A stretch of DNA of 64,000 nt from Candidatus Poribacteria bacterium. Its GTDB lineage: Bacteria > Poribacteria > WGA-4E > JAJDTR01. Shown here piece by piece: positions 1 to 64,000 of this stretch. The stretch covers positions 156,113-220,112 of the forward strand of contig JAPPIK010000021.1 of the NCBI GenBank assembly GCA_028820655.1, read 5' to 3'. A program made the position numbers and the translations under genes. The notes under the pieces are model-generated. The model was not told the DNA's origin. It saw only the letters and a list, made by a program, of their open reading frames with translations, and ran no database searches. Position 1 is the stretch's first letter. The number at the start of each line of letters is the position of its first letter.

Positions 1-1340
1 TCGTCTTCGCAGCGCCAGCATACCGGGTAGCGATGGGTATAGTCCTCGAGCCGATAGACGATGCCCTTTTGTTTAAGGTTCTCAAAAATTTCTTCCGCTA
101 CCGTGTGCACCTGACGGTCCGTCAACCAGTCAAACCCGTCACCATAGATTCCTCCGGGACCTAACGGAGCGATCACGACGAGGTTGTGCCGCTTGCTCAA
201 ATCGAAATCTTCCGCGCCGCAGCCGGGTGCAATGTGAACGACTCCCGTGCCCTCGGCTTCACCGACCTCGTTCCACAGGATGACACGATGCTGTTTCGTT
301 GCCCCTGAAGTCCCCTGCGCGGGCAATTCGTCAAATGGACCGTCGTAAGCCCAACCTTCCAATGCGGCCCCCTGTTTCTCGGCGACGACCTCATACGATC
401 CCCGGATGGCGTTCTCCACCGCTCCTTCACTCAACCAGAAACGGTGACCGTCCTGTTCGACAAGGATATATGCCAAGTCCGGATGCACCGCCGCCGCAAC
501 ATTGCTGGTTAATGTCCACGGGGTTGTCGTCCAAACCAGCAAGCTTTCACCCGGGCGGTCTCGCAACGGGAATCGAAGAAAGATGCTGGTGTGTGTCAAG
601 TCTCGGTAGCCGTCGGTGGCGATTTCGTGTTGGCTGATGCCGGTATCGCAACGAGAGCACCACGGCATGACATCGGTGCCCTTGTAGATCCAACCGCGCT
701 CAAAACACCTTTTCAGTATTGTCCAGATTGTGTAATTGTTTTCGTTTGAAAAAGTGAAATATGAACCGCCCAACTCGGGCAGCCCAAGCCTCCCGACTAT
801 CTGTTCAACTGTGTCGGTGACCGGTCCCTGCGGACCTTCGACGGTGATAACCTCCGAGGGATTTGTCGCCATTTTGGATTCAAGCTCGCGAAGCAGTTCC
901 GGATCGTTCCAATCCATCCAATATCCCAATCGAATCGATTGCTCGGTTTGTGTGGCCGCGTGCCGCAATACCTGCCGTTTGCACGCATTCACGAATTCCG
1001 CCAAACCGTAAGCTTCAATGTCCTTCTTGGTTTTGAACCCCATGTCGCGTTCAACGTTGACTTCAATCCACAAACCTTGACAATCAAATCCGTTTTGATA
1101 TCTCGTTTGATAACCCCGCATCGCCTTGTAACGATGAAAGAGATCTTTGTAAGTTCGTCCCCACGCATGGTGCACGCCCATCGGGTTATTCGCGGTAATC
1201 GGACCATCGATAAAACTCCAACGCGGGGCGTTTCGCCGTGCTTCTTTGAGTCGATCAAAAATCTTCCTGCCACGCCAAAAGTCTAAGATTCTATGCTCCT
1301 GCGCAATAAAATTGATGGAATTCGGTACATCTTTGAACAT
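1..1340 (-). CDS. ileS: Isoleucyl-tRNA synthetase, N-terminal part (runs off window edge)
   Basis: Class I aminoacyl-tRNA synthetase that charges tRNA-Ile in the cytoplasm. About 446 codons are present; the rest lies before position 1. The frame starts at ATG 1338-1340, six bases after GAGGAG; an ATG two codons earlier touches the ribosome-binding site and is less likely. Visible landmarks are FIDGPITANNPMGVHHAWGR near residue 45, where the usual HIGH signature reads HHAW, then YQNGFDCQGLW, and a CxxC pair (MPWCSRCD) followed by SQHE. To my memory this HHAW variant with a long insertion before the CxxC occurs in IleRS of Chloroflexi and some uncultured phyla, so the protein is probably functional. 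Isoleucine rather than valine or leucine specificity is inferred from overall resemblance. A structured leader with a terminator lies upstream. Confidence 0.88.
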   Translation of the reverse strand, partial: MFKDVPNSINFIAQEHRILDFWRGRKIFDRLKEARRNAPRWSFIDGPITANNPMGVHHAWGRTYKDLFHRYKAMRGYQTRYQNGFDCQGLWIEVNVERDMGFKTKKDIEAYGLAEFVNACKRQVLRHAATQTEQSIRLGYWMDWNDPELLRELESKMATNPSEVITVEGPQGPVTDTVEQIVGRLGLPELGGSYFTFSNENNYTIWTILKRCFERGWIYKGTDVMPWCSRCDTGISQHEIATDGYRDLTHTSIFLRFPLRDRPGESLLVWTTTPWTLTSNVAAAVHPDLAYILVEQDGHRFWLSEGAVENAIRGSYEVVAEKQGAALEGWAYDGPFDELPAQGTSGATKQHRVILWNEVGEAEGTGVVHIAPGCGAEDFDLSKRHNLVVIAPLGPGGIYGDGFDWLTDRQVHTVAEEIFENLKQKGIVYRLEDYTHRYPVCWRCED

Positions 1341-1402
1341 CCTCATCTCCTCGGTACGCCGTGTATTACAGTAAATCCAACAATCGTTTGTATGCCGCGT
1401 TA

Positions 1403-1424
1403 GGTTCGATTGCCTATTCGAACC
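1403..1424 (-). other. Hairpin in the ileS leader
   Basis: A perfect 7-bp stem (GGTTCGA / TCGAACC) with an 8-base loop, about 65 bases upstream of the ileS start. It resembles a tRNA T-arm at first glance, but no acceptor or anticodon stem fits around it. It may be part of the structured leader. Confidence 0.35.
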
Positions 1425-1477
1425 GGTATTTATCCAGCCTCGTAGGTGCGGTTAGAAAGGGATCTCTATCGCATCGG

Positions 1478-1517
1478 ACGGAATCTTTATGGGAGTTCTA
1501 TCGCACGAAGATTCCGT
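1478..1517 (-). other. 10-bp inverted repeat in the ileS leader
   Basis: The arms ACGGAATCTT and AAGATTCCGT are perfectly complementary across a 20-base loop. The hairpin lies between the upstream terminator and ileS and has no uridine tract, so it is not itself a terminator. The function is unknown; it could be an RNA processing or stabilising element. Confidence 0.35.
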
Positions 1518-1658
1518 TCACGCGAGTAATTCACACGATTGATCCTATCCGGTCACTTGATCCTACGTTGTTTTGTTGCTTTATCTATTCGCTCGATTGA
1601 TCGCCTATCCACATGGGTGCCCGTAAATTCGGATTGGAGCATCAGAGCTACCTGTCAC

Positions 1659-1695
1659 AAAAAAGCCCATCACCGAAACCGTTTCGATGATGGGC
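1659..1695 (-). terminator. Intrinsic terminator in the ileS leader
   Basis: Read on the minus strand, a 14-bp stem (GCCCATCA with TGATGGGC, continued by CGAAA with TTTCG) closes a 3-base loop and is followed by six Ts. It lies about 320 bp upstream of ileS and more than 440 bp beyond the DUF5069 stop. A terminator or attenuator of the ileS leader is therefore at least as likely as the end of the upstream gene. Confidence 0.7.
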
Positions 1696-1739
1696 ATTGG
1701 TATTTTATGATGACAATAAATTCAGGTTTATCGTTTGTT

Positions 1740-1846
1740 CATCAGCCCACCATCGTACTACCGTGTAATGAAGAGCGAGATAGCAAATCCAATGGAAGAA
1801 GGCATGCTCCGACTATGGTCCGAGCCTATCAAGGTGGCGTTTGATG
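1740..1846 (-). promoter_or_regulatory. Candidate aptamer/anti-terminator region upstream of ileS
   Basis: On the minus strand the segment 1754-1745 (GATGGTGGGC) can pair over 10 bases, with one G-U, with 1695-1686, the 5' arm of the terminator. The same bases can instead pair with 1846-1833 (CATCA..GCCACC with GGTGG.CTGATG), closing a domain of about 107 nt that contains an internal stem around GCTCGGAC / GTCGGAGC. This is the layout of a transcriptional off-switch. I do not recognise a known riboswitch class. A T-box was considered because of ileS, but no T-box core sequence is present. Inference from base pairing only. Confidence 0.35.
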
Positions 1847-2137
1847 ATACTTCTGTCACGATGCGAATCTTCCTTATTGCCTTATCGGGCTAATCGGACT
1901 AGTGGCTATTTAAAAGAGTGTTTCATTCAACCGCGTTGGCGATGTCTGAACGAAGGACGTTTATGGTCAAGTTAATCAACACGTTTTCATCTGGAGCGAA
2001 AAACGCAAATCTCAGTCGTTTTGTACGTCAAATCGTTGTAGAATAGGCACTGCAACGAAGCTTGATGCATAAGGATGGAAGTAGCGACCAACTAGAATTA
2101 CCGAAAGCCGCTACTAAGATAGCACCTAAGCTATAAC

Positions 2138-2575
2138 CTAACCCAAACTCGCGTGGAATTCGCACCAATCGTCGAGGTTGTTCAGATTAACGGCGTCAAG
2201 GATCGAGCCGTCATCACCAATTCCGGAAGCCCCAAGAATGGAACCGCGGGTTTCGTCATCGTGGTTATAGCCTTCTATAGCCGCGTTCAGTTCGTCAACT
2301 GCCGGTTGATCAAGACTTCCGCCCTTTTTGTCGAGAATCCATTGCTCAAACTCCGGATAGGTGGGCGAATTATCACTTATGTATGCCAACGTTTCATCCT
2401 TGTCGAGACCTAAGCCGTCGAGAACCATCTGATCGAACCCCGCGCCGCAGGCCGGATAATCATCATTCAGTACACCCTTTGAATCCATAAGCACTTTTGA
2501 CCAGAATCTCGGTAGATGCAGCACTCCGAGCGGACCGGCAACTCCCGAACTGATTGTTGGGATCAACTTAGCCAT
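2138..2575 (-). CDS. DUF5069 domain protein
   Basis: A small soluble protein of 145 residues with the features I associate with the DUF5069 family: an N-terminal LGVLHLPRFWSKV segment, a central DQMVLDGLGL segment, and a C-terminal acidic stretch ending DDWCEFHASLG. The family has no established biochemical role that I know of. The start ATG follows a TAAGGAGAAAAG ribosome-binding site, and a TATAAT-type -10 element lies about 80 bp upstream. The gene is monocistronic between the ileS leader and a plus-strand small membrane protein gene. Family assignment is from memory of sequence patterns; function is unknown. Confidence 0.7.
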   Translation of the reverse strand: MAKLIPTISSGVAGPLGVLHLPRFWSKVLMDSKGVLNDDYPACGAGFDQMVLDGLGLDKDETLAYISDNSPTYPEFEQWILDKKGGSLDQPAVDELNAAIEGYNHDDETRGSILGASGIGDDGSILDAVNLNNLDDWCEFHASLG

Positions 2576-2653
2576 TTTCTTTTCTCCTTACCGTTTTTCT
2601 TCGAATTGATGATAATGCAAATCCAGAGTTTCCGGATTGTCGTAAGTTGGTCT

Positions 2654-2659
2654 ATTATA
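2654..2659 (-). promoter_or_regulatory. -10 element of the DUF5069 gene
   Basis: A perfect TATAAT on the minus strand, about 80 bp upstream of the gene start. The bases 17 nt further upstream (TTTTCA) are only a partial match to TTGACA. Confidence 0.4.
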
Positions 2660-2808
2660 TCACAGATTCGGAGTGCTGAAAAGAAAAAAGAACGTTGATT
2701 TCGGCGATTCGAGCCCCGTGAAACATTATGAATTGACGAACATCGTTGAACGTGTCATACTTCAAGATAGAGAGTTCATTTTCTAAACTCGCTCGGGGTT
2801 AATCCGTT

Positions 2809-3036
2809 ATGATTTGGCTAATCCTAGGTTGCGTGGTGATAGCGATGATCGGCGCAGGTACGCTCATTTCGCGGCTGGCGGGTATCTCCCAAAAGGATCG
2901 TGGAAGGAAGTCCTGGATTTGGGGGGTGCTCATCATAATTGCGCTTGTCATTTTGCCACTATTCTTGCTGGGCATAATTGTCAAGTTCATCCATTACTCG
3001 GAAGTTCAAGGGGTGTTCGATAGTTTTCGACAGTAA
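2809..3036 (+). CDS. Small two-helix membrane protein, unknown
   Basis: A 75-residue open frame whose product has two clear hydrophobic segments, residues 2-19 and 38-61, separated by a basic loop (QKDRGRKS). This is the pattern of a small inner-membrane protein. The ribosome-binding site is weak. It is convergent with the M50-type peptidase gene, whose stop lies 26 bp beyond this one. I recognise no family. The amphipathic composition argues that it is real, but a chance frame cannot be excluded. Confidence 0.45.
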   Translation: MIWLILGCVVIAMIGAGTLISRLAGISQKDRGRKSWIWGVLIIIALVILPLFLLGIIVKFIHYSEVQGVFDSFRQ

Positions 3037-3061
3037 TTGCCTTGGCAACTAAATTCAAACC

Positions 3062-3769
3062 CTATCCGATTCCTGACGCGGTTTTGTCTCGTGCTTTTGT
3101 TCGATCTTCTTCGCCTCCACCGGCGAGGTACAGAAAGAACACTGTTCCGGCGATGGCAAGGAGAATCCACAAAACTCCCCAAAATAGTGTTGGAATATTC
3201 GTCATCTCCGCGAGCATCCGAGCATCCGATCTTAGATGCGCACGGTCCAGAATGTCGCTCTTGATGTCTAGAATGGCGTAGAGGCAGCTTGTTACTCCGA
3301 TGACTTGCAGGATCCAACGGTTGACAACTCTATTGAGAAACTTCCCGCTTATAAGGAGTGCCGCACCGAACCCGACGCCAAACACGAGACCAAACAGATT
3401 GCGCACGTACAATGCGGAGACGGCAATCATTCCGATTCCTATGATGACGCTCAAGGTTTTGTCTAGACGTGCTCGGACGGCGAGGAGCAGAATGAGTCCA
3501 CCCCAAATCAGGCTGCCAAGATAGCCTGCGGTCAGCGTCCAGAACGGTGATCCGCCCCTGGTGATTGCGTGGCCGCCCTCTTGGGACACGACAACGATTT
3601 CTACGATTTGACCGCCCGTAGCCATTGCCGCGATACCATGGCTGATTTCGTGCATGAACACGACAAAAATCTTCAGCGGATAGACTACGGGTGTGTTCCA
3701 CAACAGTGTGACCCCAACGAATATCAGGATTATGCCTCCGTTGAGCCTCCTGAAAAATTCCTTAATCAC
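3062..3769 (-). CDS. M50-type membrane zinc metallopeptidase
   Basis: A polytopic membrane protein of 236 residues with the metalloprotease motif HEISH at residues 40-44, inside a hydrophobic segment (FVVFMHEISHGIAAMATGG), followed by several further hydrophobic helices. This matches the M50B-like family of intramembrane peptidases. A second motif with an Asp zinc ligand is not obvious, so activity is inferred. I chose GTG at 3769 because GGAGG sits 8 bases upstream; an ATG at 3997 would place the start inside the divergent aroC gene. A TTGACA-N17-TTAACA promoter lies upstream. The C-terminus is charged (GGGEEDRTKARDK). The substrate is unknown. Confidence 0.75.
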   Translation of the reverse strand: MIKEFFRRLNGGIILIFVGVTLLWNTPVVYPLKIFVVFMHEISHGIAAMATGGQIVEIVVVSQEGGHAITRGGSPFWTLTAGYLGSLIWGGLILLLAVRARLDKTLSVIIGIGMIAVSALYVRNLFGLVFGVGFGAALLISGKFLNRVVNRWILQVIGVTSCLYAILDIKSDILDRAHLRSDARMLAEMTNIPTLFWGVLWILLAIAGTVFFLYLAGGGEEDRTKARDKTASGIG

Positions 3770-3836
3770 ATCGATTGCCTCCAATCCTCGCGGCAAACGG
3801 GCGCCCAAATCGCAACGTGCCAGGGCACATTTTCCG

Positions 3837-3865
3837 TTGATATTCCACTGCTGATATGCTATAGT
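3837..3865 (+). promoter_or_regulatory. Predicted sigma70-type promoter of aroC
   Basis: TTGATA, a 17-base spacer, then TATAGT; the -10 box ends about 80 bp upstream of the aroC ATG at 3947. It overlaps the divergent promoter region of the M50 peptidase gene. Confidence 0.45.
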
Positions 3866-3886
3866 TGCCTTTCGGATATTTCTGCA

Positions 3887-3915
3887 TGTTAATACCATTC
3901 CGCCCAGTCTGTCAA
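3887..3915 (-). promoter_or_regulatory. Predicted promoter of the M50 peptidase gene
   Basis: On the minus strand: TTGACA (3915-3910), a 17-base spacer, TTAACA (3892-3887). The -35 box is perfect and the -10 box partial. Confidence 0.4.
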
Positions 3916-3946
3916 GTGGATTTCGGTGCTGTTGCAAGGTGATGGA

Positions 3947-5041
3947 ATGAACACATTCGGCCATCTGTTTCGCATAACGACATGGGGCGAGTCTCATGGC
4001 AACGCCATCGGTGTCGTGGTAGATGGCTGTCCACCCTTGCTAAAGATTGACCGCGAAGCGATTCAGTTTGAATTGGACCGGCGGCGCCCCGGCCAGAGCA
4101 GTCTCACGACTCCCCGGCAGGAAGGAGACCAAGTCGAATTCTTGTCGGGTATTTTCGAGGGACAAACACTCGGTACTCCGATATCCATGTTGGTGAAGAA
4201 CAAAGATGCGAAACCCTCCGCATATGACCATCTCAAGGATATTTACCGGCCCTCGCACGCAGACTTCACCTATAAGCAAAAATATGGCATATACAATTGG
4301 CAGGGCGGTGGACGCGCCAGTGCGCGGGAGACTATAGGGCGGGTCGCGGCAGGGGCGATTGCCAAACAGATCTTACGAGAAAACTGCGGAACGGAGATTC
4401 TCGCATACATCAAACAGATTCACACCATCGTGGCCGAGATCGATTCGGAGACGGTTACGCTAGATGAGATCGAATCGAGTCCGGTGCGCTGTCCCGATCA
4501 TATTGCAAGCCAAAAAATGGCGGCTTGTATCGATCAAGCGCGGCGGGACGGGGACTCACTGGGCGGCATAATAGAGTCCGTTTCCCGCGGCGTTCCGATG
4601 GGGCTTGGCGAACCGGTGTTCGATAAACTGAAAGCCGATCTTGCCAAGGCAATAATGTCTCTTCCCGCGACGATGGGCTTTCAGATCGGATCGGGATTTG
4701 GCGGAGTCGCGTCTACCGGATCGTCCCACAACGACCCGTTCTACAACGATGGCGGTCGAATTCGTACACGGACGAACAATTCGGGCGGGACTCAAGGAGG
4801 AATCTCTAACGGGGAAAATATACTGTTTCAAGTGGCATTCAAACCGACTGCGACGATTCGCAAGGAGCAGGAAACGGTCGACGCGCAAGGCAATTCGGTA
4901 ACGCTGTCTGCCCATGGCCGGCATGATCCATGCGTGCTACCGCGTGCGCCGGCAATAGTCGAGGCAATGACGGCAATTGTCTTGGCGGACCACTTCCTTC
5001 GCCAAAATGCGAAAAGGATGGGAGCCGCTCGCTCTTCATGA
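3947..5041 (+). CDS. aroC: Chorismate synthase
   Basis: Converts 5-enolpyruvylshikimate-3-phosphate to chorismate, the last shikimate-pathway step, using reduced FMN. The 364-residue product is of usual length. Family signatures are near-complete: [14 protein letters not shown] at the N-terminus, the RRPGQS segment, the basic [10 protein letters not shown] segment around residue 120, and [11 protein letters not shown] about residue 285. The start ATG at 3947 follows AAGGTG and matches the conserved MNTFGHLFR start; the open frame extends seven codons upstream to 3926 without support. A DAHP synthase gene lies at 62 kb in the same window, but no other shikimate genes are nearby. Confidence 0.97.
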
Positions 5042-5196
5042 GATTCCACCGTTTCCTCAAAACAGGCGCGACCTCACGGCGTCCAGTTTGTATGCCGCTA
5101 CTTGAAAGAAGAGTATTGTAAGAGGTGCACAGGTGCGATTCGGCTTTCATGATGGCGCGCCGATGCTGCACCACGCGAACGTACGGTCGAGCATTG

Positions 5197-6147
5197 ATGG
5201 AATCGAGACTACAAAATCGCAATCTTGTAATTGATGTTGGCACGAATTCGGTACATATGCTCGTCTGCGATATTGGGGCCAACGGAAAGAAACCTAGCAT
5301 TATCCTTGATGATCGAAGAATTACACGGCTTGGTCATGGATTGGCGTTGACAAACGAACTTCAAGAGGATGCGATGGCACGAACCTGCGCCACTCTCCGG
5401 GAGTTCGCCGACCAAGCACGGCGTTTAGGAGCAGAACGTATGGTCGCTGTCGGAACGAGTGCTCTACGCGAGGCGAGGAATGCCACCGAGTTTGTGAAGC
5501 GCGTCGAGAAACAATGCGGCGTCAAGATCGAAATCATCTCGGGAGAAACCGAAGCCCGATGCGCTTTCCTGTCAATTCGATCAGATTCGTATTTTAACCG
5601 CCTCGATGGCGACCGCATTATGGTCATTGATATTGGGGGCGGGAGTACGGAGATTATAGTGGGACGACGCGAGATCGACAACTACGTGAGTGTGAACCTC
5701 GGCGCTGTTTATCTAACGGAAACGTATCTCGCAAGTGACCCGCCGACTGCCGAAGAATTGGGGGAGTTGTATTCCTTCCTTGAGGATACGTGGTCGACGC
5801 AGCCGGTTGCTAGAGGGAAGCTCCATTCGGCACCGGCGCTAACGGGAATTGGAGGCACAATCGTAAACCTTGCGGGCATGAAACTTGGTTTGAATCGGTT
5901 TGATCCCCGACTGATCCACGGGGAGACGCTGTACATGACGGAGATTGAGAATCAGATTCTCCGGTTGTGTTCCGTGCCCTTGGAGGCGCGCAAACGGTTT
6001 TCCGGCTTGGAAGCCAAGCGTGCGGACATCATCACCGCGGGTGCGGCGGTTCTTCGGAGTATACTAAAGCATTTTGGCGCCTCGGAGATTCGCGTCAGTA
6101 CGCATGGCTTACGCTACGGCGTGATGTACCATCGTTTTTTCTCGTAA
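5197..6147 (+). CDS. Ppx/GppA family phosphatase
   Basis: An exopolyphosphatase or guanosine-pentaphosphate phosphatase of the ASKHA fold, about 316 residues when started at ATG 5197 (MESRLQNRN). The two phosphate-binding loops are visible: VIDVGTNSVHMLV at the N-terminus and VIDIGGGSTEIIVG near residue 150, plus GIGGT near residue 220 and STHGLRYG near the end. It lacks the C-terminal HD-like domain of long Ppx proteins, so it is the short type. The frame is open upstream to 5125, but those residues do not resemble the family. It likely acts on polyphosphate or (p)ppGpp; which one cannot be told from sequence. Confidence 0.88.
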   Translation: MESRLQNRNLVIDVGTNSVHMLVCDIGANGKKPSIILDDRRITRLGHGLALTNELQEDAMARTCATLREFADQARRLGAERMVAVGTSALREARNATEFVKRVEKQCGVKIEIISGETEARCAFLSIRSDSYFNRLDGDRIMVIDIGGGSTEIIVGRREIDNYVSVNLGAVYLTETYLASDPPTAEELGELYSFLEDTWSTQPVARGKLHSAPALTGIGGTIVNLAGMKLGLNRFDPRLIHGETLYMTEIENQILRLCSVPLEARKRFSGLEAKRADIITAGAAVLRSILKHFGASEIRVSTHGLRYGVMYHRFFS

Positions 6148-6180
6148 AGCCATGGCCTTTGGCAGGTCGGTTTGTAAAGG

Positions 6181-7212
6181 ATGAACGCTGCGGAGCTAAT
6201 GGAAACGGCAACTCAATCGGGGTTAGAAAGACTTGGTCGGGAGGAGTTCGTTGTCGGTGTAGATTTGGGCGGAACGAAAATTCTCGCCGCAATCATCGGT
6301 TCAAACGGAAAGATTGTATCACGGTTTAAGGCGATGACCCGAGCGGATAAAAGCGCCGAGGAGGTCATTGGTCGAATCGCCGATTGTGTTTCCGAGTCAA
6401 TCAAGAAGGCAAATCTGGACCGAACGCAGGTTCGGGCCATCGGAATTGGCGCTCCCGGCGTAATAGATTCGAACACGGGAGTTGTGATTTATGCACCGAA
6501 TCTTCGATGGACGGATGTAGCCTTAAAGGCCGCACTTGAAAATCAGAGTGAGATTCCCGTGACCGTGGACAACGACGTGAATCTTGGAACGCTAGGCGAG
6601 CAGGCATTAGGGGCTGGAAGAGGAGTTGATAATCTCGTCGGAATTTTCGTTGGTACCGGCATCGGCGGTGGGATAATCTTGAATGGCAAGCTCTTCTACG
6701 GAGCCAACCGGACGGCGGGCGAAATTGGTCATGTCATCCTAAAACCGGATGGTCCCAAATGCAGTTGTGGAAATCGTGGCTGTCTGGAGGCGCTCGCCAG
6801 CCGTACCGCGATCTCACGACACGTTCAGAAAGCCATTACTAAGCAAGGTAAGAAAAGCATTCTCCCGGAATTAAATGGAGGCAGTCTTGACCTGGTTCGA
6901 AGTCGTGCCTTGGCGAAAGCGGTAGAGCGAGGAGATAAGGTGACGCTCAAGGCGATTCAACGAGCGCAATATTACCTTGGAGTAGGGGTGGCAACTGTTA
7001 CGGGTATCGTAAATCCCCAAGTCGTAGTACTCGGCGGCGGCCTCATAGAAGCCATGGGTAAGGATTTCGTCGCCGGCGTGTATAATGTCGCTGCGGAACT
7101 CGCTCTTCCCAATGCCATGAACGGCGTCGATGTTTTGAGCGCGGAACTCGGCGATGACGCAGGCGTCATTGGCGCGGCGGTGCTTGCGTGCGAAAACCTT
7201 GGATCCGCATAA
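6181..7212 (+). CDS. ROK family sugar kinase (glucokinase-like)
   Basis: Phosphorylates a hexose, probably glucose, with ATP in the cytoplasm. The 343-residue product shows the ROK pattern: phosphate loop GVDLGGTK at residues 26-33, catalytic DNDVN near residue 125, GTGIGGGI near 157, the ExGH motif GEIGHV near 182, the zinc-binding cysteine cluster CSCGNRGCLE near 197, and the adenosine-site VVVLGGG near 284. An internal ATG at 6199 with GGAG upstream is an alternative start. It directly follows the Ppx/GppA gene by about 33 bp and may be co-transcribed. Glucokinase is the usual role, but N-acetylmannosamine or fructose kinase activity is possible. Confidence 0.88.
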   Translation: MNAAELMETATQSGLERLGREEFVVGVDLGGTKILAAIIGSNGKIVSRFKAMTRADKSAEEVIGRIADCVSESIKKANLDRTQVRAIGIGAPGVIDSNTGVVIYAPNLRWTDVALKAALENQSEIPVTVDNDVNLGTLGEQALGAGRGVDNLVGIFVGTGIGGGIILNGKLFYGANRTAGEIGHVILKPDGPKCSCGNRGCLEALASRTAISRHVQKAITKQGKKSILPELNGGSLDLVRSRALAKAVERGDKVTLKAIQRAQYYLGVGVATVTGIVNPQVVVLGGGLIEAMGKDFVAGVYNVAAELALPNAMNGVDVLSAELGDDAGVIGAAVLACENLGSA

Positions 7213-7330
7213 AAATAGCGTTGTCCCGTGTCGGCTAGGGCGACGGCTATGATCGCGCATGTTTATGCAAGAGCGGCAGGTCTACGTTTAGGTATGTTGA
7301 TATTAGCAATCATTTTTTCAGGAGGAACAG

Positions 7331-8074
7331 ATGAGTCGTCTTACACAACCTCATCCCTATCCGGGCAAGCTTTTTGTGGTTGAAGGAATCGACGGGTCTG
7401 GCAAGAGTACTCAGTTGGACCTATTGCATAGATGGTTGGTAGCCGAAGGATACAATGTGTTCTTCACCGAGTGGAACTCTTCGCCTCTTGTTAAGCAAAC
7501 AAACAAAAAGGGTAAGAAGAAAAACCTCTTAACCCCTACAACGTTTAGCATTCTGCACGCGACCGACTTTGCCGACCGGTTAGCCAACATGATAGTTCCA
7601 CCGCTGCAGGCAGGCATGATTGTATTAGCCGACCGCTATGTCTACACCGCCTTTGCGCGAGATGTTGTGCGCGGTGTTCACCCAAACTGGGTTCGAAATC
7701 TCTACTCATTTGCCGTCCGACCGGACATAGCATTTTATTTCAAGGTACCTATTGATGTCTCCATAAAGCGTGTGACTATCGGGCGAGCCGGGCTCAAGTT
7801 TTATGAGGCAGGCATGGATCTAGGGTTGAGCGACGATCCCGTTACAAGCTTCAGGCTTTTCCAGAGCCAGGTGATCGAGGAATACGAGCGACTTACGGAG
7901 GAGTTTGGTCTTACCGTCATTGACGGGAGTGGTCCAATCAATGAACAGCAGGAGAGGCTGCGCGACGTTGTCTGCAATGCGTTAACAGACTATGCTAGCC
8001 ATCACCCACCGATGACCATACCGGAACTACATCGTGACGCCGCGGCTGAAATTACATCATCGGTAACTTCGTAA
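7331..8074 (+). CDS. Thymidylate kinase-like P-loop kinase (copy 1)
   Basis: A nucleoside-monophosphate-kinase fold protein of 247 residues. It has an intact Walker A (VEGIDGSGKSTQ, residues 18-29) and the ADRYVYTAFARD segment (about residues 98-109) in the place of the DR(Y/F) motif that binds dTMP in Tmk. It starts 4 bases after AGGAGGAACAG. Compared with standard Tmk (about 210 residues) it has an inserted lysine-rich stretch (KQTNKKGKKKN, about residue 56) and a longer C-terminus. The neighbouring gene is a clear paralogue. Function as dTMP kinase is plausible, but the divergent substrate loops leave other nucleotide or small-molecule substrates possible. Confidence 0.8.
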   Translation: MSRLTQPHPYPGKLFVVEGIDGSGKSTQLDLLHRWLVAEGYNVFFTEWNSSPLVKQTNKKGKKKNLLTPTTFSILHATDFADRLANMIVPPLQAGMIVLADRYVYTAFARDVVRGVHPNWVRNLYSFAVRPDIAFYFKVPIDVSIKRVTIGRAGLKFYEAGMDLGLSDDPVTSFRLFQSQVIEEYERLTEEFGLTVIDGSGPINEQQERLRDVVCNALTDYASHHPPMTIPELHRDAAAEITSSVTS

Positions 8075-8194
8075 ATCAATCTGTGAAACATGGATTGGGC
8101 GGGGCTACCTAGTCCGTATATCACCAAATGTCTCATGGCGTAGTGGTTGCACACAATAACCGCCCAAGCCTCGAGATCTTCGGGGGAGAGAACA

Positions 8195-8926
8195 ATGAGA
8201 GACGAAATCTTCTACGGCGATGGCTTACCTTACGTTGACACCACCGATTTGGATGGCAAACTAATAGTTATCGAAGGTACTGACGGAGTCGGCAGATCTA
8301 CGCAGATCGAAGGTACCAACGAAAGCGGCAAATCAACGCCGATCGAGGGATTGAAGCGATGGCTTGAGGTCCAAGGATACGGCGTGGTCAGCACGGGGTG
8401 GACTCGATCACCGCTGCTGGGTCCCGCAATCGATGCCATCAAAGAGGGGAACACGCTGAATCAGATTACCTACAGCATTCTATACGCAGCCGACTTTGCA
8501 GACCGTCTCGAAAACGTGATTATCCCAGCGCTGAAGGGTGGTTTTATAGTACTCGCGGATCGCTATATGTACACAGCCTTTGCGCGCCATGTTGTTCGTG
8601 GGGTTGATCCGCATTGGCTTCGCAGAGTCTATGGATTCGCACCGTTACCCGACCTTGTCATCTATTTGAAGATTGGCCTTGAGGACTTGATTCAGCGCAC
8701 CTTCACTTCCGGTAGAAGCATGAAATACTGGGAATCGGGAATGGACATCGGTTATCGCGGCGGCTTGTATGAAAGCTTTGTTGAATATCAAACTCTTGTC
8801 CTTGAAGAGTTCGACAAGATGACCGAAGAGTTTGGATTCACGGTTCTTGACGCGTCACCCAAAATTGAGCACGTAAATCAAAAACTCAAAGATGTTATAG
8901 GGGAGTTCCTCACAACCACAAACTAG
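8195..8926 (+). CDS. Thymidylate kinase-like protein with duplicated P-loop (copy 2)
   Basis: A 243-residue paralogue of the preceding kinase (shared segments include ILYAADFADRLENVI, LADRYMYTAFARHVVRGV and the EFG-VLD C-terminus). The N-terminal Walker A is present twice in tandem: EGTDGVGRST (residues 27-36, its Lys replaced by Arg) immediately followed by EGTNESGKST (residues 39-48, Lys retained). The duplication is an exact 36-bp unit in frame. ATG 8195 is chosen because GGGGGAGAG lies just upstream. The second loop could support ATP binding, but insertion of 12 residues before the helix that normally follows the P-loop may alter activity. It may be a pseudo-kinase or a specialised paralogue. 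Confidence 0.75.
   Translation: MRDEIFYGDGLPYVDTTDLDGKLIVIEGTDGVGRSTQIEGTNESGKSTPIEGLKRWLEVQGYGVVSTGWTRSPLLGPAIDAIKEGNTLNQITYSILYAADFADRLENVIIPALKGGFIVLADRYMYTAFARHVVRGVDPHWLRRVYGFAPLPDLVIYLKIGLEDLIQRTFTSGRSMKYWESGMDIGYRGGLYESFVEYQTLVLEEFDKMTEEFGFTVLDASPKIEHVNQKLKDVIGEFLTTTN
8270..8341 (+). repeat. 36-bp tandem duplication inside the P-loop of kinase copy 2
   Basis: Two consecutive 36-base units (8270-8305 and 8306-8341), each beginning ATCGAAGGTAC and encoding IEGTDGVGRSTQ and IEGTNESGKSTP. They have diverged at several positions, so the duplication is not a recent artefact. Confidence 0.9.
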
Positions 8927-9097
8927 CAACCACTGGCCGATGCATTGTCGCTATTCCTGTTCCATGTTCATAGTGAGCATCCTCCCCCAAATTCGTCCGG
9001 AAACAAATCTTGACGCCCTCTACAGCCCCTACCATCATGTAATCTGCCGGACCGCTCAAGAAAAACAGGAATCGCACAATATTCACAAGGGAAGTTC

Positions 9098-12000
9098 ATG
9101 CCTCAGGAATACATTGATATAGGCGGCGCATGTGAACATAATCTTAAGAACATAAATCTTCGGCTTCCGAAGGATAAGCTAATCGTCTTTACCGGTGTCA
9201 GCGGTTCCGGCAAATCCTCACTGGCATTTGACACAATTTACGCCGAAGGTCAGCGCCGCTACATTGAATCCCTCTCCGCGTACGCCCGCCAATTCCTTGG
9301 CCAACTGGAACGACCCGATGTTGATTTCATCGGCGGGCTCTCCCCCTCAATCTCGATTGACCAAAAATCCACGGGTCACAACCCCCGTTCAACCGTAGCG
9401 ACGGTTACGGAGATTTATGACTACCTGCGTGTTCTCTTCGCGCGTGTTGGTACACCGCACTGTCTCGAATGCGGAAGGCCCGTGGGTGCCCAAACCGGGG
9501 ATGCGATTGTGGATCAGATCGTCGGCTTACCCGAACGAACGCGAATTCTCATTTTGGCACCGATTGTGGACGGCCGCCGCGGCGAGTATCGCGAAGATTT
9601 GGCTGACGCGAGAAAAGCCGGATTCGTTCGCGCAAGGATTGATGGGCAGATTTATGACCTCGCTGATGAAATCCAACTCGATCGAAACCAACGGCATGAC
9701 ATTGAGCTTGTCGTCGATAGGCTCATCATCAAATCCGATATCCGCAGTCGTGTCGCGGAAGCCGTGGAGACCGCTTTGCGAATGGGGAACGGTCGGCTTA
9801 TCGTCCACACCGTCTCAACACCCGACTCAGTGGCAGCGGTAGAAAGCGGCGACAAACAGCCGAGTTCCGGTGACCTTCTGTTCAGCAAGGATTACACCTG
9901 CGTCCACTGTAATATCAGCTATGAGCCTCCCGCACCGCGTCACTTTTCGTTCAACAGTCCGGCCGGCATGTGTCCTTCGTGCAAGGGCTTAGGCAACAAA
10001 ACGGAAATGTCACCGGACCTTATCGTACCCGATCCAAGCAAGTCCATTCAAGATGGTGCGATTATCTTTTGGGGAACGCTTGATTCCCTCAATACCCGCC
10101 ATCTCGCTTATAGTGTGGCGGATTATCTCGGATTTGACATTGACACCCCTTGGGAAGATTTGACCGATGAGCAACAACACATCGTCCTTTACGGAACAGG
10201 GAACAAGAAGATCCCGTTCGTTTATCAATCCCGTCGAAATCGCCGTCACAAGTACACGGCACCGTACGAGGGAGTCATTCCACCTGAAGAGCGGAAGTAT
10301 TTCCAGAGCAACTCGGAGTTGCACAAACGATATTTGTCAAAGTACATGGTCTCGGGTCCATGTCCTGAATGCAAAGGGCAGCGGTTGAAGCCTGAGGTCA
10401 AAGCGGTAACGATTGAGGGAAAATCGATTCTCGATGTCATCGCGATGACCATCAGCCGAGGCCTTGAGTTCTTTGAAAACCTACAACTCTCCGAGCGTGA
10501 GGCGTTCATTGCAACCGATTTACTCAAGGAAATCAGGGGGCGTATCGGGTTCTTGATTAACGTTGGTCTGCACTACCTGACGTTAGATCGCACGGCGCCC
10601 ACGCTTTCCGGCGGAGAGTCGCAGCGGATTCGGCTGGCGAGTCAAGTGGGCGCCGGCTTACGCGGCGTCATCTATGTGCTTGACGAACCGAGCATCGGGT
10701 TGCATCCGCGAGACAATGGGCACCTGCTGGCGACACTGCAACTGTTGAGAGATCAGGGCAACACGGTCATTGTTGTAGAACACGACGAGGACACGATGTG
10801 GGCTGGGGACTTGATCGTGGACTTCGGCCCGGGACCGGGGATAAAAGGCGGAGAAATTGCCGCCATTGGCACACCCCAAGAATTGCTTGACAATGCCAAC
10901 ACACTAACGGCGCAGTATCTACGCGGCGAGCAGCGAATCGACATCCCGGTCGAACGCCGGTATGTCGGTGATCGTTGGCTTGAAATCGCCGGTGCGCGTC
11001 ACAACAATCTCAAAAATATCGATGTCAGAATCCCCGTGGGAAGTTTTACTTGCGTTACCGGTGTGAGCGGATCGGGAAAGAGTTCGTTGATTAACGACAT
11101 CCTGTATGAAGCGCTTGCGCGAGAACTGATGAAAGCGCATGCCGATCCCGGGGAGCACAAGGCGATACGAGCGCTCGTGTCCGAAGATGAGGAAATAGAA
11201 AGTCCGGAGCCTACGAGTCTAGACACAGATTTTGAAGAGTTCCCAAGTGAAAGCATCGAACCGTCCATTTCCGAGTCCATGCAATGGGGTGAATCGGACG
11301 TGCAAGTTCCGGTGACTAGTGTTATCGACAAAGTGATCGACATCGATCAAGCACCCATCGGACGAACTCCGAGATCCAATCCCGCCACCTACACCAAGGT
11401 ATTCGATCATATCCGATCGCTATACGCCGAGCTTACAGACTCAAAGTTAAGGGGTTATAAACCGGGCAGGTTCAGTTTTAATGTCCGCGGAGGTCGCTGC
11501 GAAGCGTGCGAAGGAAACGGCGCGCGGCGTGTCGAGATGCACTTCTTGGCGGACGTTTGGGTGAAGTGCAACGTGTGCAATGGTCGGCGGTACAACGAAG
11601 AAACACTGCAAGTAAAGTACCGTGACAAAAGCATTATAGATGCGCTGAACATGGACGTACAAGAAGCGCTCGCACACTTTGCCAATGTACCTCCAATCGC
11701 ACATGTTCTACAGACGTTGCACGATGTAGGATTGGATTATATCAAACTGGGGCAACCCGCTCCGACGCTTTCCGGCGGCGAAGCTCAGCGGATTAAACTT
11801 GCACGCGAACTTGCCAAACGCAGCACGGGAAAAACGCTCTACATTCTCGATGAGCCGACGACAGGGCTGCATTTCGACGATGTCAAAAAGCTATTGGATG
11901 TGCTGCATCGGCTTGTCGAAAAGGGGAACACGGTTGTCGTCGTCGAACATAATCTGGAGGTTGTCAAAACCGCGGATTATGTGATTGACCTTGGTCCCGA

Positions 12001-14785
12001 GGGCGGCGAGGAGGGAGGCTACGTTGTTGCACTTGGCAGCCCGGAAGAGGTAGTGAGAATAGATGAATCGTATACGGGACAAGCATTGAAGAGGGTTTTG
12101 GGCGGTGGAAAAGCTGATAAACGTACACTCCACGCCTACCAATCACCATCGGCTCTGCCCGGCAGTTTCAGTGATGAACGGGCAGAAACGCCTTCCGATA
12201 GCAGGCTGCGCGAGACTGGATCGACTTATCAAACCGGGAGGGATAGTGGAGGAATCGGCAATCGCCGATACATATCTGTCCATGGCGCACGGGAACATAA
12301 CTTGAAAGATGTGGATGTGGATATCCCGCACCGACAATTGACGACACTTACCGGGGTAAGCGGTTCGGGCAAGACTTCCTTGGCGTTGGACACCATTTAT
12401 GCGGAAGGCCAGCGGCGGTATGTCGAATCTCTGTCAGCCTATGCTCGCCAATTCCTTGGTCAGCTTGAAAAGCCAAGGGTCGAAAAGATTGAAGGGCTTT
12501 CGCCAGCCATTGCAATTGAACAGAAACCGCCGAGCCAGAACCCGCGCTCAACCGTGGGGACGGTGACAGAGATTTACGACTACCTGCGCGTCTTGTACGC
12601 ACGGGCCGGAACTCCACACTGTCCGCAATGCGGCGCCGAAGTTGGCGCACAGACACTCCAACAGATTGTCGATAAGATCGCAACGCTCCCGGTCGGCACA
12701 CGGGTGTACATTCTCTCACCACTGGAGCTAAGGACCAACGAAGACTATCCGGAAGCATTTCGCCGCTTACAAAAGGAGGGTTATGCGCGTATCGAGATAA
12801 ACGGCGATATTGTCCCGCTTGACAAGACGCCTAATATCGGCAAGAGCATCAAGCATGATGTCAAGATAGTGGTTGATCGCATGGCGCTCGATCACGATGA
12901 GCAGGGGAGACTGTCGGAAGCCGTCGAAATCTCGCTCAACCAGAGTAACGGAGTCGTTGTTCTCAAGACGGACGACCCAGAGTTTAGCCCAGTTTTTTTC
13001 AGTCTACACTCAGCATGTCTTTCCTGCGAGATTAGCTTCCCGGAGTTAACACCCCGCCATTTTTCATTCAACAGTCCGCTAGGACAGTGTCCGCAATGTG
13101 AAGGGATCGGAACATTCTTCGGCGGCCGTCGAATCTGTAGGGAGTGCGACGGCACGCGCGTCCAACCTTTTCCGCGGCATGTGCAGATTTGCCGGAAAAC
13201 CATCGCGGATGCCACGGCTATGTCCATCGGAGAAGCAACGCCGTTTTTTGCAGATCCTCCGGAGGAGGGCGGAACTGGCTCGGCGCATGTGACGCAGGAG
13301 ATGCTTCCACATCAGGTGGAGATTGCGCGTAACCTGCTAAACGAGATTCAAAACCGTCTTCAATTCCTTATGGACGTGGGACTTCACTACTTGACATTGG
13401 ATCGATCCGCACCGACGCTATCGGGCGGTGAGATGGAGCGAATTCGACTCGCGAGCCAGCTTGGCAGCGGGTTAACGGGTGTCACCTATATTCTGGATGA
13501 GCCCAGTGTCGGGTTGCACCAGCGTGATCAGGAACGGTTACTAAGTGCGTTAGGCAATCTACGAGATCTCGGAAACAGCGTATTGGTAGTTGAGCATGAT
13601 ATGGAAACCATGCTGCGGTCCGATCACATCGTCGATTTTGGGCCTGGCGCGGGGAAACTCGGGGGCGAAGTGGTTAGCACCGGTTCGCCTGACAAAGTCA
13701 AAGAGGATGAGAACTCAATTACGGGGAATTACTTGGCTGGAACGCTAAAAATCGATGTTCCCATAACGCGGCGGTCGGGAAAGGGAGAATGGCTTGAAAT
13801 CACTGACGCGAAGACGAACAATCTCAAATCCATAGATGCCAAAATCCCCTTGGGCACTCTCACATGCGTGACCGGGGTTTCCGGTTCGGGGAAGAGTTCG
13901 CTCATTGAAGAAACCCTATATCCTGCTCTGGCGACCGACTTGAATCAAACAAAGATGCGCACCGGAAAGTACAAATCAATATCTGGAATGCAGCACCTCG
14001 ACAAACTGATTAATATCAATCAGCAACCAATCGGTGAAACGCCTCGATCCAACCCGGCAACCTACACCGACATTTTCACGAAAGTGCGCTACCTTTTCGC
14101 CGAACTCCCGGAAGCCAAGACTCGAGGATTCGATTCCAGGCGCTTCAGCTTTAACTTGAAAGACGGACAGTGTGAGAACTGTCACGGGCACGGATATACG
14201 CGTGTTGAAATGCACTTCCTCGCCGATGTCTGGGTGAAATGCGAAACATGCGGCGGCACAGGTTACAATCGCGAAACCCTCGAAATCCGATTTAAAGGGA
14301 AGAATATCGCCGACATCCTTGCTATGACTGTAAATGAGGCTCTGGATCACTTTCAAAATGTAGCCACGATACGCAAGCCGTTGCAGATGCTTTACGATGT
14401 GGGGTTGGACTACATTGAACTCGGACAGTCTGCGACAACGCTGTCGGGCGGCGAAGCTCAACGTGTCAAGCTGGCAAGCGAACTTTCCAAACGAAGCACG
14501 GGCAAAACCATCTATATTATGGATGAACCAACCACCGGGTTGCACTTCGCAGATGTGCAAAAGCTGCTAAACGTGCTCAACCGGTTGGTGGATAAGGGCA
14601 ACACTATTGTAGTGATTGAACACAACCTCGATGTGATTAAATGCGCCGATTGGATCATTGATCTTGGACCCGAAGGCGGCGAGACCGGCGGTGAGATTGT
14701 CGCCATGGGGACTCCCGAAGCTGTCGCCGAAGCGAAGGCTTCCCATACGGGTAGGTTCTTGCAGAAAGCGCTTTCTCTAGCGTAA
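9098..14785 (+). CDS. uvrA: Tandem-fused UvrA (two UvrA copies in one chain)
   Basis: Nucleotide excision repair damage-recognition ATPase. At 1,895 residues it is twice the usual length of about 940. Residues 1-1000 form one complete UvrA and about 1057-1895 a second, joined by a low-complexity linker (about 1000-1056). Four Walker A loops (GVSGSGK[ST]S) lie near residues 33, 655, 1086 and 1593, with four DEP[ST]xGLH Walker B motifs. Half 1 keeps the insertion between CPSCKGLG and CPECKGQR (about 105 residues); in half 2 the corresponding CPQCEGIG and CRECDGTR are only a few residues apart, so that DNA-contacting insertion is missing. One half-2 signature reads LSGGEMERI instead of LSGGESQRI. 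AAGGGAAG precedes ATG 9098. To my memory, double-length UvrA proteins exist in Planctomycetes and related groups. This is a single-chain equivalent of the UvrA dimer. Confidence 0.93.
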   Translation: MPQEYIDIGGACEHNLKNINLRLPKDKLIVFTGVSGSGKSSLAFDTIYAEGQRRYIESLSAYARQFLGQLERPDVDFIGGLSPSISIDQKSTGHNPRSTVATVTEIYDYLRVLFARVGTPHCLECGRPVGAQTGDAIVDQIVGLPERTRILILAPIVDGRRGEYREDLADARKAGFVRARIDGQIYDLADEIQLDRNQRHDIELVVDRLIIKSDIRSRVAEAVETALRMGNGRLIVHTVSTPDSVAAVESGDKQPSSGDLLFSKDYTCVHCNISYEPPAPRHFSFNSPAGMCPSCKGLGNKTEMSPDLIVPDPSKSIQDGAIIFWGTLDSLNTRHLAYSVADYLGFDIDTPWEDLTDEQQHIVLYGTGNKKIPFVYQSRRNRRHKYTAPYEGVIPPEERKYFQSNSELHKRYLSKYMVSGPCPECKGQRLKPEVKAVTIEGKSILDVIAMTISRGLEFFENLQLSEREAFIATDLLKEIRGRIGFLINVGLHYLTLDRTAPTLSGGESQRIRLASQVGAGLRGVIYVLDEPSIGLHPRDNGHLLATLQLLRDQGNTVIVVEHDEDTMWAGDLIVDFGPGPGIKGGEIAAIGTPQELLDNANTLTAQYLRGEQRIDIPVERRYVGDRWLEIAGARHNNLKNIDVRIPVGSFTCVTGVSGSGKSSLINDILYEALARELMKAHADPGEHKAIRALVSEDEEIESPEPTSLDTDFEEFPSESIEPSISESMQWGESDVQVPVTSVIDKVIDIDQAPIGRTPRSNPATYTKVFDHIRSLYAELTDSKLRGYKPGRFSFNVRGGRCEACEGNGARRVEMHFLADVWVKCNVCNGRRYNEETLQVKYRDKSIIDALNMDVQEALAHFANVPPIAHVLQTLHDVGLDYIKLGQPAPTLSGGEAQRIKLARELAKRSTGKTLYILDEPTTGLHFDDVKKLLDVLHRLVEKGNTVVVVEHNLEVVKTADYVIDLGPEGGEEGGYVVALGSPEEVVRIDESYTGQALKRVLGGGKADKRTLHAYQSPSALPGSFSDERAETPSDSRLRETGSTYQTGRDSGGIGNRRYISVHGAREHNLKDVDVDIPHRQLTTLTGVSGSGKTSLALDTIYAEGQRRYVESLSAYARQFLGQLEKPRVEKIEGLSPAIAIEQKPPSQNPRSTVGTVTEIYDYLRVLYARAGTPHCPQCGAEVGAQTLQQIVDKIATLPVGTRVYILSPLELRTNEDYPEAFRRLQKEGYARIEINGDIVPLDKTPNIGKSIKHDVKIVVDRMALDHDEQGRLSEAVEISLNQSNGVVVLKTDDPEFSPVFFSLHSACLSCEISFPELTPRHFSFNSPLGQCPQCEGIGTFFGGRRICRECDGTRVQPFPRHVQICRKTIADATAMSIGEATPFFADPPEEGGTGSAHVTQEMLPHQVEIARNLLNEIQNRLQFLMDVGLHYLTLDRSAPTLSGGEMERIRLASQLGSGLTGVTYILDEPSVGLHQRDQERLLSALGNLRDLGNSVLVVEHDMETMLRSDHIVDFGPGAGKLGGEVVSTGSPDKVKEDENSITGNYLAGTLKIDVPITRRSGKGEWLEITDAKTNNLKSIDAKIPLGTLTCVTGVSGSGKSSLIEETLYPALATDLNQTKMRTGKYKSISGMQHLDKLININQQPIGETPRSNPATYTDIFTKVRYLFAELPEAKTRGFDSRRFSFNLKDGQCENCHGHGYTRVEMHFLADVWVKCETCGGTGYNRETLEIRFKGKNIADILAMTVNEALDHFQNVATIRKPLQMLYDVGLDYIELGQSATTLSGGEAQRVKLASELSKRSTGKTIYIMDEPTTGLHFADVQKLLNVLNRLVDKGNTIVVIEHNLDVIKCADWIIDLGPEGGETGGEIVAMGTPEAVAEAKASHTGRFLQKALSLA

Positions 14786-14909
14786 TGTACTAGAATTCAT
14801 CGTGATTTGTGCCGCAGAATTTGGAAACCAAGGTTGGATGTTCGAATACGAACGGAACACCGCGCACATCAATGATCTTGAGACTGGACATCGTTGGTAA
14901 ATCGGACAG

Positions 14910-14938
14910 TTGACAGAACTAGATCCAGGCCTTATAAT
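14910..14938 (+). promoter_or_regulatory. Consensus sigma70-type promoter of the Nramp-like gene
   Basis: TTGACA (14910-14915), a 17-base spacer, and TATAAT (14933-14938): a perfect match in both boxes and in spacing. It places transcription initiation at about 14945, which rules out an upstream start codon at 14910 for the following gene. Confidence 0.75.
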
Positions 14939-14975
14939 AAAATCAGTTTACCAGAGAACTATCGTGAGGAATTCG

Positions 14976-16472
14976 ATGGAAAACAGTGATACGGTTAAAC
15001 CGCCCGAAACGGCGGCTGAAACATTTGATATCCCACAGCCTACCGGTGTCTTTGCCGAACCGTGGTCGATTAAGAAGCTAATCGGGTTACTCGCCGTGTT
15101 TGGACCTGCCGCAATTGTTGCTTCGGCAAGCATCGGAGCGGGTGAAACCATCGTCGTTGTCAGTGCGGGCGCCTGGGCAGGCTATGGACTGCTTTGGCTT
15201 GTGCTTTTGAGTTGCGTCGTGAAGGGGGTGTTCGTCACCTATTTGCTCGGTCGCTACACAGCGGTGAGCGGGGAGCATGTGGGTCACCGCCTCGTGCGTT
15301 TGCCGGGACCGCGCGGCTGGCTGTTGCTCACCATACTCATCATGGAGATGATCGGCGCTCCGCTGGCATGGGTGCCCATTGCAAAACCGTGCGGCGATCT
15401 CTTTCATTACTTCCTTGACGGCGTGCCAAGGTCGATTCCCGAACCCGTTTGGGAAAACGTATTCACGTGTGCCTTCATTGCACTTGCACTAGCGCTTAGC
15501 TTGCGCCTCTCCTTTGAAAGACTAGAAAAGCAGCAACTCATTATATGCGGTATCTTGGTTACCGGTACGATCATCGGCACACTGATGGTGCGTCCCGATT
15601 TCGGCAAGGCGCTGGTTGGAAGTGTAAGTGTCGGACAGCTTCCGGAACCTCCGCCTTGGACACCCGATGACGCCGTCAAGAATCCCCTGCTAACCATGGC
15701 GACAGCCTTTGCGTACGTAGGCGGGTCCGTGTTGGGCTATATTGTTTATGCGAATTGGGTTGGTCTGCACCGCTGGGGCATGACAAGCCATGAGAAGATC
15801 TCTGCTGTCCGGGAACATGCCTTCACGCGTGACAGGATTGACTATCTTCCCGAGGGGCGCGACCACGTGGCGCGTCTCCGAAAAATCACCGCGCCTTTGC
15901 GTTGGGATGTCGGGATGGGTGCGATCGTTCTGTTCGTCGTAACCGGAGCATTCATGATATCCGGTGCGGCGGTGCTATATCCCCTTGAGACCAAATTCAA
16001 AGGATGGAGTTTACTTACGGAGCAGGCGCACGTGTGGAGCGGTATTCATGCATCATTCGTTTGGGTTTACTACATCTGCATTATCGCCGCGCTATGGGGA
16101 ACACTCCAAGCGCTTCCAGAAATATATGCACGCGTCTCACAGGAATTTCTTCAGGCAGTTTGGCCCAACCGTGAGTGGGATTATAACAAGATTCAACGGT
16201 TGATTTGCGCTTATCTTTTTGTCACGACCGCGGTTATCATTTGGAGCAACATCCCGTTCCATATCCTTACACAGATTGCCGGTTTTCTCATCGCCAATTT
16301 GGCGATTGCCATGATGATGCTTGCGGCGCTGTATCTAAATTTCAAGCTGCCCTCCCCCTATCGGACGCGGTTGCCGATGTTAATCGGCGCTGTTGTGTCG
16401 GCGGGCATTCTCATTGTTTTCGCGGGCATCAGCGGGTGGGGACTTTTTGGCAAATTGTTCGGTCACGGTTAA
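14976..16472 (+). CDS. Nramp-like divalent metal transporter family protein
   Basis: An integral membrane protein of 498 residues with about eleven hydrophobic helices. The first reads GPAAIVASASIGAGE, matching the shape of Nramp helix 1 but without the metal-binding DPGN motif of true Mn/Fe transporters. Such divergent Nramp relatives are common in uncultured marine bacteria; their substrate is uncertain, and metal transport is inferred from the fold only. ATG 14976 follows GAGGAATTCG and lies downstream of a perfect promoter. The N-terminus is a polar cytoplasmic tail of about 40 residues. A long hydrophilic loop (residues about 270-310) is rich in His, Arg and Asp. Confidence 0.75.
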   Translation: MENSDTVKPPETAAETFDIPQPTGVFAEPWSIKKLIGLLAVFGPAAIVASASIGAGETIVVVSAGAWAGYGLLWLVLLSCVVKGVFVTYLLGRYTAVSGEHVGHRLVRLPGPRGWLLLTILIMEMIGAPLAWVPIAKPCGDLFHYFLDGVPRSIPEPVWENVFTCAFIALALALSLRLSFERLEKQQLIICGILVTGTIIGTLMVRPDFGKALVGSVSVGQLPEPPPWTPDDAVKNPLLTMATAFAYVGGSVLGYIVYANWVGLHRWGMTSHEKISAVREHAFTRDRIDYLPEGRDHVARLRKITAPLRWDVGMGAIVLFVVTGAFMISGAAVLYPLETKFKGWSLLTEQAHVWSGIHASFVWVYYICIIAALWGTLQALPEIYARVSQEFLQAVWPNREWDYNKIQRLICAYLFVTTAVIIWSNIPFHILTQIAGFLIANLAIAMMMLAALYLNFKLPSPYRTRLPMLIGAVVSAGILIVFAGISGWGLFGKLFGHG

Positions 16473-16481
16473 GAACACGCT

Positions 16482-16543
16482 TGTGATTTTGCTCGAACTT
16501 ATTTCTGTTTTTTTTCACCTACGCAAGCAATTACAAAATCACA
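16482..16543. repeat. 10-bp inverted repeat after the Nramp-like gene
   Basis: TGTGATTTTG (16482-16491) and CAAAATCACA (16534-16543) are perfectly complementary and flank a 42-base spacer containing a T8 run. This could be a weak terminator-like structure or a protein-binding site; no function is assigned. Confidence 0.25.
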
Positions 16544-16602
16544 TCCTCACCATGTCCTAATTGAAGTGCGGTACTCACATCAAACATAAGGAGAAACTAC
16601 CG

Positions 16603-17406
16603 ATGGCAACGAATCGCTTTAGAGAAAGAATGAACTCCGGTGCACCACTCACCGGAACCCACGTTATGACAGCTCATGAAGACCTCATTGAGGTAGCCGC
16701 GGCAACAGGTCTTTATGACACCATCGAGTTCAGCGCGGAATACAGCATGTTTGACATGCGTCTGTTAAACAATATGGCACGCGCGGCGGAGTTGTACAAT
16801 ACGTCGCTCATCATTAAACTCGACCAATACAGTCAAGGCTTCTGGGCGCAGGCAGCGGTAGGCGCGGGTTTTCACGCCGTGCTCTTTACCGACATTCGGA
16901 CACCTGATGACATCGTCGCCTGCCACAAGATACTTCGACCCGATAAGCCCGGAATAGACGGGCACATGGGTGTTAAGATCCGCCGCATTGCTATTGAGGG
17001 GTATAGCGGCAGCGAAAGCTACCTTCAGAAAATTGAAGACATCGGGTTCATGGTAATGATTGAGAAGGACGTGGCGGTGCAAAACCTCGACGAAATCTGT
17101 TCGGTTGCGGCGGAGTTAGGCGTTGACATGATACAATGGGGCCCTTCGGATTTCGGATTCAGTCGCCCAAGCACGCCAACGCCCGAAGAGATTCAGTACT
17201 TTGAAAAGCAGGTGATAAAATCAGCTCTCGCCAAGGGAATCCGACCCCGTGTGGAAATGGAGTTCCCCACTCCTGAAAAGATGGATTACTACACCGACTT
17301 GGGAATTAAGGATTATTGCGTTATGTGGGATCGGAATGCACTAGCAAGTGGCTGGAAAAAGACCGGAGATGCTTTGAAGGATGAGTTGGCGGCTAGATGG
17401 TCATAG
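16603..17406 (+). CDS. HpcH/HpaI aldolase family protein
   Basis: A class II-type TIM-barrel aldolase of 267 residues, related to enzymes that cleave 4-hydroxy-2-oxo acids. Support: the N-terminal EFSAEYSMFD segment, the central VMIEKDVAVQNLDEI segment carrying the expected metal-ligand Glu, and WGPSDFGFSR near residue 185, corresponding to the APSDLxxS segment of the family. ATG 16603 follows AAGGAGAAACTACCG. It is 32 bp upstream of an acetoacetate-decarboxylase-family gene, and a terminator follows both, so they form a two-gene operon. The substrate is not known; the catalytic Arg of typical HpaI enzymes is not obvious. Confidence 0.78.
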   Translation: MATNRFRERMNSGAPLTGTHVMTAHEDLIEVAAATGLYDTIEFSAEYSMFDMRLLNNMARAAELYNTSLIIKLDQYSQGFWAQAAVGAGFHAVLFTDIRTPDDIVACHKILRPDKPGIDGHMGVKIRRIAIEGYSGSESYLQKIEDIGFMVMIEKDVAVQNLDEICSVAAELGVDMIQWGPSDFGFSRPSTPTPEEIQYFEKQVIKSALAKGIRPRVEMEFPTPEKMDYYTDLGIKDYCVMWDRNALASGWKKTGDALKDELAARWS

Positions 17407-17438
17407 TCCGCTAATCCGCAATCAAGAAGGAGGATAAC

Positions 17439-18296
17439 ATGGCTTACAAACTGGACCCGCAAACCATGTACATGATGCCGACGCATTTTGGGCCGAGCAC
17501 GGGGCCCAGGCAGGGCCCGGACGGGCGCAAGTTTGAATGTAAGGATAACCCCAAGTCGACATCTGTATCCGTCAGTTTTCTTACCAATAGCGAGCAACTG
17601 GAGGAACTGCTTCCGCCCGGTGATTTCGAGTTGAGCGGAGACCCCGTTGTAACGGTTTCGGCGACCTATATGACGGAGATAGAGTGGTTGGCGGGACGGG
17701 GATACAACGTGCTCGGCGTTAGCTTTCCGGTTGCGTTTAACGGAAAAGTGGACCGCGCCAAAGGCAGTCTGCTGACCGTGCTGTGGGAGAATCTGTGCGA
17801 CCCGATCCTCACGGGACGCGAACAGTTGGGGTTCTCCAAAATCTACTGCGAGTTACCGGAGCCCGTGGTTTTGCGCGGCGAAATCCATGCTATTGCCAGT
17901 TGGCTCGGATTTAAGTTTATGGATATGAAATTATCCAACCTGCATGAGATACCGTTGCCGCAAACCGCTCCGGCAGCCGCACCGCCGCCCAAATCGGAAG
18001 ACGACGTATTGACCGGGACGTTGCATTACAAATACATGCCGAGAACGGGTGAATGGGGCACACCCGACGTGGAGTACGCCGTGCTCACGCCAGCCGAAGG
18101 GGGAAATGGCCGTACCACGGAACTCTGGCGGGGAGAAGGCACCGTGGAGTTTCATAAAGCGCGCTGGGAAGATTTGCCGACGCAGTACAGCATCGTCAAC
18201 GCTTTCCACGAGTTGGAGATAAAGGAATACCGGGGCGCCAGTTTCTCGAGAGGAATCGGCGGAAAAGATTTAAGTGATCAGCGGATTCTTCGCTAA
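17439..18296 (+). CDS. Acetoacetate decarboxylase family protein
   Basis: A soluble 285-residue protein of the ADC fold. The segment ENLCDPILTGREQLGFSKIY (about residues 117-136) carries the family's Glu and the Lys that forms the Schiff base in acetoacetate decarboxylase. Many family members act as decarboxylases, dehydratases or aldolases on other keto acids. It starts at ATG 17439 after AAGGAGGATAAC and follows the aldolase gene in the same operon, which suggests sequential work on a beta-keto or 2-oxo acid intermediate; that link is inference. A proline/alanine-rich linker (TAPAAAPPPK, about residue 180) separates the two halves. Confidence 0.8.
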   Translation: MAYKLDPQTMYMMPTHFGPSTGPRQGPDGRKFECKDNPKSTSVSVSFLTNSEQLEELLPPGDFELSGDPVVTVSATYMTEIEWLAGRGYNVLGVSFPVAFNGKVDRAKGSLLTVLWENLCDPILTGREQLGFSKIYCELPEPVVLRGEIHAIASWLGFKFMDMKLSNLHEIPLPQTAPAAAPPPKSEDDVLTGTLHYKYMPRTGEWGTPDVEYAVLTPAEGGNGRTTELWRGEGTVEFHKARWEDLPTQYSIVNAFHELEIKEYRGASFSRGIGGKDLSDQRILR

Positions 18297-18342
18297 TCTA
18301 ACGGACGCATATAGCAGGTTTAAGTTAGAATCACTGTGGCAC

Positions 18343-18374
18343 AAAAAAAACCCGACTTCGGTCGGGTTTTTTTT
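18343..18374. terminator. Bidirectional intrinsic terminator
   Basis: CCCGAC-TTCG-GTCGGG stem-loop flanked by A8 and T8 runs, so it can act on both strands. It ends the aldolase/decarboxylase operon on the plus strand and can protect against minus-strand read-through from the ceramidase-like gene. Confidence 0.9.
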
Positions 18375-18375
18375 G

Positions 18376-18752
18376 TTTTACGCACTTCACTCTGTCGCGT
18401 CATGGAGTAAGGGATGACGTCAAAGAGGTTGCACTCATATCAGAATCTGCCCGCTTCAGGTCTAGTAACCAAGAGTGATATATAGCCATAATAAATACAC
18501 ATTTATGTATTTTGCGCTTTAAATGTTAGGTGAACGATTATGGCACGTGAAATGAAAATAACCGAAATGCTTGATTTCACAGTCGATGTCTGATCCAACA
18601 AACCAACTGTATGAGTAATCTCTAGGTCGCGACTTTGTGTCACGAGCAGAACTCGCTTCTCCGAAAGACGCGCAATGAATTGCGCTACTACGAACCGTCC
18701 GACGCAAGACGGAATGTATAACTTTTTGTTGTGACGACCATGAGCCCGTCCC
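18376..18752. other. Intergenic region without recognisable features
   Basis: About 380 bp between the bidirectional terminator and the stop of the ceramidase-like gene. AT-rich in its middle part; no convincing open frame, promoter or repeat was seen. Confidence 0.5.
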
Positions 18753-19994
18753 TCAATCCGTCCATAAAGACGCGATTCCGTCTTTGATTATGGTTTCCAT
18801 GCCAACCGCAAGCGGCCGATTCACCGGATTTGCCCATAGGCTGGGGAAGCAGCCGGCCTCATATCCGCCCTTTTCTCCGAGCGCCAGTTCTTTGTCAGTG
18901 GCGATATATCCCGGGCCTTCATTCGTATAACCGAACGTCATGTTGTGGTCAAACGGTGCGTTTTCGGCAACCCACAATTCGTATTCGCAGAATATCTCGC
19001 TGGGAAGTGTAACAAGGCACCACTCCGTGCCAAGCATGACGACGTTGATGTCGAATTGCACCTCTGACGGCGACCACTCCCCGCGTTCGATCATCTCCTT
19101 GATTGACTGAAGCAGCGGTTCTTGTCTTCTGAATTCGTGAAGCGAGAGAATCCTGAGACGCTCGCATGACTCGCGCCAGAGTTCCATTGAGGGAAGCTCT
19201 TGGGTGGGGAGAGTGACACGCGTGGAGCGCACCTTTAATCGGTCCGTCTTGATCTCGCTACTGTTGCTCATGGCTTCAATTACGCCTCGACCGAGCTTTC
19301 TACCCGCCTCCTCTGCACGTTCATGCCAGCCACTCTCAATGCTGAAGGATACGGGGAATCCGTTGATGTTGGCGCCGCACCCCTGTGCAAAAAGTGCTGT
19401 TATCCCGTCACCAAGCTCCTCCGTAATGTAATTCACGGCATGGCCGGGGAAGTCGGCGCTAATGTCGCCGCTCGTCATGGTTATAACCGGGTGCGCGGCA
19501 TGTTCGAACAACACTGCAAGCGGCCTGCCGTCTTCCGTATGCGCCGCAAGCGTATTGACCCATGGCACCACCGCCCCCTCTTTGTTGACCGCCATTACGA
19601 CAACGCCGTTTTCGTCTGCAAGACGGCGATTGTATCCGACCTGCGCTGATCCTCTGCCGACTCGCAGCGACACATCGACTCGGCTGGCATACGCTTCTTC
19701 CGCCATCGAGAAGATTAACCCCTCCATACGAGTTTCCCAGTCTTCGTCTCGCGAGTCGCGCGCGTCCGCGTGCGTGTGCGAACAGTTTATCAATGTGTGT
19801 TTAATGCCGAGTTGCTGATGAATCTTTTCGCGAACCTCCGGAAAGAATGGGCCTACCGTGTCCAAGCAAACTATGCATACAGTTTCTTCCCCGTCATCCA
19901 ACACCAAGACTTTGGCAAAGAGTCGGTCGTGAATAGAGGGGTTGCCGATGAGTTCGGGAAACGTCATATCTCGTGTGCAAACGCCAGCTTTCAT
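18753..19994 (-). CDS. Neutral/alkaline non-lysosomal ceramidase-like protein
   Basis: A 413-residue protein resembling the N-terminal catalytic domain of neutral ceramidases, zinc amidases that split N-acyl sphingosine. Visible motifs are NCSHTHADAR (about residues 69-78) and FEHAAHPVI (about 163-171), which supply zinc-binding histidines, and FAQGCGANINGF (about 203-214), which corresponds to the catalytic-serine segment GCxGDVNP of the family but is altered. No signal peptide is present, so it is probably cytoplasmic. ATG 19994 follows TTAGGAGACC. Short family members are abundant in Planctomycetes and Poribacteria-like genomes, and true substrates are unknown; lipid or sugar amide hydrolysis is a guess. 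Confidence 0.75.
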   Translation of the reverse strand: MKAGVCTRDMTFPELIGNPSIHDRLFAKVLVLDDGEETVCIVCLDTVGPFFPEVREKIHQQLGIKHTLINCSHTHADARDSRDEDWETRMEGLIFSMAEEAYASRVDVSLRVGRGSAQVGYNRRLADENGVVVMAVNKEGAVVPWVNTLAAHTEDGRPLAVLFEHAAHPVITMTSGDISADFPGHAVNYITEELGDGITALFAQGCGANINGFPVSFSIESGWHERAEEAGRKLGRGVIEAMSNSSEIKTDRLKVRSTRVTLPTQELPSMELWRESCERLRILSLHEFRRQEPLLQSIKEMIERGEWSPSEVQFDINVVMLGTEWCLVTLPSEIFCEYELWVAENAPFDHNMTFGYTNEGPGYIATDKELALGEKGGYEAGCFPSLWANPVNRPLAVGMETIIKDGIASLWTD

Positions 19995-20238
19995 GGATGG
20001 TCTCCTAAATTTGCCTCTCTGAAACGACAGTGCGTAATTGGCGGATGGGTGAATAAAAGCCTCGTGTCGGAGATCGAGGGATCGGTACCAGAATTATCTA
20101 TCGCCGTTGCTGTTTCCTCGGTCGATCTATTTGTCCGCTAAGTCCGCTATTTTGCGCACACCATAATCCAACAGATTGTGGCACGGAAGAATGTCAGTGC
20201 CCAAATGCATGTGTATTTGTTGTAATGACTACAATGTG

Positions 20239-21120
20239 TCATTCCTCCCACCGACTTGGATTGATCGATGGCGCGTCGGTTGTCATCCCTTCCGGTTTAT
20301 GCTCCAACCCCCAAACCCCGCCCGTCGTGTTCAGACTCTGCAGGAACGGTTTGGCTTGTTCGGGCGCGGCGGCAACTAGCGCCGGATCCCATTCTTCCAT
20401 TGGTTGGATTGGCCCCGCCCACGCCGGCCGATAACCGAACTGGATGAGTTCCCGTGGGGAAGTATCCGTATTGGGATGCGTGGCATGAAACAGCGTACTG
20501 GGAATAACCACCGCCGAACCCGCCTCTAAACAGAGTGTAATTTCTTCGGGATGCGATTTGTAGCGGACGTAGGGACTGGCTTGGGCGTGGAATGAAAGGT
20601 GGCTACGGGGGATACAGCGGAACGGCGAGCGCTTCGGCAGCAGGTCATCAAGATAATACAACACTCGAAGCAGTCTGGGGGAGCTCCCTTCATAGTCGAA
20701 GATTGACGAACCGTGGGGTTGACCGTCGGTGTGCATCGAAATCCCGGGAGATCCCGGAAGTGTTCTCTGAAAGAATCCTCGTGTAAAGACAATATCGGGT
20801 CCCATGAGTTCCGTTAGGAACTCAATTGTGGGAGGATGACCGATTAGCTCTGCCACGGCCCGGCTAACCCATTGCGGCTGCCGCTTTCCAACCGTCTGAT
20901 AGTCGCTGTACGGCTTAACCCCCATCGGAGCGTCCTCAAGCTCCGATTTCAGCCGTGCGATGTGATCGGGGTCTAAAATATCGGGCAATACCACGTAACC
21001 TTCAACCTCGAAATGACGGATGCGCTGCGCTAAAGTGAATGAGCGAAAGTCGGTGTCGTCGATATTCATGAAATCTATGATTTCGTCCGGATCGATTGGC
21101 GGGATATCTGTCTCTTTCAT
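20239..21120 (-). CDS. Phytanoyl-CoA dioxygenase family (PhyH) protein
   Basis: An Fe(II)/2-oxoglutarate-dependent oxygenase of 293 residues. The iron facial triad is visible as HTD (in SMHTDGQPHG, about residue 130) and the distal His in FHATHPN (about residue 217), followed by the 2-oxoglutarate-binding Arg in RELIQFGYRP. The N-terminal EGYVVLPDILDPDHI segment is typical of the PhyH family. ATG 21120 follows GAAAGGAGACTCCG. Family members hydroxylate diverse small molecules, so the substrate cannot be predicted. It neighbours the ceramidase-like gene on the same strand, about 240 bp away. Confidence 0.87.
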   Translation of the reverse strand: MKETDIPPIDPDEIIDFMNIDDTDFRSFTLAQRIRHFEVEGYVVLPDILDPDHIARLKSELEDAPMGVKPYSDYQTVGKRQPQWVSRAVAELIGHPPTIEFLTELMGPDIVFTRGFFQRTLPGSPGISMHTDGQPHGSSIFDYEGSSPRLLRVLYYLDDLLPKRSPFRCIPRSHLSFHAQASPYVRYKSHPEEITLCLEAGSAVVIPSTLFHATHPNTDTSPRELIQFGYRPAWAGPIQPMEEWDPALVAAAPEQAKPFLQSLNTTGGVWGLEHKPEGMTTDAPSINPSRWEE

Positions 21121-21635
21121 CGGAGTCTCCTTTCAGGTCTTAATTAGCCTCAGATATATCTCAGCGAGATTGTCTGCGTGGGTTTCTTGGAGATTCACTT
21201 TGCTCGACGTTGATCACTGAAAATTCGGCAACGGTTCTCATGCTACACAAACTTAAAGATTGCCATCACATCGGGATACTTTTCGCGCTCCTTATTCAGT
21301 CGCTTGATTGCGTCCCATTATCCCTGTCGGAATAATTCTTTCAGCAAGTAACACTCTTCTTTGGATCTATGACAGGTTTTGAGAAGGTGGTCCTTCGAAG
21401 AAAAGTTTCACTCCAGCGGAGTGAGATGTCAATAGAACATGATTCCTCCTCGCGTCTGCACTCCAGAGGAGTGCAATGTCGAGGGTTGCTTGATAGATGC
21501 GTTCGCTAGATTTGTCAGACTGTGAACTATCAACACAATCTAATGGATTGTGTTACAACGGTGGAAACTTGTGTTAAATCAACAATTGAATTCGGGGCTA
21601 ATCGCTATACGCGATATGAATTTTCAAGCAAGTCT
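21121..21635. other. Intergenic region with palindromic repeats
   Basis: About 500 bp between the PhyH gene and the Eis-like gene. It holds two copies of a CACTCC-GGAGTG palindrome (listed separately) and otherwise no convincing frame. Confidence 0.5.
21408..21480. repeat. Two copies of a short palindromic repeat, 50 bp apart
   Basis: CACTCCAGCGGAGTG at 21409-21423 and CACTCCAGAGGAGTG at 21459-21473. Both are followed after 2-3 bases by ATGTC and are offset by exactly 50 bp. Each is an imperfect palindrome able to form a 5-6 bp stem. They look like members of a dispersed repetitive extragenic palindrome family; a genome-wide search would be needed to confirm this. Confidence 0.6.
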
Positions 21636-22814
21636 TTAATAATACTCAAGCGTGTACGTCGTTTTAGGCGGCAAGAGCGCGGTCGCAGCCTTTACCGCTT
21701 CGGCGCTAGAGCACGATACAAAACCGTGTTCCAAGAGGTTCTCGAGACTGGGTTCGCCTAACCACGCTTGCGTATACTGCCGAATATCTAAGTGTAAGTC
21801 GCCGTTGTCGGTGGGTTGAACACGTATGCCCTCCGGAGAAAACGACACTCGCCAAGGGCCACGATTGGACGGCAGGATTTCGTCATCAACGACCATTGTG
21901 AAACTACCAGACTCCGTTGACGAAAGCCTCGTAAGTGAATCCGGTACATTGATTACCCGGAACATGGAGGGATTGGGGAGCCTGGCCGTCATGCCGCGGG
22001 TGAACCACTTTGAGGACAGGAAGGGACCATTCGAGGGTTCGGCCCAAGTAATGGTTTGACGGTTAATTCCCACGCCCGCGAGCGTGGCAAGCATCGATTC
22101 ATATCCTTCGAGCGTAGCCCACACAAACTCGATGACATCGAGGTCGTCGTTCCGTGTCAATCGAAGAAGCGCATAAGCCTCTACCGGATCACCCGCGGCG
22201 AACACGAAGGGCGGTGTCCCGCTGGTCTGGGTAAGGCGCGACAAACCGAAACCTTTACGGGAGGTTCGCATTCCAGAATAACGATACGAAAACTTTTCAT
22301 ACGCGGCATCCAATGGCGTCCAATCATCAACCTCAATTTGCCGAACCGGCAACGAACAGTCCATTTTTGGGAACAAGGGAACGGGACATGTCACACGAAC
22401 ATCGCGACCGCAGCACTCCCAACCAAAACGCCGATAGAATATCTCGTGGGCGGCATGAAGGTTCGACATCGTTTCTCCGGTACCGTGCATGTGTTTTATC
22501 GCATGCGTCATCATGGCGCTCCCTATATGCCGCTTACGGGCGGCGGGAGTGACCGCAACACCGCTCACCCCGCCGCATTTGAAGAGTACTCCGCGGCACG
22601 TCATCGGGGTATAGAAAATTTGGAACGCACCAGCGACCAGTCCGTCTTCATCGGCGACAAACACCTGCGCGTCTTCCTCCGGACTTCTGAGGTCGAGTCG
22701 AACGTCAGGATTATCCACATTCGGATTGGGTTGCCCGGCATCGAAAGCGGCAGACCAAATCATGCCAACCTGCCGACGGTCGTTCTCGCGGTATTCTCGG
22801 ATGAGCGCGGTCAT
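21636..22814 (-). CDS. Eis-like GNAT N-acetyltransferase
   Basis: A 392-residue protein with two GNAT-type domains and a C-terminal sterol-carrier-like domain, the build of the Eis (enhanced intracellular survival) family, which acetylates amines on antibiotics or proteins using acetyl-CoA. The acetyl-CoA loop is seen at VSGVAVTPAARKRHIGSAMM (about residues 83-102), followed by LHAAHEIFYRRFGWE typical of the family. The C-terminus ends in a hydrophobic-aromatic residue pair (EYY), as in Eis where the terminal carboxylate is catalytic. ATG 22814 is preferred (AAGGAG upstream, though 13 bases away); the frame is open 31 codons further. The substrate is unknown. Confidence 0.8.
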   Translation of the reverse strand: MTALIREYRENDRRQVGMIWSAAFDAGQPNPNVDNPDVRLDLRSPEEDAQVFVADEDGLVAGAFQIFYTPMTCRGVLFKCGGVSGVAVTPAARKRHIGSAMMTHAIKHMHGTGETMSNLHAAHEIFYRRFGWECCGRDVRVTCPVPLFPKMDCSLPVRQIEVDDWTPLDAAYEKFSYRYSGMRTSRKGFGLSRLTQTSGTPPFVFAAGDPVEAYALLRLTRNDDLDVIEFVWATLEGYESMLATLAGVGINRQTITWAEPSNGPFLSSKWFTRGMTARLPNPSMFRVINVPDSLTRLSSTESGSFTMVVDDEILPSNRGPWRVSFSPEGIRVQPTDNGDLHLDIRQYTQAWLGEPSLENLLEHGFVSCSSAEAVKAATALLPPKTTYTLEYY

Positions 22815-22922
22815 ATAGGTAGTAATTCTCCTTTCTGTTCTCAAATACTGGCTATCTTTTAGTTTCGATTGTACTTCGCTTGCACTGAACGATCGCGTAA
22901 TTGACAAAAATAGAATGCCAAC

Positions 22923-23780
22923 CTAACGAAGGTGCGGCAACATGGTAAGAGGTGTCGTTGCAAGAAGCCCGGCGTCGACCGGCAGCATCACTCCCGAGAC
23001 CCAGCGCGATTCGTCACTGGCAAGGAAAACGGCTGTCCACGCGACATCCCACGCCGTTCCTTCAGTTCCTAACGGTACGGTTCGGCGGCGCAGATCGCGG
23101 TATTCGTCGCTTATGTTACTGACCATTGAAGCGTATAGGTAACCCGGCACGATGCAATTGACGCGGATACCGTCTCTGCCGTGATGAACCGCCATGTTCT
23201 GAGTGAGAGAGATGACCGCTCCTTTGGAAGTACCGTAAGCCACTTCGGGAGTCATGTTCGGGGATCGCAGAGCCGCGATTGAAGAAACGTTGATTATGGA
23301 GCCGCCGCCCGCTTCTATCATCGCAGGGATAGCGAATTTACTCGCGAGCATCATGCTCTTGACATTGATTTCCATCATCCGTTCCCACCCGTCCTCATTC
23401 ACCTCCAAGACGGTTCCCGGATTGCCGATGCCGCTGATGCCTACGTTGTTGAACAGGATGTCCAAATGCCCGAAGCGCTCGATAGCCGCCTCAACCATCG
23501 CCTTGCAGTCCATGCTCTGCGTGACATCAGCCACAAACGCCGCGGTTTCTCCTTCCGCTTCTTCAATGGCTGCGACAGTTCGCGCCGCGTTGTCGGCATC
23601 GACATCCACGACGAGCACCTTGGCGCCCTGATTGGCAAAAAGCACGGCTGTCGCCATCCCGGTGCCGTCTGCGCCGTCGGAGCGGCGTCCCGCGCCGGTA
23701 ACTATGGCGACCTTCCCCGTCAATCTTGTGCCGCTTTCTTCCAAGGTTGGGGTTGCCTCCTTCTTTACTGATTTGGACAT
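22923..23780 (-). CDS. SDR family oxidoreductase
   Basis: An NAD(P)-dependent short-chain dehydrogenase of 285 residues. The cofactor loop is TGAGRRSDGADGTGMA (residues about 28-43), an expanded TGxxxGxG; NNVG is near residue 111; the catalytic Ser lies in INVSSIAA (about 163) and the YxxxK pair in YGTSKG (about 180). The C-terminal part ends WVSGVMLPVDAG, typical of the fold. The start has no clear ribosome-binding site, and the first 20 residues are polar and lysine-rich. It is 108 bp upstream of the Eis-like gene in the same direction. The substrate, probably a hydroxyl or keto group on a sugar or catabolite, is unknown. Confidence 0.87.
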   Translation of the reverse strand: MSKSVKKEATPTLEESGTRLTGKVAIVTGAGRRSDGADGTGMATAVLFANQGAKVLVVDVDADNAARTVAAIEEAEGETAAFVADVTQSMDCKAMVEAAIERFGHLDILFNNVGISGIGNPGTVLEVNEDGWERMMEINVKSMMLASKFAIPAMIEAGGGSIINVSSIAALRSPNMTPEVAYGTSKGAVISLTQNMAVHHGRDGIRVNCIVPGYLYASMVSNISDEYRDLRRRTVPLGTEGTAWDVAWTAVFLASDESRWVSGVMLPVDAGLLATTPLTMLPHLR

Positions 23781-24179
23781 CGCGGCCCGTGGTTTGAACC
23801 CTCACGGGTTGCCACCGAAAGAAATAAGCCGGGCATCTAATTCACGTTCGTTAAATTAATCTTACACGAATGTGATTAACGATGATCTTGCCTTCTCACG
23901 TCAAAAAAATCTATTTCTGTTTGCCTTTCAGAGGTGGGTGCCATCTTGAGTCAACTCGCATTGTCAGATTTGCGACGTTTCCTCTTGGGCGTTTCAGGCT
24001 AGAAGGGATTTTTATCGCCCGAGATTTACTATCGTACGCCTAAGCCAGTCGCTTGATTCATCCACTCACTTGATCGTCGCTTGCGCCCTCGTGGCTCGGT
24101 ACGCACGCACAGGAGACGGCGGGCGGTGTTCACCCTACGTATCCACTACAGTCGTACAGAGTGAAGCTAAAATCCATTG
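23781..24179. other. Intergenic region without recognisable features
   Basis: About 400 bp between two minus-strand genes. No convincing coding frame, terminator or repeat was seen. Confidence 0.5.
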
Positions 24180-25133
24180 CTAGAAGCCGAGTTCTTTCCG
24201 CACGACGTTGTCCAACGGTTCGCCTTCCAAATACTTTTTCAGATTGTCGCAGAAGAAACCCACCAGACGTGGAAATCGGCGCTGTGACACCCCGGCGACA
24301 TGCGGCGTAATTATCACGTTGTCCATGTCCCATAACGGACTGTCTTCCTCAAGCGGCTCGACCTCCGTTACATCCAAACCCGCTCCCGCAATGGTGCCGT
24401 TTTGCAACGCTTCGACAAGCGCATTTTGATCGACGATGGGTCCGCGAGCGACGTTTATCAGATAGGCGGTAGACTTCATCAATGCCAAATTATCCGCGTT
24501 AATCAGACCGCGCGTCTCATCCGTGAGCGGACATGCGATCATTACGGCGTCCGACCGGCGCATCAGATCGGGAAGCTGATCAATCGGCATCAGTTCGTCG
24601 ACGTTCTCCGGCGTATCGGTGCGAAACGCATCGACCGCGATGACGTGCATGTCAAACCCTTTCGCTCGATTCGCCATGAAGCCACCGATGCCGCCCATGC
24701 CGACGATGCCTATCGTGAGATCGGGAAGCTCGATGATCGGCGTGGGTATGTGACGATCCCAGTTGTGGTTGTCTTGGCGGCGAGCGAAATGATGAATGCC
24801 TCGAACCAGTCCTAACAGAAGTGCGAATCCTTGATCGGCAACGTTGGGCCCGTACAAACCGGCGGCGTTTGTAACCACAACGTCGCTGTATCGGAGCGCC
24901 GGCGTCAAGACCGCGTCCATTCCCGCAGAACTGGATTGAACCCATTTCAGATTCGGCGCCCGCCCCATCATTTCCTCGCTGCATCCTCCGAAGATGACCT
25001 CCACTTCTTCGTCGACAGTCTCCAGCAAATCCTCACCGGAAACTGGGAAGACCACGCTGTTGTCCCCCGCCGCTTCCAGTATCATTTGGCGGAGGTCGTC
25101 ACTATAACTACTATCTGTTACAATGATTTTCAT
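24180..25133 (-). CDS. D-2-hydroxyacid dehydrogenase family protein (copy 1)
   Basis: An NAD(H)-dependent reductase/dehydrogenase of 317 residues. The Rossmann loop is IGIVGMGGIGG (about residues 141-151); the catalytic Arg is in NVARGPIVDQ (about 229-238), the Glu in EVEPLEEDSPLW (about 259-270) and the His in ITPHVAGVS (about 276-284), giving the full Arg-Glu-His set. GGAG lies 9 bases before ATG 25133. A paralogue with the same organisation lies at 37 kb. The substrate is unknown; glyoxylate/hydroxypyruvate- or phosphoglycerate-like acids are typical. Confidence 0.9.
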   Translation of the reverse strand: MKIIVTDSSYSDDLRQMILEAAGDNSVVFPVSGEDLLETVDEEVEVIFGGCSEEMMGRAPNLKWVQSSSAGMDAVLTPALRYSDVVVTNAAGLYGPNVADQGFALLLGLVRGIHHFARRQDNHNWDRHIPTPIIELPDLTIGIVGMGGIGGFMANRAKGFDMHVIAVDAFRTDTPENVDELMPIDQLPDLMRRSDAVMIACPLTDETRGLINADNLALMKSTAYLINVARGPIVDQNALVEALQNGTIAGAGLDVTEVEPLEEDSPLWDMDNVIITPHVAGVSQRRFPRLVGFFCDNLKKYLEGEPLDNVVRKELGF

Positions 25134-25226
25134 TAATTGTTACTCCAAGAGACACTCAGTAATAACAAGGGTTTAAGTGGTTCTTGTTACGAATAAAAAT
25201 CTACCCGTAACCTCTTGAGCAGGCAC

Positions 25227-25253
25227 AAAAAAGCAGAGGTTTTTAGCCCCTGC
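25227..25253 (-). terminator. Terminator of the hicB-hicA operon
   Basis: Minus-strand stem GCAGGGG / CCTCTGC (one G-U) with a 7-base loop, followed by six Ts, about 35 bp after the hicA stop. Confidence 0.75.
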
Positions 25254-25287
25254 CCTGATAGAATCAAAACTAAATTTCCTGCCAATG

Positions 25288-25503
25288 CTATTTGGTTTTT
25301 TCAAACTCTTTCCAGTCAATCCCTAGCTGCTTGATCGGTCTCCGAACCGTACCAGTTTTCAATTCCTTAGGACCCCAACCCCGAAAACTTGCCGTTTTTC
25401 CTGTAATAGGGTTATGCCACTTTCTGTGGGATCCTGAATTGCGCTTAGATAAGTTTACACAACCCAACTATTTCAGATTCTTGGCTATCTCACGATACTT
25501 CAC
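25288..25503 (-). pseudogene. hicA: hicA-like mRNA interferase toxin, interrupted by an amber stop
   Basis: The frame beginning GTG at 25503 overlaps the hicB stop by 4 bases (GTGA) and reads VKYREIAKNLK, then TAG at 25470-25468, then LGCVNLSKRNSGSHRKW, and continues to a natural stop at 25288-25290. Without the amber codon it would be a 71-residue double-stranded-RNA-binding HicA toxin. Its conserved GSH segment, with the catalytic His, is intact, as are the PKELKTGTVR and KQLGIDWKEF segments. The TAG could be a single-base change from a sense codon such as AAG, CAG or TGG. Re-initiation at the TTG directly after the stop is possible but has no ribosome-binding site. The toxin is probably inactivated, which may be why it could be tolerated or lost. 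Confidence 0.75.
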
Positions 25504-25850
25504 ACTGCCGTAATCCTTGATTCTAACCCAGGTACTACTGCCTGAAACCAGAAACTATCGTTGGAGGGAGAAGGATCTGTTCCTAATCTAGGAGTCATGG
25601 TTTGAAACCTAACAGTATTCATCACCTCAGGTGCGTCAACATTTTTCATTCGGATACTATTGGGCAACTTACGATCAAAATCTTCATATAATTCAAGAGT
25701 GGTAACAAACGCATCAGCCACATTCTCCAATGCTTCCTCTACCGAATCACCCTCTGTAAATAATTCGGGCAACTCCTTGCACGTAACCGTATATCCACCT
25801 TCCGGTTGGGGTGTCAAAATCACACTAATCCTGTAGATCTCCTTTGACAT
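25500..25850 (-). CDS. hicB: HicB family antitoxin
   Basis: A 116-residue antitoxin-like protein with the HicB partial-RNase-H fold signature: VILTPQPEGGYTVTCKELPELFTEGDSVEEALENVADAF. ATG 25850 follows AAGGAGGCCCGC; the open frame extends much further upstream without support. The last codons overlap the hicA start by 4 bases, giving the translationally coupled order hicB-hicA. HicB normally binds and neutralises HicA and represses the operon. Because hicA here carries a stop, the protein may now lack a partner. A close paralogue lies 350 bp away on the other strand. Confidence 0.85.
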   Translation of the reverse strand: MSKEIYRISVILTPQPEGGYTVTCKELPELFTEGDSVEEALENVADAFVTTLELYEDFDRKLPNSIRMKNVDAPEVMNTVRFQTMTPRLGTDPSPSNDSFWFQAVVPGLESRITAV

Positions 25851-26201
25851 GATGCGGGCCTCCTTCGCGGGACAAAAATTATACCTTGTGCCACTGTTGG
25901 CTGTAAACAAAAAAATCAGCGTAACCCGTAACCCCAAATCGTGATGTACATGTGCAAAAAAGTCTTGCAGCTTGGTATGGCGCAAACCATGACCGTTTTT
26001 CCAGCCCGAAATCCACCTTAATCTACTGTCTAGCATTTGGGCGTAATCGCAACAATTACTGACATTTGGCAAATTGGGGTAGATTTGAGTAGATTTTAGC
26101 TTGACACAAACATCTCATGTTACTTACGATTCTATACAGATGCTTTATGAGTTAATCTCCTAAATTCCATTGCTGATTGAAAACCTTATGGAGAACAAAA
26201 A
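25851..26201. other. Intergenic region between two divergent hicB genes
   Basis: About 350 bp separating two divergently transcribed hicB-like genes. A TTGACA occurs at 26101-26106, but no -10 box sits at the right distance. Shared regulation by a HicB DNA-binding domain is unlikely, because neither protein shows an obvious helix-turn-helix tail. Confidence 0.4.
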
Positions 26202-26534
26202 ATGAAAATGGAAAAAGGTTTCACGTTCAGAATAACTCTGATCCTGAAGCACCAACCTGATGGAGTTTTTACAGTGTATTGTAAAGAACTCCCCGAACTG
26301 ATAACCGATGGAGATTCGGTAGAGGAAGCGTTAGAGAATGCTAAAGATGCTTTCATAGCAAATCTTGAACTGTATTTTGATGATGATCGAAGGTTGCCTC
26401 GTGAGATTTTTGTGAAGGATACAGAAGATTCAATACCCAAAATTAGTACTCTTACACCAACAGAGGGTGTTTCGGATTGGTGCTTCCAGGCTACTTTGCC
26501 ACCACCTCCAGAGTTAGGTGCTTATGCAACTTAA
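26202..26534 (+). CDS. Orphan HicB-like antitoxin paralogue
   Basis: A 110-residue protein closely related to the hicB product on the opposite strand (shared CKELPEL, DGDSVEEALEN and the LELY-D-DR-LP stretch). GGAG lies 8 bases before ATG 26202. No hicA-like frame follows before the next gene at 26611, so it stands alone. It could neutralise the neighbouring (disrupted) HicA or a distant one, or be a remnant of a duplication in which the toxin was lost. Confidence 0.75.
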   Translation: MKMEKGFTFRITLILKHQPDGVFTVYCKELPELITDGDSVEEALENAKDAFIANLELYFDDDRRLPREIFVKDTEDSIPKISTLTPTEGVSDWCFQATLPPPPELGAYAT

Positions 26535-26610
26535 CTGTACTCGTTAGTCTTCAGCATTCATTTGCGTTCTTCGCAGAGCAACACACAATAGATTCATTTA
26601 GGAGTTGATT

Positions 26611-27255
26611 ATGGATAGCGATGATCGACGTGAGATCTATCGACAACTATACGAGACGTGTCGAAACCATTACAGGTTGGAATGGCAATTGCTGCAAGTG
26701 GGTGCGATCACAGCGATAGGAGTGTTAGCAATCGGATTAGAGAATGAAACATCAGGTCTCAGGAGTCTCCTATTCATTGTGAGTGGCGTGGCGCTTTCAT
26801 GGATTTCCTATGCGATGCACCGTCAATCTATAGGATATAGGAGAGCTTACAAACATCTACAATGCTTTGCAGCGCAAATCTGCGATCCGAATGTTCCGAC
26901 ACGTTCACGGGCGCTGGGAAGCGCTGCTGTTCAAGGGCGTGTAATTCTTCTATTGGTCGGTGCAGTCTTATTCTTCTACGGGGTTTGGAAAGATTACGCA
27001 TTTCCCATATGGTCGCGGCTACTTCTCAGCGGATTTTGGTGTATAGTTTTCTCCGTAACTGTTGACTGCATGTGGAATGCGTCCAAAGGGAACGTCAGGC
27101 ACTTCAGTCGCGTGAGGGATTGGCTGGACAGATGCGTAATTGACCGAATGATCGTACCACTCTTTAGATGGCTCGTAATCGTCGCAACATGGCTGATCTT
27201 TGTTGTCGGTATTTTGGCGGTGATAAGGGTGCTATTGCGCACATTGTGGAAATGA
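26611..27255 (+). CDS. Integral membrane protein, unknown
   Basis: A 214-residue protein with about five hydrophobic segments (roughly residues 25-40, 48-62, 106-124, 132-148 and 182-205), arranged as two helices, a charged loop (HRQSIGYRRAYKHLQCF), then three helices. The N-terminus is charged (MDSDDRREIYRQLYETCRNHYRLEWQ), as often seen in small membrane proteins of unknown function located near toxin-antitoxin genes. TTTAGGAG lies just before ATG 26611. I recognise no family with confidence. Confidence 0.65.
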   Translation: MDSDDRREIYRQLYETCRNHYRLEWQLLQVGAITAIGVLAIGLENETSGLRSLLFIVSGVALSWISYAMHRQSIGYRRAYKHLQCFAAQICDPNVPTRSRALGSAAVQGRVILLLVGAVLFFYGVWKDYAFPIWSRLLLSGFWCIVFSVTVDCMWNASKGNVRHFSRVRDWLDRCVIDRMIVPLFRWLVIVATWLIFVVGILAVIRVLLRTLWK

Positions 27256-27832
27256 GTGAAATTTAAAGACGATGATCATAGCAGATATAATCGTCCAGCA
27301 AACGCGAGTATTGCAAGTCATCAGACTGCTATGCCTACGGCTCCGACCATAAACTGAGCGCAAATAGACACATGACTCACCCCAGAATACCCTACATCAT
27401 TCTCACCTATCAACGCAGTTTCTCGCTCTGAGCCCGATACACTATTCAGCAATTCTACTCTCTACCGTCCACTCCCACCTCTCTGAGCTTAGTTACTGTC
27501 CCATTCTTAACTCAACAGTCCAGCAACGGCAGAACGACTTGAGTCCGGACACCTACTCGCAGACATACGACAGAGCGAACATGAAAAAAGCAAGTCTCTG
27601 TATTCGCCCAACTCAGGTCTGCATATCATACCGATAAACACTCTCTCGGACCTCCGAGAAACGCTGTGTATTGTCCCAGATTCAACTCTTTTCGCACGAG
27701 AGCAACAGAATCAGAGAGAAAGCGAAAACGCTCAGAACGCCGTTATTGAGATTCAGTCCCTTACATCGAGCGATAATCCCGTTGACAATGACAGAATCGA
27801 CGAGTAGCGCTAATTCAACTTTCTAGTCCTCT
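27256..27832. other. Intergenic region, possible decayed coding remnant
   Basis: About 580 bp with pyrimidine-rich composition. A plus-strand frame is open from about 27511 to a TAG at about 27807 with protein-like content but no start codon, which suggests a decayed or frameshifted gene end. Nothing else was seen. Confidence 0.3.
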
Positions 27833-28399
27833 TCATTCTACAGGATTGGGTGTCAGCGGCGACTCCCACAACGGCTCCGGTTGTTCCTGGCGATAATTGA
27901 CAAACCGTGCAAGAACGAAAAGGAAATCCGAGAGACGGTTCAGGTAAGGTAAAATCGCGGGGTTAATTGATTCCGAGTCCGCGAGGGTTACAACAGACCG
28001 CTCGCTTCGCCGACACACGGTCCGGGCGAGGTGCAGTGTAGACCCAGCCACACTGCCGCCGGGAAGAATAAAGTTTCTCAGCGGGGCGAGTTGGTTTTCA
28101 AGTCTGTCGATGTTCTTCTCGAGTGCTTCAACGAAATCTTCTGAAATGCGTAGTTGGTTCGACTTCGCATGAGAATCCAAGGTCGCGAGGTCCGCTCCGA
28201 TGTTGAAAAGTTCATTCTGAATGCGGTGAAGGAGGTTGTCTATTGCCTCATCATGGATCTGTGATCTGGCGGTCCCGATAAAGGCGTTGAGTTCGTCAAT
28301 CGTGCCGATGGCATCGATGCGCAACGAGTTTTTGGGGATGCGAGCACCCCCAAATAGACCGGTTTCTCCGGCGTCGCCCGTTTTGGTGTAAATCTTCAT
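27833..28399 (-). CDS. Corrinoid adenosyltransferase, PduO type
   Basis: Transfers the adenosyl group from ATP to cob(I)alamin to make adenosylcobalamin. The 188-residue protein has the PduO-type signatures: TKTGDAGETGLFGG at residues 5-18 (ATP binding), DAIGTIDELNAFIG (about 29-42), and the CRRSERSVVTL helix (about residue 128) that contacts ATP and corrinoid. The start has no strong ribosome-binding site, but the conserved N-terminus fixes it. No other cobalamin gene is present in the window. It is the last of three co-directional genes after an isomerase and an aldolase. Confidence 0.9.
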   Translation of the reverse strand: MKIYTKTGDAGETGLFGGARIPKNSLRIDAIGTIDELNAFIGTARSQIHDEAIDNLLHRIQNELFNIGADLATLDSHAKSNQLRISEDFVEALEKNIDRLENQLAPLRNFILPGGSVAGSTLHLARTVCRRSERSVVTLADSESINPAILPYLNRLSDFLFVLARFVNYRQEQPEPLWESPLTPNPVE

Positions 28400-28433
28400 A
28401 GACGTTGTTTGCCAACGCTAGTCATTGATCGGG

Positions 28434-29189
28434 TTACTGCTTGGCGGATTCGGCACGCTCCAGGAACTCAGCCGCGCCAGCGGAAAGCCACCCGCCGATT
28501 GTCGTGAACAGGAATCGAACGCCAGCCTCTGCGTATTTTGCGACGTTTTCATTGCTGACCATGGCGCCGGCGACACGTCCAGCGGCTTGGATGCGTTGAT
28601 GCGCTTCATCAATGGTGCGTTGAACCTCGGGGTGCCCCACACCGCCAAGGTGCCCCATTGATGTTGCCAAATCGGAGGGTGCCACAAAGAATACGTCAAT
28701 TTGGTCAACGGTCAAGATGTCGTCCAAATTTCGTATGGCAGCGATGTCTTCAATCAGAACGATTAACAACGTTTCGTCGTTGGCTAACTCGTAGAAATCG
28801 GGAACCGCGAAACTCTGTCGGCTTCCAAACATGCCTCGATATCCGACGGGCGCGAACCTACCTCCATCGGCTACATTCTGGGCTTCCGCCTTCGTATTGA
28901 CGTGCGGGACAACTATGCCCTGCGCCCCGCGATCCAATGTCCGGTAGATGATCCCCTGGTTGTTTTGATTGATGCGGACAATAGAGGTCATCCCCCAGAT
29001 GTCACACGCCCGGGTAAGATTGCCGAGTTCGGACGGATCCACCCCGCCATGCTCTCCCTCGAGCCAGAAGCCGTCGAAGCCCAATGGGCCGAAGGCGTCG
29101 ATGTCGTCGGGGTGCGTGAGACCGCCAGCCACGTACGCCGTATCGCCGGCAGCCAGTTTACGTTTGACCCGATTTGGTCGTATTTCCAT
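28434..29189 (-). CDS. HpcH/HpaI aldolase/citrate lyase family protein
   Basis: A TIM-barrel aldolase of 251 residues. Family segments are GFWLEGEHGGVDPSELGN (about residues 40-57), GIVVPHVNTKAEA (about 91), the GRFAPVGYRGMFGSR loop (about 110), the metal-ligand region LIEDIAAIRNLDDIL, and VAPSDLATSMGHLG (about 168). It probably cleaves a 4-hydroxy-2-oxo acid to pyruvate and an aldehyde using Mg or Mn. GGAGG lies before ATG 29189. It is distinct from the second family member at 16.6 kb. It follows the sugar-phosphate isomerase gene in the same direction with a 139-bp gap. Confidence 0.85.
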   Translation of the reverse strand: MEIRPNRVKRKLAAGDTAYVAGGLTHPDDIDAFGPLGFDGFWLEGEHGGVDPSELGNLTRACDIWGMTSIVRINQNNQGIIYRTLDRGAQGIVVPHVNTKAEAQNVADGGRFAPVGYRGMFGSRQSFAVPDFYELANDETLLIVLIEDIAAIRNLDDILTVDQIDVFFVAPSDLATSMGHLGGVGHPEVQRTIDEAHQRIQAAGRVAGAMVSNENVAKYAEAGVRFLFTTIGGWLSAGAAEFLERAESAKQ

Positions 29190-29328
29190 TATTTATCCTC
29201 CAATTATTGAGTATCGTTCGATATGTTCGGTTCGTAACCGTTTCGCAGGTTCCACATAGGCTATGGCAGGACAGCATTGAGCCGATTTTGTAGCCTTTTT
29301 CGTCCGAGAATTTCCGCGTGGGGAGACC

Positions 29329-30192
29329 TTAGTCCAAGATACACCCTTTGAGAAACCGTCCGCAACGATGGAATCCTTCCAGGCGCCGGTCATCGTCAAA
29401 GACCGGATCTTCATGCTCAATTATAACCGCGTCTTCGAAACCGCGCTCGTGCGCCATGGCGAACAAACGGTGCCAATCGAATTTGGCGAATCCGGGCAGT
29501 CGGTAACGCCACCATCCTTTGCTGAAAACGCCGCTTCGCTTGACGCGGTCTTCGAATATCTCGGTATCCTTGGCGTGCAACACATAAACGCGATCAAAAA
29601 ACTCGTCGTATGCGGCAAAGGGATCTATCCACTGCCAGAGAAGGTGGGACGGGTCAAATTCCAGACCGATCTGTTTTGACGGCACCGCTTCAAACATTAA
29701 TCCCCACGCTTCCGGCGTTACCGTGAGGTTTGCTCCTTCGGCGAAGGGGCCGGCGCCGGGCCAATTCTCGAAGGCAATCCTAACTCCATGGTCTTCGGCG
29801 ACTTTGGCAGCACGAGTATAAACCTTCTGATAACGCTCGACATTTTCCTCAAGGCTGACGCTTGGGTCGTAACCCATCGGTCCGGCTCCCGTCAAAACGC
29901 CGACATCCATCTCTTTGGAGGTGTCCATCACCTCCTCTAGCAGATTGAGTTGTTTGGACAACTCTCGACCCGAGATGTCAATTCGAGGAAAATTCATATA
30001 TAGGAAAGAGGCAATCGACAGCTCGTTTTCCTCAAGCAACTCTTTCGCTCTGCTACGAGACGATTTGACTTTAGCCGATTTTCCTATCCATTCGTCGGGC
30101 GGACCATTTATCTCCAAACATTCGAACGACTCGTCGGTACCAGCGAATTCGACTATCTCTTCAGAATATCTTGTGAGAAACCCTAATCTCAT
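29329..30192 (-). CDS. Sugar phosphate isomerase/epimerase family (xylose isomerase-like TIM barrel)
   Basis: A 287-residue TIM-barrel protein. Metal ligands expected in the family can be placed at AFENWPG (Glu, about residue 145), GLEFDPSHLLW (Asp and His, about 178-184), LHAKDTEIF (His, about 206) and VIIEHEDP (Glu, about 268). GAGGAGG lies just before ATG 30192. Family members isomerise or epimerise sugars and cyclitols; the substrate is unknown. With the aldolase downstream it may form a short catabolic unit. Confidence 0.85.
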   Translation of the reverse strand: MRLGFLTRYSEEIVEFAGTDESFECLEINGPPDEWIGKSAKVKSSRSRAKELLEENELSIASFLYMNFPRIDISGRELSKQLNLLEEVMDTSKEMDVGVLTGAGPMGYDPSVSLEENVERYQKVYTRAAKVAEDHGVRIAFENWPGAGPFAEGANLTVTPEAWGLMFEAVPSKQIGLEFDPSHLLWQWIDPFAAYDEFFDRVYVLHAKDTEIFEDRVKRSGVFSKGWWRYRLPGFAKFDWHRLFAMAHERGFEDAVIIEHEDPVFDDDRRLEGFHRCGRFLKGCILD

Positions 30193-30566
30193 AAAACCTC
30201 CTCAACTCAAATTCGGCGGCCATGTGCTGTTCCACGCACGGTGCCGTGCCCATTTCCGCTGCACCAACAGTCCTTCTGCGTGGTCAATTCCCACCTATAC
30301 CCACTCGTAGGACAGTCTATCAGAATCAGTGCATTCGGGCAAGCGTTTTTTAACCTGTATGCGGCAACGAAAATAACAGATAATGAACGTCGCATCAGAC
30401 GGTGACGCGCAAATTGTAAAAATAAGCGACATCGTCATTTTCATTGCGGAAACCTTGCGCTATCAGCTATAATCGGTCTTTCCAATGCCTGATATTCCGT
30501 TGGCGCCGTGATCGGTACCGAACTAGCACAACATCTCCTCAATCCACAATCGGTGGCATATCTCGA
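30193..30566. other. Intergenic region without recognisable features
   Basis: About 370 bp between divergent genes; no convincing frame or repeat. It presumably contains the promoters of both neighbours, but no consensus boxes stand out. Confidence 0.4.
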
Positions 30567-30914
30567 ATGAACTTCTCTTTCATGGGTGGGAGAGGACCCA
30601 AATCCCTTGGGTTCCTTCGCCTCCTCTACCACTTGCCGAATTTTGTCAAGCTGGCTTGGCGTCTGTTTTGGGACAGTCGAATTCCAATCTATCGGAAAGC
30701 GGTTCTCGTCCTGTTCGAGATTCTCGCCGTACTGTTTGCTATCCTTTACTTCATCAATCCGCTCGATTTTGACTTTCTTCCGGTAATTGGCAAGGCGGAT
30801 GACATCATAATCGGTTTGCTGGCTATTTCCCTCCCCGGTGCGTGGCTGTTTATTAAACTGTCTCCGGAAGACATCGTGCGCGAACACGTGGAGCGCATCT
30901 CCAGCGGACAGTGA
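30567..30914 (+). CDS. DUF1232 (YkvA-like) small membrane protein
   Basis: A 115-residue protein with the DUF1232 pattern: a helix rich in basic and aromatic residues (LPNFVKLAWRLFWDSRI), then IPIYRKAVL, and the hydrophobic segment VLFAILYFINPLDFDFLPVIGKADDIIIGLLA. The frame is open further upstream to 30444, but those residues are basic and uninformative. No strong ribosome-binding site marks ATG 30567. Family function is unknown; the YkvA-type proteins are membrane-associated. Confidence 0.7.
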   Translation: MNFSFMGGRGPKSLGFLRLLYHLPNFVKLAWRLFWDSRIPIYRKAVLVLFEILAVLFAILYFINPLDFDFLPVIGKADDIIIGLLAISLPGAWLFIKLSPEDIVREHVERISSGQ

Positions 30915-31320
30915 CTCAGGCACGCAAAACGAAACTAACTCTGCAGACAGATTCCAGAGCCTAGAAACGCAATCTCCCCCGTTCATCGAAGTCACCCATC
31001 TTGGCAGAATCGTTTTTGGACAATGCCAAAATGGCACTAGATGTCAGCTTCACCGCGAATCTCCAACATTCCTCCCACCAAGATCAGTTTTCAATCATGG
31101 CGGATGGAATCCAACCGTTTCTCAAAAAATGCTAGTGGCCAACAGGGAAAAACAGAGTATTCACGGTGCGTGATGGGTTTGTCTCGGAAAAATAATCGGA
31201 AACTTTTGGTGCGCGCTCGGCAAAGAAATCGGTCTTGGTATGTGATTTGCTCATATTCAAGTCGAACCGAAAATTAGAGGCAAAATTCCCAAACCTACAG
31301 TATTCAAGGAGGAACACAAA
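30915..31320. other. Intergenic region without recognisable features
   Basis: About 400 bp upstream of hsp20. No CIRCE inverted repeat and no clear heat-shock promoter were found, so regulation of hsp20 is not visible. Confidence 0.4.
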
Positions 31321-31770
31321 ATGACAAGCCTAACCACCTGGAAACCACTACAAGACATCTTCTCGACCCGCAGGGAAATCGATCGGATTTTCGACAGCTT
31401 CTTTGGCAACCAAGGCGTTCTACGTTCAAGGACGGATAGCAATTGGGCTCCGCCCGTTGACGTCGTAGATGCCGACGATCACGTTGAATTCCGCGCGGAA
31501 GTTCCCGGATTGTCCGGGGACGATGTTCAAGTATCCGTCACGGAAAACGTACTGACAATCAAGGGCGAGAAAAAGAGCGAATCGGAGGACAAGAACAGCG
31601 GCTACCGCATGCTTGAACGCAGTTACGGCCAGTTCCAACGTTCGTTCAGCCTTCCCACGAATCTCCGCACCGATGATATTGACGCCTCGTTTAAGAGAGG
31701 TGTCCTAACGATCTCGGTGCCGAAAACCAAGAAAGAGGAAGCGAAAGAGATTCCGATTCGGAGCGAATAA
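31321..31770 (+). CDS. Hsp20/alpha-crystallin small heat shock protein
   Basis: An ATP-independent chaperone of 149 residues that holds unfolding proteins. The alpha-crystallin domain runs from about residue 42 (WAPPVDVVDADDHVEFRAEVPG) to about 135, with VSVTENVLTIKGEKK and the terminal GVLTISVPK. A C-terminal IPIR motif (the IxI/V anchor used in oligomerisation) is present at residues 144-147. It starts 7 bases after AAGGAGGAACAC and is followed by a strong terminator, so it is monocistronic. A Do-type protease gene follows, which is consistent with a protein-quality-control neighbourhood. Confidence 0.95.
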   Translation: MTSLTTWKPLQDIFSTRREIDRIFDSFFGNQGVLRSRTDSNWAPPVDVVDADDHVEFRAEVPGLSGDDVQVSVTENVLTIKGEKKSESEDKNSGYRMLERSYGQFQRSFSLPTNLRTDDIDASFKRGVLTISVPKTKKEEAKEIPIRSE

Positions 31771-31796
31771 CGGACACGGCTTTCGATCCGAGAATG

Positions 31797-31831
31797 AAGC
31801 GCTCTAATTGCACATACAGAGCGCTTTTTTT
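31797..31831 (+). terminator. Intrinsic terminator of hsp20
   Basis: A 9-bp perfect stem (AAGCGCTCT / AGAGCGCTT) with a 12-base loop, followed by a T run, 26 bp after the hsp20 stop. Confidence 0.9.
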
Positions 31832-31967
31832 GTGAGATACATCAGGAACAGAGGTTCGGCTATCGGTGTTTTGTCGAAAATTGTCGTGTCAATGCATCAA
31901 CTGCGCAAATTCCTGAAACTTTCATTTTTATAAGAGTGTGTCTTTGGGAAAAATTGGAGGTTTTACT

Positions 31968-33512
31968 ATGTTACGACTCAAGTCAGTTCGCTGGCTGTTT
32001 CTATTCTCAATGATCGCAATTGCGGCTGTAGGCATCACTGTCAACCAATCTAATAATAGTTTTCCAACCCAAACTGCAACGGCTCAAACGATAGAAAGCG
32101 ATTTTGAATACTTGGAGCGCGCCAACCGCGCCTTCATCGAATTAGTCAATCGCGCGAAACCGGCCGTAGTTCAAATCAGAACCAAGACGGTTGTCCCGGT
32201 GAGCAACCCAAACCAATTTCCGGATTGGTTTGAATATTTCTTCGATGTCCCGAGAAATCGTAGAGATTCTGAACGCGAAGCCCCGCAGAGGCGGCGAGAG
32301 CATGGAGGACTCGGATCCGGTATTATCGTAAGCGAAAGCGGCTATATCCTCACGAACAATCATGTGATTGAAGATGCGGATGAAATCACGGTTATTCTTC
32401 CGGGGGGTAGTGAGTATGACGCGGAATTAATCGGAACGGATCCCGGTGAAAATGGAACAGATTTAGCCGTGTTGAAAATCGGCGGCAAAGATCTGCCCGT
32501 GCTCAACTTCGGAGATTCGGATGCGCTTCAAGATGGCGAGTGGGTGATTGCGATTGGCGCACCGTTTGGACTCTCACAGTCGGTGACTCGAGGAACCGTG
32601 AGTGCGCAAGGGCGCTCCAATCAACTTAGGGGACGGGTGCTGTACGAAGATTTTATCCAGACGGATACTCCTATCAACCGAGGAAACAGCGGCGGAGCAC
32701 TTGTCAATATTCGCGGCGAACTGGTTGGCGTCAACACGGCAATTCTTACCGGCAACAGTTTTCAGCCCGGCAATGTCGGTGTGGGATTTGCTATTCCAAG
32801 CAACCTGGCGAAACGAGTGATGAACCAGCTAATTGGCACCGGCGAGGTGGAACGCGGGTGGCTCGGCGTTGGCATTCAAGATCTTACCTATGAACTCGCA
32901 AAGGATTTTGGGCTGGATGAACCACGCGGGGCGTTGGTTACGATTGTTCACGATGGAACACCGGCTGCCAAAGCGGGAGTCAAACGAGGTGACGTTATAC
33001 TTGAAGTAGACCAAACGCCAATTCGCAATAGACCCCATCTACTCACCGTTGTCGCTGCCATTGATGTTGGCAAGGAAGTGGGAGTGAAGGTCAGCCGTAG
33101 AGGCAACGAACAGTCGCTCAAGATCACGCTCGGAAAGCGGCCGCCGCCAGATGTGCTAGAGGCTCTCACAAGGGGTAAGCCTACCTCCTTTGATGCGGAT
33201 GAGAAGGCATTTGCCGGAATTCACGTGCAGAATTTAACGGCGGAACTTGCCGAGAAATATGGTCATGAAGGTGAAACGGGCGTGGTGATTGCACGCATCA
33301 AACAGGGAAGCGAAGCGGCGAGACAGAGACAATTGCGAGTTGGTAGCCTTATTCAAGAAATCGATTTCAATGAGATCCACAATGTAGAGGATTTTACCAA
33401 ACATGTTGAATCGGTTGAGACCGGAGCCAAGGTCACAATGTATGTCAGGTATCCCAATGGCGGCGGTAGTTACGTGACGCTGCAAAACGGAAAGGTACCG
33501 AAGGAGAAGTAA
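31968..33512 (+). CDS. Do/DegP-type HtrA serine protease
   Basis: A periplasmic chaperone-protease of 514 residues. A signal/anchor segment (WLFLFSMIAIAAVGITV) lies at residues 9-25. The trypsin-like domain shows the catalytic triad: His in ILTNNHVIEDAD (about residue 130), Asp in GTDLAVLKIGG (about 163) and Ser in NRGNSGGALVN (about 243). Two PDZ domains follow (about residues 290-390 and 410-505), with an RGxxVILEVD-type loop in the first. ATG 31968 is chosen because GGAGG lies 9 bases upstream; an ATG 10 codons earlier lacks this. It degrades or refolds misfolded envelope proteins. Confidence 0.93.
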   Translation: MLRLKSVRWLFLFSMIAIAAVGITVNQSNNSFPTQTATAQTIESDFEYLERANRAFIELVNRAKPAVVQIRTKTVVPVSNPNQFPDWFEYFFDVPRNRRDSEREAPQRRREHGGLGSGIIVSESGYILTNNHVIEDADEITVILPGGSEYDAELIGTDPGENGTDLAVLKIGGKDLPVLNFGDSDALQDGEWVIAIGAPFGLSQSVTRGTVSAQGRSNQLRGRVLYEDFIQTDTPINRGNSGGALVNIRGELVGVNTAILTGNSFQPGNVGVGFAIPSNLAKRVMNQLIGTGEVERGWLGVGIQDLTYELAKDFGLDEPRGALVTIVHDGTPAAKAGVKRGDVILEVDQTPIRNRPHLLTVVAAIDVGKEVGVKVSRRGNEQSLKITLGKRPPPDVLEALTRGKPTSFDADEKAFAGIHVQNLTAELAEKYGHEGETGVVIARIKQGSEAARQRQLRVGSLIQEIDFNEIHNVEDFTKHVESVETGAKVTMYVRYPNGGGSYVTLQNGKVPKEK

Positions 33513-33815
33513 ACGTAACACTGCCGGGGACAGAGACTCTCTTTCACTAGTTGTCGGTGAGATGCACCATTAGGCTCACCGACGGCTAGGTAAGAGATGC
33601 GTAACTGGCTGCGGTCATAACAGTCCCAATGACTGTCCCTCCCGACGCACAAAACCTCCCACCTTAGAAAGCGTTCAAATTGCTCACCCGCCAGCCCACC
33701 CAATTTTGTGCAAGATAGTTCCGCTTATATACCAACCATCAATTCTATCCTACATGACTTTTATCCGCCGGCTGTCAATCCTCGGTTAATTGAATTCTCA
33801 GCCGGACTTTTGGCT

Positions 33816-33844
33816 TTGTCTTTGAAAACAGCGCGTGATATACT
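33816..33844 (+). promoter_or_regulatory. Predicted promoter of fusA
   Basis: TTGTCT (33816-33821), a 17-base spacer, TATACT (33839-33844), about 185 bp upstream of the fusA GTG start. Partial match to the -35 and close match to the -10 box. Confidence 0.35.
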
Positions 33845-34028
33845 AAAAACCAATTCCGTCACGGACAAATTACGCCTGTTCCGCAATTTCGGAGTATAGC
33901 CACGATGTTTCCCCCAATCTCGATTGATTATTCAAACTGCGCGAAGGCAATACGGATCGCCGTTATAGCATATTCGCGGGAACTTGAAAGATGAGATGCG
34001 GAAAGATGCTAACGGTGGAGATTAGATT

Positions 34029-36113
34029 GTGAATCGCGAACACCCGATCGAAAGGACACGAAACATCGGCATCATGGCGCACATTGACGCCGGGAAAACG
34101 ACCACTACGGAACGTATCCTCTTCTATACAGGCAAGAAACACAAGATTGGCGCTGTCGATGACGGTACCGCCGAGATGGATTGGATGATTCAGGAACAGG
34201 AACGCGGCGTTACGATTACTGCTGCTGCGACCACCTGTTTCTGGCAGGATCACGCCATTCATCTCATTGATACTCCCGGACATGTCGATTTCACGGTAGA
34301 GGTCGAAAGGTCGCTGCGCGTTCTTGATGGAGCAATCGCGCTCTTCTGTGCGGTGGGCGGCGTGGAACCGCAGTCCGAAACGGTCTGGCATCAAGCCAAC
34401 CGCTACCGTATTCCTCGCATTGCATTCGTGAACAAAATGGATCGGGTGGGCGCAAACTATACACGTACCGTAGAGATGATGCGCGAGCGCTTAGGTGCTA
34501 ATCCGCTTTCCATACAACTGCCCCTTGGGGCTGAACACACCTTTCAAGGCGTCATTGATCTCGTAAGAATGAAGGCGATTCGCTGGCACGAAGAGGACTT
34601 TGGCCAGACGTTCGACTTTGAAGATATTCCTGCGGACTTCGTGACCCATGCGACAGAAATGCGCGAGACGCTTATCGACACCGTGGCAGCCGAGGATGAC
34701 AATCTTCTGGAAAAGTACCTTGAAGGGGAGATCATAACGGAAGAGGAACTAACGCATGGAATTCGGGTAGGCACACTCAAGGGTTCGTTTGTGCCGGTGT
34801 TGTGCGGCACTTCATTGAAGAACCAAGGCGTGCAGCCCCTGATTGATGCCGTGGTCAACTATTTGCCATCGCCCATCGATGTTCCGCCAATTGAAGGAAC
34901 TGTCCCGGCGAGCGATTACGAAGAGAAGCGAGAAGCGAGTGATGATGCTCCATTCGCCGCTTTAGCATTTAAGATTGCGAGTGACGCAAACGTGGAAAGG
35001 ATCGTCTACTGCCGTATTTACTCTGGAACACTAGACCGCGGCAGCCGCGTTTACAATGTTGTAAGCGGGAAAACGGAACGAATTTCTCGAATTTTGCAGA
35101 TGCACGCCAATAAACAACAGGTTTGCAATACGGCTTTTGCCGGTGATATTGTTGCATTGGTAGGGCTTAGGAGCACCAAGACGGGAGATACACTTACGTT
35201 CCCCGAACACCCGATTTTGCTGGAGTCGATACGTTTTCCCGATCCGGTCATCTCCGTCGCAATCGAGCCGAAGAGCGAAAGAGACAAAGACAAACTTGAG
35301 GGGACATTACAGATCTTGATGGATGAAGATCCAACATTCACCGTGACAATCGACCCCGAAACCGGGCAGCGCGTTATTTCCGGAATGGGCGAGTTGCACT
35401 TGGAGATATTGACCGACCGGATGATTCGCGAGTTTGGGGTCAATGCCCGTGTGAGTAAGTTGCAAGTGGCTTACCGTGAGTCAATAACCCGTGAGGCCGA
35501 AGCGCAGGGAAAATACGTCCATAAAACGGACGAAGAGGGGATCTACGGAGATGTGATCTTGCGGGTCGAGCCGTTACCAAGGGGAGACGGATTTCAGTTT
35601 GCCGACGAAACCGATGAGACTCAGATCCCGCGAGATTTCATTCCTGGTGTTAAACAAGCGCTGGAGGGAGCACTGAACATCGGTGTCTTGACGGGCTTTC
35701 CGATGCAGGACATTAAAGCAACTCTCACCGGTGGTTCCTATCATGAAACGGATTCGACCGAAGTTGCTTTTGAAGCAGCGGCTGTCATTGCGTTTGAGAA
35801 TGCCGTCCGCGAGGGAGATCCGGTGCTATTGGAACCCGTGATGAGGATGCAGGTCATCGTACCGAGCGAACACACGGGAAGGGTAATTGGCGACCTAAAT
35901 TCACGTCGCGCCCGAATTTTCCAGACCGGCGCTCAAGGATCTTCCGAGATAATTGACGCCGATGTTCCATTAGCGGAGACGTTTCAGTATACCACCGAAC
36001 TCCGGTCGATGACTCAAGGGCGCGGATCGTTCACGATGGAGTTTTCGTACCACGATTTGGTGCCCGCCAGCCTTCGCGGTGCGATTTTGGGTCAGCAAAT
36101 GATGTTTGATTAG
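34029..36113 (+). CDS. fusA: Elongation factor G
   Basis: The ribosomal translocation GTPase, 694 residues. All G motifs are present: AHIDAGKTT (G1, about residues 17-25), RGVTIT (G2), DTPGHVD (G3, about 83), NKMDRVGA (G4, about 137) and a G5-like GTSLKNQG (about 258). Domains II-V follow, including GMGELHLE in domain III and the C-terminal [10 protein letters not shown]. It starts at GTG 34029 with a weak GGAG upstream. The gene stands alone and is not in a str operon with rpsL, rpsG and tuf, so a second EF-G elsewhere is possible. Elongation versus recycling specialisation cannot be told. Confidence 0.95.
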
Positions 36114-36198
36114 ACGGGACCGGTAGGTGTTTCACCTGTCACCGATTGGGAGAAAGAACGCGGAATTGCGGCTTGGACGCAGCCAACATTCGCCGATG

Positions 36199-36981
36199 CT
36201 ACACCACATTAGACAGACCGCCGTCAAGGTTTATTGCGGTGCCTGTAATGAAAGAAGCCCATTCGGACGCAAGGAAGGCGACAAGCGCTCCGGCGTCCGA
36301 AGGCTCGCCCAGGCGTCCCAGGGGATGCTCTTGAGCCCGTTCAATCCAATAATCCTCCAGAGTGCCGCGAGAGCCTTCCGCCTTCCAAGCGCGCTCTCCC
36401 TGCGCACTCTTGATGGATGTCAGGCATACGGTGTTGACGAGGATATTGTGAGGCATCAATTCCTTGGATAGCGCTTTTGTCATGGCGATGCCCGCGGCGC
36501 GGCTCACGGACGTCGGATACGAACCCGCTCCGGGTTGTTTGCCCCCGGGGTGCGTGATGTTGATAATTCGACCTCCGCCATTTAGCTTCATCTGAGGAAT
36601 AACCAGACGCGCGCACCGCACAGCACCCATCAGCTTCAAATCCAAATCGGCATACCACGCATCGTCGGTCAAGTCATCGAATGCACTCGTGGCTGATCTG
36701 CCCGCGTTGTTAACCAAGACGTCGATCCGTCCGAAATCCTCGACTACTCTGTTGATGAAGTTCGACAGCGTTTCAGGTTTAGTTACATCAGCCGAGACTG
36801 CAAGGAGGTCGCCGCTAGTAGACTCACGAAGTTCCTCTGCTGCCTTCTGCAATACGTCGTCGCGCCGGGCACAGATTGCGGTCTTCGCCCCCTCTTGCAA
36901 AAACCGATGGGCAATTCCTTTGCCGATTCCCTCACTGCCGCCCGTAACAACCGCAACTCTTCCCCTTAATCTAAGATCCAT
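36199..36981 (-). CDS. SDR family protein lacking the YxxxK lysine
   Basis: A 260-residue protein with the short-chain dehydrogenase fold: cofactor loop VTGGSEGIGKG (about residues 12-22), NNAG near 91 and a C-terminal GTAINLDGGLS. Where the catalytic motif should be, the sequence reads ITHPGGKQPGAGSYPTSVSRAA: Tyr is present but the residue four later is Val rather than Lys, and the preceding catalytic Ser is replaced. To my memory, a subfamily with PTSVSRAAG exists, so this looks like family character rather than an error. ATG 36981 follows AAGGAGAACGAAC. Whether it is an active oxidoreductase is doubtful; the substrate is unknown. Confidence 0.8.
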   Translation of the reverse strand: MDLRLRGRVAVVTGGSEGIGKGIAHRFLQEGAKTAICARRDDVLQKAAEELRESTSGDLLAVSADVTKPETLSNFINRVVEDFGRIDVLVNNAGRSATSAFDDLTDDAWYADLDLKLMGAVRCARLVIPQMKLNGGGRIINITHPGGKQPGAGSYPTSVSRAAGIAMTKALSKELMPHNILVNTVCLTSIKSAQGERAWKAEGSRGTLEDYWIERAQEHPLGRLGEPSDAGALVAFLASEWASFITGTAINLDGGLSNVV

Positions 36982-37075
36982 GTTCGTTCTCCTTGAGCAA
37001 GTATGTATTCGTGGTCCTTCCAAAAATCCCAATTCATGGTGTGGCTTGCTACTAGTCAGATCTCAAGCCATCCCC

Positions 37076-38026
37076 TCAGTATCCTCTAGTCTGGTCTACG
37101 ATGTTGGTCAATGGTTCACCTGCGACGAAGCGCCGGAGGTTTTCACAGAATAACCCATAGATGCGCGTCCAGGATTTTGGAGATGCACCCGCATGGTGCG
37201 GAGTAATGATCACGTTGTCCATCTCCCAAAGCGGACTGTCCTGCGGCAACGGCTCGGGGTCGGTAACATCCAGGCCGGCGCCGGCGATCTTTTTAGATTG
37301 CAGAGCCTCGACCAATGCTGCTTGATCGATTATCTGTCCCCGTCCGATGGTAATCAGAATGGCAGTGGATTTCATCGCGTTAAATTCCGCTGTCCCTATC
37401 ATACCCGTCGTTTCCGGGGTCAAGGGACAACAGATCGCTACAAAGTCGGATTTACCTAGCATGTCGTGCAGCCGATCCATTTTCCACAATGAGTCGACCT
37501 CGGCCGGTTTTTCCGTTTGTGTCGGATCGACAGCCAAGATACGCATGCCGAAAGCGTGCGCGCGATGTGCTACTTGAATACCGATACTTCCCAGTCCGAT
37601 AATGCCGAGTGTGTCACCGGAGATTTCAAGGACGGGCAGTTTTCTGAAGTTCTCCCAAAATTTATTCGTTTGGTTGATTATTGAGGTGTGAAGTGTTCGC
37701 GCAATTGCGAGAATGAGCGACATCACGTGCTCCGATATGTTTATCGCAGTCGCACCGCGAGCGTTAGTCAATACAACATCACTATTGAGCAATTCGGGGC
37801 TTAGCACGCTTTCAACACCGACGCTGCTAAACTGGATCCAACGAAGATTTTTAGCCTTTTTAATCATCTCAGGCTTTAGCCCATAACCGAAAAAGGCTTC
37901 CGCATCCTCAATCTCTCGCATCATGTCCTCAACTGTTGCCGCTGACGCAAAACATACATTTGGGGCGACCGTACGGGCAAGTGCGATATCCTCCGTGCTT
38001 AAATTGTATGAGGTGACTATTTTCAT
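37076..38026 (-). CDS. D-2-hydroxyacid dehydrogenase family protein (copy 2)
   Basis: A 316-residue paralogue of the enzyme at 24 kb. Rossmann loop GIIGLGSIGIQ (about residues 140-150); catalytic Arg in TIGRGQIIDQ (about 228-237), Glu in DPEPLPQDSPLW (about 259-270) and His in TPHHAGASPK (about 277-286). AAAGGA lies just before ATG 38026. It precedes the SDR gene in the same direction by about 95 bp, so the two may form an operon acting on the same hydroxy/keto acid route. The substrate is unknown. Confidence 0.9.
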   Translation of the reverse strand: MKIVTSYNLSTEDIALARTVAPNVCFASAATVEDMMREIEDAEAFFGYGLKPEMIKKAKNLRWIQFSSVGVESVLSPELLNSDVVLTNARGATAINISEHVMSLILAIARTLHTSIINQTNKFWENFRKLPVLEISGDTLGIIGLGSIGIQVAHRAHAFGMRILAVDPTQTEKPAEVDSLWKMDRLHDMLGKSDFVAICCPLTPETTGMIGTAEFNAMKSTAILITIGRGQIIDQAALVEALQSKKIAGAGLDVTDPEPLPQDSPLWEMDNVIITPHHAGASPKSWTRIYGLFCENLRRFVAGEPLTNIVDQTRGY

Positions 38027-38165
38027 AGATTGTCCTTTCTGCGTGGAAGGCTTCTAATGTCGGTCCGATACGGTGATGCCGTAATTTACACGTGATTTGA
38101 CGTCATTCGATTCTTTCTTCTGCTTGGTGGTGAAACAGGTTCAAACTATCATCCCTATCAGGTGA

Positions 38166-39773
38166 TTAGCCTATCTCGTCACGGCTTGGACGATGACGGC
38201 TCCTCTCAATCGCTTCAGGTATAGATTCCAACACATCGCCGGCAATCAGTCCGTGCATTCCGGTCGATTCAGCGCTTATATCGCCGGCTAGCCCATGTAG
38301 GTATGCGCCGAGTACACCCGCCTCCGCGACTTGAAGACCTTGCGCCATGAGTCCAGCGATTAGCCCGGTAAGAACGTCTCCCATTCCGCCGGTTGCCATA
38401 CCTGCGTTTCCCGTTGAATTTATCCACACTTCACCTGTGAGGAGGGCAATGATCGTCGGAACGCCCTTTAGAACAAGCGTCACCTCATGCTCCCGAGCAA
38501 ACTCCCGAGAAACACCGATACGATCTTTCTCTATATCGCGGACGCTCAAACCCGTGAGGCGAGCCATCTCTCCCGGGTGCGGTGTCAAGATTGTATGCGT
38601 AGGCAAATGAGAAAGGATATTGTCGGCCTTTTTGGACTGAGCTGAAGAACGGTTTGATTTCCCTTCTGCCAGTGCATTCAAACCATCAGCATCAATCACG
38701 GTGGGGCGATCTATTTCAAGGATCAAGCTATGAACGAGGCGCACGGTTTCCGGGTTTCGCGACAAACCGGGGCCAATGGCCAGAATGGGTGCGGTGCGTT
38801 CAACAAATTCAAGAATTTGTGATTTGGCCGCCAACGCCAATGTGCCCTCGGTTGTCTCGGACAATGGAATGGTCATCACTTCGGCGAGGCTTGCCTCCAC
38901 TATGGAATTCAGACTTTCCGGTATCCCAAGAGTGACCAATCCAGTGCCTGTGCGTATAGACGCTTGGCTCGCTAGTACAGCGGCGCCCGTCATGCCAGGT
39001 GAACCGGCAAGGAGGAGCACGCGTCCATAGGTGCCTTTGTGGGAATAAGCGGGACGAGACGGGATCCAGTCTGAGGCCTGAGCCGCTTGTGTCCAGTTTA
39101 CCGGTATTCCTTGCGATTCGACTATGCTATGCGGAAAGCCGATGTCCGCAATCTCCAGCGCTCCTACTGATTGTGCTCCCGGGTAGAGAAGCGTACCTCG
39201 CTTCGGAAGTCCGATGGTGACGGTTCGGTCCGCGCAAATACACGCACCCTCTACCCCACCCGTGTCCGCGTTCAACCCGGACGGAAGATCAATTGCCACT
39301 ATCGGGCGCTCCCCCGAGTTTAGCCAATCAATCACATCCCTGATATGTCCTTCAATTCCTCCTCGCAGCCCTGTTCCGAAGATGGCGTCAACAATCAGAT
39401 CGCAGGAAATGATCTCTTTGCCAAGATTCTTCGGCCCAGGTTCCGATAATACTTCCAATATTGGAAGTCCTAGATTCCGTGCAACTTGCAGGTTCGTCAA
39501 CGCATCTCCGGAAAAACGCTCCGGCGGCGAAACAAGGACAATTTTAACTGCATATCCTTCATGACATAGCTGTCTAGCTAATGCCAGCCCGTCTCCACCA
39601 TTATTTCCTTTGCCCACGATGACGCCAACGCTCCGACATTCGGGGAAGTTGCTCTGAATCGATCTGAAAACAGCCATGGCCGCAGTTTCCATCAACACGA
39701 TGCCCGGGATACCGATCCCCTCGATCGTTTGTTTGTCGATTTGACGCATCTCTTCCGCGGTCACGACCTTCAT
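38166..39773 (-). CDS. nnr: Bifunctional NAD(P)H-hydrate epimerase/dehydratase
   Basis: Repairs damaged nicotinamide cofactors: the N-terminal YjeF_N domain epimerises NAD(P)HX, and the C-terminal carbohydrate-kinase-fold domain dehydrates S-NAD(P)HX using ATP or ADP. Of 535 residues, 1-215 show VGKGNNGGDGLALAR (residues about 52-66) and IFGTGLRGG (about 131); 240-520 show LLAGSPGMTGAAVLA (about 253), LTPHPGEMARL (about 404) and the GNAGMATGGMGDVLTG signature (about 459-474). The two-domain fusion is the usual bacterial form. AGAGGAATTGCG precedes ATG 39773. Confidence 0.95.
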   Translation of the reverse strand: MKVVTAEEMRQIDKQTIEGIGIPGIVLMETAAMAVFRSIQSNFPECRSVGVIVGKGNNGGDGLALARQLCHEGYAVKIVLVSPPERFSGDALTNLQVARNLGLPILEVLSEPGPKNLGKEIISCDLIVDAIFGTGLRGGIEGHIRDVIDWLNSGERPIVAIDLPSGLNADTGGVEGACICADRTVTIGLPKRGTLLYPGAQSVGALEIADIGFPHSIVESQGIPVNWTQAAQASDWIPSRPAYSHKGTYGRVLLLAGSPGMTGAAVLASQASIRTGTGLVTLGIPESLNSIVEASLAEVMTIPLSETTEGTLALAAKSQILEFVERTAPILAIGPGLSRNPETVRLVHSLILEIDRPTVIDADGLNALAEGKSNRSSAQSKKADNILSHLPTHTILTPHPGEMARLTGLSVRDIEKDRIGVSREFAREHEVTLVLKGVPTIIALLTGEVWINSTGNAGMATGGMGDVLTGLIAGLMAQGLQVAEAGVLGAYLHGLAGDISAESTGMHGLIAGDVLESIPEAIERSRHRPSRDEIG

Positions 39774-39842
39774 CGCAATTCCTCTATGGCAGCTAACTAT
39801 TGGACGACGAATGGGTTCTTAATTCTTGGGCTTCCATATATT

Positions 39843-40019
39843 TTAGCGGGGTGGAATACATGCGTTTACAAATCGGCAGATCAATAGGTCGATAGCTCTG
39901 TGTATTACAGACATGCTGTACGCCAATTCTATCAACATACCAATTCTATCAACATACTTAGACTCTTGAATGATAGCTGATTTGTCAACGAATTCTCGCG
40001 TTTCATGAATCTTTTTCAT
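39843..40019 (-). CDS. Possible small protein gene, unknown
   Basis: A 58-residue minus-strand frame starting MKKIHETREF, about 20 bases after the predicted start of a TTGACA-N17-TACACT promoter, with AAGGCGG upstream of the ATG. It contains an exact 17-bp tandem repeat that shifts its downstream frame relative to a single-copy version. No family is recognised. It may be a small gene altered by the repeat or a fortuitous frame. Confidence 0.25.
   Translation of the reverse strand: MKKIHETREFVDKSAIIQESKYVDRIGMLIELAYSMSVIHRAIDLLICRFVNACIPPR
39923..39956. repeat. Exact 17-bp tandem repeat
   Basis: CCAATTCTATCAACATA occurs twice without a gap at 39923-39939 and 39940-39956. It lies inside a possible small minus-strand frame; because 17 is not a multiple of 3 it changes the reading frame. 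Confidence 0.9.
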
Positions 40020-40046
40020 CTTGATTTTTCCGCCTTTTTGGGTTAC

Positions 40047-40075
40047 AGTGTAGCATCGCACCCGTTTGATGTCAA
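40047..40075 (-). promoter_or_regulatory. Predicted minus-strand promoter
   Basis: On the minus strand: TTGACA (40075-40070), a 17-base spacer, TACACT (40052-40047). It would drive the small frame at 39843-40019 and/or nnr. Confidence 0.4.
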
Positions 40076-40260
40076 CGGCGATAGCGGAATGGAGATGGAC
40101 GCATTTTTCAGTCACAGATACAAACTCAATCATGCGCGACTAGAGTCTGCCAAGAATGACGACAACGCGATATTCGTCTACATGCAATGAATTGTTTCTA
40201 TTGGGTATCGGAGTGTTCTGTGAGTGTCATCTAAAACTTGAAACCGTCTCCTCAACCAAT

Positions 40261-40323
40261 GGGGGGCGTTGGCGTCTAAATGCCAACTAGGATTGCAAAA
40301 GGAATCGCCCCCGCGTTTTTTTT
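40261..40323 (+). terminator. Intrinsic terminator/attenuator in the leader of the giant surface-protein gene
   Basis: GGGGGCG (40262-40268) pairs with CGCCCCC (40306-40312), with an inner TTGGC / GCCAA hairpin, and is followed after three bases by T8 (40316-40323). It lies 24 bp before the first ATG of the giant Ig-repeat gene. No plus-strand gene ends nearby (fusA stops 4 kb upstream), so it is best read as a leader attenuator rather than the end of an upstream operon. No anti-terminator partner was identified. Confidence 0.6.
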
Positions 40324-40346
40324 GAATTCAAGAATCTGATTCAGTA

Positions 40347-43300
40347 ATGCCGCCTGTGAAAACCCAGATTATTAGGAATACCGTTTTTATGATTAAGAAC
40401 TGCAAGCGTTTCAAGATGTTTCGGGTTCCAACCGCCAAGCAGGCGAGACTTCAGTTCGCTGTGCTACCCCCTACCTACCTTGTTCAACTGAGTTCCCTTC
40501 TATTGCTTTTGATCGCGTCTGCTTCGGCATGGGGTCAATTTTTCGAGTCTCCTCCGCGAGTCATTGATGATGCCCACGAAGACATAGTGTTCAGTCCGAA
40601 TGGGGACGGCATACAAGACAATCTGATAATTGGCTTCGTCACGAATGGCTTCACGGGCGATTATCGAATCATAATCGATGTACACGGACCTATCGCGGTC
40701 GGTCGACCGGACGGAGTGTTCGACATTGATGATGACTGGGTGGTCTTTGGGGCAGTTGGTCCCGGGCCATCGGAGTTCTATCCGGAGAATAATCCGAAAA
40801 TCGTCCATCTGGAATGGGACGGAATGGATCGCTCTCCGAACCAGGTAGCACCGCCCAACGCGCGCCCGGTTAGTCCCGGCAGATATGAGATTCGCGTCGA
40901 GACTGATGCCTTTGAGAATGGCGCGATAGATGTTAATAACCCTACATACCAGTCAACCACGCTAATTGCAGTCGTCGACACCAAAGCTCCGGACATGTCC
41001 GGTAGCTTCTCTAATCATTTCTTCTCGCCGAACAGCGACTCGACCAAAGATGCCACAACGATTACGTATAAACTATCCGAGCATCTTTCCAAACTTAGCT
41101 TGGAATTTGCCGACCTGGAAGGCCAACCCTCGATCGAGTTGAGACAAATGTCAACGGGCAGCCAATCGTTTGATTGGAATGGGCGCGATGGGCTTGGGAC
41201 ACCTCTTACCGACGGCACGTACAACCTCCGCCTTCGCGGGATTGACAATGGAGGCAATGTGACGACGTTCGATGTCGGCTCGGTTCAAATCGATACCGAG
41301 GCGCCTAGCTTCGCGCTGATTACACCCAGCCAGAACGCTTTTCTAAATACATCGGTCGCCGCCGTTGAAGTAGGATTTAACCCGGAAGATCAAGGCAGTC
41401 CGATCGACTTTAACCCGATTGTCACCTCCATAGGTTTACGGGCTGCAGGTGGAATAAGTGTCAGCGGTATAACTCGGAGCGATGTCGCAAATAATCGCCT
41501 TACGTTGATATTGGACAGTCCGCTGGATACCATATCAGAGAACGGCACTTACACCGCCGTAATCCTTGTAACGGATGAAGCCGGGAATCAAGCGGAAACC
41601 GAGACGAGATTTCACTTCGATACGGTACCACCCACTCTAACGCGACTTCGTTCGAATCTCGACGACTTTCGTCCAAGCGGGTCTGTGAACACGAAGATCA
41701 CCTTCGTGGAGGTAGATTTGGATGATAATATTGACGGCGGGTTAAATCTGTCCGCTTCGACGATCGCGCTTAACGGCCCAAATGGAGCGATTTTTGGAAA
41801 TCAGACATTCGGTGGCGAAAGAACTCTGCGCTGGACTCTGAAAACACCCATAGCAACTGACGGTTCGGAAGATGGCATTTACACTATCACGATAAATGCG
41901 GCTGACCGCGCCGGCAATACATCGGATTTCGGCGAGATATCGTTTGTCTACGACACTATAGCTCCCAGGTTGGTTTCGCTTACTCCAAACCTTGAGGACA
42001 GCTCACTTCATTTGGGTGGAGGTGCAATCTTCCGCAGCCAACCGTTATTGCGAATCGATGCAGGCTTCGATGATGGCGACGGGAGCGGGGTTGACCTCGC
42101 CTCAACCCGCCTAGAAATCTTTCGACCGGACGATTCGGGAGTTGGCAACGTCCGCCTTGCGGGGACACGCCATTTGAATACCACCGATGGCACATTGGCT
42201 TTTCTGTTATCCCAACCTCTTGAAAACCAGGACGGAACGCAAGATGGTGTGTACACTGTTCGCGTCACCTCGGCAGATGTAGCCGGAAATTCCGCTGCTC
42301 GTCAAGTTGACCTCGTTTATGACACCGAGACACCAACAATCGTGTCAGTTGCTCCGGCACAAGACGCGACGGTCACGACACTATCCGAAGTGACCTTGGT
42401 CATGAATGATCGCACGAGCGGGGTGGATTTCGGGAACACGCAATTCAAGTTGGTTCGCGATGACGTTGAAATCAGCGCGAATTCGAGTAACAACGGAATA
42501 GATACGGCTATTTTGACGTTGTCTAATCCGCTGAGGGCGGATGGTTCGGATGATGGAGAATACAGAATTGAAATCACAACTGTCGACCGGGCGGGCAACG
42601 CAAGTGACCAAATTGCGCGCCGATTATTCTTTGTATCCCGTCGCCCCGAGATTCGATTGATCGCGCCCGCCGGAAAAGAGGTTAATGAACTAGCCACAGT
42701 TGAAGTACAGCTCTTTGATTATATCGGCACCGGCATTGACTATTCGGCAGATAAATCCTCCGTGATTGTGATACGACCTGACGGCATGGTGCTGCCGGCA
42801 GCTTCCGTTGAAGCGGATACGGCCAACCGTCGGCTTATTTGGATGGCAGAGAATCCACTTCCGCGCGACGGTTCCGCAGATGGCGAATACGCAGTCAACG
42901 TCAACTTTGAAGACAATGTTGGACAGAACTTTACGCAAGAATTTGCGTTGACATTCGACACACAGGTTCCAAGAGTTGCTCAAACTACGCCGACTGCCGG
43001 CGCGCGCATTGCCGAGCTAGGAACGATAGTAATTAACTTCGCCGGCGATCTCAGTGGCGTCGATTTTTCGGCTGTGCAGGTGAGGTTGCTCGATCCAAAT
43101 GGAGAGGCTGTAAGAACAAGCCGCTCTGACAATGGTGTAGACGCTATCACACTGCGCGTACAAGAGCTCCAAGGTTCCGCTGTTGGGGGTGTTTATACTA
43201 TCGAAGTTACCTCCGCCGACCGCGCCGGAAATGTGGCAGACAGCCCTTTTCTATCGGGTTTCACGTACGCTCCCCACAAACCTTCTATTTTGCTTCAGCC

Positions 43301-46300
43301 GCCCACGAACCTACCAACCAACCAGCTTAATCAGATTACAGCTACTCTCCAAGATTATGTTGGTCCCGGAATAGATTTTGACGCGACGGAAACGTCTATA
43401 TCCGTCAGAAATACCAACGGAGTAGTGATCGCTTCCCACCCGATTCAATACGATGAGACGGAATTGCAGATGACATGGACGGCGCTGTCACCCTTGCCCC
43501 GGGACGGTTCGGCTGACGGGGAGTACGAGGTGGCATCCCGGTTCGCCGAGAATTTCGGGTTAGGAACAACCTCTCCCGCCAGTTTCGAGCAGGTTTCCAC
43601 ATTGGTTGTTGACACCCAACCTGCTAAGATTGTGAGCACAATCCCTATGCAGAATGCTCGAATAGCGCAATTGAATCTCGCCACTATTACGTTGGAAGAC
43701 AATTTGAGCGGAGTGGATTTTGATCGCACTCTGGCACGGTTGTTGAATTCCGCCAACAATCCAATACCGACCAATACCAGCAACGATGGAGTAAAACAGA
43801 TATCACTTTCTTTTGACCCGTTTCAAACAGACGGTTCAGCCGACGGGGTGTATCGCCTCGAAATTACACCCGTGGACTTGGCGGGCAATGTTGGTGGTGT
43901 TTCAATCGTTGAGTTTGTCTATGCTACTCAAGTGCCTGAAATAGAGATGTTGACGCCAACCGACGGCTCCGTGATTAACCGGGTTACAGAGATTCGCGTC
44001 CTTATTCGCGACAATTCGGGAGAGGGTATTGACCTTGAGAAGTCCGTGATTCGCTTGTCGGATGCAAGCGGTGCTGATGTCCCCGGGGTTCTCGGAAATG
44101 ATGGAGAACAAACAGTTGCACTGAGATTGAGATTGCCAACGGATGGTTCGGCTGACGGCACGTACACGGTGAATCTGAACGTCGTCGACAATCTGGGTGT
44201 CGAAGCTGGCTATACACGGCAGTTCATGTATGATAGCGTACCGCCGGCACTTATCGCCGAATCAAGTCCGCCGCGCGAGAACATCATTGGCGACAATCGG
44301 ATAGTGGAAGAATTTGAGGTGACTGATCCGTCTCCGGTTCCGGGGGCTGAGTCCGGCGTCGATTTTGATGCGACGACAATTCAGTTGCACGATGCGAATG
44401 GAGAACCCGTCGCCGGGGAACAGAGAGATGACGGCGAAAAGCTAATTAAGTTCACCTCTGCGGAGTTAACGGGTGTAGGTGTTTATACCCTGACAGTAGT
44501 GGTTGCCGACCGTGCCGGGAATGTCGGTGTTCCGCAGCGTTTTACCTATTCAGACGAGATTAAACCGCCGCCTCGCGTCACATCAATTTCGCCGCTCGCT
44601 AAATCAAGAGTGAATCACTTAACAGAGATTTCAGTTGTGCTTGAGGATCGGTCGGGTACGGGGATCGATTTCTCTGCTGCCGGTTCGACCATCGAATTGC
44701 GTAGTCCCGACGGAGTGGTAGTCGGAGGGGTTGTTTCCAACAATGGCGCGGATACCATGACTTTGAACTTGATGGATTCGCTTTTGACTGACGGCAGCGA
44801 TGACGGTGTTTACACGGTTAGCGTTCAACCGGTTGACCTGCTTGGAGTTAGCGGGGCAATCCGTCAATTCACGATAACTTATGACACGCAAAGCCCCCGC
44901 GTACAATCCGTTTCGCATATAGATATGACCGCGAATGTTTCTAACATCAGTGATTCAATAAGGCGCATCGAAACGGAACTCATCGACAATGTGTCGGGGA
45001 TAGATTATGAAAATTCATCCGTTCAGTTGTGGCGTCATTCGGAGAATGAGCTCGTTCTTGTCCCGGGCACTCCCGATAATGATGGATCGCTTGTGTGGTG
45101 GCAACTGGAGGCTCCGCTCGGACGAGATGGGACAGATGATGGAGTTTATACTGTTACGGTAGAGGCGGCTGACGATGCCGGTAACGTAGAAGAGAGGGCA
45201 TTCAGATTTCTTTATGACACGCAAGTCCCGGTCGTCAGGTCTATTCATGCCTCCGCCGTTGCCGGAGATTCACTAGAGCTTGATATGAGTGGCAACCCAT
45301 CGGTTGTTGAGGTTCCCATCCATCAGATTCACTTGGTATTTTCCGATGGTTCGGGCAGCGGGATAGATGTCACACACATGACAGTTCAAATCTTCAATCC
45401 CAATGACGTGGTAGTCGGCGCAACACGGCAAGTCGTCGGTCTGGATGAGATAACGCTCGTTTTTGATTCATTCAAGACAGATGGCTCAGCTGACGGGGTG
45501 TATCGCCTCGAAATTACACCCGTGGACTTGGCGGGCAATGTTGGTGGTGTTTCAATCGTTGAGTTTGTCTATGCTACTCAAGTGCCTGAAATAGAGATGT
45601 TGACGCCAACCGACGGCTCCGTGATTAACCGGGTTACAGAGATTCGCGTCCTTATTCGCGACAATTCGGGAGAGGGTATTGACCTTGAGAAGTCCGTGAT
45701 TCGCTTGTCGGATGCAAGCGGTGCTGATGTCCCCGGGGTTCTCGGAAATGATGGAGAACAAACAGTTGCACTGAGATTGAGATTGCCAACGGATGGTTCG
45801 GCTGACGGCACGTACACGGTGAATCTGAACGTCGTCGACAATCTGGGTGTCGAAGCTGGCTATACACGGCAGTTCATGTATGATAGCGTACCGCCGGCAC
45901 TTATCGCCGAATCAAGTCCGCCGCGCGAGAACATCATTGGCGACAATCGGATAGTGGAAGAATTTGAGGTGACTGATCCGTCTCCGGTTCCGGGGGCTGA
46001 GTCCGGCGTCGATTTTGATGCGACGACAATTCAGTTGCACGATGCGAATGGAGAACCCGTCGCCGGGGAACAGAGAGATGACGGCGAAAAGCTAATTAAG
46101 TTCACCTCTGCGGAGTTAACGGGTGTAGGTGTTTATACCCTGACAGTAGTGGTTGCCGACCGTGCCGGGAATGTCGGTGTTCCGCAGCGTTTTACCTATT
46201 CAGACGAGATTAAACCGCCGCCTCGCGTCACATCAATTTCGCCGCTCGCTAAATCAAGAGTGAATCACTTAACAGAGATTTCAGTTGTGCTTGAGGATCG

Positions 46301-49300
46301 GTCGGGTACGGGGATCGATTTCTCTGCTGCCGGTTCGACCATCGAATTGCGTAGTCCCGACGGAGTGGTAGTCGGAGGGGTTGTTTCCAACAATGGCGCG
46401 GATACCATGACTTTGAACTTGATGGATTCGCTTTTGACTGACGGCAGCGATGACGGTGTTTACACGGTTAGCGTTCAACCGGTTGACCTGCTTGGAGTTA
46501 GCGGGGCAATCCGTCAATTCACGATAACTTATGACACGCAAAGCCCCCGCGTACAATCCGTTTCGCATATAGATATGACCGCGAATGTTTCTAACATCAG
46601 TGATTCAATAAGGCGCATCGAAACGGAACTCATCGACAATGTGTCGGGCATTGACTTTGAACATTCATTCGTTCAGTTGTGGCGTCATTCGGAGAATGAG
46701 CTCGTTCTTGTCCCGGGCAGCCTAGATGATGACGGAACGCTCATGTGGTGGCAACTGGAGGCTCCGCTCGGACGAGATGGGACAGATGATGGAATGTACA
46801 CTGTTGAGGTAGAGGCGGCTGACAATGCCGGCAATGTAGAACAAAAGGAATTTAGGTTTCTCTATGGTACACAAGCTCCCGTCATCAGGTCCGTGTCGCC
46901 ACAAATGAAGTCGAGATTAAATCGTTTGACAGAGATCACTGCCGTGGTTGAAGATCGATCAGGGACCGGAATAGATTATTCGCCGACCGGTTCAACTATT
47001 GAACTCCGTGGTCCCGATGATGTGGCAGTTGAAGGGATTATCGCCGATGATGGCGCCGACACAATGACATTGAATTTGCTTGCCCCGCTTCTTATTGACG
47101 GTAGCGATGATGGCGTTTACACGATTACCGTTCAGCCGGTTGACCACCGTGGGGTCAGCGGGGAAGTCCGGCAATTCACGATAACTTATGATACGCAGAG
47201 TCCACGTATTCAATCGGTTTCACATATAGATATGGCGGCAAATGTATCCCTCGTCAAGGATTCGGTGCGTCGAGTTGAAGCGGAGTTCAGTGAGACGGGA
47301 TCGGGGATAGATTATGAAAATTCATCCGTTCAGTTGTGGCGTCATGCGGAGAGTGAGCGAGTTCTTGTGCCCGGTACTCTTGGTGATGACGGAACGCTGT
47401 TGTGGTGGCAGTTGGATAATCCTCTCGTACGGAGTGGGGAAGACGATGGCGTATATACGATACAGATAACTGCGGTTGACCATGCCGGGAATGCGGAAGA
47501 GACAGAATTCTCGTTTCTATATGATACGCAAAGGCCCATGATTAGTTTCGTTCAAGCTTCCGCCGTTGCCGGAGATACCTTAGAGCTTGATGCGAGTGGC
47601 AGCCGATCCATTGTTGAGCTACCCATTAATCAGATTCTTCTCGCCTTTTCCGATGGTGCGGGAAGCGGTATAGATGTCTCTCAGACAACAGTTCTGCTGA
47701 TTTATTCCGACGAAATAGAGGTTGCTGCGACGCGGCATTCGGATGGGATTGAAACCATTTCTTTGAGATTCAGTCCTCTACGGGATGATGGCATGGACGA
47801 TGGCCGATATATAATACGTGTGACACCGGTAGATTTGGCGGGCAACGCTTTTTCCAGTCCGATAGAATTGCCGTTTCTTTATATAACGCGGAAACCCGAG
47901 ATAGTTTCCACTTCACCTGCTGAACACACATCTATCAATACGCTAAATTCGGTTAGTGCGACACTCTTAGACCACACCGGCGAAGGAATTGATTTCGACC
48001 GCTCTACCGTTGTTTTAAATAATTCCGAAGGAAACTCGATTGATGGTCACCAACGTGTGGACATGGAAGGTTCCGTGATCACTTGGGAGTTAGACCAGCC
48101 ACTATCGCGGGATGGTGTTGACGACGGCGAATATTCCATTCGAATCGTAGCAATCGATGGGGTGGGCAGCGAACTTGAATCAACTAGGAAATTCCTCTAC
48201 GATTCCCGGATACCGCGAATTGTCTCGGTTTCGGCAAACACGAACCCACCGACATCCATTCCCGCCAATGAACTCGTCGTACTTAATCGTTCAATTTCAC
48301 AGATGACGGTGGGACTTTCTGATGAAAATACCGACAGCGAACAGATTCCTACCTCGGGCGTCAATTTTTTGGGTACCACGGTTCGACTAATTGGACCTGA
48401 TAATGTAGACAGCGGCATCACTCTATCTGATGATGGCGAAGCAAAGCTGATTGTGCGCTTTACGCCGCTTGTCCAACCGGGCGTTTACAGGCTTGAAATC
48501 TCGCCGCGTGATCATGCGGGTAACGCTTCGGGGCACGCCATTCAGTACAACTTCCGTCTGGATTTCGCCAAGCCGCGCGTGGATTCCATGCTAATCGGGG
48601 AACACACGGCTCCCGTTGCTTATGTGAATCAACTTCAGCGGATTGCCGCCACGCTTGTTGATTCGAATGAGGTTGGACTAGACTTAACTTCCGGTGGATC
48701 AACTCTGCAAGTGTTGGGGCCGCACGGCGTAGTTGACGGCCTTCAGGAAGGAAGGGGTAACGATGAGCTAGTGTGGACGCCCCTGCACATTCCGGAGGAT
48801 GGTACGGCTGACGGGCGCTACACGGTGACCGTTACGCCTGTGGATAACCTTGGCCTCATTGGCGCACCTGTGCGTTATGAGTTCGTATTAGACACTCAAA
48901 ATCCCGAGCTAGTCGGCGTTAGTCCGATCGACCTTACCCGGGCAGTATCTTATATCGGCGCACAAATCATCCAAATCTCTGCACAAGTGGCGGATGTGGG
49001 ACCTGCCGGTTTAGACATCTTGGCACAGACCGTCCATCTGCAAAATGCCGATGGATCATCCGTTCCGGCGGATCTGACGTCTGACGGCGATAGCCAACTT
49101 TTCCTGACATTGGCTCAACCGTTAGCTACGAACGGCAGCAATGATGGTGAATACTCGGTTGTCATCAGCCTAGGAGATCGAGCCGGAAACACGCTTGAGA
49201 TACAGCATACCTTTGTTTATGATACGCAAGCGCCAACGCTCGTGAATACCGATCCTGCAGGAGATTTGATTCGCGATGACCTTACCGCAATCACCGCCGA

Positions 49301-51266
49301 CCTCCACGATCTTGGGGGAAGCGGCATTGACTTTACAGCCTCCCATTTGACGCTTTTTGATCCAAACGACAATCCGGTTAGTGGGAAATTGAGCAATGAC
49401 GGCGTTGCCCAGCTTGCATTGAATCTCGATGAGCTTGCGGAAGATGGGAACTATCGTATTCGCGTGGTGGCGGTTGACAGGGCTGGAAACGGCGCTAACG
49501 CGCCATTCGATCGAACTTTCCTGTTTTCCACTAATCTTCCCACGGTGGTGTCGACCACACCGGTAACCGCACCTGCCGATAGCGCATTTATACGTACACC
49601 ACCGAATCAGGTTGAAGTGGAATTCCAGTCGACGCCGAATTTATCCACGGTCAAGCTAATTCACCCCAACGGTACAACCGTGCCTGGCCAACAGATTCGG
49701 GACGGCAATCGCCTGATTTATCGTTTGTCCCGCGAATTGGCTTCGGATGGCTCGGACGACGGTAGTTACATGATCGTGGTAACGCCCGTCAACAGTGCGG
49801 GTCGAAGTGGTGAGCAACAGCAATATAATTTTATTTATGACACTGTGCCGCCTGAAGTTGATGGGGTTTTGCCGATCGTTGAGTCACCGGGTGTTAACAA
49901 CGCGCTGAATGAAATCCTGGCGGCTGTCTCGGACGCAGCCCCTAGCTCATCCATTGACTGGGATCGATTGGATGACTCATGGATGACCTTCGAGAAAGTC
50001 GGTGTCGGGAAGAAGATTCGTGGAAGGATTACTTCCGATAGAGACCAGTTAATCAGTTTTCGCTTGGAATCGCCGTTGGCTTCCGATGGGAGTCAGGATG
50101 GTGAATATCGTGTGACGGTCATCCCGCGTGACAGGGCAGGGAATGCCGCCATTCCGACGGTACTCGAGTTTTTCCTCGACACGCGGCCGCCGGTAATTCA
50201 CACCGATTCTCTCTTAATAAATGATCGACCATTGTTGGTTGACACAAACCATCCGGATTATCCTTCCGCTGATGGGAGCGGTAGTGGGGTTGTGATTCAG
50301 GCGAGAATGTCCGATACGAGGTCGGGCGCGAATGAAGGGCTTGGAGTCGACCTGTCACAATCGTCGATTGTCGTGACCGCACCTGACGGCGAATTGTTAA
50401 CTGGAAACCTGACGCAGAACGGGACGGACACTATCGTTTTCAGGTCGGGCCCATTAATTGCTCGAGGATATTATCAAGTTGAAATCACAAGTGTAGGGCT
50501 GGATGTCGACGGTCTCGGATTTGCTCCTTCGAACTCCATCACGACCCGATTTCTGCATGAAACGACAAAGCCAGTGGCGGAATTAACCGATTTCGGTGGA
50601 AAAACGAGCCTGACGGATCAACCGCTGCCATTACGCGGTACGGCGGCAGATCCCGTATCGGCGGTAGAGGAGGGAACAGGCGGTGGACCAAGTGGTACCG
50701 TTGCGCCATCGGGGATTGCGTTTGTGGAGATTATTGGCACTGGCCCGGATGGTGAACCAATCGAACCGGTGATTGCTATTGATGAGAGCGGCGCAGAGTC
50801 GGAACCGTGGAGCAACTGGTCGCTGGATTACCTGCCCGCACGGTCTGGCGGATACCATCTGGATGTTCGCGTGACAGATCGAGCTGGAAACGTTGCCATA
50901 TACGAAGGGGTAAATGTCAACCTAGCCGTTTCGCTGACCTACCGTGGTTCTACCTACAGTTGGCCCAATCCGTTAAATCGCGCTGCGGGCGATAGTGCTC
51001 ATTTTTCCTTTGATGTAAATCTGCCTTCCGGTTCAAAAATAAACATGACGTTGAGCATCTATGATTTCGCTGGTGACCTTGTCTATGAAAGCATGTTTCC
51101 CAACATAAGTCCCGGACGAGATAGCGATCAGCTTGTGACGTGGGACTTGAAAAACCAAGTTGGTGCGGCGGTTGCTCGAGGTGTGTACATTTTTCGCCTC
51201 GAAGCGGAGGATGTTGTAACCAACAATCGCAGCAACGCCGTCGGTAAAATGCTCGTCATCGAATAG
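40347..51266 (+). CDS. Giant exported Ig-like repeat protein
   Basis: A predicted 3,639-residue extracellular or cell-surface protein. A signal-peptide-like stretch (SSLLLLLIASASAW) lies at residues 49-62, after a long basic N-terminus; ATG 40389 (AGGA upstream) is a plausible alternative start. FlgD/CHU_C-like SPNGDG occurs at residues 83-88. Then come about 25 Ig-like repeats of 90-130 residues, each with the motif DGSxDGxY followed by DxAGNxxxxxFxYDTxxP. The last 100 residues resemble the FlgD-like Ig or sorting-type domain (SYTWPNPLNR to RGVYIFRLEAED). Residues 1166-1550 and 1716-2100 are identical, encoded by an exact DNA duplication. The acidic Asp/Gly-rich loops suggest Ca binding. An adhesin or matrix role is inferred, and no catalytic domain was seen. 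A PorV/PorQ-family gene follows by 93 bp. Confidence 0.85.
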   Translation: MPPVKTQIIRNTVFMIKNCKRFKMFRVPTAKQARLQFAVLPPTYLVQLSSLLLLLIASASAWGQFFESPPRVIDDAHEDIVFSPNGDGIQDNLIIGFVTNGFTGDYRIIIDVHGPIAVGRPDGVFDIDDDWVVFGAVGPGPSEFYPENNPKIVHLEWDGMDRSPNQVAPPNARPVSPGRYEIRVETDAFENGAIDVNNPTYQSTTLIAVVDTKAPDMSGSFSNHFFSPNSDSTKDATTITYKLSEHLSKLSLEFADLEGQPSIELRQMSTGSQSFDWNGRDGLGTPLTDGTYNLRLRGIDNGGNVTTFDVGSVQIDTEAPSFALITPSQNAFLNTSVAAVEVGFNPEDQGSPIDFNPIVTSIGLRAAGGISVSGITRSDVANNRLTLILDSPLDTISENGTYTAVILVTDEAGNQAETETRFHFDTVPPTLTRLRSNLDDFRPSGSVNTKITFVEVDLDDNIDGGLNLSASTIALNGPNGAIFGNQTFGGERTLRWTLKTPIATDGSEDGIYTITINAADRAGNTSDFGEISFVYDTIAPRLVSLTPNLEDSSLHLGGGAIFRSQPLLRIDAGFDDGDGSGVDLASTRLEIFRPDDSGVGNVRLAGTRHLNTTDGTLAFLLSQPLENQDGTQDGVYTVRVTSADVAGNSAARQVDLVYDTETPTIVSVAPAQDATVTTLSEVTLVMNDRTSGVDFGNTQFKLVRDDVEISANSSNNGIDTAILTLSNPLRADGSDDGEYRIEITTVDRAGNASDQIARRLFFVSRRPEIRLIAPAGKEVNELATVEVQLFDYIGTGIDYSADKSSVIVIRPDGMVLPAASVEADTANRRLIWMAENPLPRDGSADGEYAVNVNFEDNVGQNFTQEFALTFDTQVPRVAQTTPTAGARIAELGTIVINFAGDLSGVDFSAVQVRLLDPNGEAVRTSRSDNGVDAITLRVQELQGSAVGGVYTIEVTSADRAGNVADSPFLSGFTYAPHKPSILLQPPTNLPTNQLNQITATLQDYVGPGIDFDATETSISVRNTNGVVIASHPIQYDETELQMTWTALSPLPRDGSADGEYEVASRFAENFGLGTTSPASFEQVSTLVVDTQPAKIVSTIPMQNARIAQLNLATITLEDNLSGVDFDRTLARLLNSANNPIPTNTSNDGVKQISLSFDPFQTDGSADGVYRLEITPVDLAGNVGGVSIVEFVYATQVPEIEMLTPTDGSVINRVTEIRVLIRDNSGEGIDLEKSVIRLSDASGADVPGVLGNDGEQTVALRLRLPTDGSADGTYTVNLNVVDNLGVEAGYTRQFMYDSVPPALIAESSPPRENIIGDNRIVEEFEVTDPSPVPGAESGVDFDATTIQLHDANGEPVAGEQRDDGEKLIKFTSAELTGVGVYTLTVVVADRAGNVGVPQRFTYSDEIKPPPRVTSISPLAKSRVNHLTEISVVLEDRSGTGIDFSAAGSTIELRSPDGVVVGGVVSNNGADTMTLNLMDSLLTDGSDDGVYTVSVQPVDLLGVSGAIRQFTITYDTQSPRVQSVSHIDMTANVSNISDSIRRIETELIDNVSGIDYENSSVQLWRHSENELVLVPGTPDNDGSLVWWQLEAPLGRDGTDDGVYTVTVEAADDAGNVEERAFRFLYDTQVPVVRSIHASAVAGDSLELDMSGNPSVVEVPIHQIHLVFSDGSGSGIDVTHMTVQIFNPNDVVVGATRQVVGLDEITLVFDSFKTDGSADGVYRLEITPVDLAGNVGGVSIVEFVYATQVPEIEMLTPTDGSVINRVTEIRVLIRDNSGEGIDLEKSVIRLSDASGADVPGVLGNDGEQTVALRLRLPTDGSADGTYTVNLNVVDNLGVEAGYTRQFMYDSVPPALIAESSPPRENIIGDNRIVEEFEVTDPSPVPGAESGVDFDATTIQLHDANGEPVAGEQRDDGEKLIKFTSAELTGVGVYTLTVVVADRAGNVGVPQRFTYSDEIKPPPRVTSISPLAKSRVNHLTEISVVLEDRSGTGIDFSAAGSTIELRSPDGVVVGGVVSNNGADTMTLNLMDSLLTDGSDDGVYTVSVQPVDLLGVSGAIRQFTITYDTQSPRVQSVSHIDMTANVSNISDSIRRIETELIDNVSGIDFEHSFVQLWRHSENELVLVPGSLDDDGTLMWWQLEAPLGRDGTDDGMYTVEVEAADNAGNVEQKEFRFLYGTQAPVIRSVSPQMKSRLNRLTEITAVVEDRSGTGIDYSPTGSTIELRGPDDVAVEGIIADDGADTMTLNLLAPLLIDGSDDGVYTITVQPVDHRGVSGEVRQFTITYDTQSPRIQSVSHIDMAANVSLVKDSVRRVEAEFSETGSGIDYENSSVQLWRHAESERVLVPGTLGDDGTLLWWQLDNPLVRSGEDDGVYTIQITAVDHAGNAEETEFSFLYDTQRPMISFVQASAVAGDTLELDASGSRSIVELPINQILLAFSDGAGSGIDVSQTTVLLIYSDEIEVAATRHSDGIETISLRFSPLRDDGMDDGRYIIRVTPVDLAGNAFSSPIELPFLYITRKPEIVSTSPAEHTSINTLNSVSATLLDHTGEGIDFDRSTVVLNNSEGNSIDGHQRVDMEGSVITWELDQPLSRDGVDDGEYSIRIVAIDGVGSELESTRKFLYDSRIPRIVSVSANTNPPTSIPANELVVLNRSISQMTVGLSDENTDSEQIPTSGVNFLGTTVRLIGPDNVDSGITLSDDGEAKLIVRFTPLVQPGVYRLEISPRDHAGNASGHAIQYNFRLDFAKPRVDSMLIGEHTAPVAYVNQLQRIAATLVDSNEVGLDLTSGGSTLQVLGPHGVVDGLQEGRGNDELVWTPLHIPEDGTADGRYTVTVTPVDNLGLIGAPVRYEFVLDTQNPELVGVSPIDLTRAVSYIGAQIIQISAQVADVGPAGLDILAQTVHLQNADGSSVPADLTSDGDSQLFLTLAQPLATNGSNDGEYSVVISLGDRAGNTLEIQHTFVYDTQAPTLVNTDPAGDLIRDDLTAITADLHDLGGSGIDFTASHLTLFDPNDNPVSGKLSNDGVAQLALNLDELAEDGNYRIRVVAVDRAGNGANAPFDRTFLFSTNLPTVVSTTPVTAPADSAFIRTPPNQVEVEFQSTPNLSTVKLIHPNGTTVPGQQIRDGNRLIYRLSRELASDGSDDGSYMIVVTPVNSAGRSGEQQQYNFIYDTVPPEVDGVLPIVESPGVNNALNEILAAVSDAAPSSSIDWDRLDDSWMTFEKVGVGKKIRGRITSDRDQLISFRLESPLASDGSQDGEYRVTVIPRDRAGNAAIPTVLEFFLDTRPPVIHTDSLLINDRPLLVDTNHPDYPSADGSGSGVVIQARMSDTRSGANEGLGVDLSQSSIVVTAPDGELLTGNLTQNGTDTIVFRSGPLIARGYYQVEITSVGLDVDGLGFAPSNSITTRFLHETTKPVAELTDFGGKTSLTDQPLPLRGTAADPVSAVEEGTGGGPSGTVAPSGIAFVEIIGTGPDGEPIEPVIAIDESGAESEPWSNWSLDYLPARSGGYHLDVRVTDRAGNVAIYEGVNVNLAVSLTYRGSTYSWPNPLNRAAGDSAHFSFDVNLPSGSKINMTLSIYDFAGDLVYESMFPNISPGRDSDQLVTWDLKNQVGAAVARGVYIFRLEAEDVVTNNRSNAVGKMLVIE
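43842..44998 (+). repeat. Exact 1,157-bp duplicated segment, copy 1
   Basis: Identical by eye to 45492-46648, at a fixed offset of 1,650 bp (550 codons), inside the giant Ig-repeat gene. Flanking sequence beyond both ends remains homologous but diverged. Confidence 0.9.
45492..46648 (+). repeat. Exact 1,157-bp duplicated segment, copy 2
   Basis: Second copy of the segment at 43842-44998, in frame. The absence of differences implies very recent duplication or ongoing gene conversion, or an assembly artefact. Confidence 0.9.
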
Positions 51267-51359
51267 CCGAGTCACCAAATAGGGGGGCATCCGGACTGAG
51301 GCAGGAGAAGGGTTCTGTAAGCATTTGCATCGAATAACGCATGGTAAAAGGAGATTCAA

Positions 51360-52313
51360 GTGGGACGCATCGTCTTGACCGTTACCCTATGTTTACTAAG
51401 CACGATTAGTTGGGGCGCCAATATTCATGATGAAGCCGGGACTACGGGTGCGGCCTTTCTCAAGATTGACGGGGGTAGCCGTCCGGCAGGAATGGGCGGC
51501 GCATTCGTTGGACTTGCGAATGACATAAACACCATATTCTCGAATCCTGCTGGTTTAACCGTTGTGCATGCACACGAACTCACGGCTATGCAGAATTTCG
51601 AATTTGCGGATATTAGTAACCAATCGATTGGCTATGCGCAACGAGAGGGCGACCTTGTTTGGGGTGCGAGTTTCTTGGGCGCTTTTACCGAGATTGAACG
51701 TCGTATACGCCCTAGCGAAAATCCGGATAGCACGGTCAACGTTGGAGGATTTGCAGCAGGTTTGTCACTCGCATATCCCATATCCCCTAGTATTTCGGTC
51801 GGGACTACAGTGAAGGCAATTTCACAGCAACTCGACCTCCAGAATTCGTTTGGGGGAGCAATCGATTTGGGCGCTGTTTGGCGTACATTGGATGATCGAT
51901 TGGGATTTGGAATTGCCGCTCAGAATCTGGGAGTGCTTGACGAAGGCGAGGCTCTGCCGCGAAACGTGCGCGGAGGAATCGCATACCGTATTCATACGCC
52001 TTCGTCCCAAGAAAATGATACACCGTCCAAAAACCTTTTCGCTGTCGTCGCTGATGTTGATGTTCCGATGATTGGTGCCTATCCCACATTCCGCATCGGG
52101 GCTGAGAATTGGTTTCATGAATTGATTGCCGCTCGAATCGGCTACCGCGTCAGCAAGGGCGAGAATCCGAAGAACGGTGTCACCGTTGGAATTGGGATTC
52201 GCCGCAAGGGCGAGGATACGCTGAAAGGTGTCCAATTTCAATTTGATTACGCATTGGTCCCCGATGCCAATGTCGGCAACGCCCATCGACTTGCATTTAT
52301 CACGCGGTTTTAG
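51360..52313 (+). CDS. PorV/PorQ-family outer membrane protein
   Basis: A predicted beta-barrel outer-membrane protein of 317 residues of the FadL-like UPF0164/PorV-PorQ group. A signal peptide (VLTVTLCLLSTISWGA) occupies residues 4-20. The family start of the mature protein is clear: AAFLKIDGGSRPAGMGGAFVGLANDINTIFSNPAGL. Alternating hydrophobic strands follow, and it ends in a terminal Phe (FITRF), as required for barrel assembly. In type IX secretion PorV is the outer-membrane shuttle for cargo with C-terminal signals. It starts at GTG 51360 after AAAGGAGATTCAA, 93 bp after the giant Ig-repeat gene, so the pair probably works together; this is inference. Confidence 0.85.
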   Translation: MGRIVLTVTLCLLSTISWGANIHDEAGTTGAAFLKIDGGSRPAGMGGAFVGLANDINTIFSNPAGLTVVHAHELTAMQNFEFADISNQSIGYAQREGDLVWGASFLGAFTEIERRIRPSENPDSTVNVGGFAAGLSLAYPISPSISVGTTVKAISQQLDLQNSFGGAIDLGAVWRTLDDRLGFGIAAQNLGVLDEGEALPRNVRGGIAYRIHTPSSQENDTPSKNLFAVVADVDVPMIGAYPTFRIGAENWFHELIAARIGYRVSKGENPKNGVTVGIGIRRKGEDTLKGVQFQFDYALVPDANVGNAHRLAFITRF

Positions 52314-52932
52314 GCACTGTCCGTTTCCACCATCATCATTTCTTCTCGAAGCCCTTTCCTGCTTGGCAATTAATCCTCCCGATTCAGACTGCGATTCAAA
52401 TTTCATAAGACGTTACATTTTTGATACTTTTAGTGCAGGTCATGCCACATACTTTCTCTCCAAATTCTTTACAACCCAACCCTCATCGGTCGATTCAACA
52501 TGGTTAGAAAATTGCAATAGAAGGAGTATCCTACGCTTAGGCGATCATGGCTTGACAATTTAGGCACTTTAACCAAGGTTTGCACCTGTGTCAATTTGCT
52601 TGTCCAAATTACCACCCTTGGGTGCTGGAATAAGAGACTGGATTGGTAACGACAAAGTGTGCGATAGGCGAGTGCGGCAAAGGTCCCAACCGTACGTGAT
52701 TATTGGGACTTGATGCATTCTTGCAAAACGCGAGCGGAAACGCGTTAAACTGCGCTCAAATGGGAATGTATAAATTCAATTGACTATCGACCCGATTGCA
52801 GCGAATTTGGAGAATCCGTGACTGGAATGTGCCAAGTGAATTACAGCAGTTTTAATTCAATTGATCTCTCGATTCGCTAAGCAACGTTACGTGCCCCGAC
52901 TTTCGAGCGGCACGGAATTAGGAGGAACAACA
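52314..52932. other. Intergenic region without recognisable features
   Basis: About 620 bp. AT-rich; a TTGACA occurs near 52552 without a well-placed -10 box. No convincing coding frame. Confidence 0.4.
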
Positions 52933-53607
52933 ATGCGAACAAGGATGATTCACGGCAGTATAGTATTGCTAATGGCCGGACTCTTGACAGGGTGCGCCGC
53001 GAGAGTTATAGATGACTCCCAACTACAGTATCTCGCACCGGAATTTACGGTTGAGTCGCTCTCCGATCACGGTTTGAGCCTACTCCCCGTGGTTGCGGGA
53101 CAAGGGCAAGAGGGGCTTCGCAGACCATTAGCGGCAAAACTTGAGGCGCATCTCTCATCTCACTTGCCGGAAGGAAGATTCTTGGGGGCGATCGAGACAC
53201 TTGATTTACTCAACGAAGCAAACTTAACAGAAGCTTATGCACAGATGATTGATGACTATTCGCGAGCCGCGATTCTCAACAAAAAGACGCTGCATCGAAT
53301 AGGCCAAGCGACTGGAATTCGATATCTCTTGCATGTTAAACTCTTGGATCAATCACGTACGGAACGAATTCAGCAGGCCTTTCTGTCTGACAATCTCGTA
53401 AGCTTGGAGGGCAAGAACGTCAGTATATTTGGGCAGGTTTGGGATTGTGGTTTAGGCGACGTTGTTTGGGAAGGCACCGGCCAAGTGAATGCCGAAGCCG
53501 AAGTGGAATTCCAATATGTGAAGCAAGACATCGATCAACTCGTGACCATGGCGGCACAGTCCTTCCTGAACAACCTTCCGGGTATTAAACTTCCACCAAC
53601 CAATTAA
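52933..53607 (+). CDS. Lipoprotein, unknown (possible CsgG/LpoB-like fold)
   Basis: A 224-residue lipoprotein: signal peptide with lipobox LTGC at residues 18-21, so the mature protein starts at Cys21 and is probably at the outer-membrane inner face. The middle part (GIRYLLHVKLLDQSR...VSIFGQVWDCGLGDVVWEGTGQ) follows the strand pattern of CsgG/LpoB/DUF799-type lipoproteins, but I cannot assign it firmly. GGAGGAACAACA precedes ATG 52933; the frame upstream to 52861 is not supported. It is followed 39 bp later by a second lipoprotein gene, and both may belong to the surface-protein locus. Confidence 0.7.
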   Translation: MRTRMIHGSIVLLMAGLLTGCAARVIDDSQLQYLAPEFTVESLSDHGLSLLPVVAGQGQEGLRRPLAAKLEAHLSSHLPEGRFLGAIETLDLLNEANLTEAYAQMIDDYSRAAILNKKTLHRIGQATGIRYLLHVKLLDQSRTERIQQAFLSDNLVSLEGKNVSIFGQVWDCGLGDVVWEGTGQVNAEAEVEFQYVKQDIDQLVTMAAQSFLNNLPGIKLPPTN

Positions 53608-53646
53608 TCATGAATTGATGCTAATACCTAAAGGAGGCGGAAACGC

Positions 53647-54321
53647 ATGAGAATCACAAACCCCACCAATTGGTGCTTTAATTCGGCTTGGACGGTAAGC
53701 GTGGGAATCTCTTTAACCGTGGTATGTTTTCTAATCTTCGGCTGTGGAGGCTCGCCCCGGAACGATCCGTATCGTATCGCCGAACTTAAACCATCGGGTA
53801 CCGGCAAATCTACGGTTCCCCGAAAATCCGTTGAGCAACCATCATCATTGCCGGCAAGCGCCGAGATCAACCGAGGTCAGTTGCGCCCTCTGGTTGAAAC
53901 CTTCGAATCACAGCAACCGCAGAATCTCAATGCGCTTAACGCTACATCCGTTGGTAGAGCATACAGTTTGACGATAGTTTCCAACTGCGATTTGAATGTT
54001 TTGAAGGGATTCATTGCAAGACGATGGGCACCGATTGTGTCTTTACGAACTAGCGGCCGCCCGCGACTTTGGGCTGTGGTTGGCTACGGTCAAGCAGGCG
54101 ACGTTACTCTGGAAAACCCGGTAGACAATCGAAGGAAAACCTTGTCGGAAAAGGAATTTACGACTCAGTGGGAATCGACATCAGATAGCAGATGTGCCCT
54201 AATCACACCAGGCAGGCTAGACCAAGCGAAAGTACAGATGGAGTTAACCCGCTATCTACCTCAATCCAAAGTGTCCCAAGTTAGAGTCACTCGGTCGTTA
54301 CAGGGGAGGGCTCGTGACTGA
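53647..54321 (+). CDS. Lipoprotein with degenerate C39-peptidase-like domain
   Basis: A 224-residue lipoprotein with signal peptide and lipobox LIFGC (cysteine about residue 33). A serine/proline-rich linker follows. The C-terminal part (residues about 115-205) resembles the papain-like C39 fold, with WAVVGYG, VTLENPVDNRRKTLSEKEFTTQW and CALITP, but the usual catalytic Cys is replaced: the strand before it reads CDLNVLKGFIARRWAPIVSL. A peptide-binding rather than proteolytic function is possible. AAAGGAGGCGGAAACGC precedes ATG 53647. Confidence 0.65.
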   Translation: MRITNPTNWCFNSAWTVSVGISLTVVCFLIFGCGGSPRNDPYRIAELKPSGTGKSTVPRKSVEQPSSLPASAEINRGQLRPLVETFESQQPQNLNALNATSVGRAYSLTIVSNCDLNVLKGFIARRWAPIVSLRTSGRPRLWAVVGYGQAGDVTLENPVDNRRKTLSEKEFTTQWESTSDSRCALITPGRLDQAKVQMELTRYLPQSKVSQVRVTRSLQGRARD

Positions 54322-54434
54322 CCACGGTGGTTCTTAACGACAATCCGAACTCGATTTGGTGTGAAATCAAGCATGATTCAAACCGCAAAGATTATATCCG
54401 GGACCTGGTGTCTGATAGCAAGGAGGTTATGTAA

Positions 54435-55193
54435 ATGACGAGAAAGACCGTCCTAGGCACCTTTTATGTGCTAATGATAATTCTCTGTTCTGCTCGGAGC
54501 CAAGCCCTGGCGGATGAAGAGGAACTCTCAGAGATTCTCGTCGGAGGGGACCTGCGTTACGTAGAGGTAGGCGGCGATTATCTGTGGTTTGCAACCGGCA
54601 ATGGTGTCAGTCGATTTGATACTGAATCGAAATCATGGGATGCCTTCACTATCAAAGATGGGCTTATCAGTAACGAGGTCAACTGTATTGCCATTGAGTG
54701 GAAGGAAGGGGTTTTTCGAAAGAGTCCCACTCAGCGTGTCTGGTTTGGCACGGACTCCGGTCTGTCGGTATACGATATGAAGAGTAATGAATGGCAGAGC
54801 TATACAATCAAGGATGGTTTGATTGCGAATAAAATCAAGTGTATATCTGCACGTCGTGATTGGATTTGGGTGGGTACGGAACACGGCGCCAGCGCCTATC
54901 AACGAAAGAAGGATCGATGGCAGTCCTATTCAACGTTTTCCGGTATCGCGTCTCCTTCCGTAACTGCCATCTATCACGATTCGGCTTATGTTTGGATCGG
55001 CACGAACAGCGGCTTGGCGAGATACAATTATAAGCATAAACAGTGGGAACCTTCACTCTTCAAAGTAGTTCGTGGATCGGCACTAGGGGTGGTAATCGTG
55101 GTGTGCCTCGCTCCCCGTTGCCAAGCGAGCAGATTTATGATATCGAGGGTAGTGGAGATATCGTGTATGTTGCCACCGGCAACGGACTGTTGA
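54435..55193 (+). CDS. Reg_prop beta-propeller protein, N-terminal fragment (frameshifted)
   Basis: A signal peptide (VLGTFYVLMIILCSARSQALA) at residues 6-26 precedes at least four two-component-regulator propeller repeats: WFATGNGVSRFD, WFGTDSGLSVYD, WVGTEHGASAYQ and WIGTNSGLARYN. After about 55080 the reading continues as non-repeat residues to a stop at 55193, while the repeat pattern goes on in another frame. The real protein is evidently continuous with the next feature, interrupted by a frameshift near 55040-55090. CAAGGAGG lies before ATG 54435. Confidence 0.8.
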   Translation: MTRKTVLGTFYVLMIILCSARSQALADEEELSEILVGGDLRYVEVGGDYLWFATGNGVSRFDTESKSWDAFTIKDGLISNEVNCIAIEWKEGVFRKSPTQRVWFGTDSGLSVYDMKSNEWQSYTIKDGLIANKIKCISARRDWIWVGTEHGASAYQRKKDRWQSYSTFSGIASPSVTAIYHDSAYVWIGTNSGLARYNYKHKQWEPSLFKVVRGSALGVVIVVCLAPRCQASRFMISRVVEISCMLPPATDC

Positions 55194-58100
55194 GCGTGAC
55201 GAATAAAAAATTCCGGAGTGGCGTAGATTTGGCACGGGCCGACAAGGCGTATTCCAAATTGAAAGGCCCTCAAAGATATAATGCAGATTTGCAAACGAGA
55301 AGCCGCCGATTGTCGCGAAGTGCCAACGAGGCAAGGCTGCGTGCAGCCAATGCAGCATTTAACAGAGCACAGAGATCGTTTTCCCGAAACGAGATGGAAG
55401 CCTGGGCAGCCCTTGGGTGGCAGATCTACCAGCCATCAGAGGTTGTCCAAGACAAAGAAAAACGGGAACAGATATCCGATCGGATCCTTGCCCTCCAGGT
55501 CTCGGCGGGTCAAGTGTGGATGGCTACCAACACGGGACTCTTGAAGTTCGACATGAAAATGCAGAATTGGGATTGGCATCACCGGGAGATGGGCCTGGTG
55601 TCGGATCGAATCAGTTCGCTGGGTATCGCGGGGAACACGATTTGGATTGCCACGGATCATGGGTTATCAAGATTTGGCACCCTCTCTGGAAAATGGACGA
55701 GCTATGTGGCAGAGCAAACGCTGCCGTCTGCGGACGTGTTGGCGGTAGGAGAAGATACAAACGGCGTTTGGCTTGCAACACCCCAAGCAATTAGCTTGTT
55801 CAATCCGAGCACGGAACGTTGGAAAACCTACACGAACGAGGAAGGCTTGGGCGGCGAAAGGGTCGTGTGTCTTGACGTCGTCGGCAATTATGTCTGGATT
55901 GGCACCGACCGAGGTATTTCACGGTTTGACAAATCCGATGAGACGTGGACGTACTTCCAGGCATCCAAGAGTGGGTTGGTAGCCGACGAAATCACTACAA
56001 CCTTGGTCGATGGCAAACATATTTGGATCGGCACCCACCTTGGACTCAACAGATATGACAACACAACGGGAGAGTGGTCTGTTTTTTCGACACGCTTGGG
56101 ATTAGCCGGCGATCGGATTTCGGATCTTGCCGCAGATCCGAACTATGTGTGGGTTGGCACGGAAAATGGCCTGTCTCGTTACAGCAAATCAGATGGTAGT
56201 TGGATCACAATTTCCGAATTGGGAGATGATCGGGTTCTTGCAATTTCACAAGATGACGGAAAACTTGCAGTCGCAACGGAGCGCGGAATCCATATACATG
56301 ACCAGAGCATGGGTTGGCGAATTCTTCAAATCCCTCTGCCGCATTCAAGTGATACCCTCGTTCTTGATGGTGGGTTACTTTGGCTAGGTGGTTGGCGGCT
56401 CCTGGAGCGCTACGACATTGATGCGGGTCAGACCCGAAAGTTTACCGAAGAAGACGCGCAAGGACTCTCTCGCGTGCGAGTGAACGACATCAAAAACTCG
56501 CTTCGTCATGTCTGGGTCGCAACAGATGGAGGCATATATAGGTATAACAAGACTGATAATTCATGGTGGAGTTACGCACCAAGTCGCGGGCGCGGCAGCA
56601 CGGAAGTGCTTGCTGATCGAAACATCCTGGCGATTGCTGTAAGCGAGGAATTCCTCTTCTTGGGCACCCCTAGAGGGATTAGCAGGTACGACAAAATAAC
56701 CGATTCATGGCTGAACTATACTCCGAACGATGGCTTAATCCATCGTTACGTTTCCAGCTTGGCTTGGGACGGAGAATCCCTATGGGCAGGGACACGCGGC
56801 GGATTGAGCAAACACAGCGTGGTCACCGACCGATGGACTGAGTTCACACGAGCGCAAGGGCTGTGCGACAATCGCATCAATGCGATCGCCGTACGCGACA
56901 ATGTGCTGTGGATCGCGACGCAGGGTGGTGTGTCACGCTATGACACGCGAGCGGGAACCTGGCAGACGTTTTCCACCGAAGATGGACTTCCACACAACGT
57001 CGCTTGGACGGTAGCGATTGATGATGAGCATGTGTGGATTGGAACACACCACGGCGCGGCAAGATACGACCGCTCGGAAAAAACGTGGCAGGCTTACACG
57101 ACGGTCGACGGTTTAATTAACAGTGTTGTCACTTCTATCAGCATTGACGGCAAGTACATCTTCCTCACAGGCCCTGCCGGGGTGACGATTTACGACACAG
57201 AGATTAGTTCATTTTCCCCTTACTCATGTAGAGACGGGTTAATTGCAAGCGAAGCCAAAAGTATAGGATCGAAGGAGAAGTACCACTGGATTGGCACTAC
57301 CGACGGTCTCACGCTGTACAACCAGATTACAGATCTTTCGCGGGACTTTACGGTGGGAGAGGGGCTGCCTTCCGACAACATACAGGTCGTTGCTGTCGAC
57401 GATGATGAGATTTGGTTCGGTACGGACGCCGGGCTTGCGCGTCATAATTGGCGAAGTGGTGTCTGGACAGTTTACTCTGAGGCGCCTACCGAGGTTGCTT
57501 CAACCTCATTGGAGCTGATGAGTAACAACGTGAAATCGGTAATCACTGATGGCGACGATCTGTGGATTGGAACCCGAGTGGGATTGGCTCGTTATGACAA
57601 GATCTCGCACACTTGGCATGTCGCTGATTTGAGGAATGGTCCGCTCGGAATCACGGAAATCGATCAGACGGTCGAGGCTGTTGAGGAGGCGCTGCAAGCA
57701 ACGTCGCCGACAACCGAACAGAAGGTTCACGTTGAATACAATCCTGTAATGGCGGAAGAAAAAGCCGTCCAGATCCTCCATAGTCTAATTATGAACAGGA
57801 CTCCCATGCCGAACGATCCGACGATTCCCTCCCCATTTTTGGATCTCATGATTGCCCTTCCATCGAATCCTGTGGTTCGCGTCATTGAGCCTATTTTTGG
57901 TAGGCTCTGGATCGGTACGGAGGCTGGCGTAATGATCTATGACAAGGCGGAAGAGCAGGTAATCCACACGCTTCCCCTACTTCCACGCGTGCGAGAGATC
58001 AAATATCATCGAGGCAGGACTTGGGTGCTGTGCGATGAAATGATTGCGATTCGTGACCTAAAAGTTGATTCGTGGGTGCTTGTGTTGGGAAGTCAAGTGG

Positions 58101-58699
58101 TGGAGCACACGGGTGCTCAGACCTCCGTGTGCTACACCGAAAAGATTGAAACCGCGCCTGAAGATTTCGGGATTGTCGATTGTACGGCAATGACGTTCAT
58201 GGATAATCAAGTCTGGATCGGGCGTGAAAAGGGGTTAAAGATTCTTGAAGTGGAATTTCCACAATTCGAGCCAGTACCCGAAATCGACATCCCGGATTAC
58301 CTTCGGGAGGCAGAAATTACCGCGCTTGATTTCGATGGGCGCGACACGTGGATCGGTACCAGAAACGGACTATTTCAATATCGTTCAGAATCGAAGAAGT
58401 GGAAGGCTCACACTATTCTTGACGGTCTCGCCGGCAATGAAATTAGTACCGTAACCTCAGGCGATAAACATGTCTGGGTCGGTACGGCGGGAGAGGGACT
58501 TAGCCGGTATGACAAATCAGCACGGGAATGGGCTAGATTTAGGCTCGAGGACGGTTTGGCGGACAACAATATCCGCGATATCACAGTTGACGGGAAATAC
58601 ATCTGGATCGGCACGTTCTCGGCGGGAGTTTGCCGTTACGACCTGACGACTGAACTCTGGACGACCTATCGGACAGCAGATCAGTTCGCGCAAAGATAA
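55043..58699 (+). CDS. Reg_prop beta-propeller protein, main part (frameshifted)
   Basis: Continues the preceding frame: about 23 further propeller repeats of the form W[IV]GTxxGLxRYD...W...T..DGL, beginning WIGTRGG and ending WIGTFSAGVCRYD. With the N-terminal part there are about 27-28 blades, enough for four seven-bladed propellers. Residues about 60-160 form a helical, basic insertion (ADKAYSKLKG... NEARLRAANAAF). No histidine kinase, DNA-binding or Y_Y_Y domain follows, so unlike the classical hybrid sensors this is a stand-alone periplasmic or surface propeller. The annotated start ATG 55043 has no ribosome-binding site and is only the frame boundary. Confidence 0.82.
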   Translation: MGTFTLQSSSWIGTRGGNRGVPRSPLPSEQIYDIEGSGDIVYVATGNGLLSVTNKKFRSGVDLARADKAYSKLKGPQRYNADLQTRSRRLSRSANEARLRAANAAFNRAQRSFSRNEMEAWAALGWQIYQPSEVVQDKEKREQISDRILALQVSAGQVWMATNTGLLKFDMKMQNWDWHHREMGLVSDRISSLGIAGNTIWIATDHGLSRFGTLSGKWTSYVAEQTLPSADVLAVGEDTNGVWLATPQAISLFNPSTERWKTYTNEEGLGGERVVCLDVVGNYVWIGTDRGISRFDKSDETWTYFQASKSGLVADEITTTLVDGKHIWIGTHLGLNRYDNTTGEWSVFSTRLGLAGDRISDLAADPNYVWVGTENGLSRYSKSDGSWITISELGDDRVLAISQDDGKLAVATERGIHIHDQSMGWRILQIPLPHSSDTLVLDGGLLWLGGWRLLERYDIDAGQTRKFTEEDAQGLSRVRVNDIKNSLRHVWVATDGGIYRYNKTDNSWWSYAPSRGRGSTEVLADRNILAIAVSEEFLFLGTPRGISRYDKITDSWLNYTPNDGLIHRYVSSLAWDGESLWAGTRGGLSKHSVVTDRWTEFTRAQGLCDNRINAIAVRDNVLWIATQGGVSRYDTRAGTWQTFSTEDGLPHNVAWTVAIDDEHVWIGTHHGAARYDRSEKTWQAYTTVDGLINSVVTSISIDGKYIFLTGPAGVTIYDTEISSFSPYSCRDGLIASEAKSIGSKEKYHWIGTTDGLTLYNQITDLSRDFTVGEGLPSDNIQVVAVDDDEIWFGTDAGLARHNWRSGVWTVYSEAPTEVASTSLELMSNNVKSVITDGDDLWIGTRVGLARYDKISHTWHVADLRNGPLGITEIDQTVEAVEEALQATSPTTEQKVHVEYNPVMAEEKAVQILHSLIMNRTPMPNDPTIPSPFLDLMIALPSNPVVRVIEPIFGRLWIGTEAGVMIYDKAEEQVIHTLPLLPRVREIKYHRGRTWVLCDEMIAIRDLKVDSWVLVLGSQVVEHTGAQTSVCYTEKIETAPEDFGIVDCTAMTFMDNQVWIGREKGLKILEVEFPQFEPVPEIDIPDYLREAEITALDFDGRDTWIGTRNGLFQYRSESKKWKAHTILDGLAGNEISTVTSGDKHVWVGTAGEGLSRYDKSAREWARFRLEDGLADNNIRDITVDGKYIWIGTFSAGVCRYDLTTELWTTYRTADQFAQR

Positions 58700-58791
58700 A
58701 TCAGCCTTGCGTATCCGCGTGCTGTCCGAGCCGAAGCCGGCGCGTAAAAAACGCGTCTAAGGCGCAAGAATGCAAGTACCTACCGGAGACG

Positions 58792-60027
58792 ATGAATCGT
58801 GTGGGTACAACCCGTCCACGGGCGGTACAGCGAAAACTCGCATTAACTAAAATTGTAAATCATTCTCCTCACACACAACCTGGCTATATGCAGCGTCTAC
58901 AAAGCCATCGAATCACACTCGCCTCATGGCTACTATCGCTGTTGCTCAACGTCCTGATTCTGTATCTCTTCACACTGTTTCCGCAACGCCAGCCGGAAAC
59001 TCTAGATGATGCGCTGGAGGTGGAAACGGTCATCGTGCCGACCGAGCGGACCGCGAATGCTCGCGTTACTCCACTTTCACGATCAAACCGCCCCAGCCAG
59101 CTCGTCAAATTGACGCCGCTAAAGCAGCGCTCGACGCCAACGCCGACGTTACCTCTCGTTACACACGCTCGTCCTGCCGAAGAAGTGTCACAACAACCTA
59201 TGCTAACGTCGCCGGACGAGGCGATGCCGATTGAAAGCGGTCCGATTGCCACTGCTTTGCACGCCCGATTCTCTCCATCCATGCCAGGTGCAACGGTAGG
59301 TTCCGACGTAGAATATGGACGACAAAGAGGGCTTTCTGTTGGAGCGCCGGCTCGAAAAGTGAGCCGGCTGGATAAATTGCGCGGGGAAGTAGGGGCTTCA
59401 CCGCAGGCTGAAGTGCGTGGCTCCGGAAGGGAAATAAGCGGTTATTACCACATTGCGATCGTGCAACATGAGGACGCCGCCGAGACGGTTCGGACCAAAG
59501 TGTTGGAACGATTAGCGGATGCGGTGAACCGCTGGACAAATGTGCACACCAAACTCCTTCCCGGCGACACTCCGCTGGCTGATCCGGCGATTTTACGTAT
59601 TCCACTGGTGTACATTACTGCGACGAGCGCATTCGCCTTTTCCGAACAGGAGCGTGCAAATCTGAACACATACCTTCAAAACGGCGGGACACTTCTGTTT
59701 TCCGATCTATCAGAGAATTGGGGACGCGACGGTGCGGTCGCAAATTCCATCCGGTTTGAACTTTGGAAAATCTTGGGCGAGAGCGCAGAATCACATCCAC
59801 TGGCTCCGGAGGAGCCGGTCTGCAATAGTTTCTTTGAATTCAAGAAGGGGGCACCCCTTGTTGATAAGAGTCGAGGAGGATTCTTTACGTTGCAACTGGA
59901 TGAACGAATTGCCGTATTCTATGATGCGGCAGGATTGGGTTTAAAGTGGCTAGAAAATGACTCCGACGAAAAGTGGTTGCGGTGGGGAGTAAACCTGATT
60001 GTGTATACTCTTACGAATTGGAGATAG
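58792..60027 (+). CDS. Membrane-anchored DUF4159 protein
   Basis: A 411-residue protein with one N-terminal transmembrane helix (LASWLLSLLLNVLILYLFTLF, residues about 43-63), a Ser/Thr/Pro-rich periplasmic linker (about 70-200), and a C-terminal DUF4159 domain of Rossmann-like fold (about 212-411), with segments YHIAIVQHEDAAETVR, LQNGGTLLFSDLSENWG and DAAGLGLKWLEN. The helix-plus-linker part recalls TonB-type architecture, but no TonB domain is present. ATG 58792 has GGAG upstream; ATG 58888 is an alternative. DUF4159 proteins often occur in gliding or secretion-related operons of uncharacterised function. Placed beside the propeller gene, it may take part in the same envelope system. Confidence 0.75.
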   Translation: MNRVGTTRPRAVQRKLALTKIVNHSPHTQPGYMQRLQSHRITLASWLLSLLLNVLILYLFTLFPQRQPETLDDALEVETVIVPTERTANARVTPLSRSNRPSQLVKLTPLKQRSTPTPTLPLVTHARPAEEVSQQPMLTSPDEAMPIESGPIATALHARFSPSMPGATVGSDVEYGRQRGLSVGAPARKVSRLDKLRGEVGASPQAEVRGSGREISGYYHIAIVQHEDAAETVRTKVLERLADAVNRWTNVHTKLLPGDTPLADPAILRIPLVYITATSAFAFSEQERANLNTYLQNGGTLLFSDLSENWGRDGAVANSIRFELWKILGESAESHPLAPEEPVCNSFFEFKKGAPLVDKSRGGFFTLQLDERIAVFYDAAGLGLKWLENDSDEKWLRWGVNLIVYTLTNWR

Positions 60028-60071
60028 ACGGCCGAGATTCTCAATCTTAACTTGGTGCGAGAACACCAAGA

Positions 60072-60848
60072 CTACGAGATTACCATCTGGTGGGCTTTCG
60101 TGAAACAGCGGCGGCGCACAATGTGGACGACGATTGACGCGCCGATTGCCGTGGATGCCACCAACATCAGCATAACTAGGATTTGATACTTGATGGCAGT
60201 CAACGGTTGTGTGCCCGATAGAATCTGACCTGTCATCATCCCGGGTAGCGAGACCAACCCAACCGTCATCAATGCGTTAATCGAAGGTATCATCCCCGCC
60301 CTAATTACTGCGCGAAGAATATCACCCGTTGCCTCCTGATACGTTGCTCCCAAACATAACGCCAACTCGATCGCGTCAGACTCTTTGCGCAGATCCGAAA
60401 ACAAGCGGTCCAAAGCAATAGATATGGCGTTCATCGAATTGCCGATGATCATACCGCCGAGTGGAATAAAATATTGTGGGGTGTACCAGGGTTTAACCTG
60501 CAAAATTGCGCCCGTGACAGCGAAGGCAACAATCATATAACTAACAACCATGGACACAAAGGTCGGCGTAAAAAGGTGAACTTTTTTCTCCTTGACTCGT
60601 CCGCTGATTGTCTGCGCCGCCCAGAAAATCATCCACGTATAACATAGGATTACCAAATACGGATTCTTGATGTCGAAGATGAACTTTAGAACATATCCGA
60701 CCAGAAATAGTTGGGCAAACGTCCGCACAGTTCCCCACATGAGGTCTTTCTCCAGTTTCAACTTGAAAAGGAGAGATCCGACGCCGGCAACCATAACAAA
60801 TGCCAAGCAGAATACCAACTGGAGCGGCGAAATCTCTATGATATTCAT
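60072..60848 (-). CDS. fetB: FetB-type ABC transporter permease
   Basis: The membrane subunit of an iron-export-type ABC transporter (UPF0014), 258 residues with about seven hydrophobic helices. Characteristic segments are FAQLFLVGYVLKFIF (about residue 45), IPLGGMIIGNSMNAISIALDRLFSDL (about 128-153), the EALCLGATYQEA-like coupling region, and LPGMMTGQILSGTQPLTAIKYQ (about 205). Its ATG overlaps the fetA stop by 4 bases (ATGA), indicating translational coupling. In E. coli FetAB exports iron and protects against oxidative stress. That role is inferred by homology. Confidence 0.9.
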   Translation of the reverse strand: MNIIEISPLQLVFCLAFVMVAGVGSLLFKLKLEKDLMWGTVRTFAQLFLVGYVLKFIFDIKNPYLVILCYTWMIFWAAQTISGRVKEKKVHLFTPTFVSMVVSYMIVAFAVTGAILQVKPWYTPQYFIPLGGMIIGNSMNAISIALDRLFSDLRKESDAIELALCLGATYQEATGDILRAVIRAGMIPSINALMTVGLVSLPGMMTGQILSGTQPLTAIKYQILVMLMLVASTAIGASIVVHIVRRRCFTKAHQMVIS

Positions 60849-61510
60849 GCAGAAACCTCTTCTAGCCTATCTGGTTGGAGGAAAAATCTCCGCGAGTTTG
60901 CCCGGTTGAGTGCAAAATCGAGGTGGGTTACAAGAATAATGCTAATCCCGCGTTCGATATTCAGTCGCTCAAGGGAATGCTCGACAATCTCTTTTGACTG
61001 TTGATCAAGAGCCGAAGTGGGTTCATCGCACAGGAGTATTTCAGGATTCACGAGCATCGCCCGAATCAAGGCAATTCGCTGTTTTTGGCCTACGGAGAGC
61101 TTGGTTGCGTCATCATTCAACTTCACATTTTCGATTAGAAACGTCTCCATCCATTTCTGCTTTTCAGCCGCACCGGGTGGTTTTTGCGTTCCTGCCGAGT
61201 GGAATTGGAAAGGGAAATCGAGATTGTCGTCGACCGAGCCGGGAATCACTATGGGGGTCTGCTGTACATAACCAATTTTACGTCGCAAGGAAGTGACTTC
61301 ATGTTTGGTAATCGGCTGACCATCGATCAAAATCTCCCCCGCGGTAGCTTCTTGCAGTCGATTCATCAGACGCAAGAGACTGGACTTTCCGATACCGGAG
61401 GCGCCTTGAATTACGACGAATTCCCCTGTCTCTACGACGAGCTTTATCTCTCGAAACAGCGGCGGCTTCCCATCGTACTGCAAAGACACACTTCTCAATT
61501 CGACTCTCAT
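60845..61510 (-). CDS. fetA: FetA-type ABC transporter ATP-binding protein
   Basis: The ATPase subunit, 221 residues. Walker A GASGIGKSS (about residues 37-45), Q-loop QQTP, ABC signature LSVGQKQR (residues about 137-144), Walker B ILLCDEPTSALD (about 158) and switch His in VTHLD (about 194) are all present. It directly precedes fetB, with a 4-bp overlap, as in FetAB of E. coli. A short leader follows the DAHP synthase stop, about 85 bp away, in the same direction. Confidence 0.9.
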   Translation of the reverse strand: MRVELRSVSLQYDGKPPLFREIKLVVETGEFVVIQGASGIGKSSLLRLMNRLQEATAGEILIDGQPITKHEVTSLRRKIGYVQQTPIVIPGSVDDNLDFPFQFHSAGTQKPPGAAEKQKWMETFLIENVKLNDDATKLSVGQKQRIALIRAMLVNPEILLCDEPTSALDQQSKEIVEHSLERLNIERGISIILVTHLDFALNRANSRRFFLQPDRLEEVSA

Positions 61511-61596
61511 AGGATGTTAATCGGCTGCGTCGCAGAATATCGTCACCGGTGGCGTCTTTGCATCCTCTCGTTCGGGCGCCCTCGCGCTCGACACCA

Positions 61597-62613
61597 TTAG
61601 AACTCACGTCCGCTTGCTTCAATAAACGGTTGCAACTCGTCAACCAATTGTAGGAATGTGTCGGGACTAAGCGATTGAGCGCCATCGGAAAGCGCCTTAT
61701 CGGGATTCGGGTGCATTTCAATCATTAACCCGTCTGCCCCCGCAGCGACCGCCGCTTTTGCCATTGGCGGGACAAATTCCGAGTCTCCCGTCCCGTGGCT
61801 GGGATCCGCGATGATCGGCAAATGGCTCATCTTTTTGAGCACGGGAACCGCGTTCAAATCAAACGTGTTTCGAGTGGCTGTTTCAAATGTGCGAATGCCT
61901 CGTTCGCAGAGCAAAACATTGTAGTTGCCGCCAGAAAGGACGTATTCGGCCGAAAGCAAAAGTTCATCTACCTTAGACATCATCCCGCGCTTAATCATAA
62001 CCGGCTTTTTTGTTTTTCGCAGACGTGACAGAAGTCCGTAGTTCTGCATGTTGCGAGCTCCAATCTGGATAATGTCGGTATATTTCTCCACCAGTTGCAA
62101 ATCATAACTATCGAGCAATTCGGTGATAATCAACAACCCGGTTCTGTCTCGCGCTTCGGCCAAATACTCCAGACCTTCCTCGCCAAGTCCTTGAAAACTA
62201 TACGGAGATGTACGCGGTTTGAAAGCGCCGCCCCGCAGGATCTGCGCACCGGACTCCTTGACGGTTTCGGCTGCTTCCAAGATCTGTTCTCGGCTTTCGA
62301 CGGAACACGGTCCAGCCATCAATACTAACTTGCCCTCGCCGATTTCGAAATCCCCGACGCGAACAACACTTCGTTCCTGCCTATATTCTCTACCCGAAAG
62401 CTTGTACGGTTCGAGAATCGGAACAACTTTATCAACGGCTTGCATTGATTCTAGCTGCTGGAGTTCGTACTTGCCGCGCTCGTCCCCGATTGCCGCAATC
62501 ACTGTGCGTTCCGTTCCCTGAATAGGGTGAGGGGTGTACCCGAGTTTCTCAATTCTGGCAATGACGGCGTCGATGTATTGCTGTTCCGCCTCGGCACTCA
62601 TTACGATGACCAC
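61597..62613 (-). CDS. aroF: 3-deoxy-7-phosphoheptulonate synthase (type I-beta)
   Basis: Condenses phosphoenolpyruvate and erythrose-4-phosphate, the first step of the shikimate pathway. Of 338 residues, 1-85 form the N-terminal regulatory (FDE/ACT-like) domain and the rest the TIM barrel: MAGPCSVES (about 99), [19 protein letters not shown] (about 125), [12 protein letters not shown] (about 188), [23 protein letters not shown] (about 240) and [10 protein letters not shown] (about 268). The start is GTG 62613, eight bases after AGGAGA. The symbol aroF is approximate: it is used for several DAHP synthase types. aroC at 4 kb supplies the last step. Confidence 0.92.
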
Positions 62614-63491
62614 TGGTCCTATCTCCTATGAATTCTAAAGGGTGGGTTGTGGTTGATTATATTAAAAACGTCGGAATCTTTCTGCGAAATTGATTGCAAA
62701 TGAGGGGATTCGCATGCACTGTGTCCAAACATTGCGAATTCAATTACAGGTTCGAACGGAACTTTTGGCAAATTCAAGAAATCAGTTGGTTTTGAATCAA
62801 CAATACGCTTAATTGTGGCTCCTTGATTCATCAACTTTGAGCCAACATCGATTGCCAAGCGGAATGCGCAAGTAGCGTGGGTCCTTGAACATTTAAAGAA
62901 TAACACATCCATTCCCCCAATTACAATATATAGACGGCGGCGCAATTGAATCTGTACAGGCTTCAATTTCCGGAGCTAAATCAAGGCAGGAAGAAACACG
63001 GACAAACACGATTTCTTAGCGTGTGGTTTACAGTTCCTCGAGGTCGGATTTGCCCGTCTTTTAACTTGACTTCTGAGACTGTGTTTGCTAAAATAGCAAT
63101 GGGTTAGTGCCGAATTTGCAGTGAGCGAAAACACCGCCGTGACAGAATTGAGATTCACTATAGAACCTGCCGGAATTCGATCCGTTCAAAGGTAGCCCTT
63201 ACCCTCCCTGTTTTCCACACGAAGTTGACTCTTTGCGAAAGCTCGGGGCACCCAAACCCAAGACACGCGCTCGGTTTGTGATGGTGGCAATTTCTATGGT
63301 AATCGAGTTGTGTCGCAGGATAGAGCGCCATTGGGTAAGTGAGTCGGAGAAGGCGATTCCAAGGAGACTTGTCAAGCCGTAGATTTTCGGGGCAATATCA
63401 GATCACTCGCCGCGTTTGCTGGTAGATTGAATTGTAATAAATGCGTGCGTGTTACCATATTCCGTATCCTGCCGGCAATAGGAGGAATTGC
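62614..63491. other. Large intergenic region upstream of citrate synthase
   Basis: About 880 bp between divergent genes. A minus-strand frame (62619-62966, 115 codons) exists but has no ribosome-binding site or family resemblance. The plus-strand promoter at 63066-63094 is the only convincing element. Confidence 0.45.
63066..63094 (+). promoter_or_regulatory. Predicted promoter far upstream of citrate synthase
   Basis: TTGACT (63066-63071), a 17-base spacer, TAAAAT (63089-63094), five of six matches in each box. It would give an untranslated leader of about 390 nt before the gltA ATG at 63492. Confidence 0.5.
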
Positions 63492-64000
63492 ATGCCACAT
63501 GAATTTGTGCCCGGTCTTGAAGGGGTACCGATTGCCAAATCCGCAATCAGTTTTGTTGATGGGCTAAAAGGTATCTTGGAATACCGGGGCATCCGTATAC
63601 AACACCTTGCCGAACACAGCACGTATGAGGAGACCGCTCACTTATTGCTCAAAGGTGAACTGCCGGACCCAGCGACGTTAGACGCTATAATCCATGATTT
63701 GGCACACCACCGCAGACTCGAATCACAAATCATCGAATTGATCAAATGCCTACCCGAATACGGACATCCGATGGATGCCTTACAAGCGGCGATCGCGGCT
63801 TTGGGCATGTTTCATCCCGCCAAAGATGTCACCGACGATGCACGGAACTTTCGTGCCTGCATTCGCTTGATTGCCAAGCTTCCTACCATTGTCAGTGCCT
63901 ATGAGAGGTTCCGAAACGGCGCCGAGATCCTTCCTCCTCTTGACGGACTTGGACACTCTGCCAATTTCCTATACATGCTCACGGGTGAAGAGCCTAATCC
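63492..64000 (+). CDS. gltA: Citrate synthase, N-terminal part (runs off window edge)
   Basis: Condenses acetyl-CoA and oxaloacetate to citrate. Only the first 169 residues are present, starting at ATG 63492 after AGGAGGAATTG. The conserved N-terminal segment is clear: GLEGVPIAKSAISFVDGLKGILEYRGIRIQHLAEHSTYEETAHLLLKGELP, with DALQAAIAAL near residue 97 and an AxxxY-type helix near 130. The length before the active-site His cannot be seen. Gram-negative type II or archaeal/Gram-positive type I is not decided; the absence of a long N-terminal beta-domain favours the short type I. Confidence 0.9.
   Translation, partial: MPHEFVPGLEGVPIAKSAISFVDGLKGILEYRGIRIQHLAEHSTYEETAHLLLKGELPDPATLDAIIHDLAHHRRLESQIIELIKCLPEYGHPMDALQAAIAALGMFHPAKDVTDDARNFRACIRLIAKLPTIVSAYERFRNGAEILPPLDGLGHSANFLYMLTGEEPN

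What the first reader, a model, noticed from the sequence alone, without database searches (positions are those of the whole stretch)
40347..60027. Candidate surface-protein/export locus: giant Ig-repeat protein, PorV-like barrel, lipoproteins, propeller and DUF4159 protein
Six co-directional genes encode exported products of a coherent type: a 3,639-residue Ig-like protein ending in a FlgD-like domain, a PorV/PorQ-family barrel next to it, two lipoproteins, a propeller of about 27 blades, and a TonB-like-anchored DUF4159 protein. In type IX secretion, PorV handles cargo with C-terminal Ig-like signals, so a related export or adhesion system is plausible. No core T9SS genes (porK, L, M, N, sprA) are in the window.
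Basis: inference. Interest (0 to 1): 0.6.

Follow-up and report, generated by a model that had tools for sequence, protein, structure and literature searches.

The report
Giant surface protein with dedicated barrel
Two neighbouring genes, kept together across a whole bacterial phylum, encode a huge repeat-built surface protein and a membrane barrel that probably holds it there, in a genome that also carries the outer-membrane half of a type IX secretion system previously reported as missing from what is probably this phylum.

Summary
The genes are real, but they are two units, not one locus. The core is the giant Ig-repeat protein plus the PorV/PorQ-family barrel 93 bp downstream. The giant's C-terminal domain (CTD) is in 81 of 85 genomes of the phylum. 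The barrel gene adjoins it in 29 of 30 loci of the order and in at least six loci outside it. The lipoproteins, propeller and DUF4159 gene are at this place only in the same genus. The propeller is frameshifted here.

GldL and GldM models find nothing, but that negative has no positive control.

The giant's last domain matches PorU's uncleaved domain, not the standard sorting tail. Seven of 15 PorV-family genes directly adjoin a CTD gene, and all seven CTDs are divergent (18-53 bits, against 151-180 for 40 canonical ones).

Best reading: a type IX cargo kept on the surface by its own PorV-family barrel, like PorU-PorV, PorZ-PorQ and SprB-SprF. Binding is inferred. The organism is probably a Poribacterium (inferred); a 2014 study found sorting tails there but no secretion genes.

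The parts
40347..51266 (+). Giant Ig-repeat surface protein, 3,639 aa, with N-terminal hydrophobic signal-like segment; proposed T9SS cargo
   Evidence: Open frame; Big_13 and other Ig-like families; orthologues across the order and phylum
41046..41234 (+). N-terminal FlgD_ig-like domain of the giant (aa 234-296)
   Evidence: PF13860 best stretch
43831..46880 (+). Near-identical in-frame duplication inside the giant (two copies of about 1.4 kb, offset 1,650 bp; about 1.08 kb at 100% identity)
50919..51263 (+). C-terminal domain of the giant (last 115 aa), PorU-type T9SS CTD
   Evidence: NF033707 963-1094; PDB 6za2 PorU CTD E 2e-7 with orthologue-only profile; Foldseek top hits 6za2
51360..52313 (+). 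PorV/PorQ-family outer-membrane barrel, proposed private shuttle and anchor of the giant
   Evidence: NF033709 115 bits over cut-off 90; PDB 6h3i PorV E 6e-10; adjacent to the giant in 29 of 30 order loci
52933..53607 (+). Putative lipoprotein 1 (lipobox LTGC); not part of the conserved pair
   Evidence: Sequence; orthologue here only in the same genus
53647..54321 (+). Putative lipoprotein 2 (lipobox FGC); not part of the conserved pair
   Evidence: Sequence; orthologue here only in the same genus
54435..58699 (+). Reg_prop/PorZ-like propeller gene, split into ORFs 54435-55193 and 55043-58699 by a one-base deletion near 55051; no C-terminal sorting domain
58792..60027 (+). DUF4159 protein with N-terminal hydrophobic anchor; companion of the propeller
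   Evidence: PF13709 E 5e-24; beside the propeller at another place in G004

Best explanation
The giant is a type IX secretion cargo: exported by Sec, moved across the outer membrane through the genome's SprA-like translocon by means of its C-terminal domain, and then kept on the cell surface because that domain, of the uncleaved PorU/PorZ type, stays bound to the PorV/PorQ-family barrel encoded just downstream. The barrel is thus a private shuttle and anchor, as PorV is for PorU, PorQ for PorZ and SprF for SprB. Shown by computation: the homologies, the genome-wide T9SS parts, the conserved gene pair and the divergence of barrel-adjacent CTDs. Inferred: surface location, CTD-barrel binding, lack of cleavage, and an adhesive or coat-like role for the repeats.
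For: Giant CTD orthologue in 81 of 85 genomes, 21 of 22 genera of the phylum; barrel orthologue in 58 of 59; adjacency in 29 of 30 order loci and at least six loci from other orders or another class. CTD matches PorU CTD by profile, NCBIfam and fold; barrel matches PorV of the SprA complex. SprA-like in own genome and all 20 searched, PorU over cut-off followed by a PorV-family gene, 78 type A CTD matches. Seven of 15 PorV-family genes adjoin a CTD gene, P about 3e-7, all with divergent CTDs. PorU and PorZ keep their CTD and are anchored by PorV and PorQ; SprB needs SprF encoded just downstream.
Against: No binding or location data. The SprA-like protein is below the curated cut-off. GldL and GldM models find nothing, so the energy source is unexplained. 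In G004 giant and barrel are on different contigs, apparently unlinked. The barrel could not be modelled. The canonical CTD set was chosen by a shared motif, which inflates the score gap.
Confidence: 0.72

Rival explanations
1. The giant is an ordinary T9SS cargo handled by the genome's general PorV and cleaved by PorU; the neighbouring barrel is merely co-transcribed and has another job.
For: In Bacteroidota all type A CTDs studied use one PorV. The CTD fold is of the type A kind. A strongly matching general PorV candidate exists at C4:164794 (223 bits).
Against: The giant's CTD scores 33 bits on the canonical model against 151-180 for canonical CTDs and is not in the TIGR04183 list. Adjacency with its own barrel is kept across the phylum.
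Confidence: 0.13
2. The giant is itself a part of the secretion or attachment machinery, as PorU and PorZ are, or a structural surface coat that the system builds on, rather than an adhesin-like passenger.
For: Single copy and nearly universal in the phylum; PorU-type CTD; pairing with a PorV/PorQ-family barrel as for PorU-PorV and PorZ-PorQ.
Against: No enzymatic or PorZ-like domain was found in it, only Ig-like repeats; length and repeat number vary between species, more typical of adhesins or coats.
Confidence: 0.1
3. All six genes act as one surface complex, with the propeller, lipoproteins and DUF4159 protein as partners of the giant and barrel.
For: Same strand, and the same order of genes in both members of the genus; most have signal-like N-termini.
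Against: In the other relatives examined the barrel is followed by unrelated genes. The same-genus relative has about 6 kb of other genes between barrel and lipoproteins. Propeller + DUF4159 sit together elsewhere in G004. The propeller has no CTD and is frameshifted here.
Confidence: 0.05

Closest known systems
PorU-PorV and PorZ-PorQ subcomplexes of Porphyromonas gingivalis (PMC5562754, PMC11285876)
   Same: A secreted protein that keeps its CTD, held at the surface by a PorV/PorQ-family barrel; the giant's CTD is closest to PorU's and its barrel is of the PorV/PorQ family (PorQ 64 bits, PorV 30 bits).
   Different: The giant has no peptidase or PorZ-type propeller domain and is built of Ig-like repeats; its barrel is below the PorQ and PorV equivalog cut-offs.
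SprB-SprF and other type B cargo/shuttle pairs of Flavobacterium johnsoniae (PMC9143113, PMC12618676)
   Same: Giant repetitive surface protein followed directly by the gene of a FadL-like barrel; one private barrel per cargo.
   Different: SprF is of the PorP/SprF family and SprB has a type B CTD; here the barrel is PorV/PorQ family and the CTD is PorU-like. No PorP/SprF match in this genome (controls silent).
Poribacterial proteins with Por-type sorting domains (Kamke et al. 2014, PMC3909097)
   Same: Many WD40 proteins ending in TIGR04183-type domains; all three WD40 candidates tested here fit.
   Different: That study found no structural genes of the system; this genome has SprA-like, PorU and PorV-family genes. 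That it is a Poribacterium is my inference, not a tool result.

Membership tests
PorV/PorQ family barrel | NF033709 subfamily score over curated cut-off (90 bits) | tested here: met
   115 bits; homologous to PorV of 6h3i, E 6e-10
PorQ or PorV proper (equivalogs) | NF033711 (220 bits) or NF033710 (250 bits) cut-off | tested here: not met
   64 and 30 bits
Type A T9SS cargo (TIGR04183) | C-terminal match to TIGR04183 | tested here: not met
   Giant not matched; matched instead by PorU CTD model positions 963-1094
PorU/PorZ-type uncleaved CTD | Sequence and fold similarity to the PorU CTD | tested here: met
   fold model of modest confidence
PorU/PorZ-type uncleaved CTD | Physical CTD-barrel binding, CTD retained | not testable with these tools
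   Needs biochemistry or a complex prediction
Type B cargo with PorP/SprF shuttle | Barrel of the PorP/SprF family (TIGR03519) | tested here: inconclusive
   Window barrel not matched by TIGR03519 and none in the genome, but no control genome rang
Type B cargo with PorP/SprF shuttle | CHU_C / type B CTD | tested here: inconclusive
   PF13585 whole-protein score 27.4 against 27, while PorU-type matches are far stronger
Type IX secretion system in this genome | SprA/Sov translocon | tested here: inconclusive
   TIGR04189 E 4.5e-44 in three stretches, 150 bits, but below the 200-bit cut-off; conserved in 20 of 20 genomes
Type IX secretion system in this genome | PorU sortase | tested here: met
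   NF033707 423 bits over cut-off 420; C25 peptidase and propeptide domains
Type IX secretion system in this genome | PorL/M (GldL/M) motor | tested here: inconclusive
   GldM none, GldL E 0.04 only; no positive control available
Type IX secretion system in this genome | PorK/PorN ring | not tested

The most novel reading that the evidence does not exclude
A phylum outside Bacteroidota, probably Poribacteria, has a type IX system with no recognisable GldL/GldM motor, in which the PorV/PorQ family has radiated into private shuttle-anchor barrels, each matched to one non-canonical, uncleaved CTD: the role PorP/SprF plays in Bacteroidota, filled by a different barrel family. The giant would be the phylum's conserved main surface protein.
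Probability: 0.35. Interest if true: 0.75.

Novelty: new variant of a known kind. Interest (0 to 1): 0.58.

Why it matters
Kamke et al. (2014) left open how poribacterial proteins with Por-type sorting domains leave the cell, because no secretion genes were found. A SprA-like translocon, PorU, a PorV-family expansion and a phylum-wide cargo/barrel pair make that question directly testable, if the genome is a Poribacterium. The lock-and-key pattern (divergent CTD beside its own barrel) also gives a rule for finding dedicated surface-anchor pairs in other uncultured phyla, and a natural set for working out what distinguishes cleaved from uncleaved CTDs, which PMC11285876 could not determine.

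Tried and rejected
Six-gene complex: rejected as a conserved unit by gene order. AlphaFold2 of the barrel as a single sequence failed (pLDDT 31) and was not used. Alignments of relatives were not handed to the predictor because its stated rule lists only other kinds of loci. The first CTD profile (A2) contained the genome's own PorU sequences and could have been circular, so it was redone with orthologues only. phmmer of the SprA-like protein against the PDB found nothing. The one genome-contig scan returned only a 28% Eisenbacteria match, so no tool named the organism. PorP/SprF search: nothing, but controls silent too. Paper searches for Poribacteria with T9SS were read only as hit lists, and none of the hits is a genome study of Poribacteria other than Kamke et al..

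Full report
What is there. The giant is a single uninterrupted 3,639-codon frame with Ig-like families throughout and FlgD-type domains near both ends. The next gene, 93 bp downstream, is a PorV/PorQ-family barrel above the curated cut-off. Two small proteins with lipobox-like N-termini, a Reg_prop/PorZ-like propeller and a DUF4159 protein follow. The propeller is not intact: compared with the uninterrupted 1,437-aa gene of the same-genus relative, one base is missing near 55051, giving two overlapping ORFs. Whether this is a sequencing error or a real frameshift cannot be told here.

Two units, not one. Twenty relatives were laid out around the barrel. The giant lies upstream of it in all but one (G004), while the lipoproteins and propeller are found there only in the same-genus genome, with about 6 kb of other genes (including a TonB-dependent receptor) between them and the barrel. 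The DUF4159 gene sits beside the propeller at an unrelated place in G004, and close orthologues occur in only three of the 19 relatives searched. Propeller + DUF4159 are thus a separate cassette.

The pair is phylum-wide. A clear barrel orthologue (48-81% identity, against at most 37% for the next paralogue) is in 58 of 59 genomes, the window's own included. Checking the gene just upstream in 30 loci, the window itself among them, 28 show the giant directly and one through an apparent frameshift; in G004 giant and barrel lie on different contigs. The giant's last 250 residues match in 81 of 85 genomes and 21 of 22 genera of the phylum, and in six loci from other orders or another class a barrel of 36-46% identity follows directly.

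The genome has a type IX outer-membrane system. Searches of the whole genome found one 2,154-aa SprA-like protein (TIGR04189 E 4.5e-44, 150 bits, below the 200-bit cut-off), conserved in all 20 genomes of the order searched; two PorU-like C25 proteins, one at 423 bits over the 420 cut-off and followed by a PorV-family gene; 18 PorV-family matches in about 15 genes, eight above cut-off; and 78 matches to the type A sorting domain. Of four CTD proteins scanned, three are WD40-repeat proteins; the fourth is not. GldM gave nothing and GldL only a chance-level match. No control genome rang above cut-off for either, so the motor may be missing, too divergent for these models, or replaced.

Which CTD the giant has. 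It is not in the TIGR04183 list. A profile of giant orthologues alone matches one relevant solved structure, the CTD of P. gingivalis PorU (6za2, E 2e-7), and a single-sequence AlphaFold2 model of modest confidence (pLDDT 66) has the same protein as its top two Foldseek hits. The barrel orthologue profile has one match, PorV from the SprA complex (6h3i, E 6e-10). In P. gingivalis the CTDs of PorU, PorZ and PorA are not removed (PMC11285876), and PorU and PorZ are held on the surface by PorV and PorQ (PMC5562754).

Lock-and-key pattern. Of 15 PorV-family genes, seven directly adjoin a gene whose product ends in a CTD; with about 85 CTD genes among roughly 5,000, about 0.5 would be expected (P about 3e-7, a rough calculation with an assumed gene number). 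Some of these seven were recognised as CTD genes only after inspecting the neighbours, so the true contrast is somewhat weaker. Scored against a model built from 40 canonical CTDs of this genome, those canonical ones give 151-180 bits and the seven barrel-adjacent ones 18-53. The divergent CTDs are also unlike one another (17-23 bits on the giant's own model). The canonical set was picked by a shared motif, so the size of the gap is inflated to some degree. One canonical CTD gene lies one gene away from the highest-scoring PorV-family gene, which may be the general shuttle.

Mechanism. The most economical reading is that the giant is a T9SS cargo retained by its private PorV-family barrel. The logic equals SprB-SprF, where the barrel gene lies directly downstream and is needed for secretion and anchoring (PMC9143113, PMC12618676), but the barrel family differs. 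Homologies, gene order and CTD divergence are shown by computation; binding, lack of cleavage, surface location and function of the repeats are inferred.

Organism. No tool named it. The presence of WD40 + sorting-domain proteins matches what Kamke et al. (PMC3909097) reported for Poribacteria, who also found no structural genes of the system; I judge Poribacteria likely from this and from general knowledge. If right, the present finding bears directly on their open question.

Scores. New variant of a known kind; interest 0.58. The parts are known families; the phylum-wide pairing, the barrel-family swap and the presence of the outer-membrane machinery are what a specialist would notice.

Noticed in passing
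window 43831-46880: In-frame near-identical duplication inside the giant gene (offset 1,650 bp, about 1.08 kb at 100% identity), either very recent or an assembly artefact.
   Followed up: partly
window 9098-14785: 1,895-aa UvrA-like ORF with two UvrA interaction domains, apparently a fused double-length UvrA.
   Followed up: no
window 55051: One-base deletion splitting the propeller gene; intact in the same-genus genome and in G004.
   Followed up: partly
L161 and L164 (G000:C4:8800-22000, G000:C26:4000-21900): Tandem arrays of five or more neighbouring genes ending in canonical T9SS sorting domains; the ones scanned are WD40-repeat proteins.
   Followed up: partly
L154 (G000:C22:38430-43955): 1,841-aa protein with a PorZ-like propeller match and a FlgD-type CTD, next to a 697-aa protein with a PorV-family match: a possible PorZ-PorQ-like pair.
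   Followed up: partly
L100:4603-10857 (G000:C5): A second PorU-like C25 protein without a PorV-family gene beside it, 380 bits, just under the cut-off.
   Followed up: no
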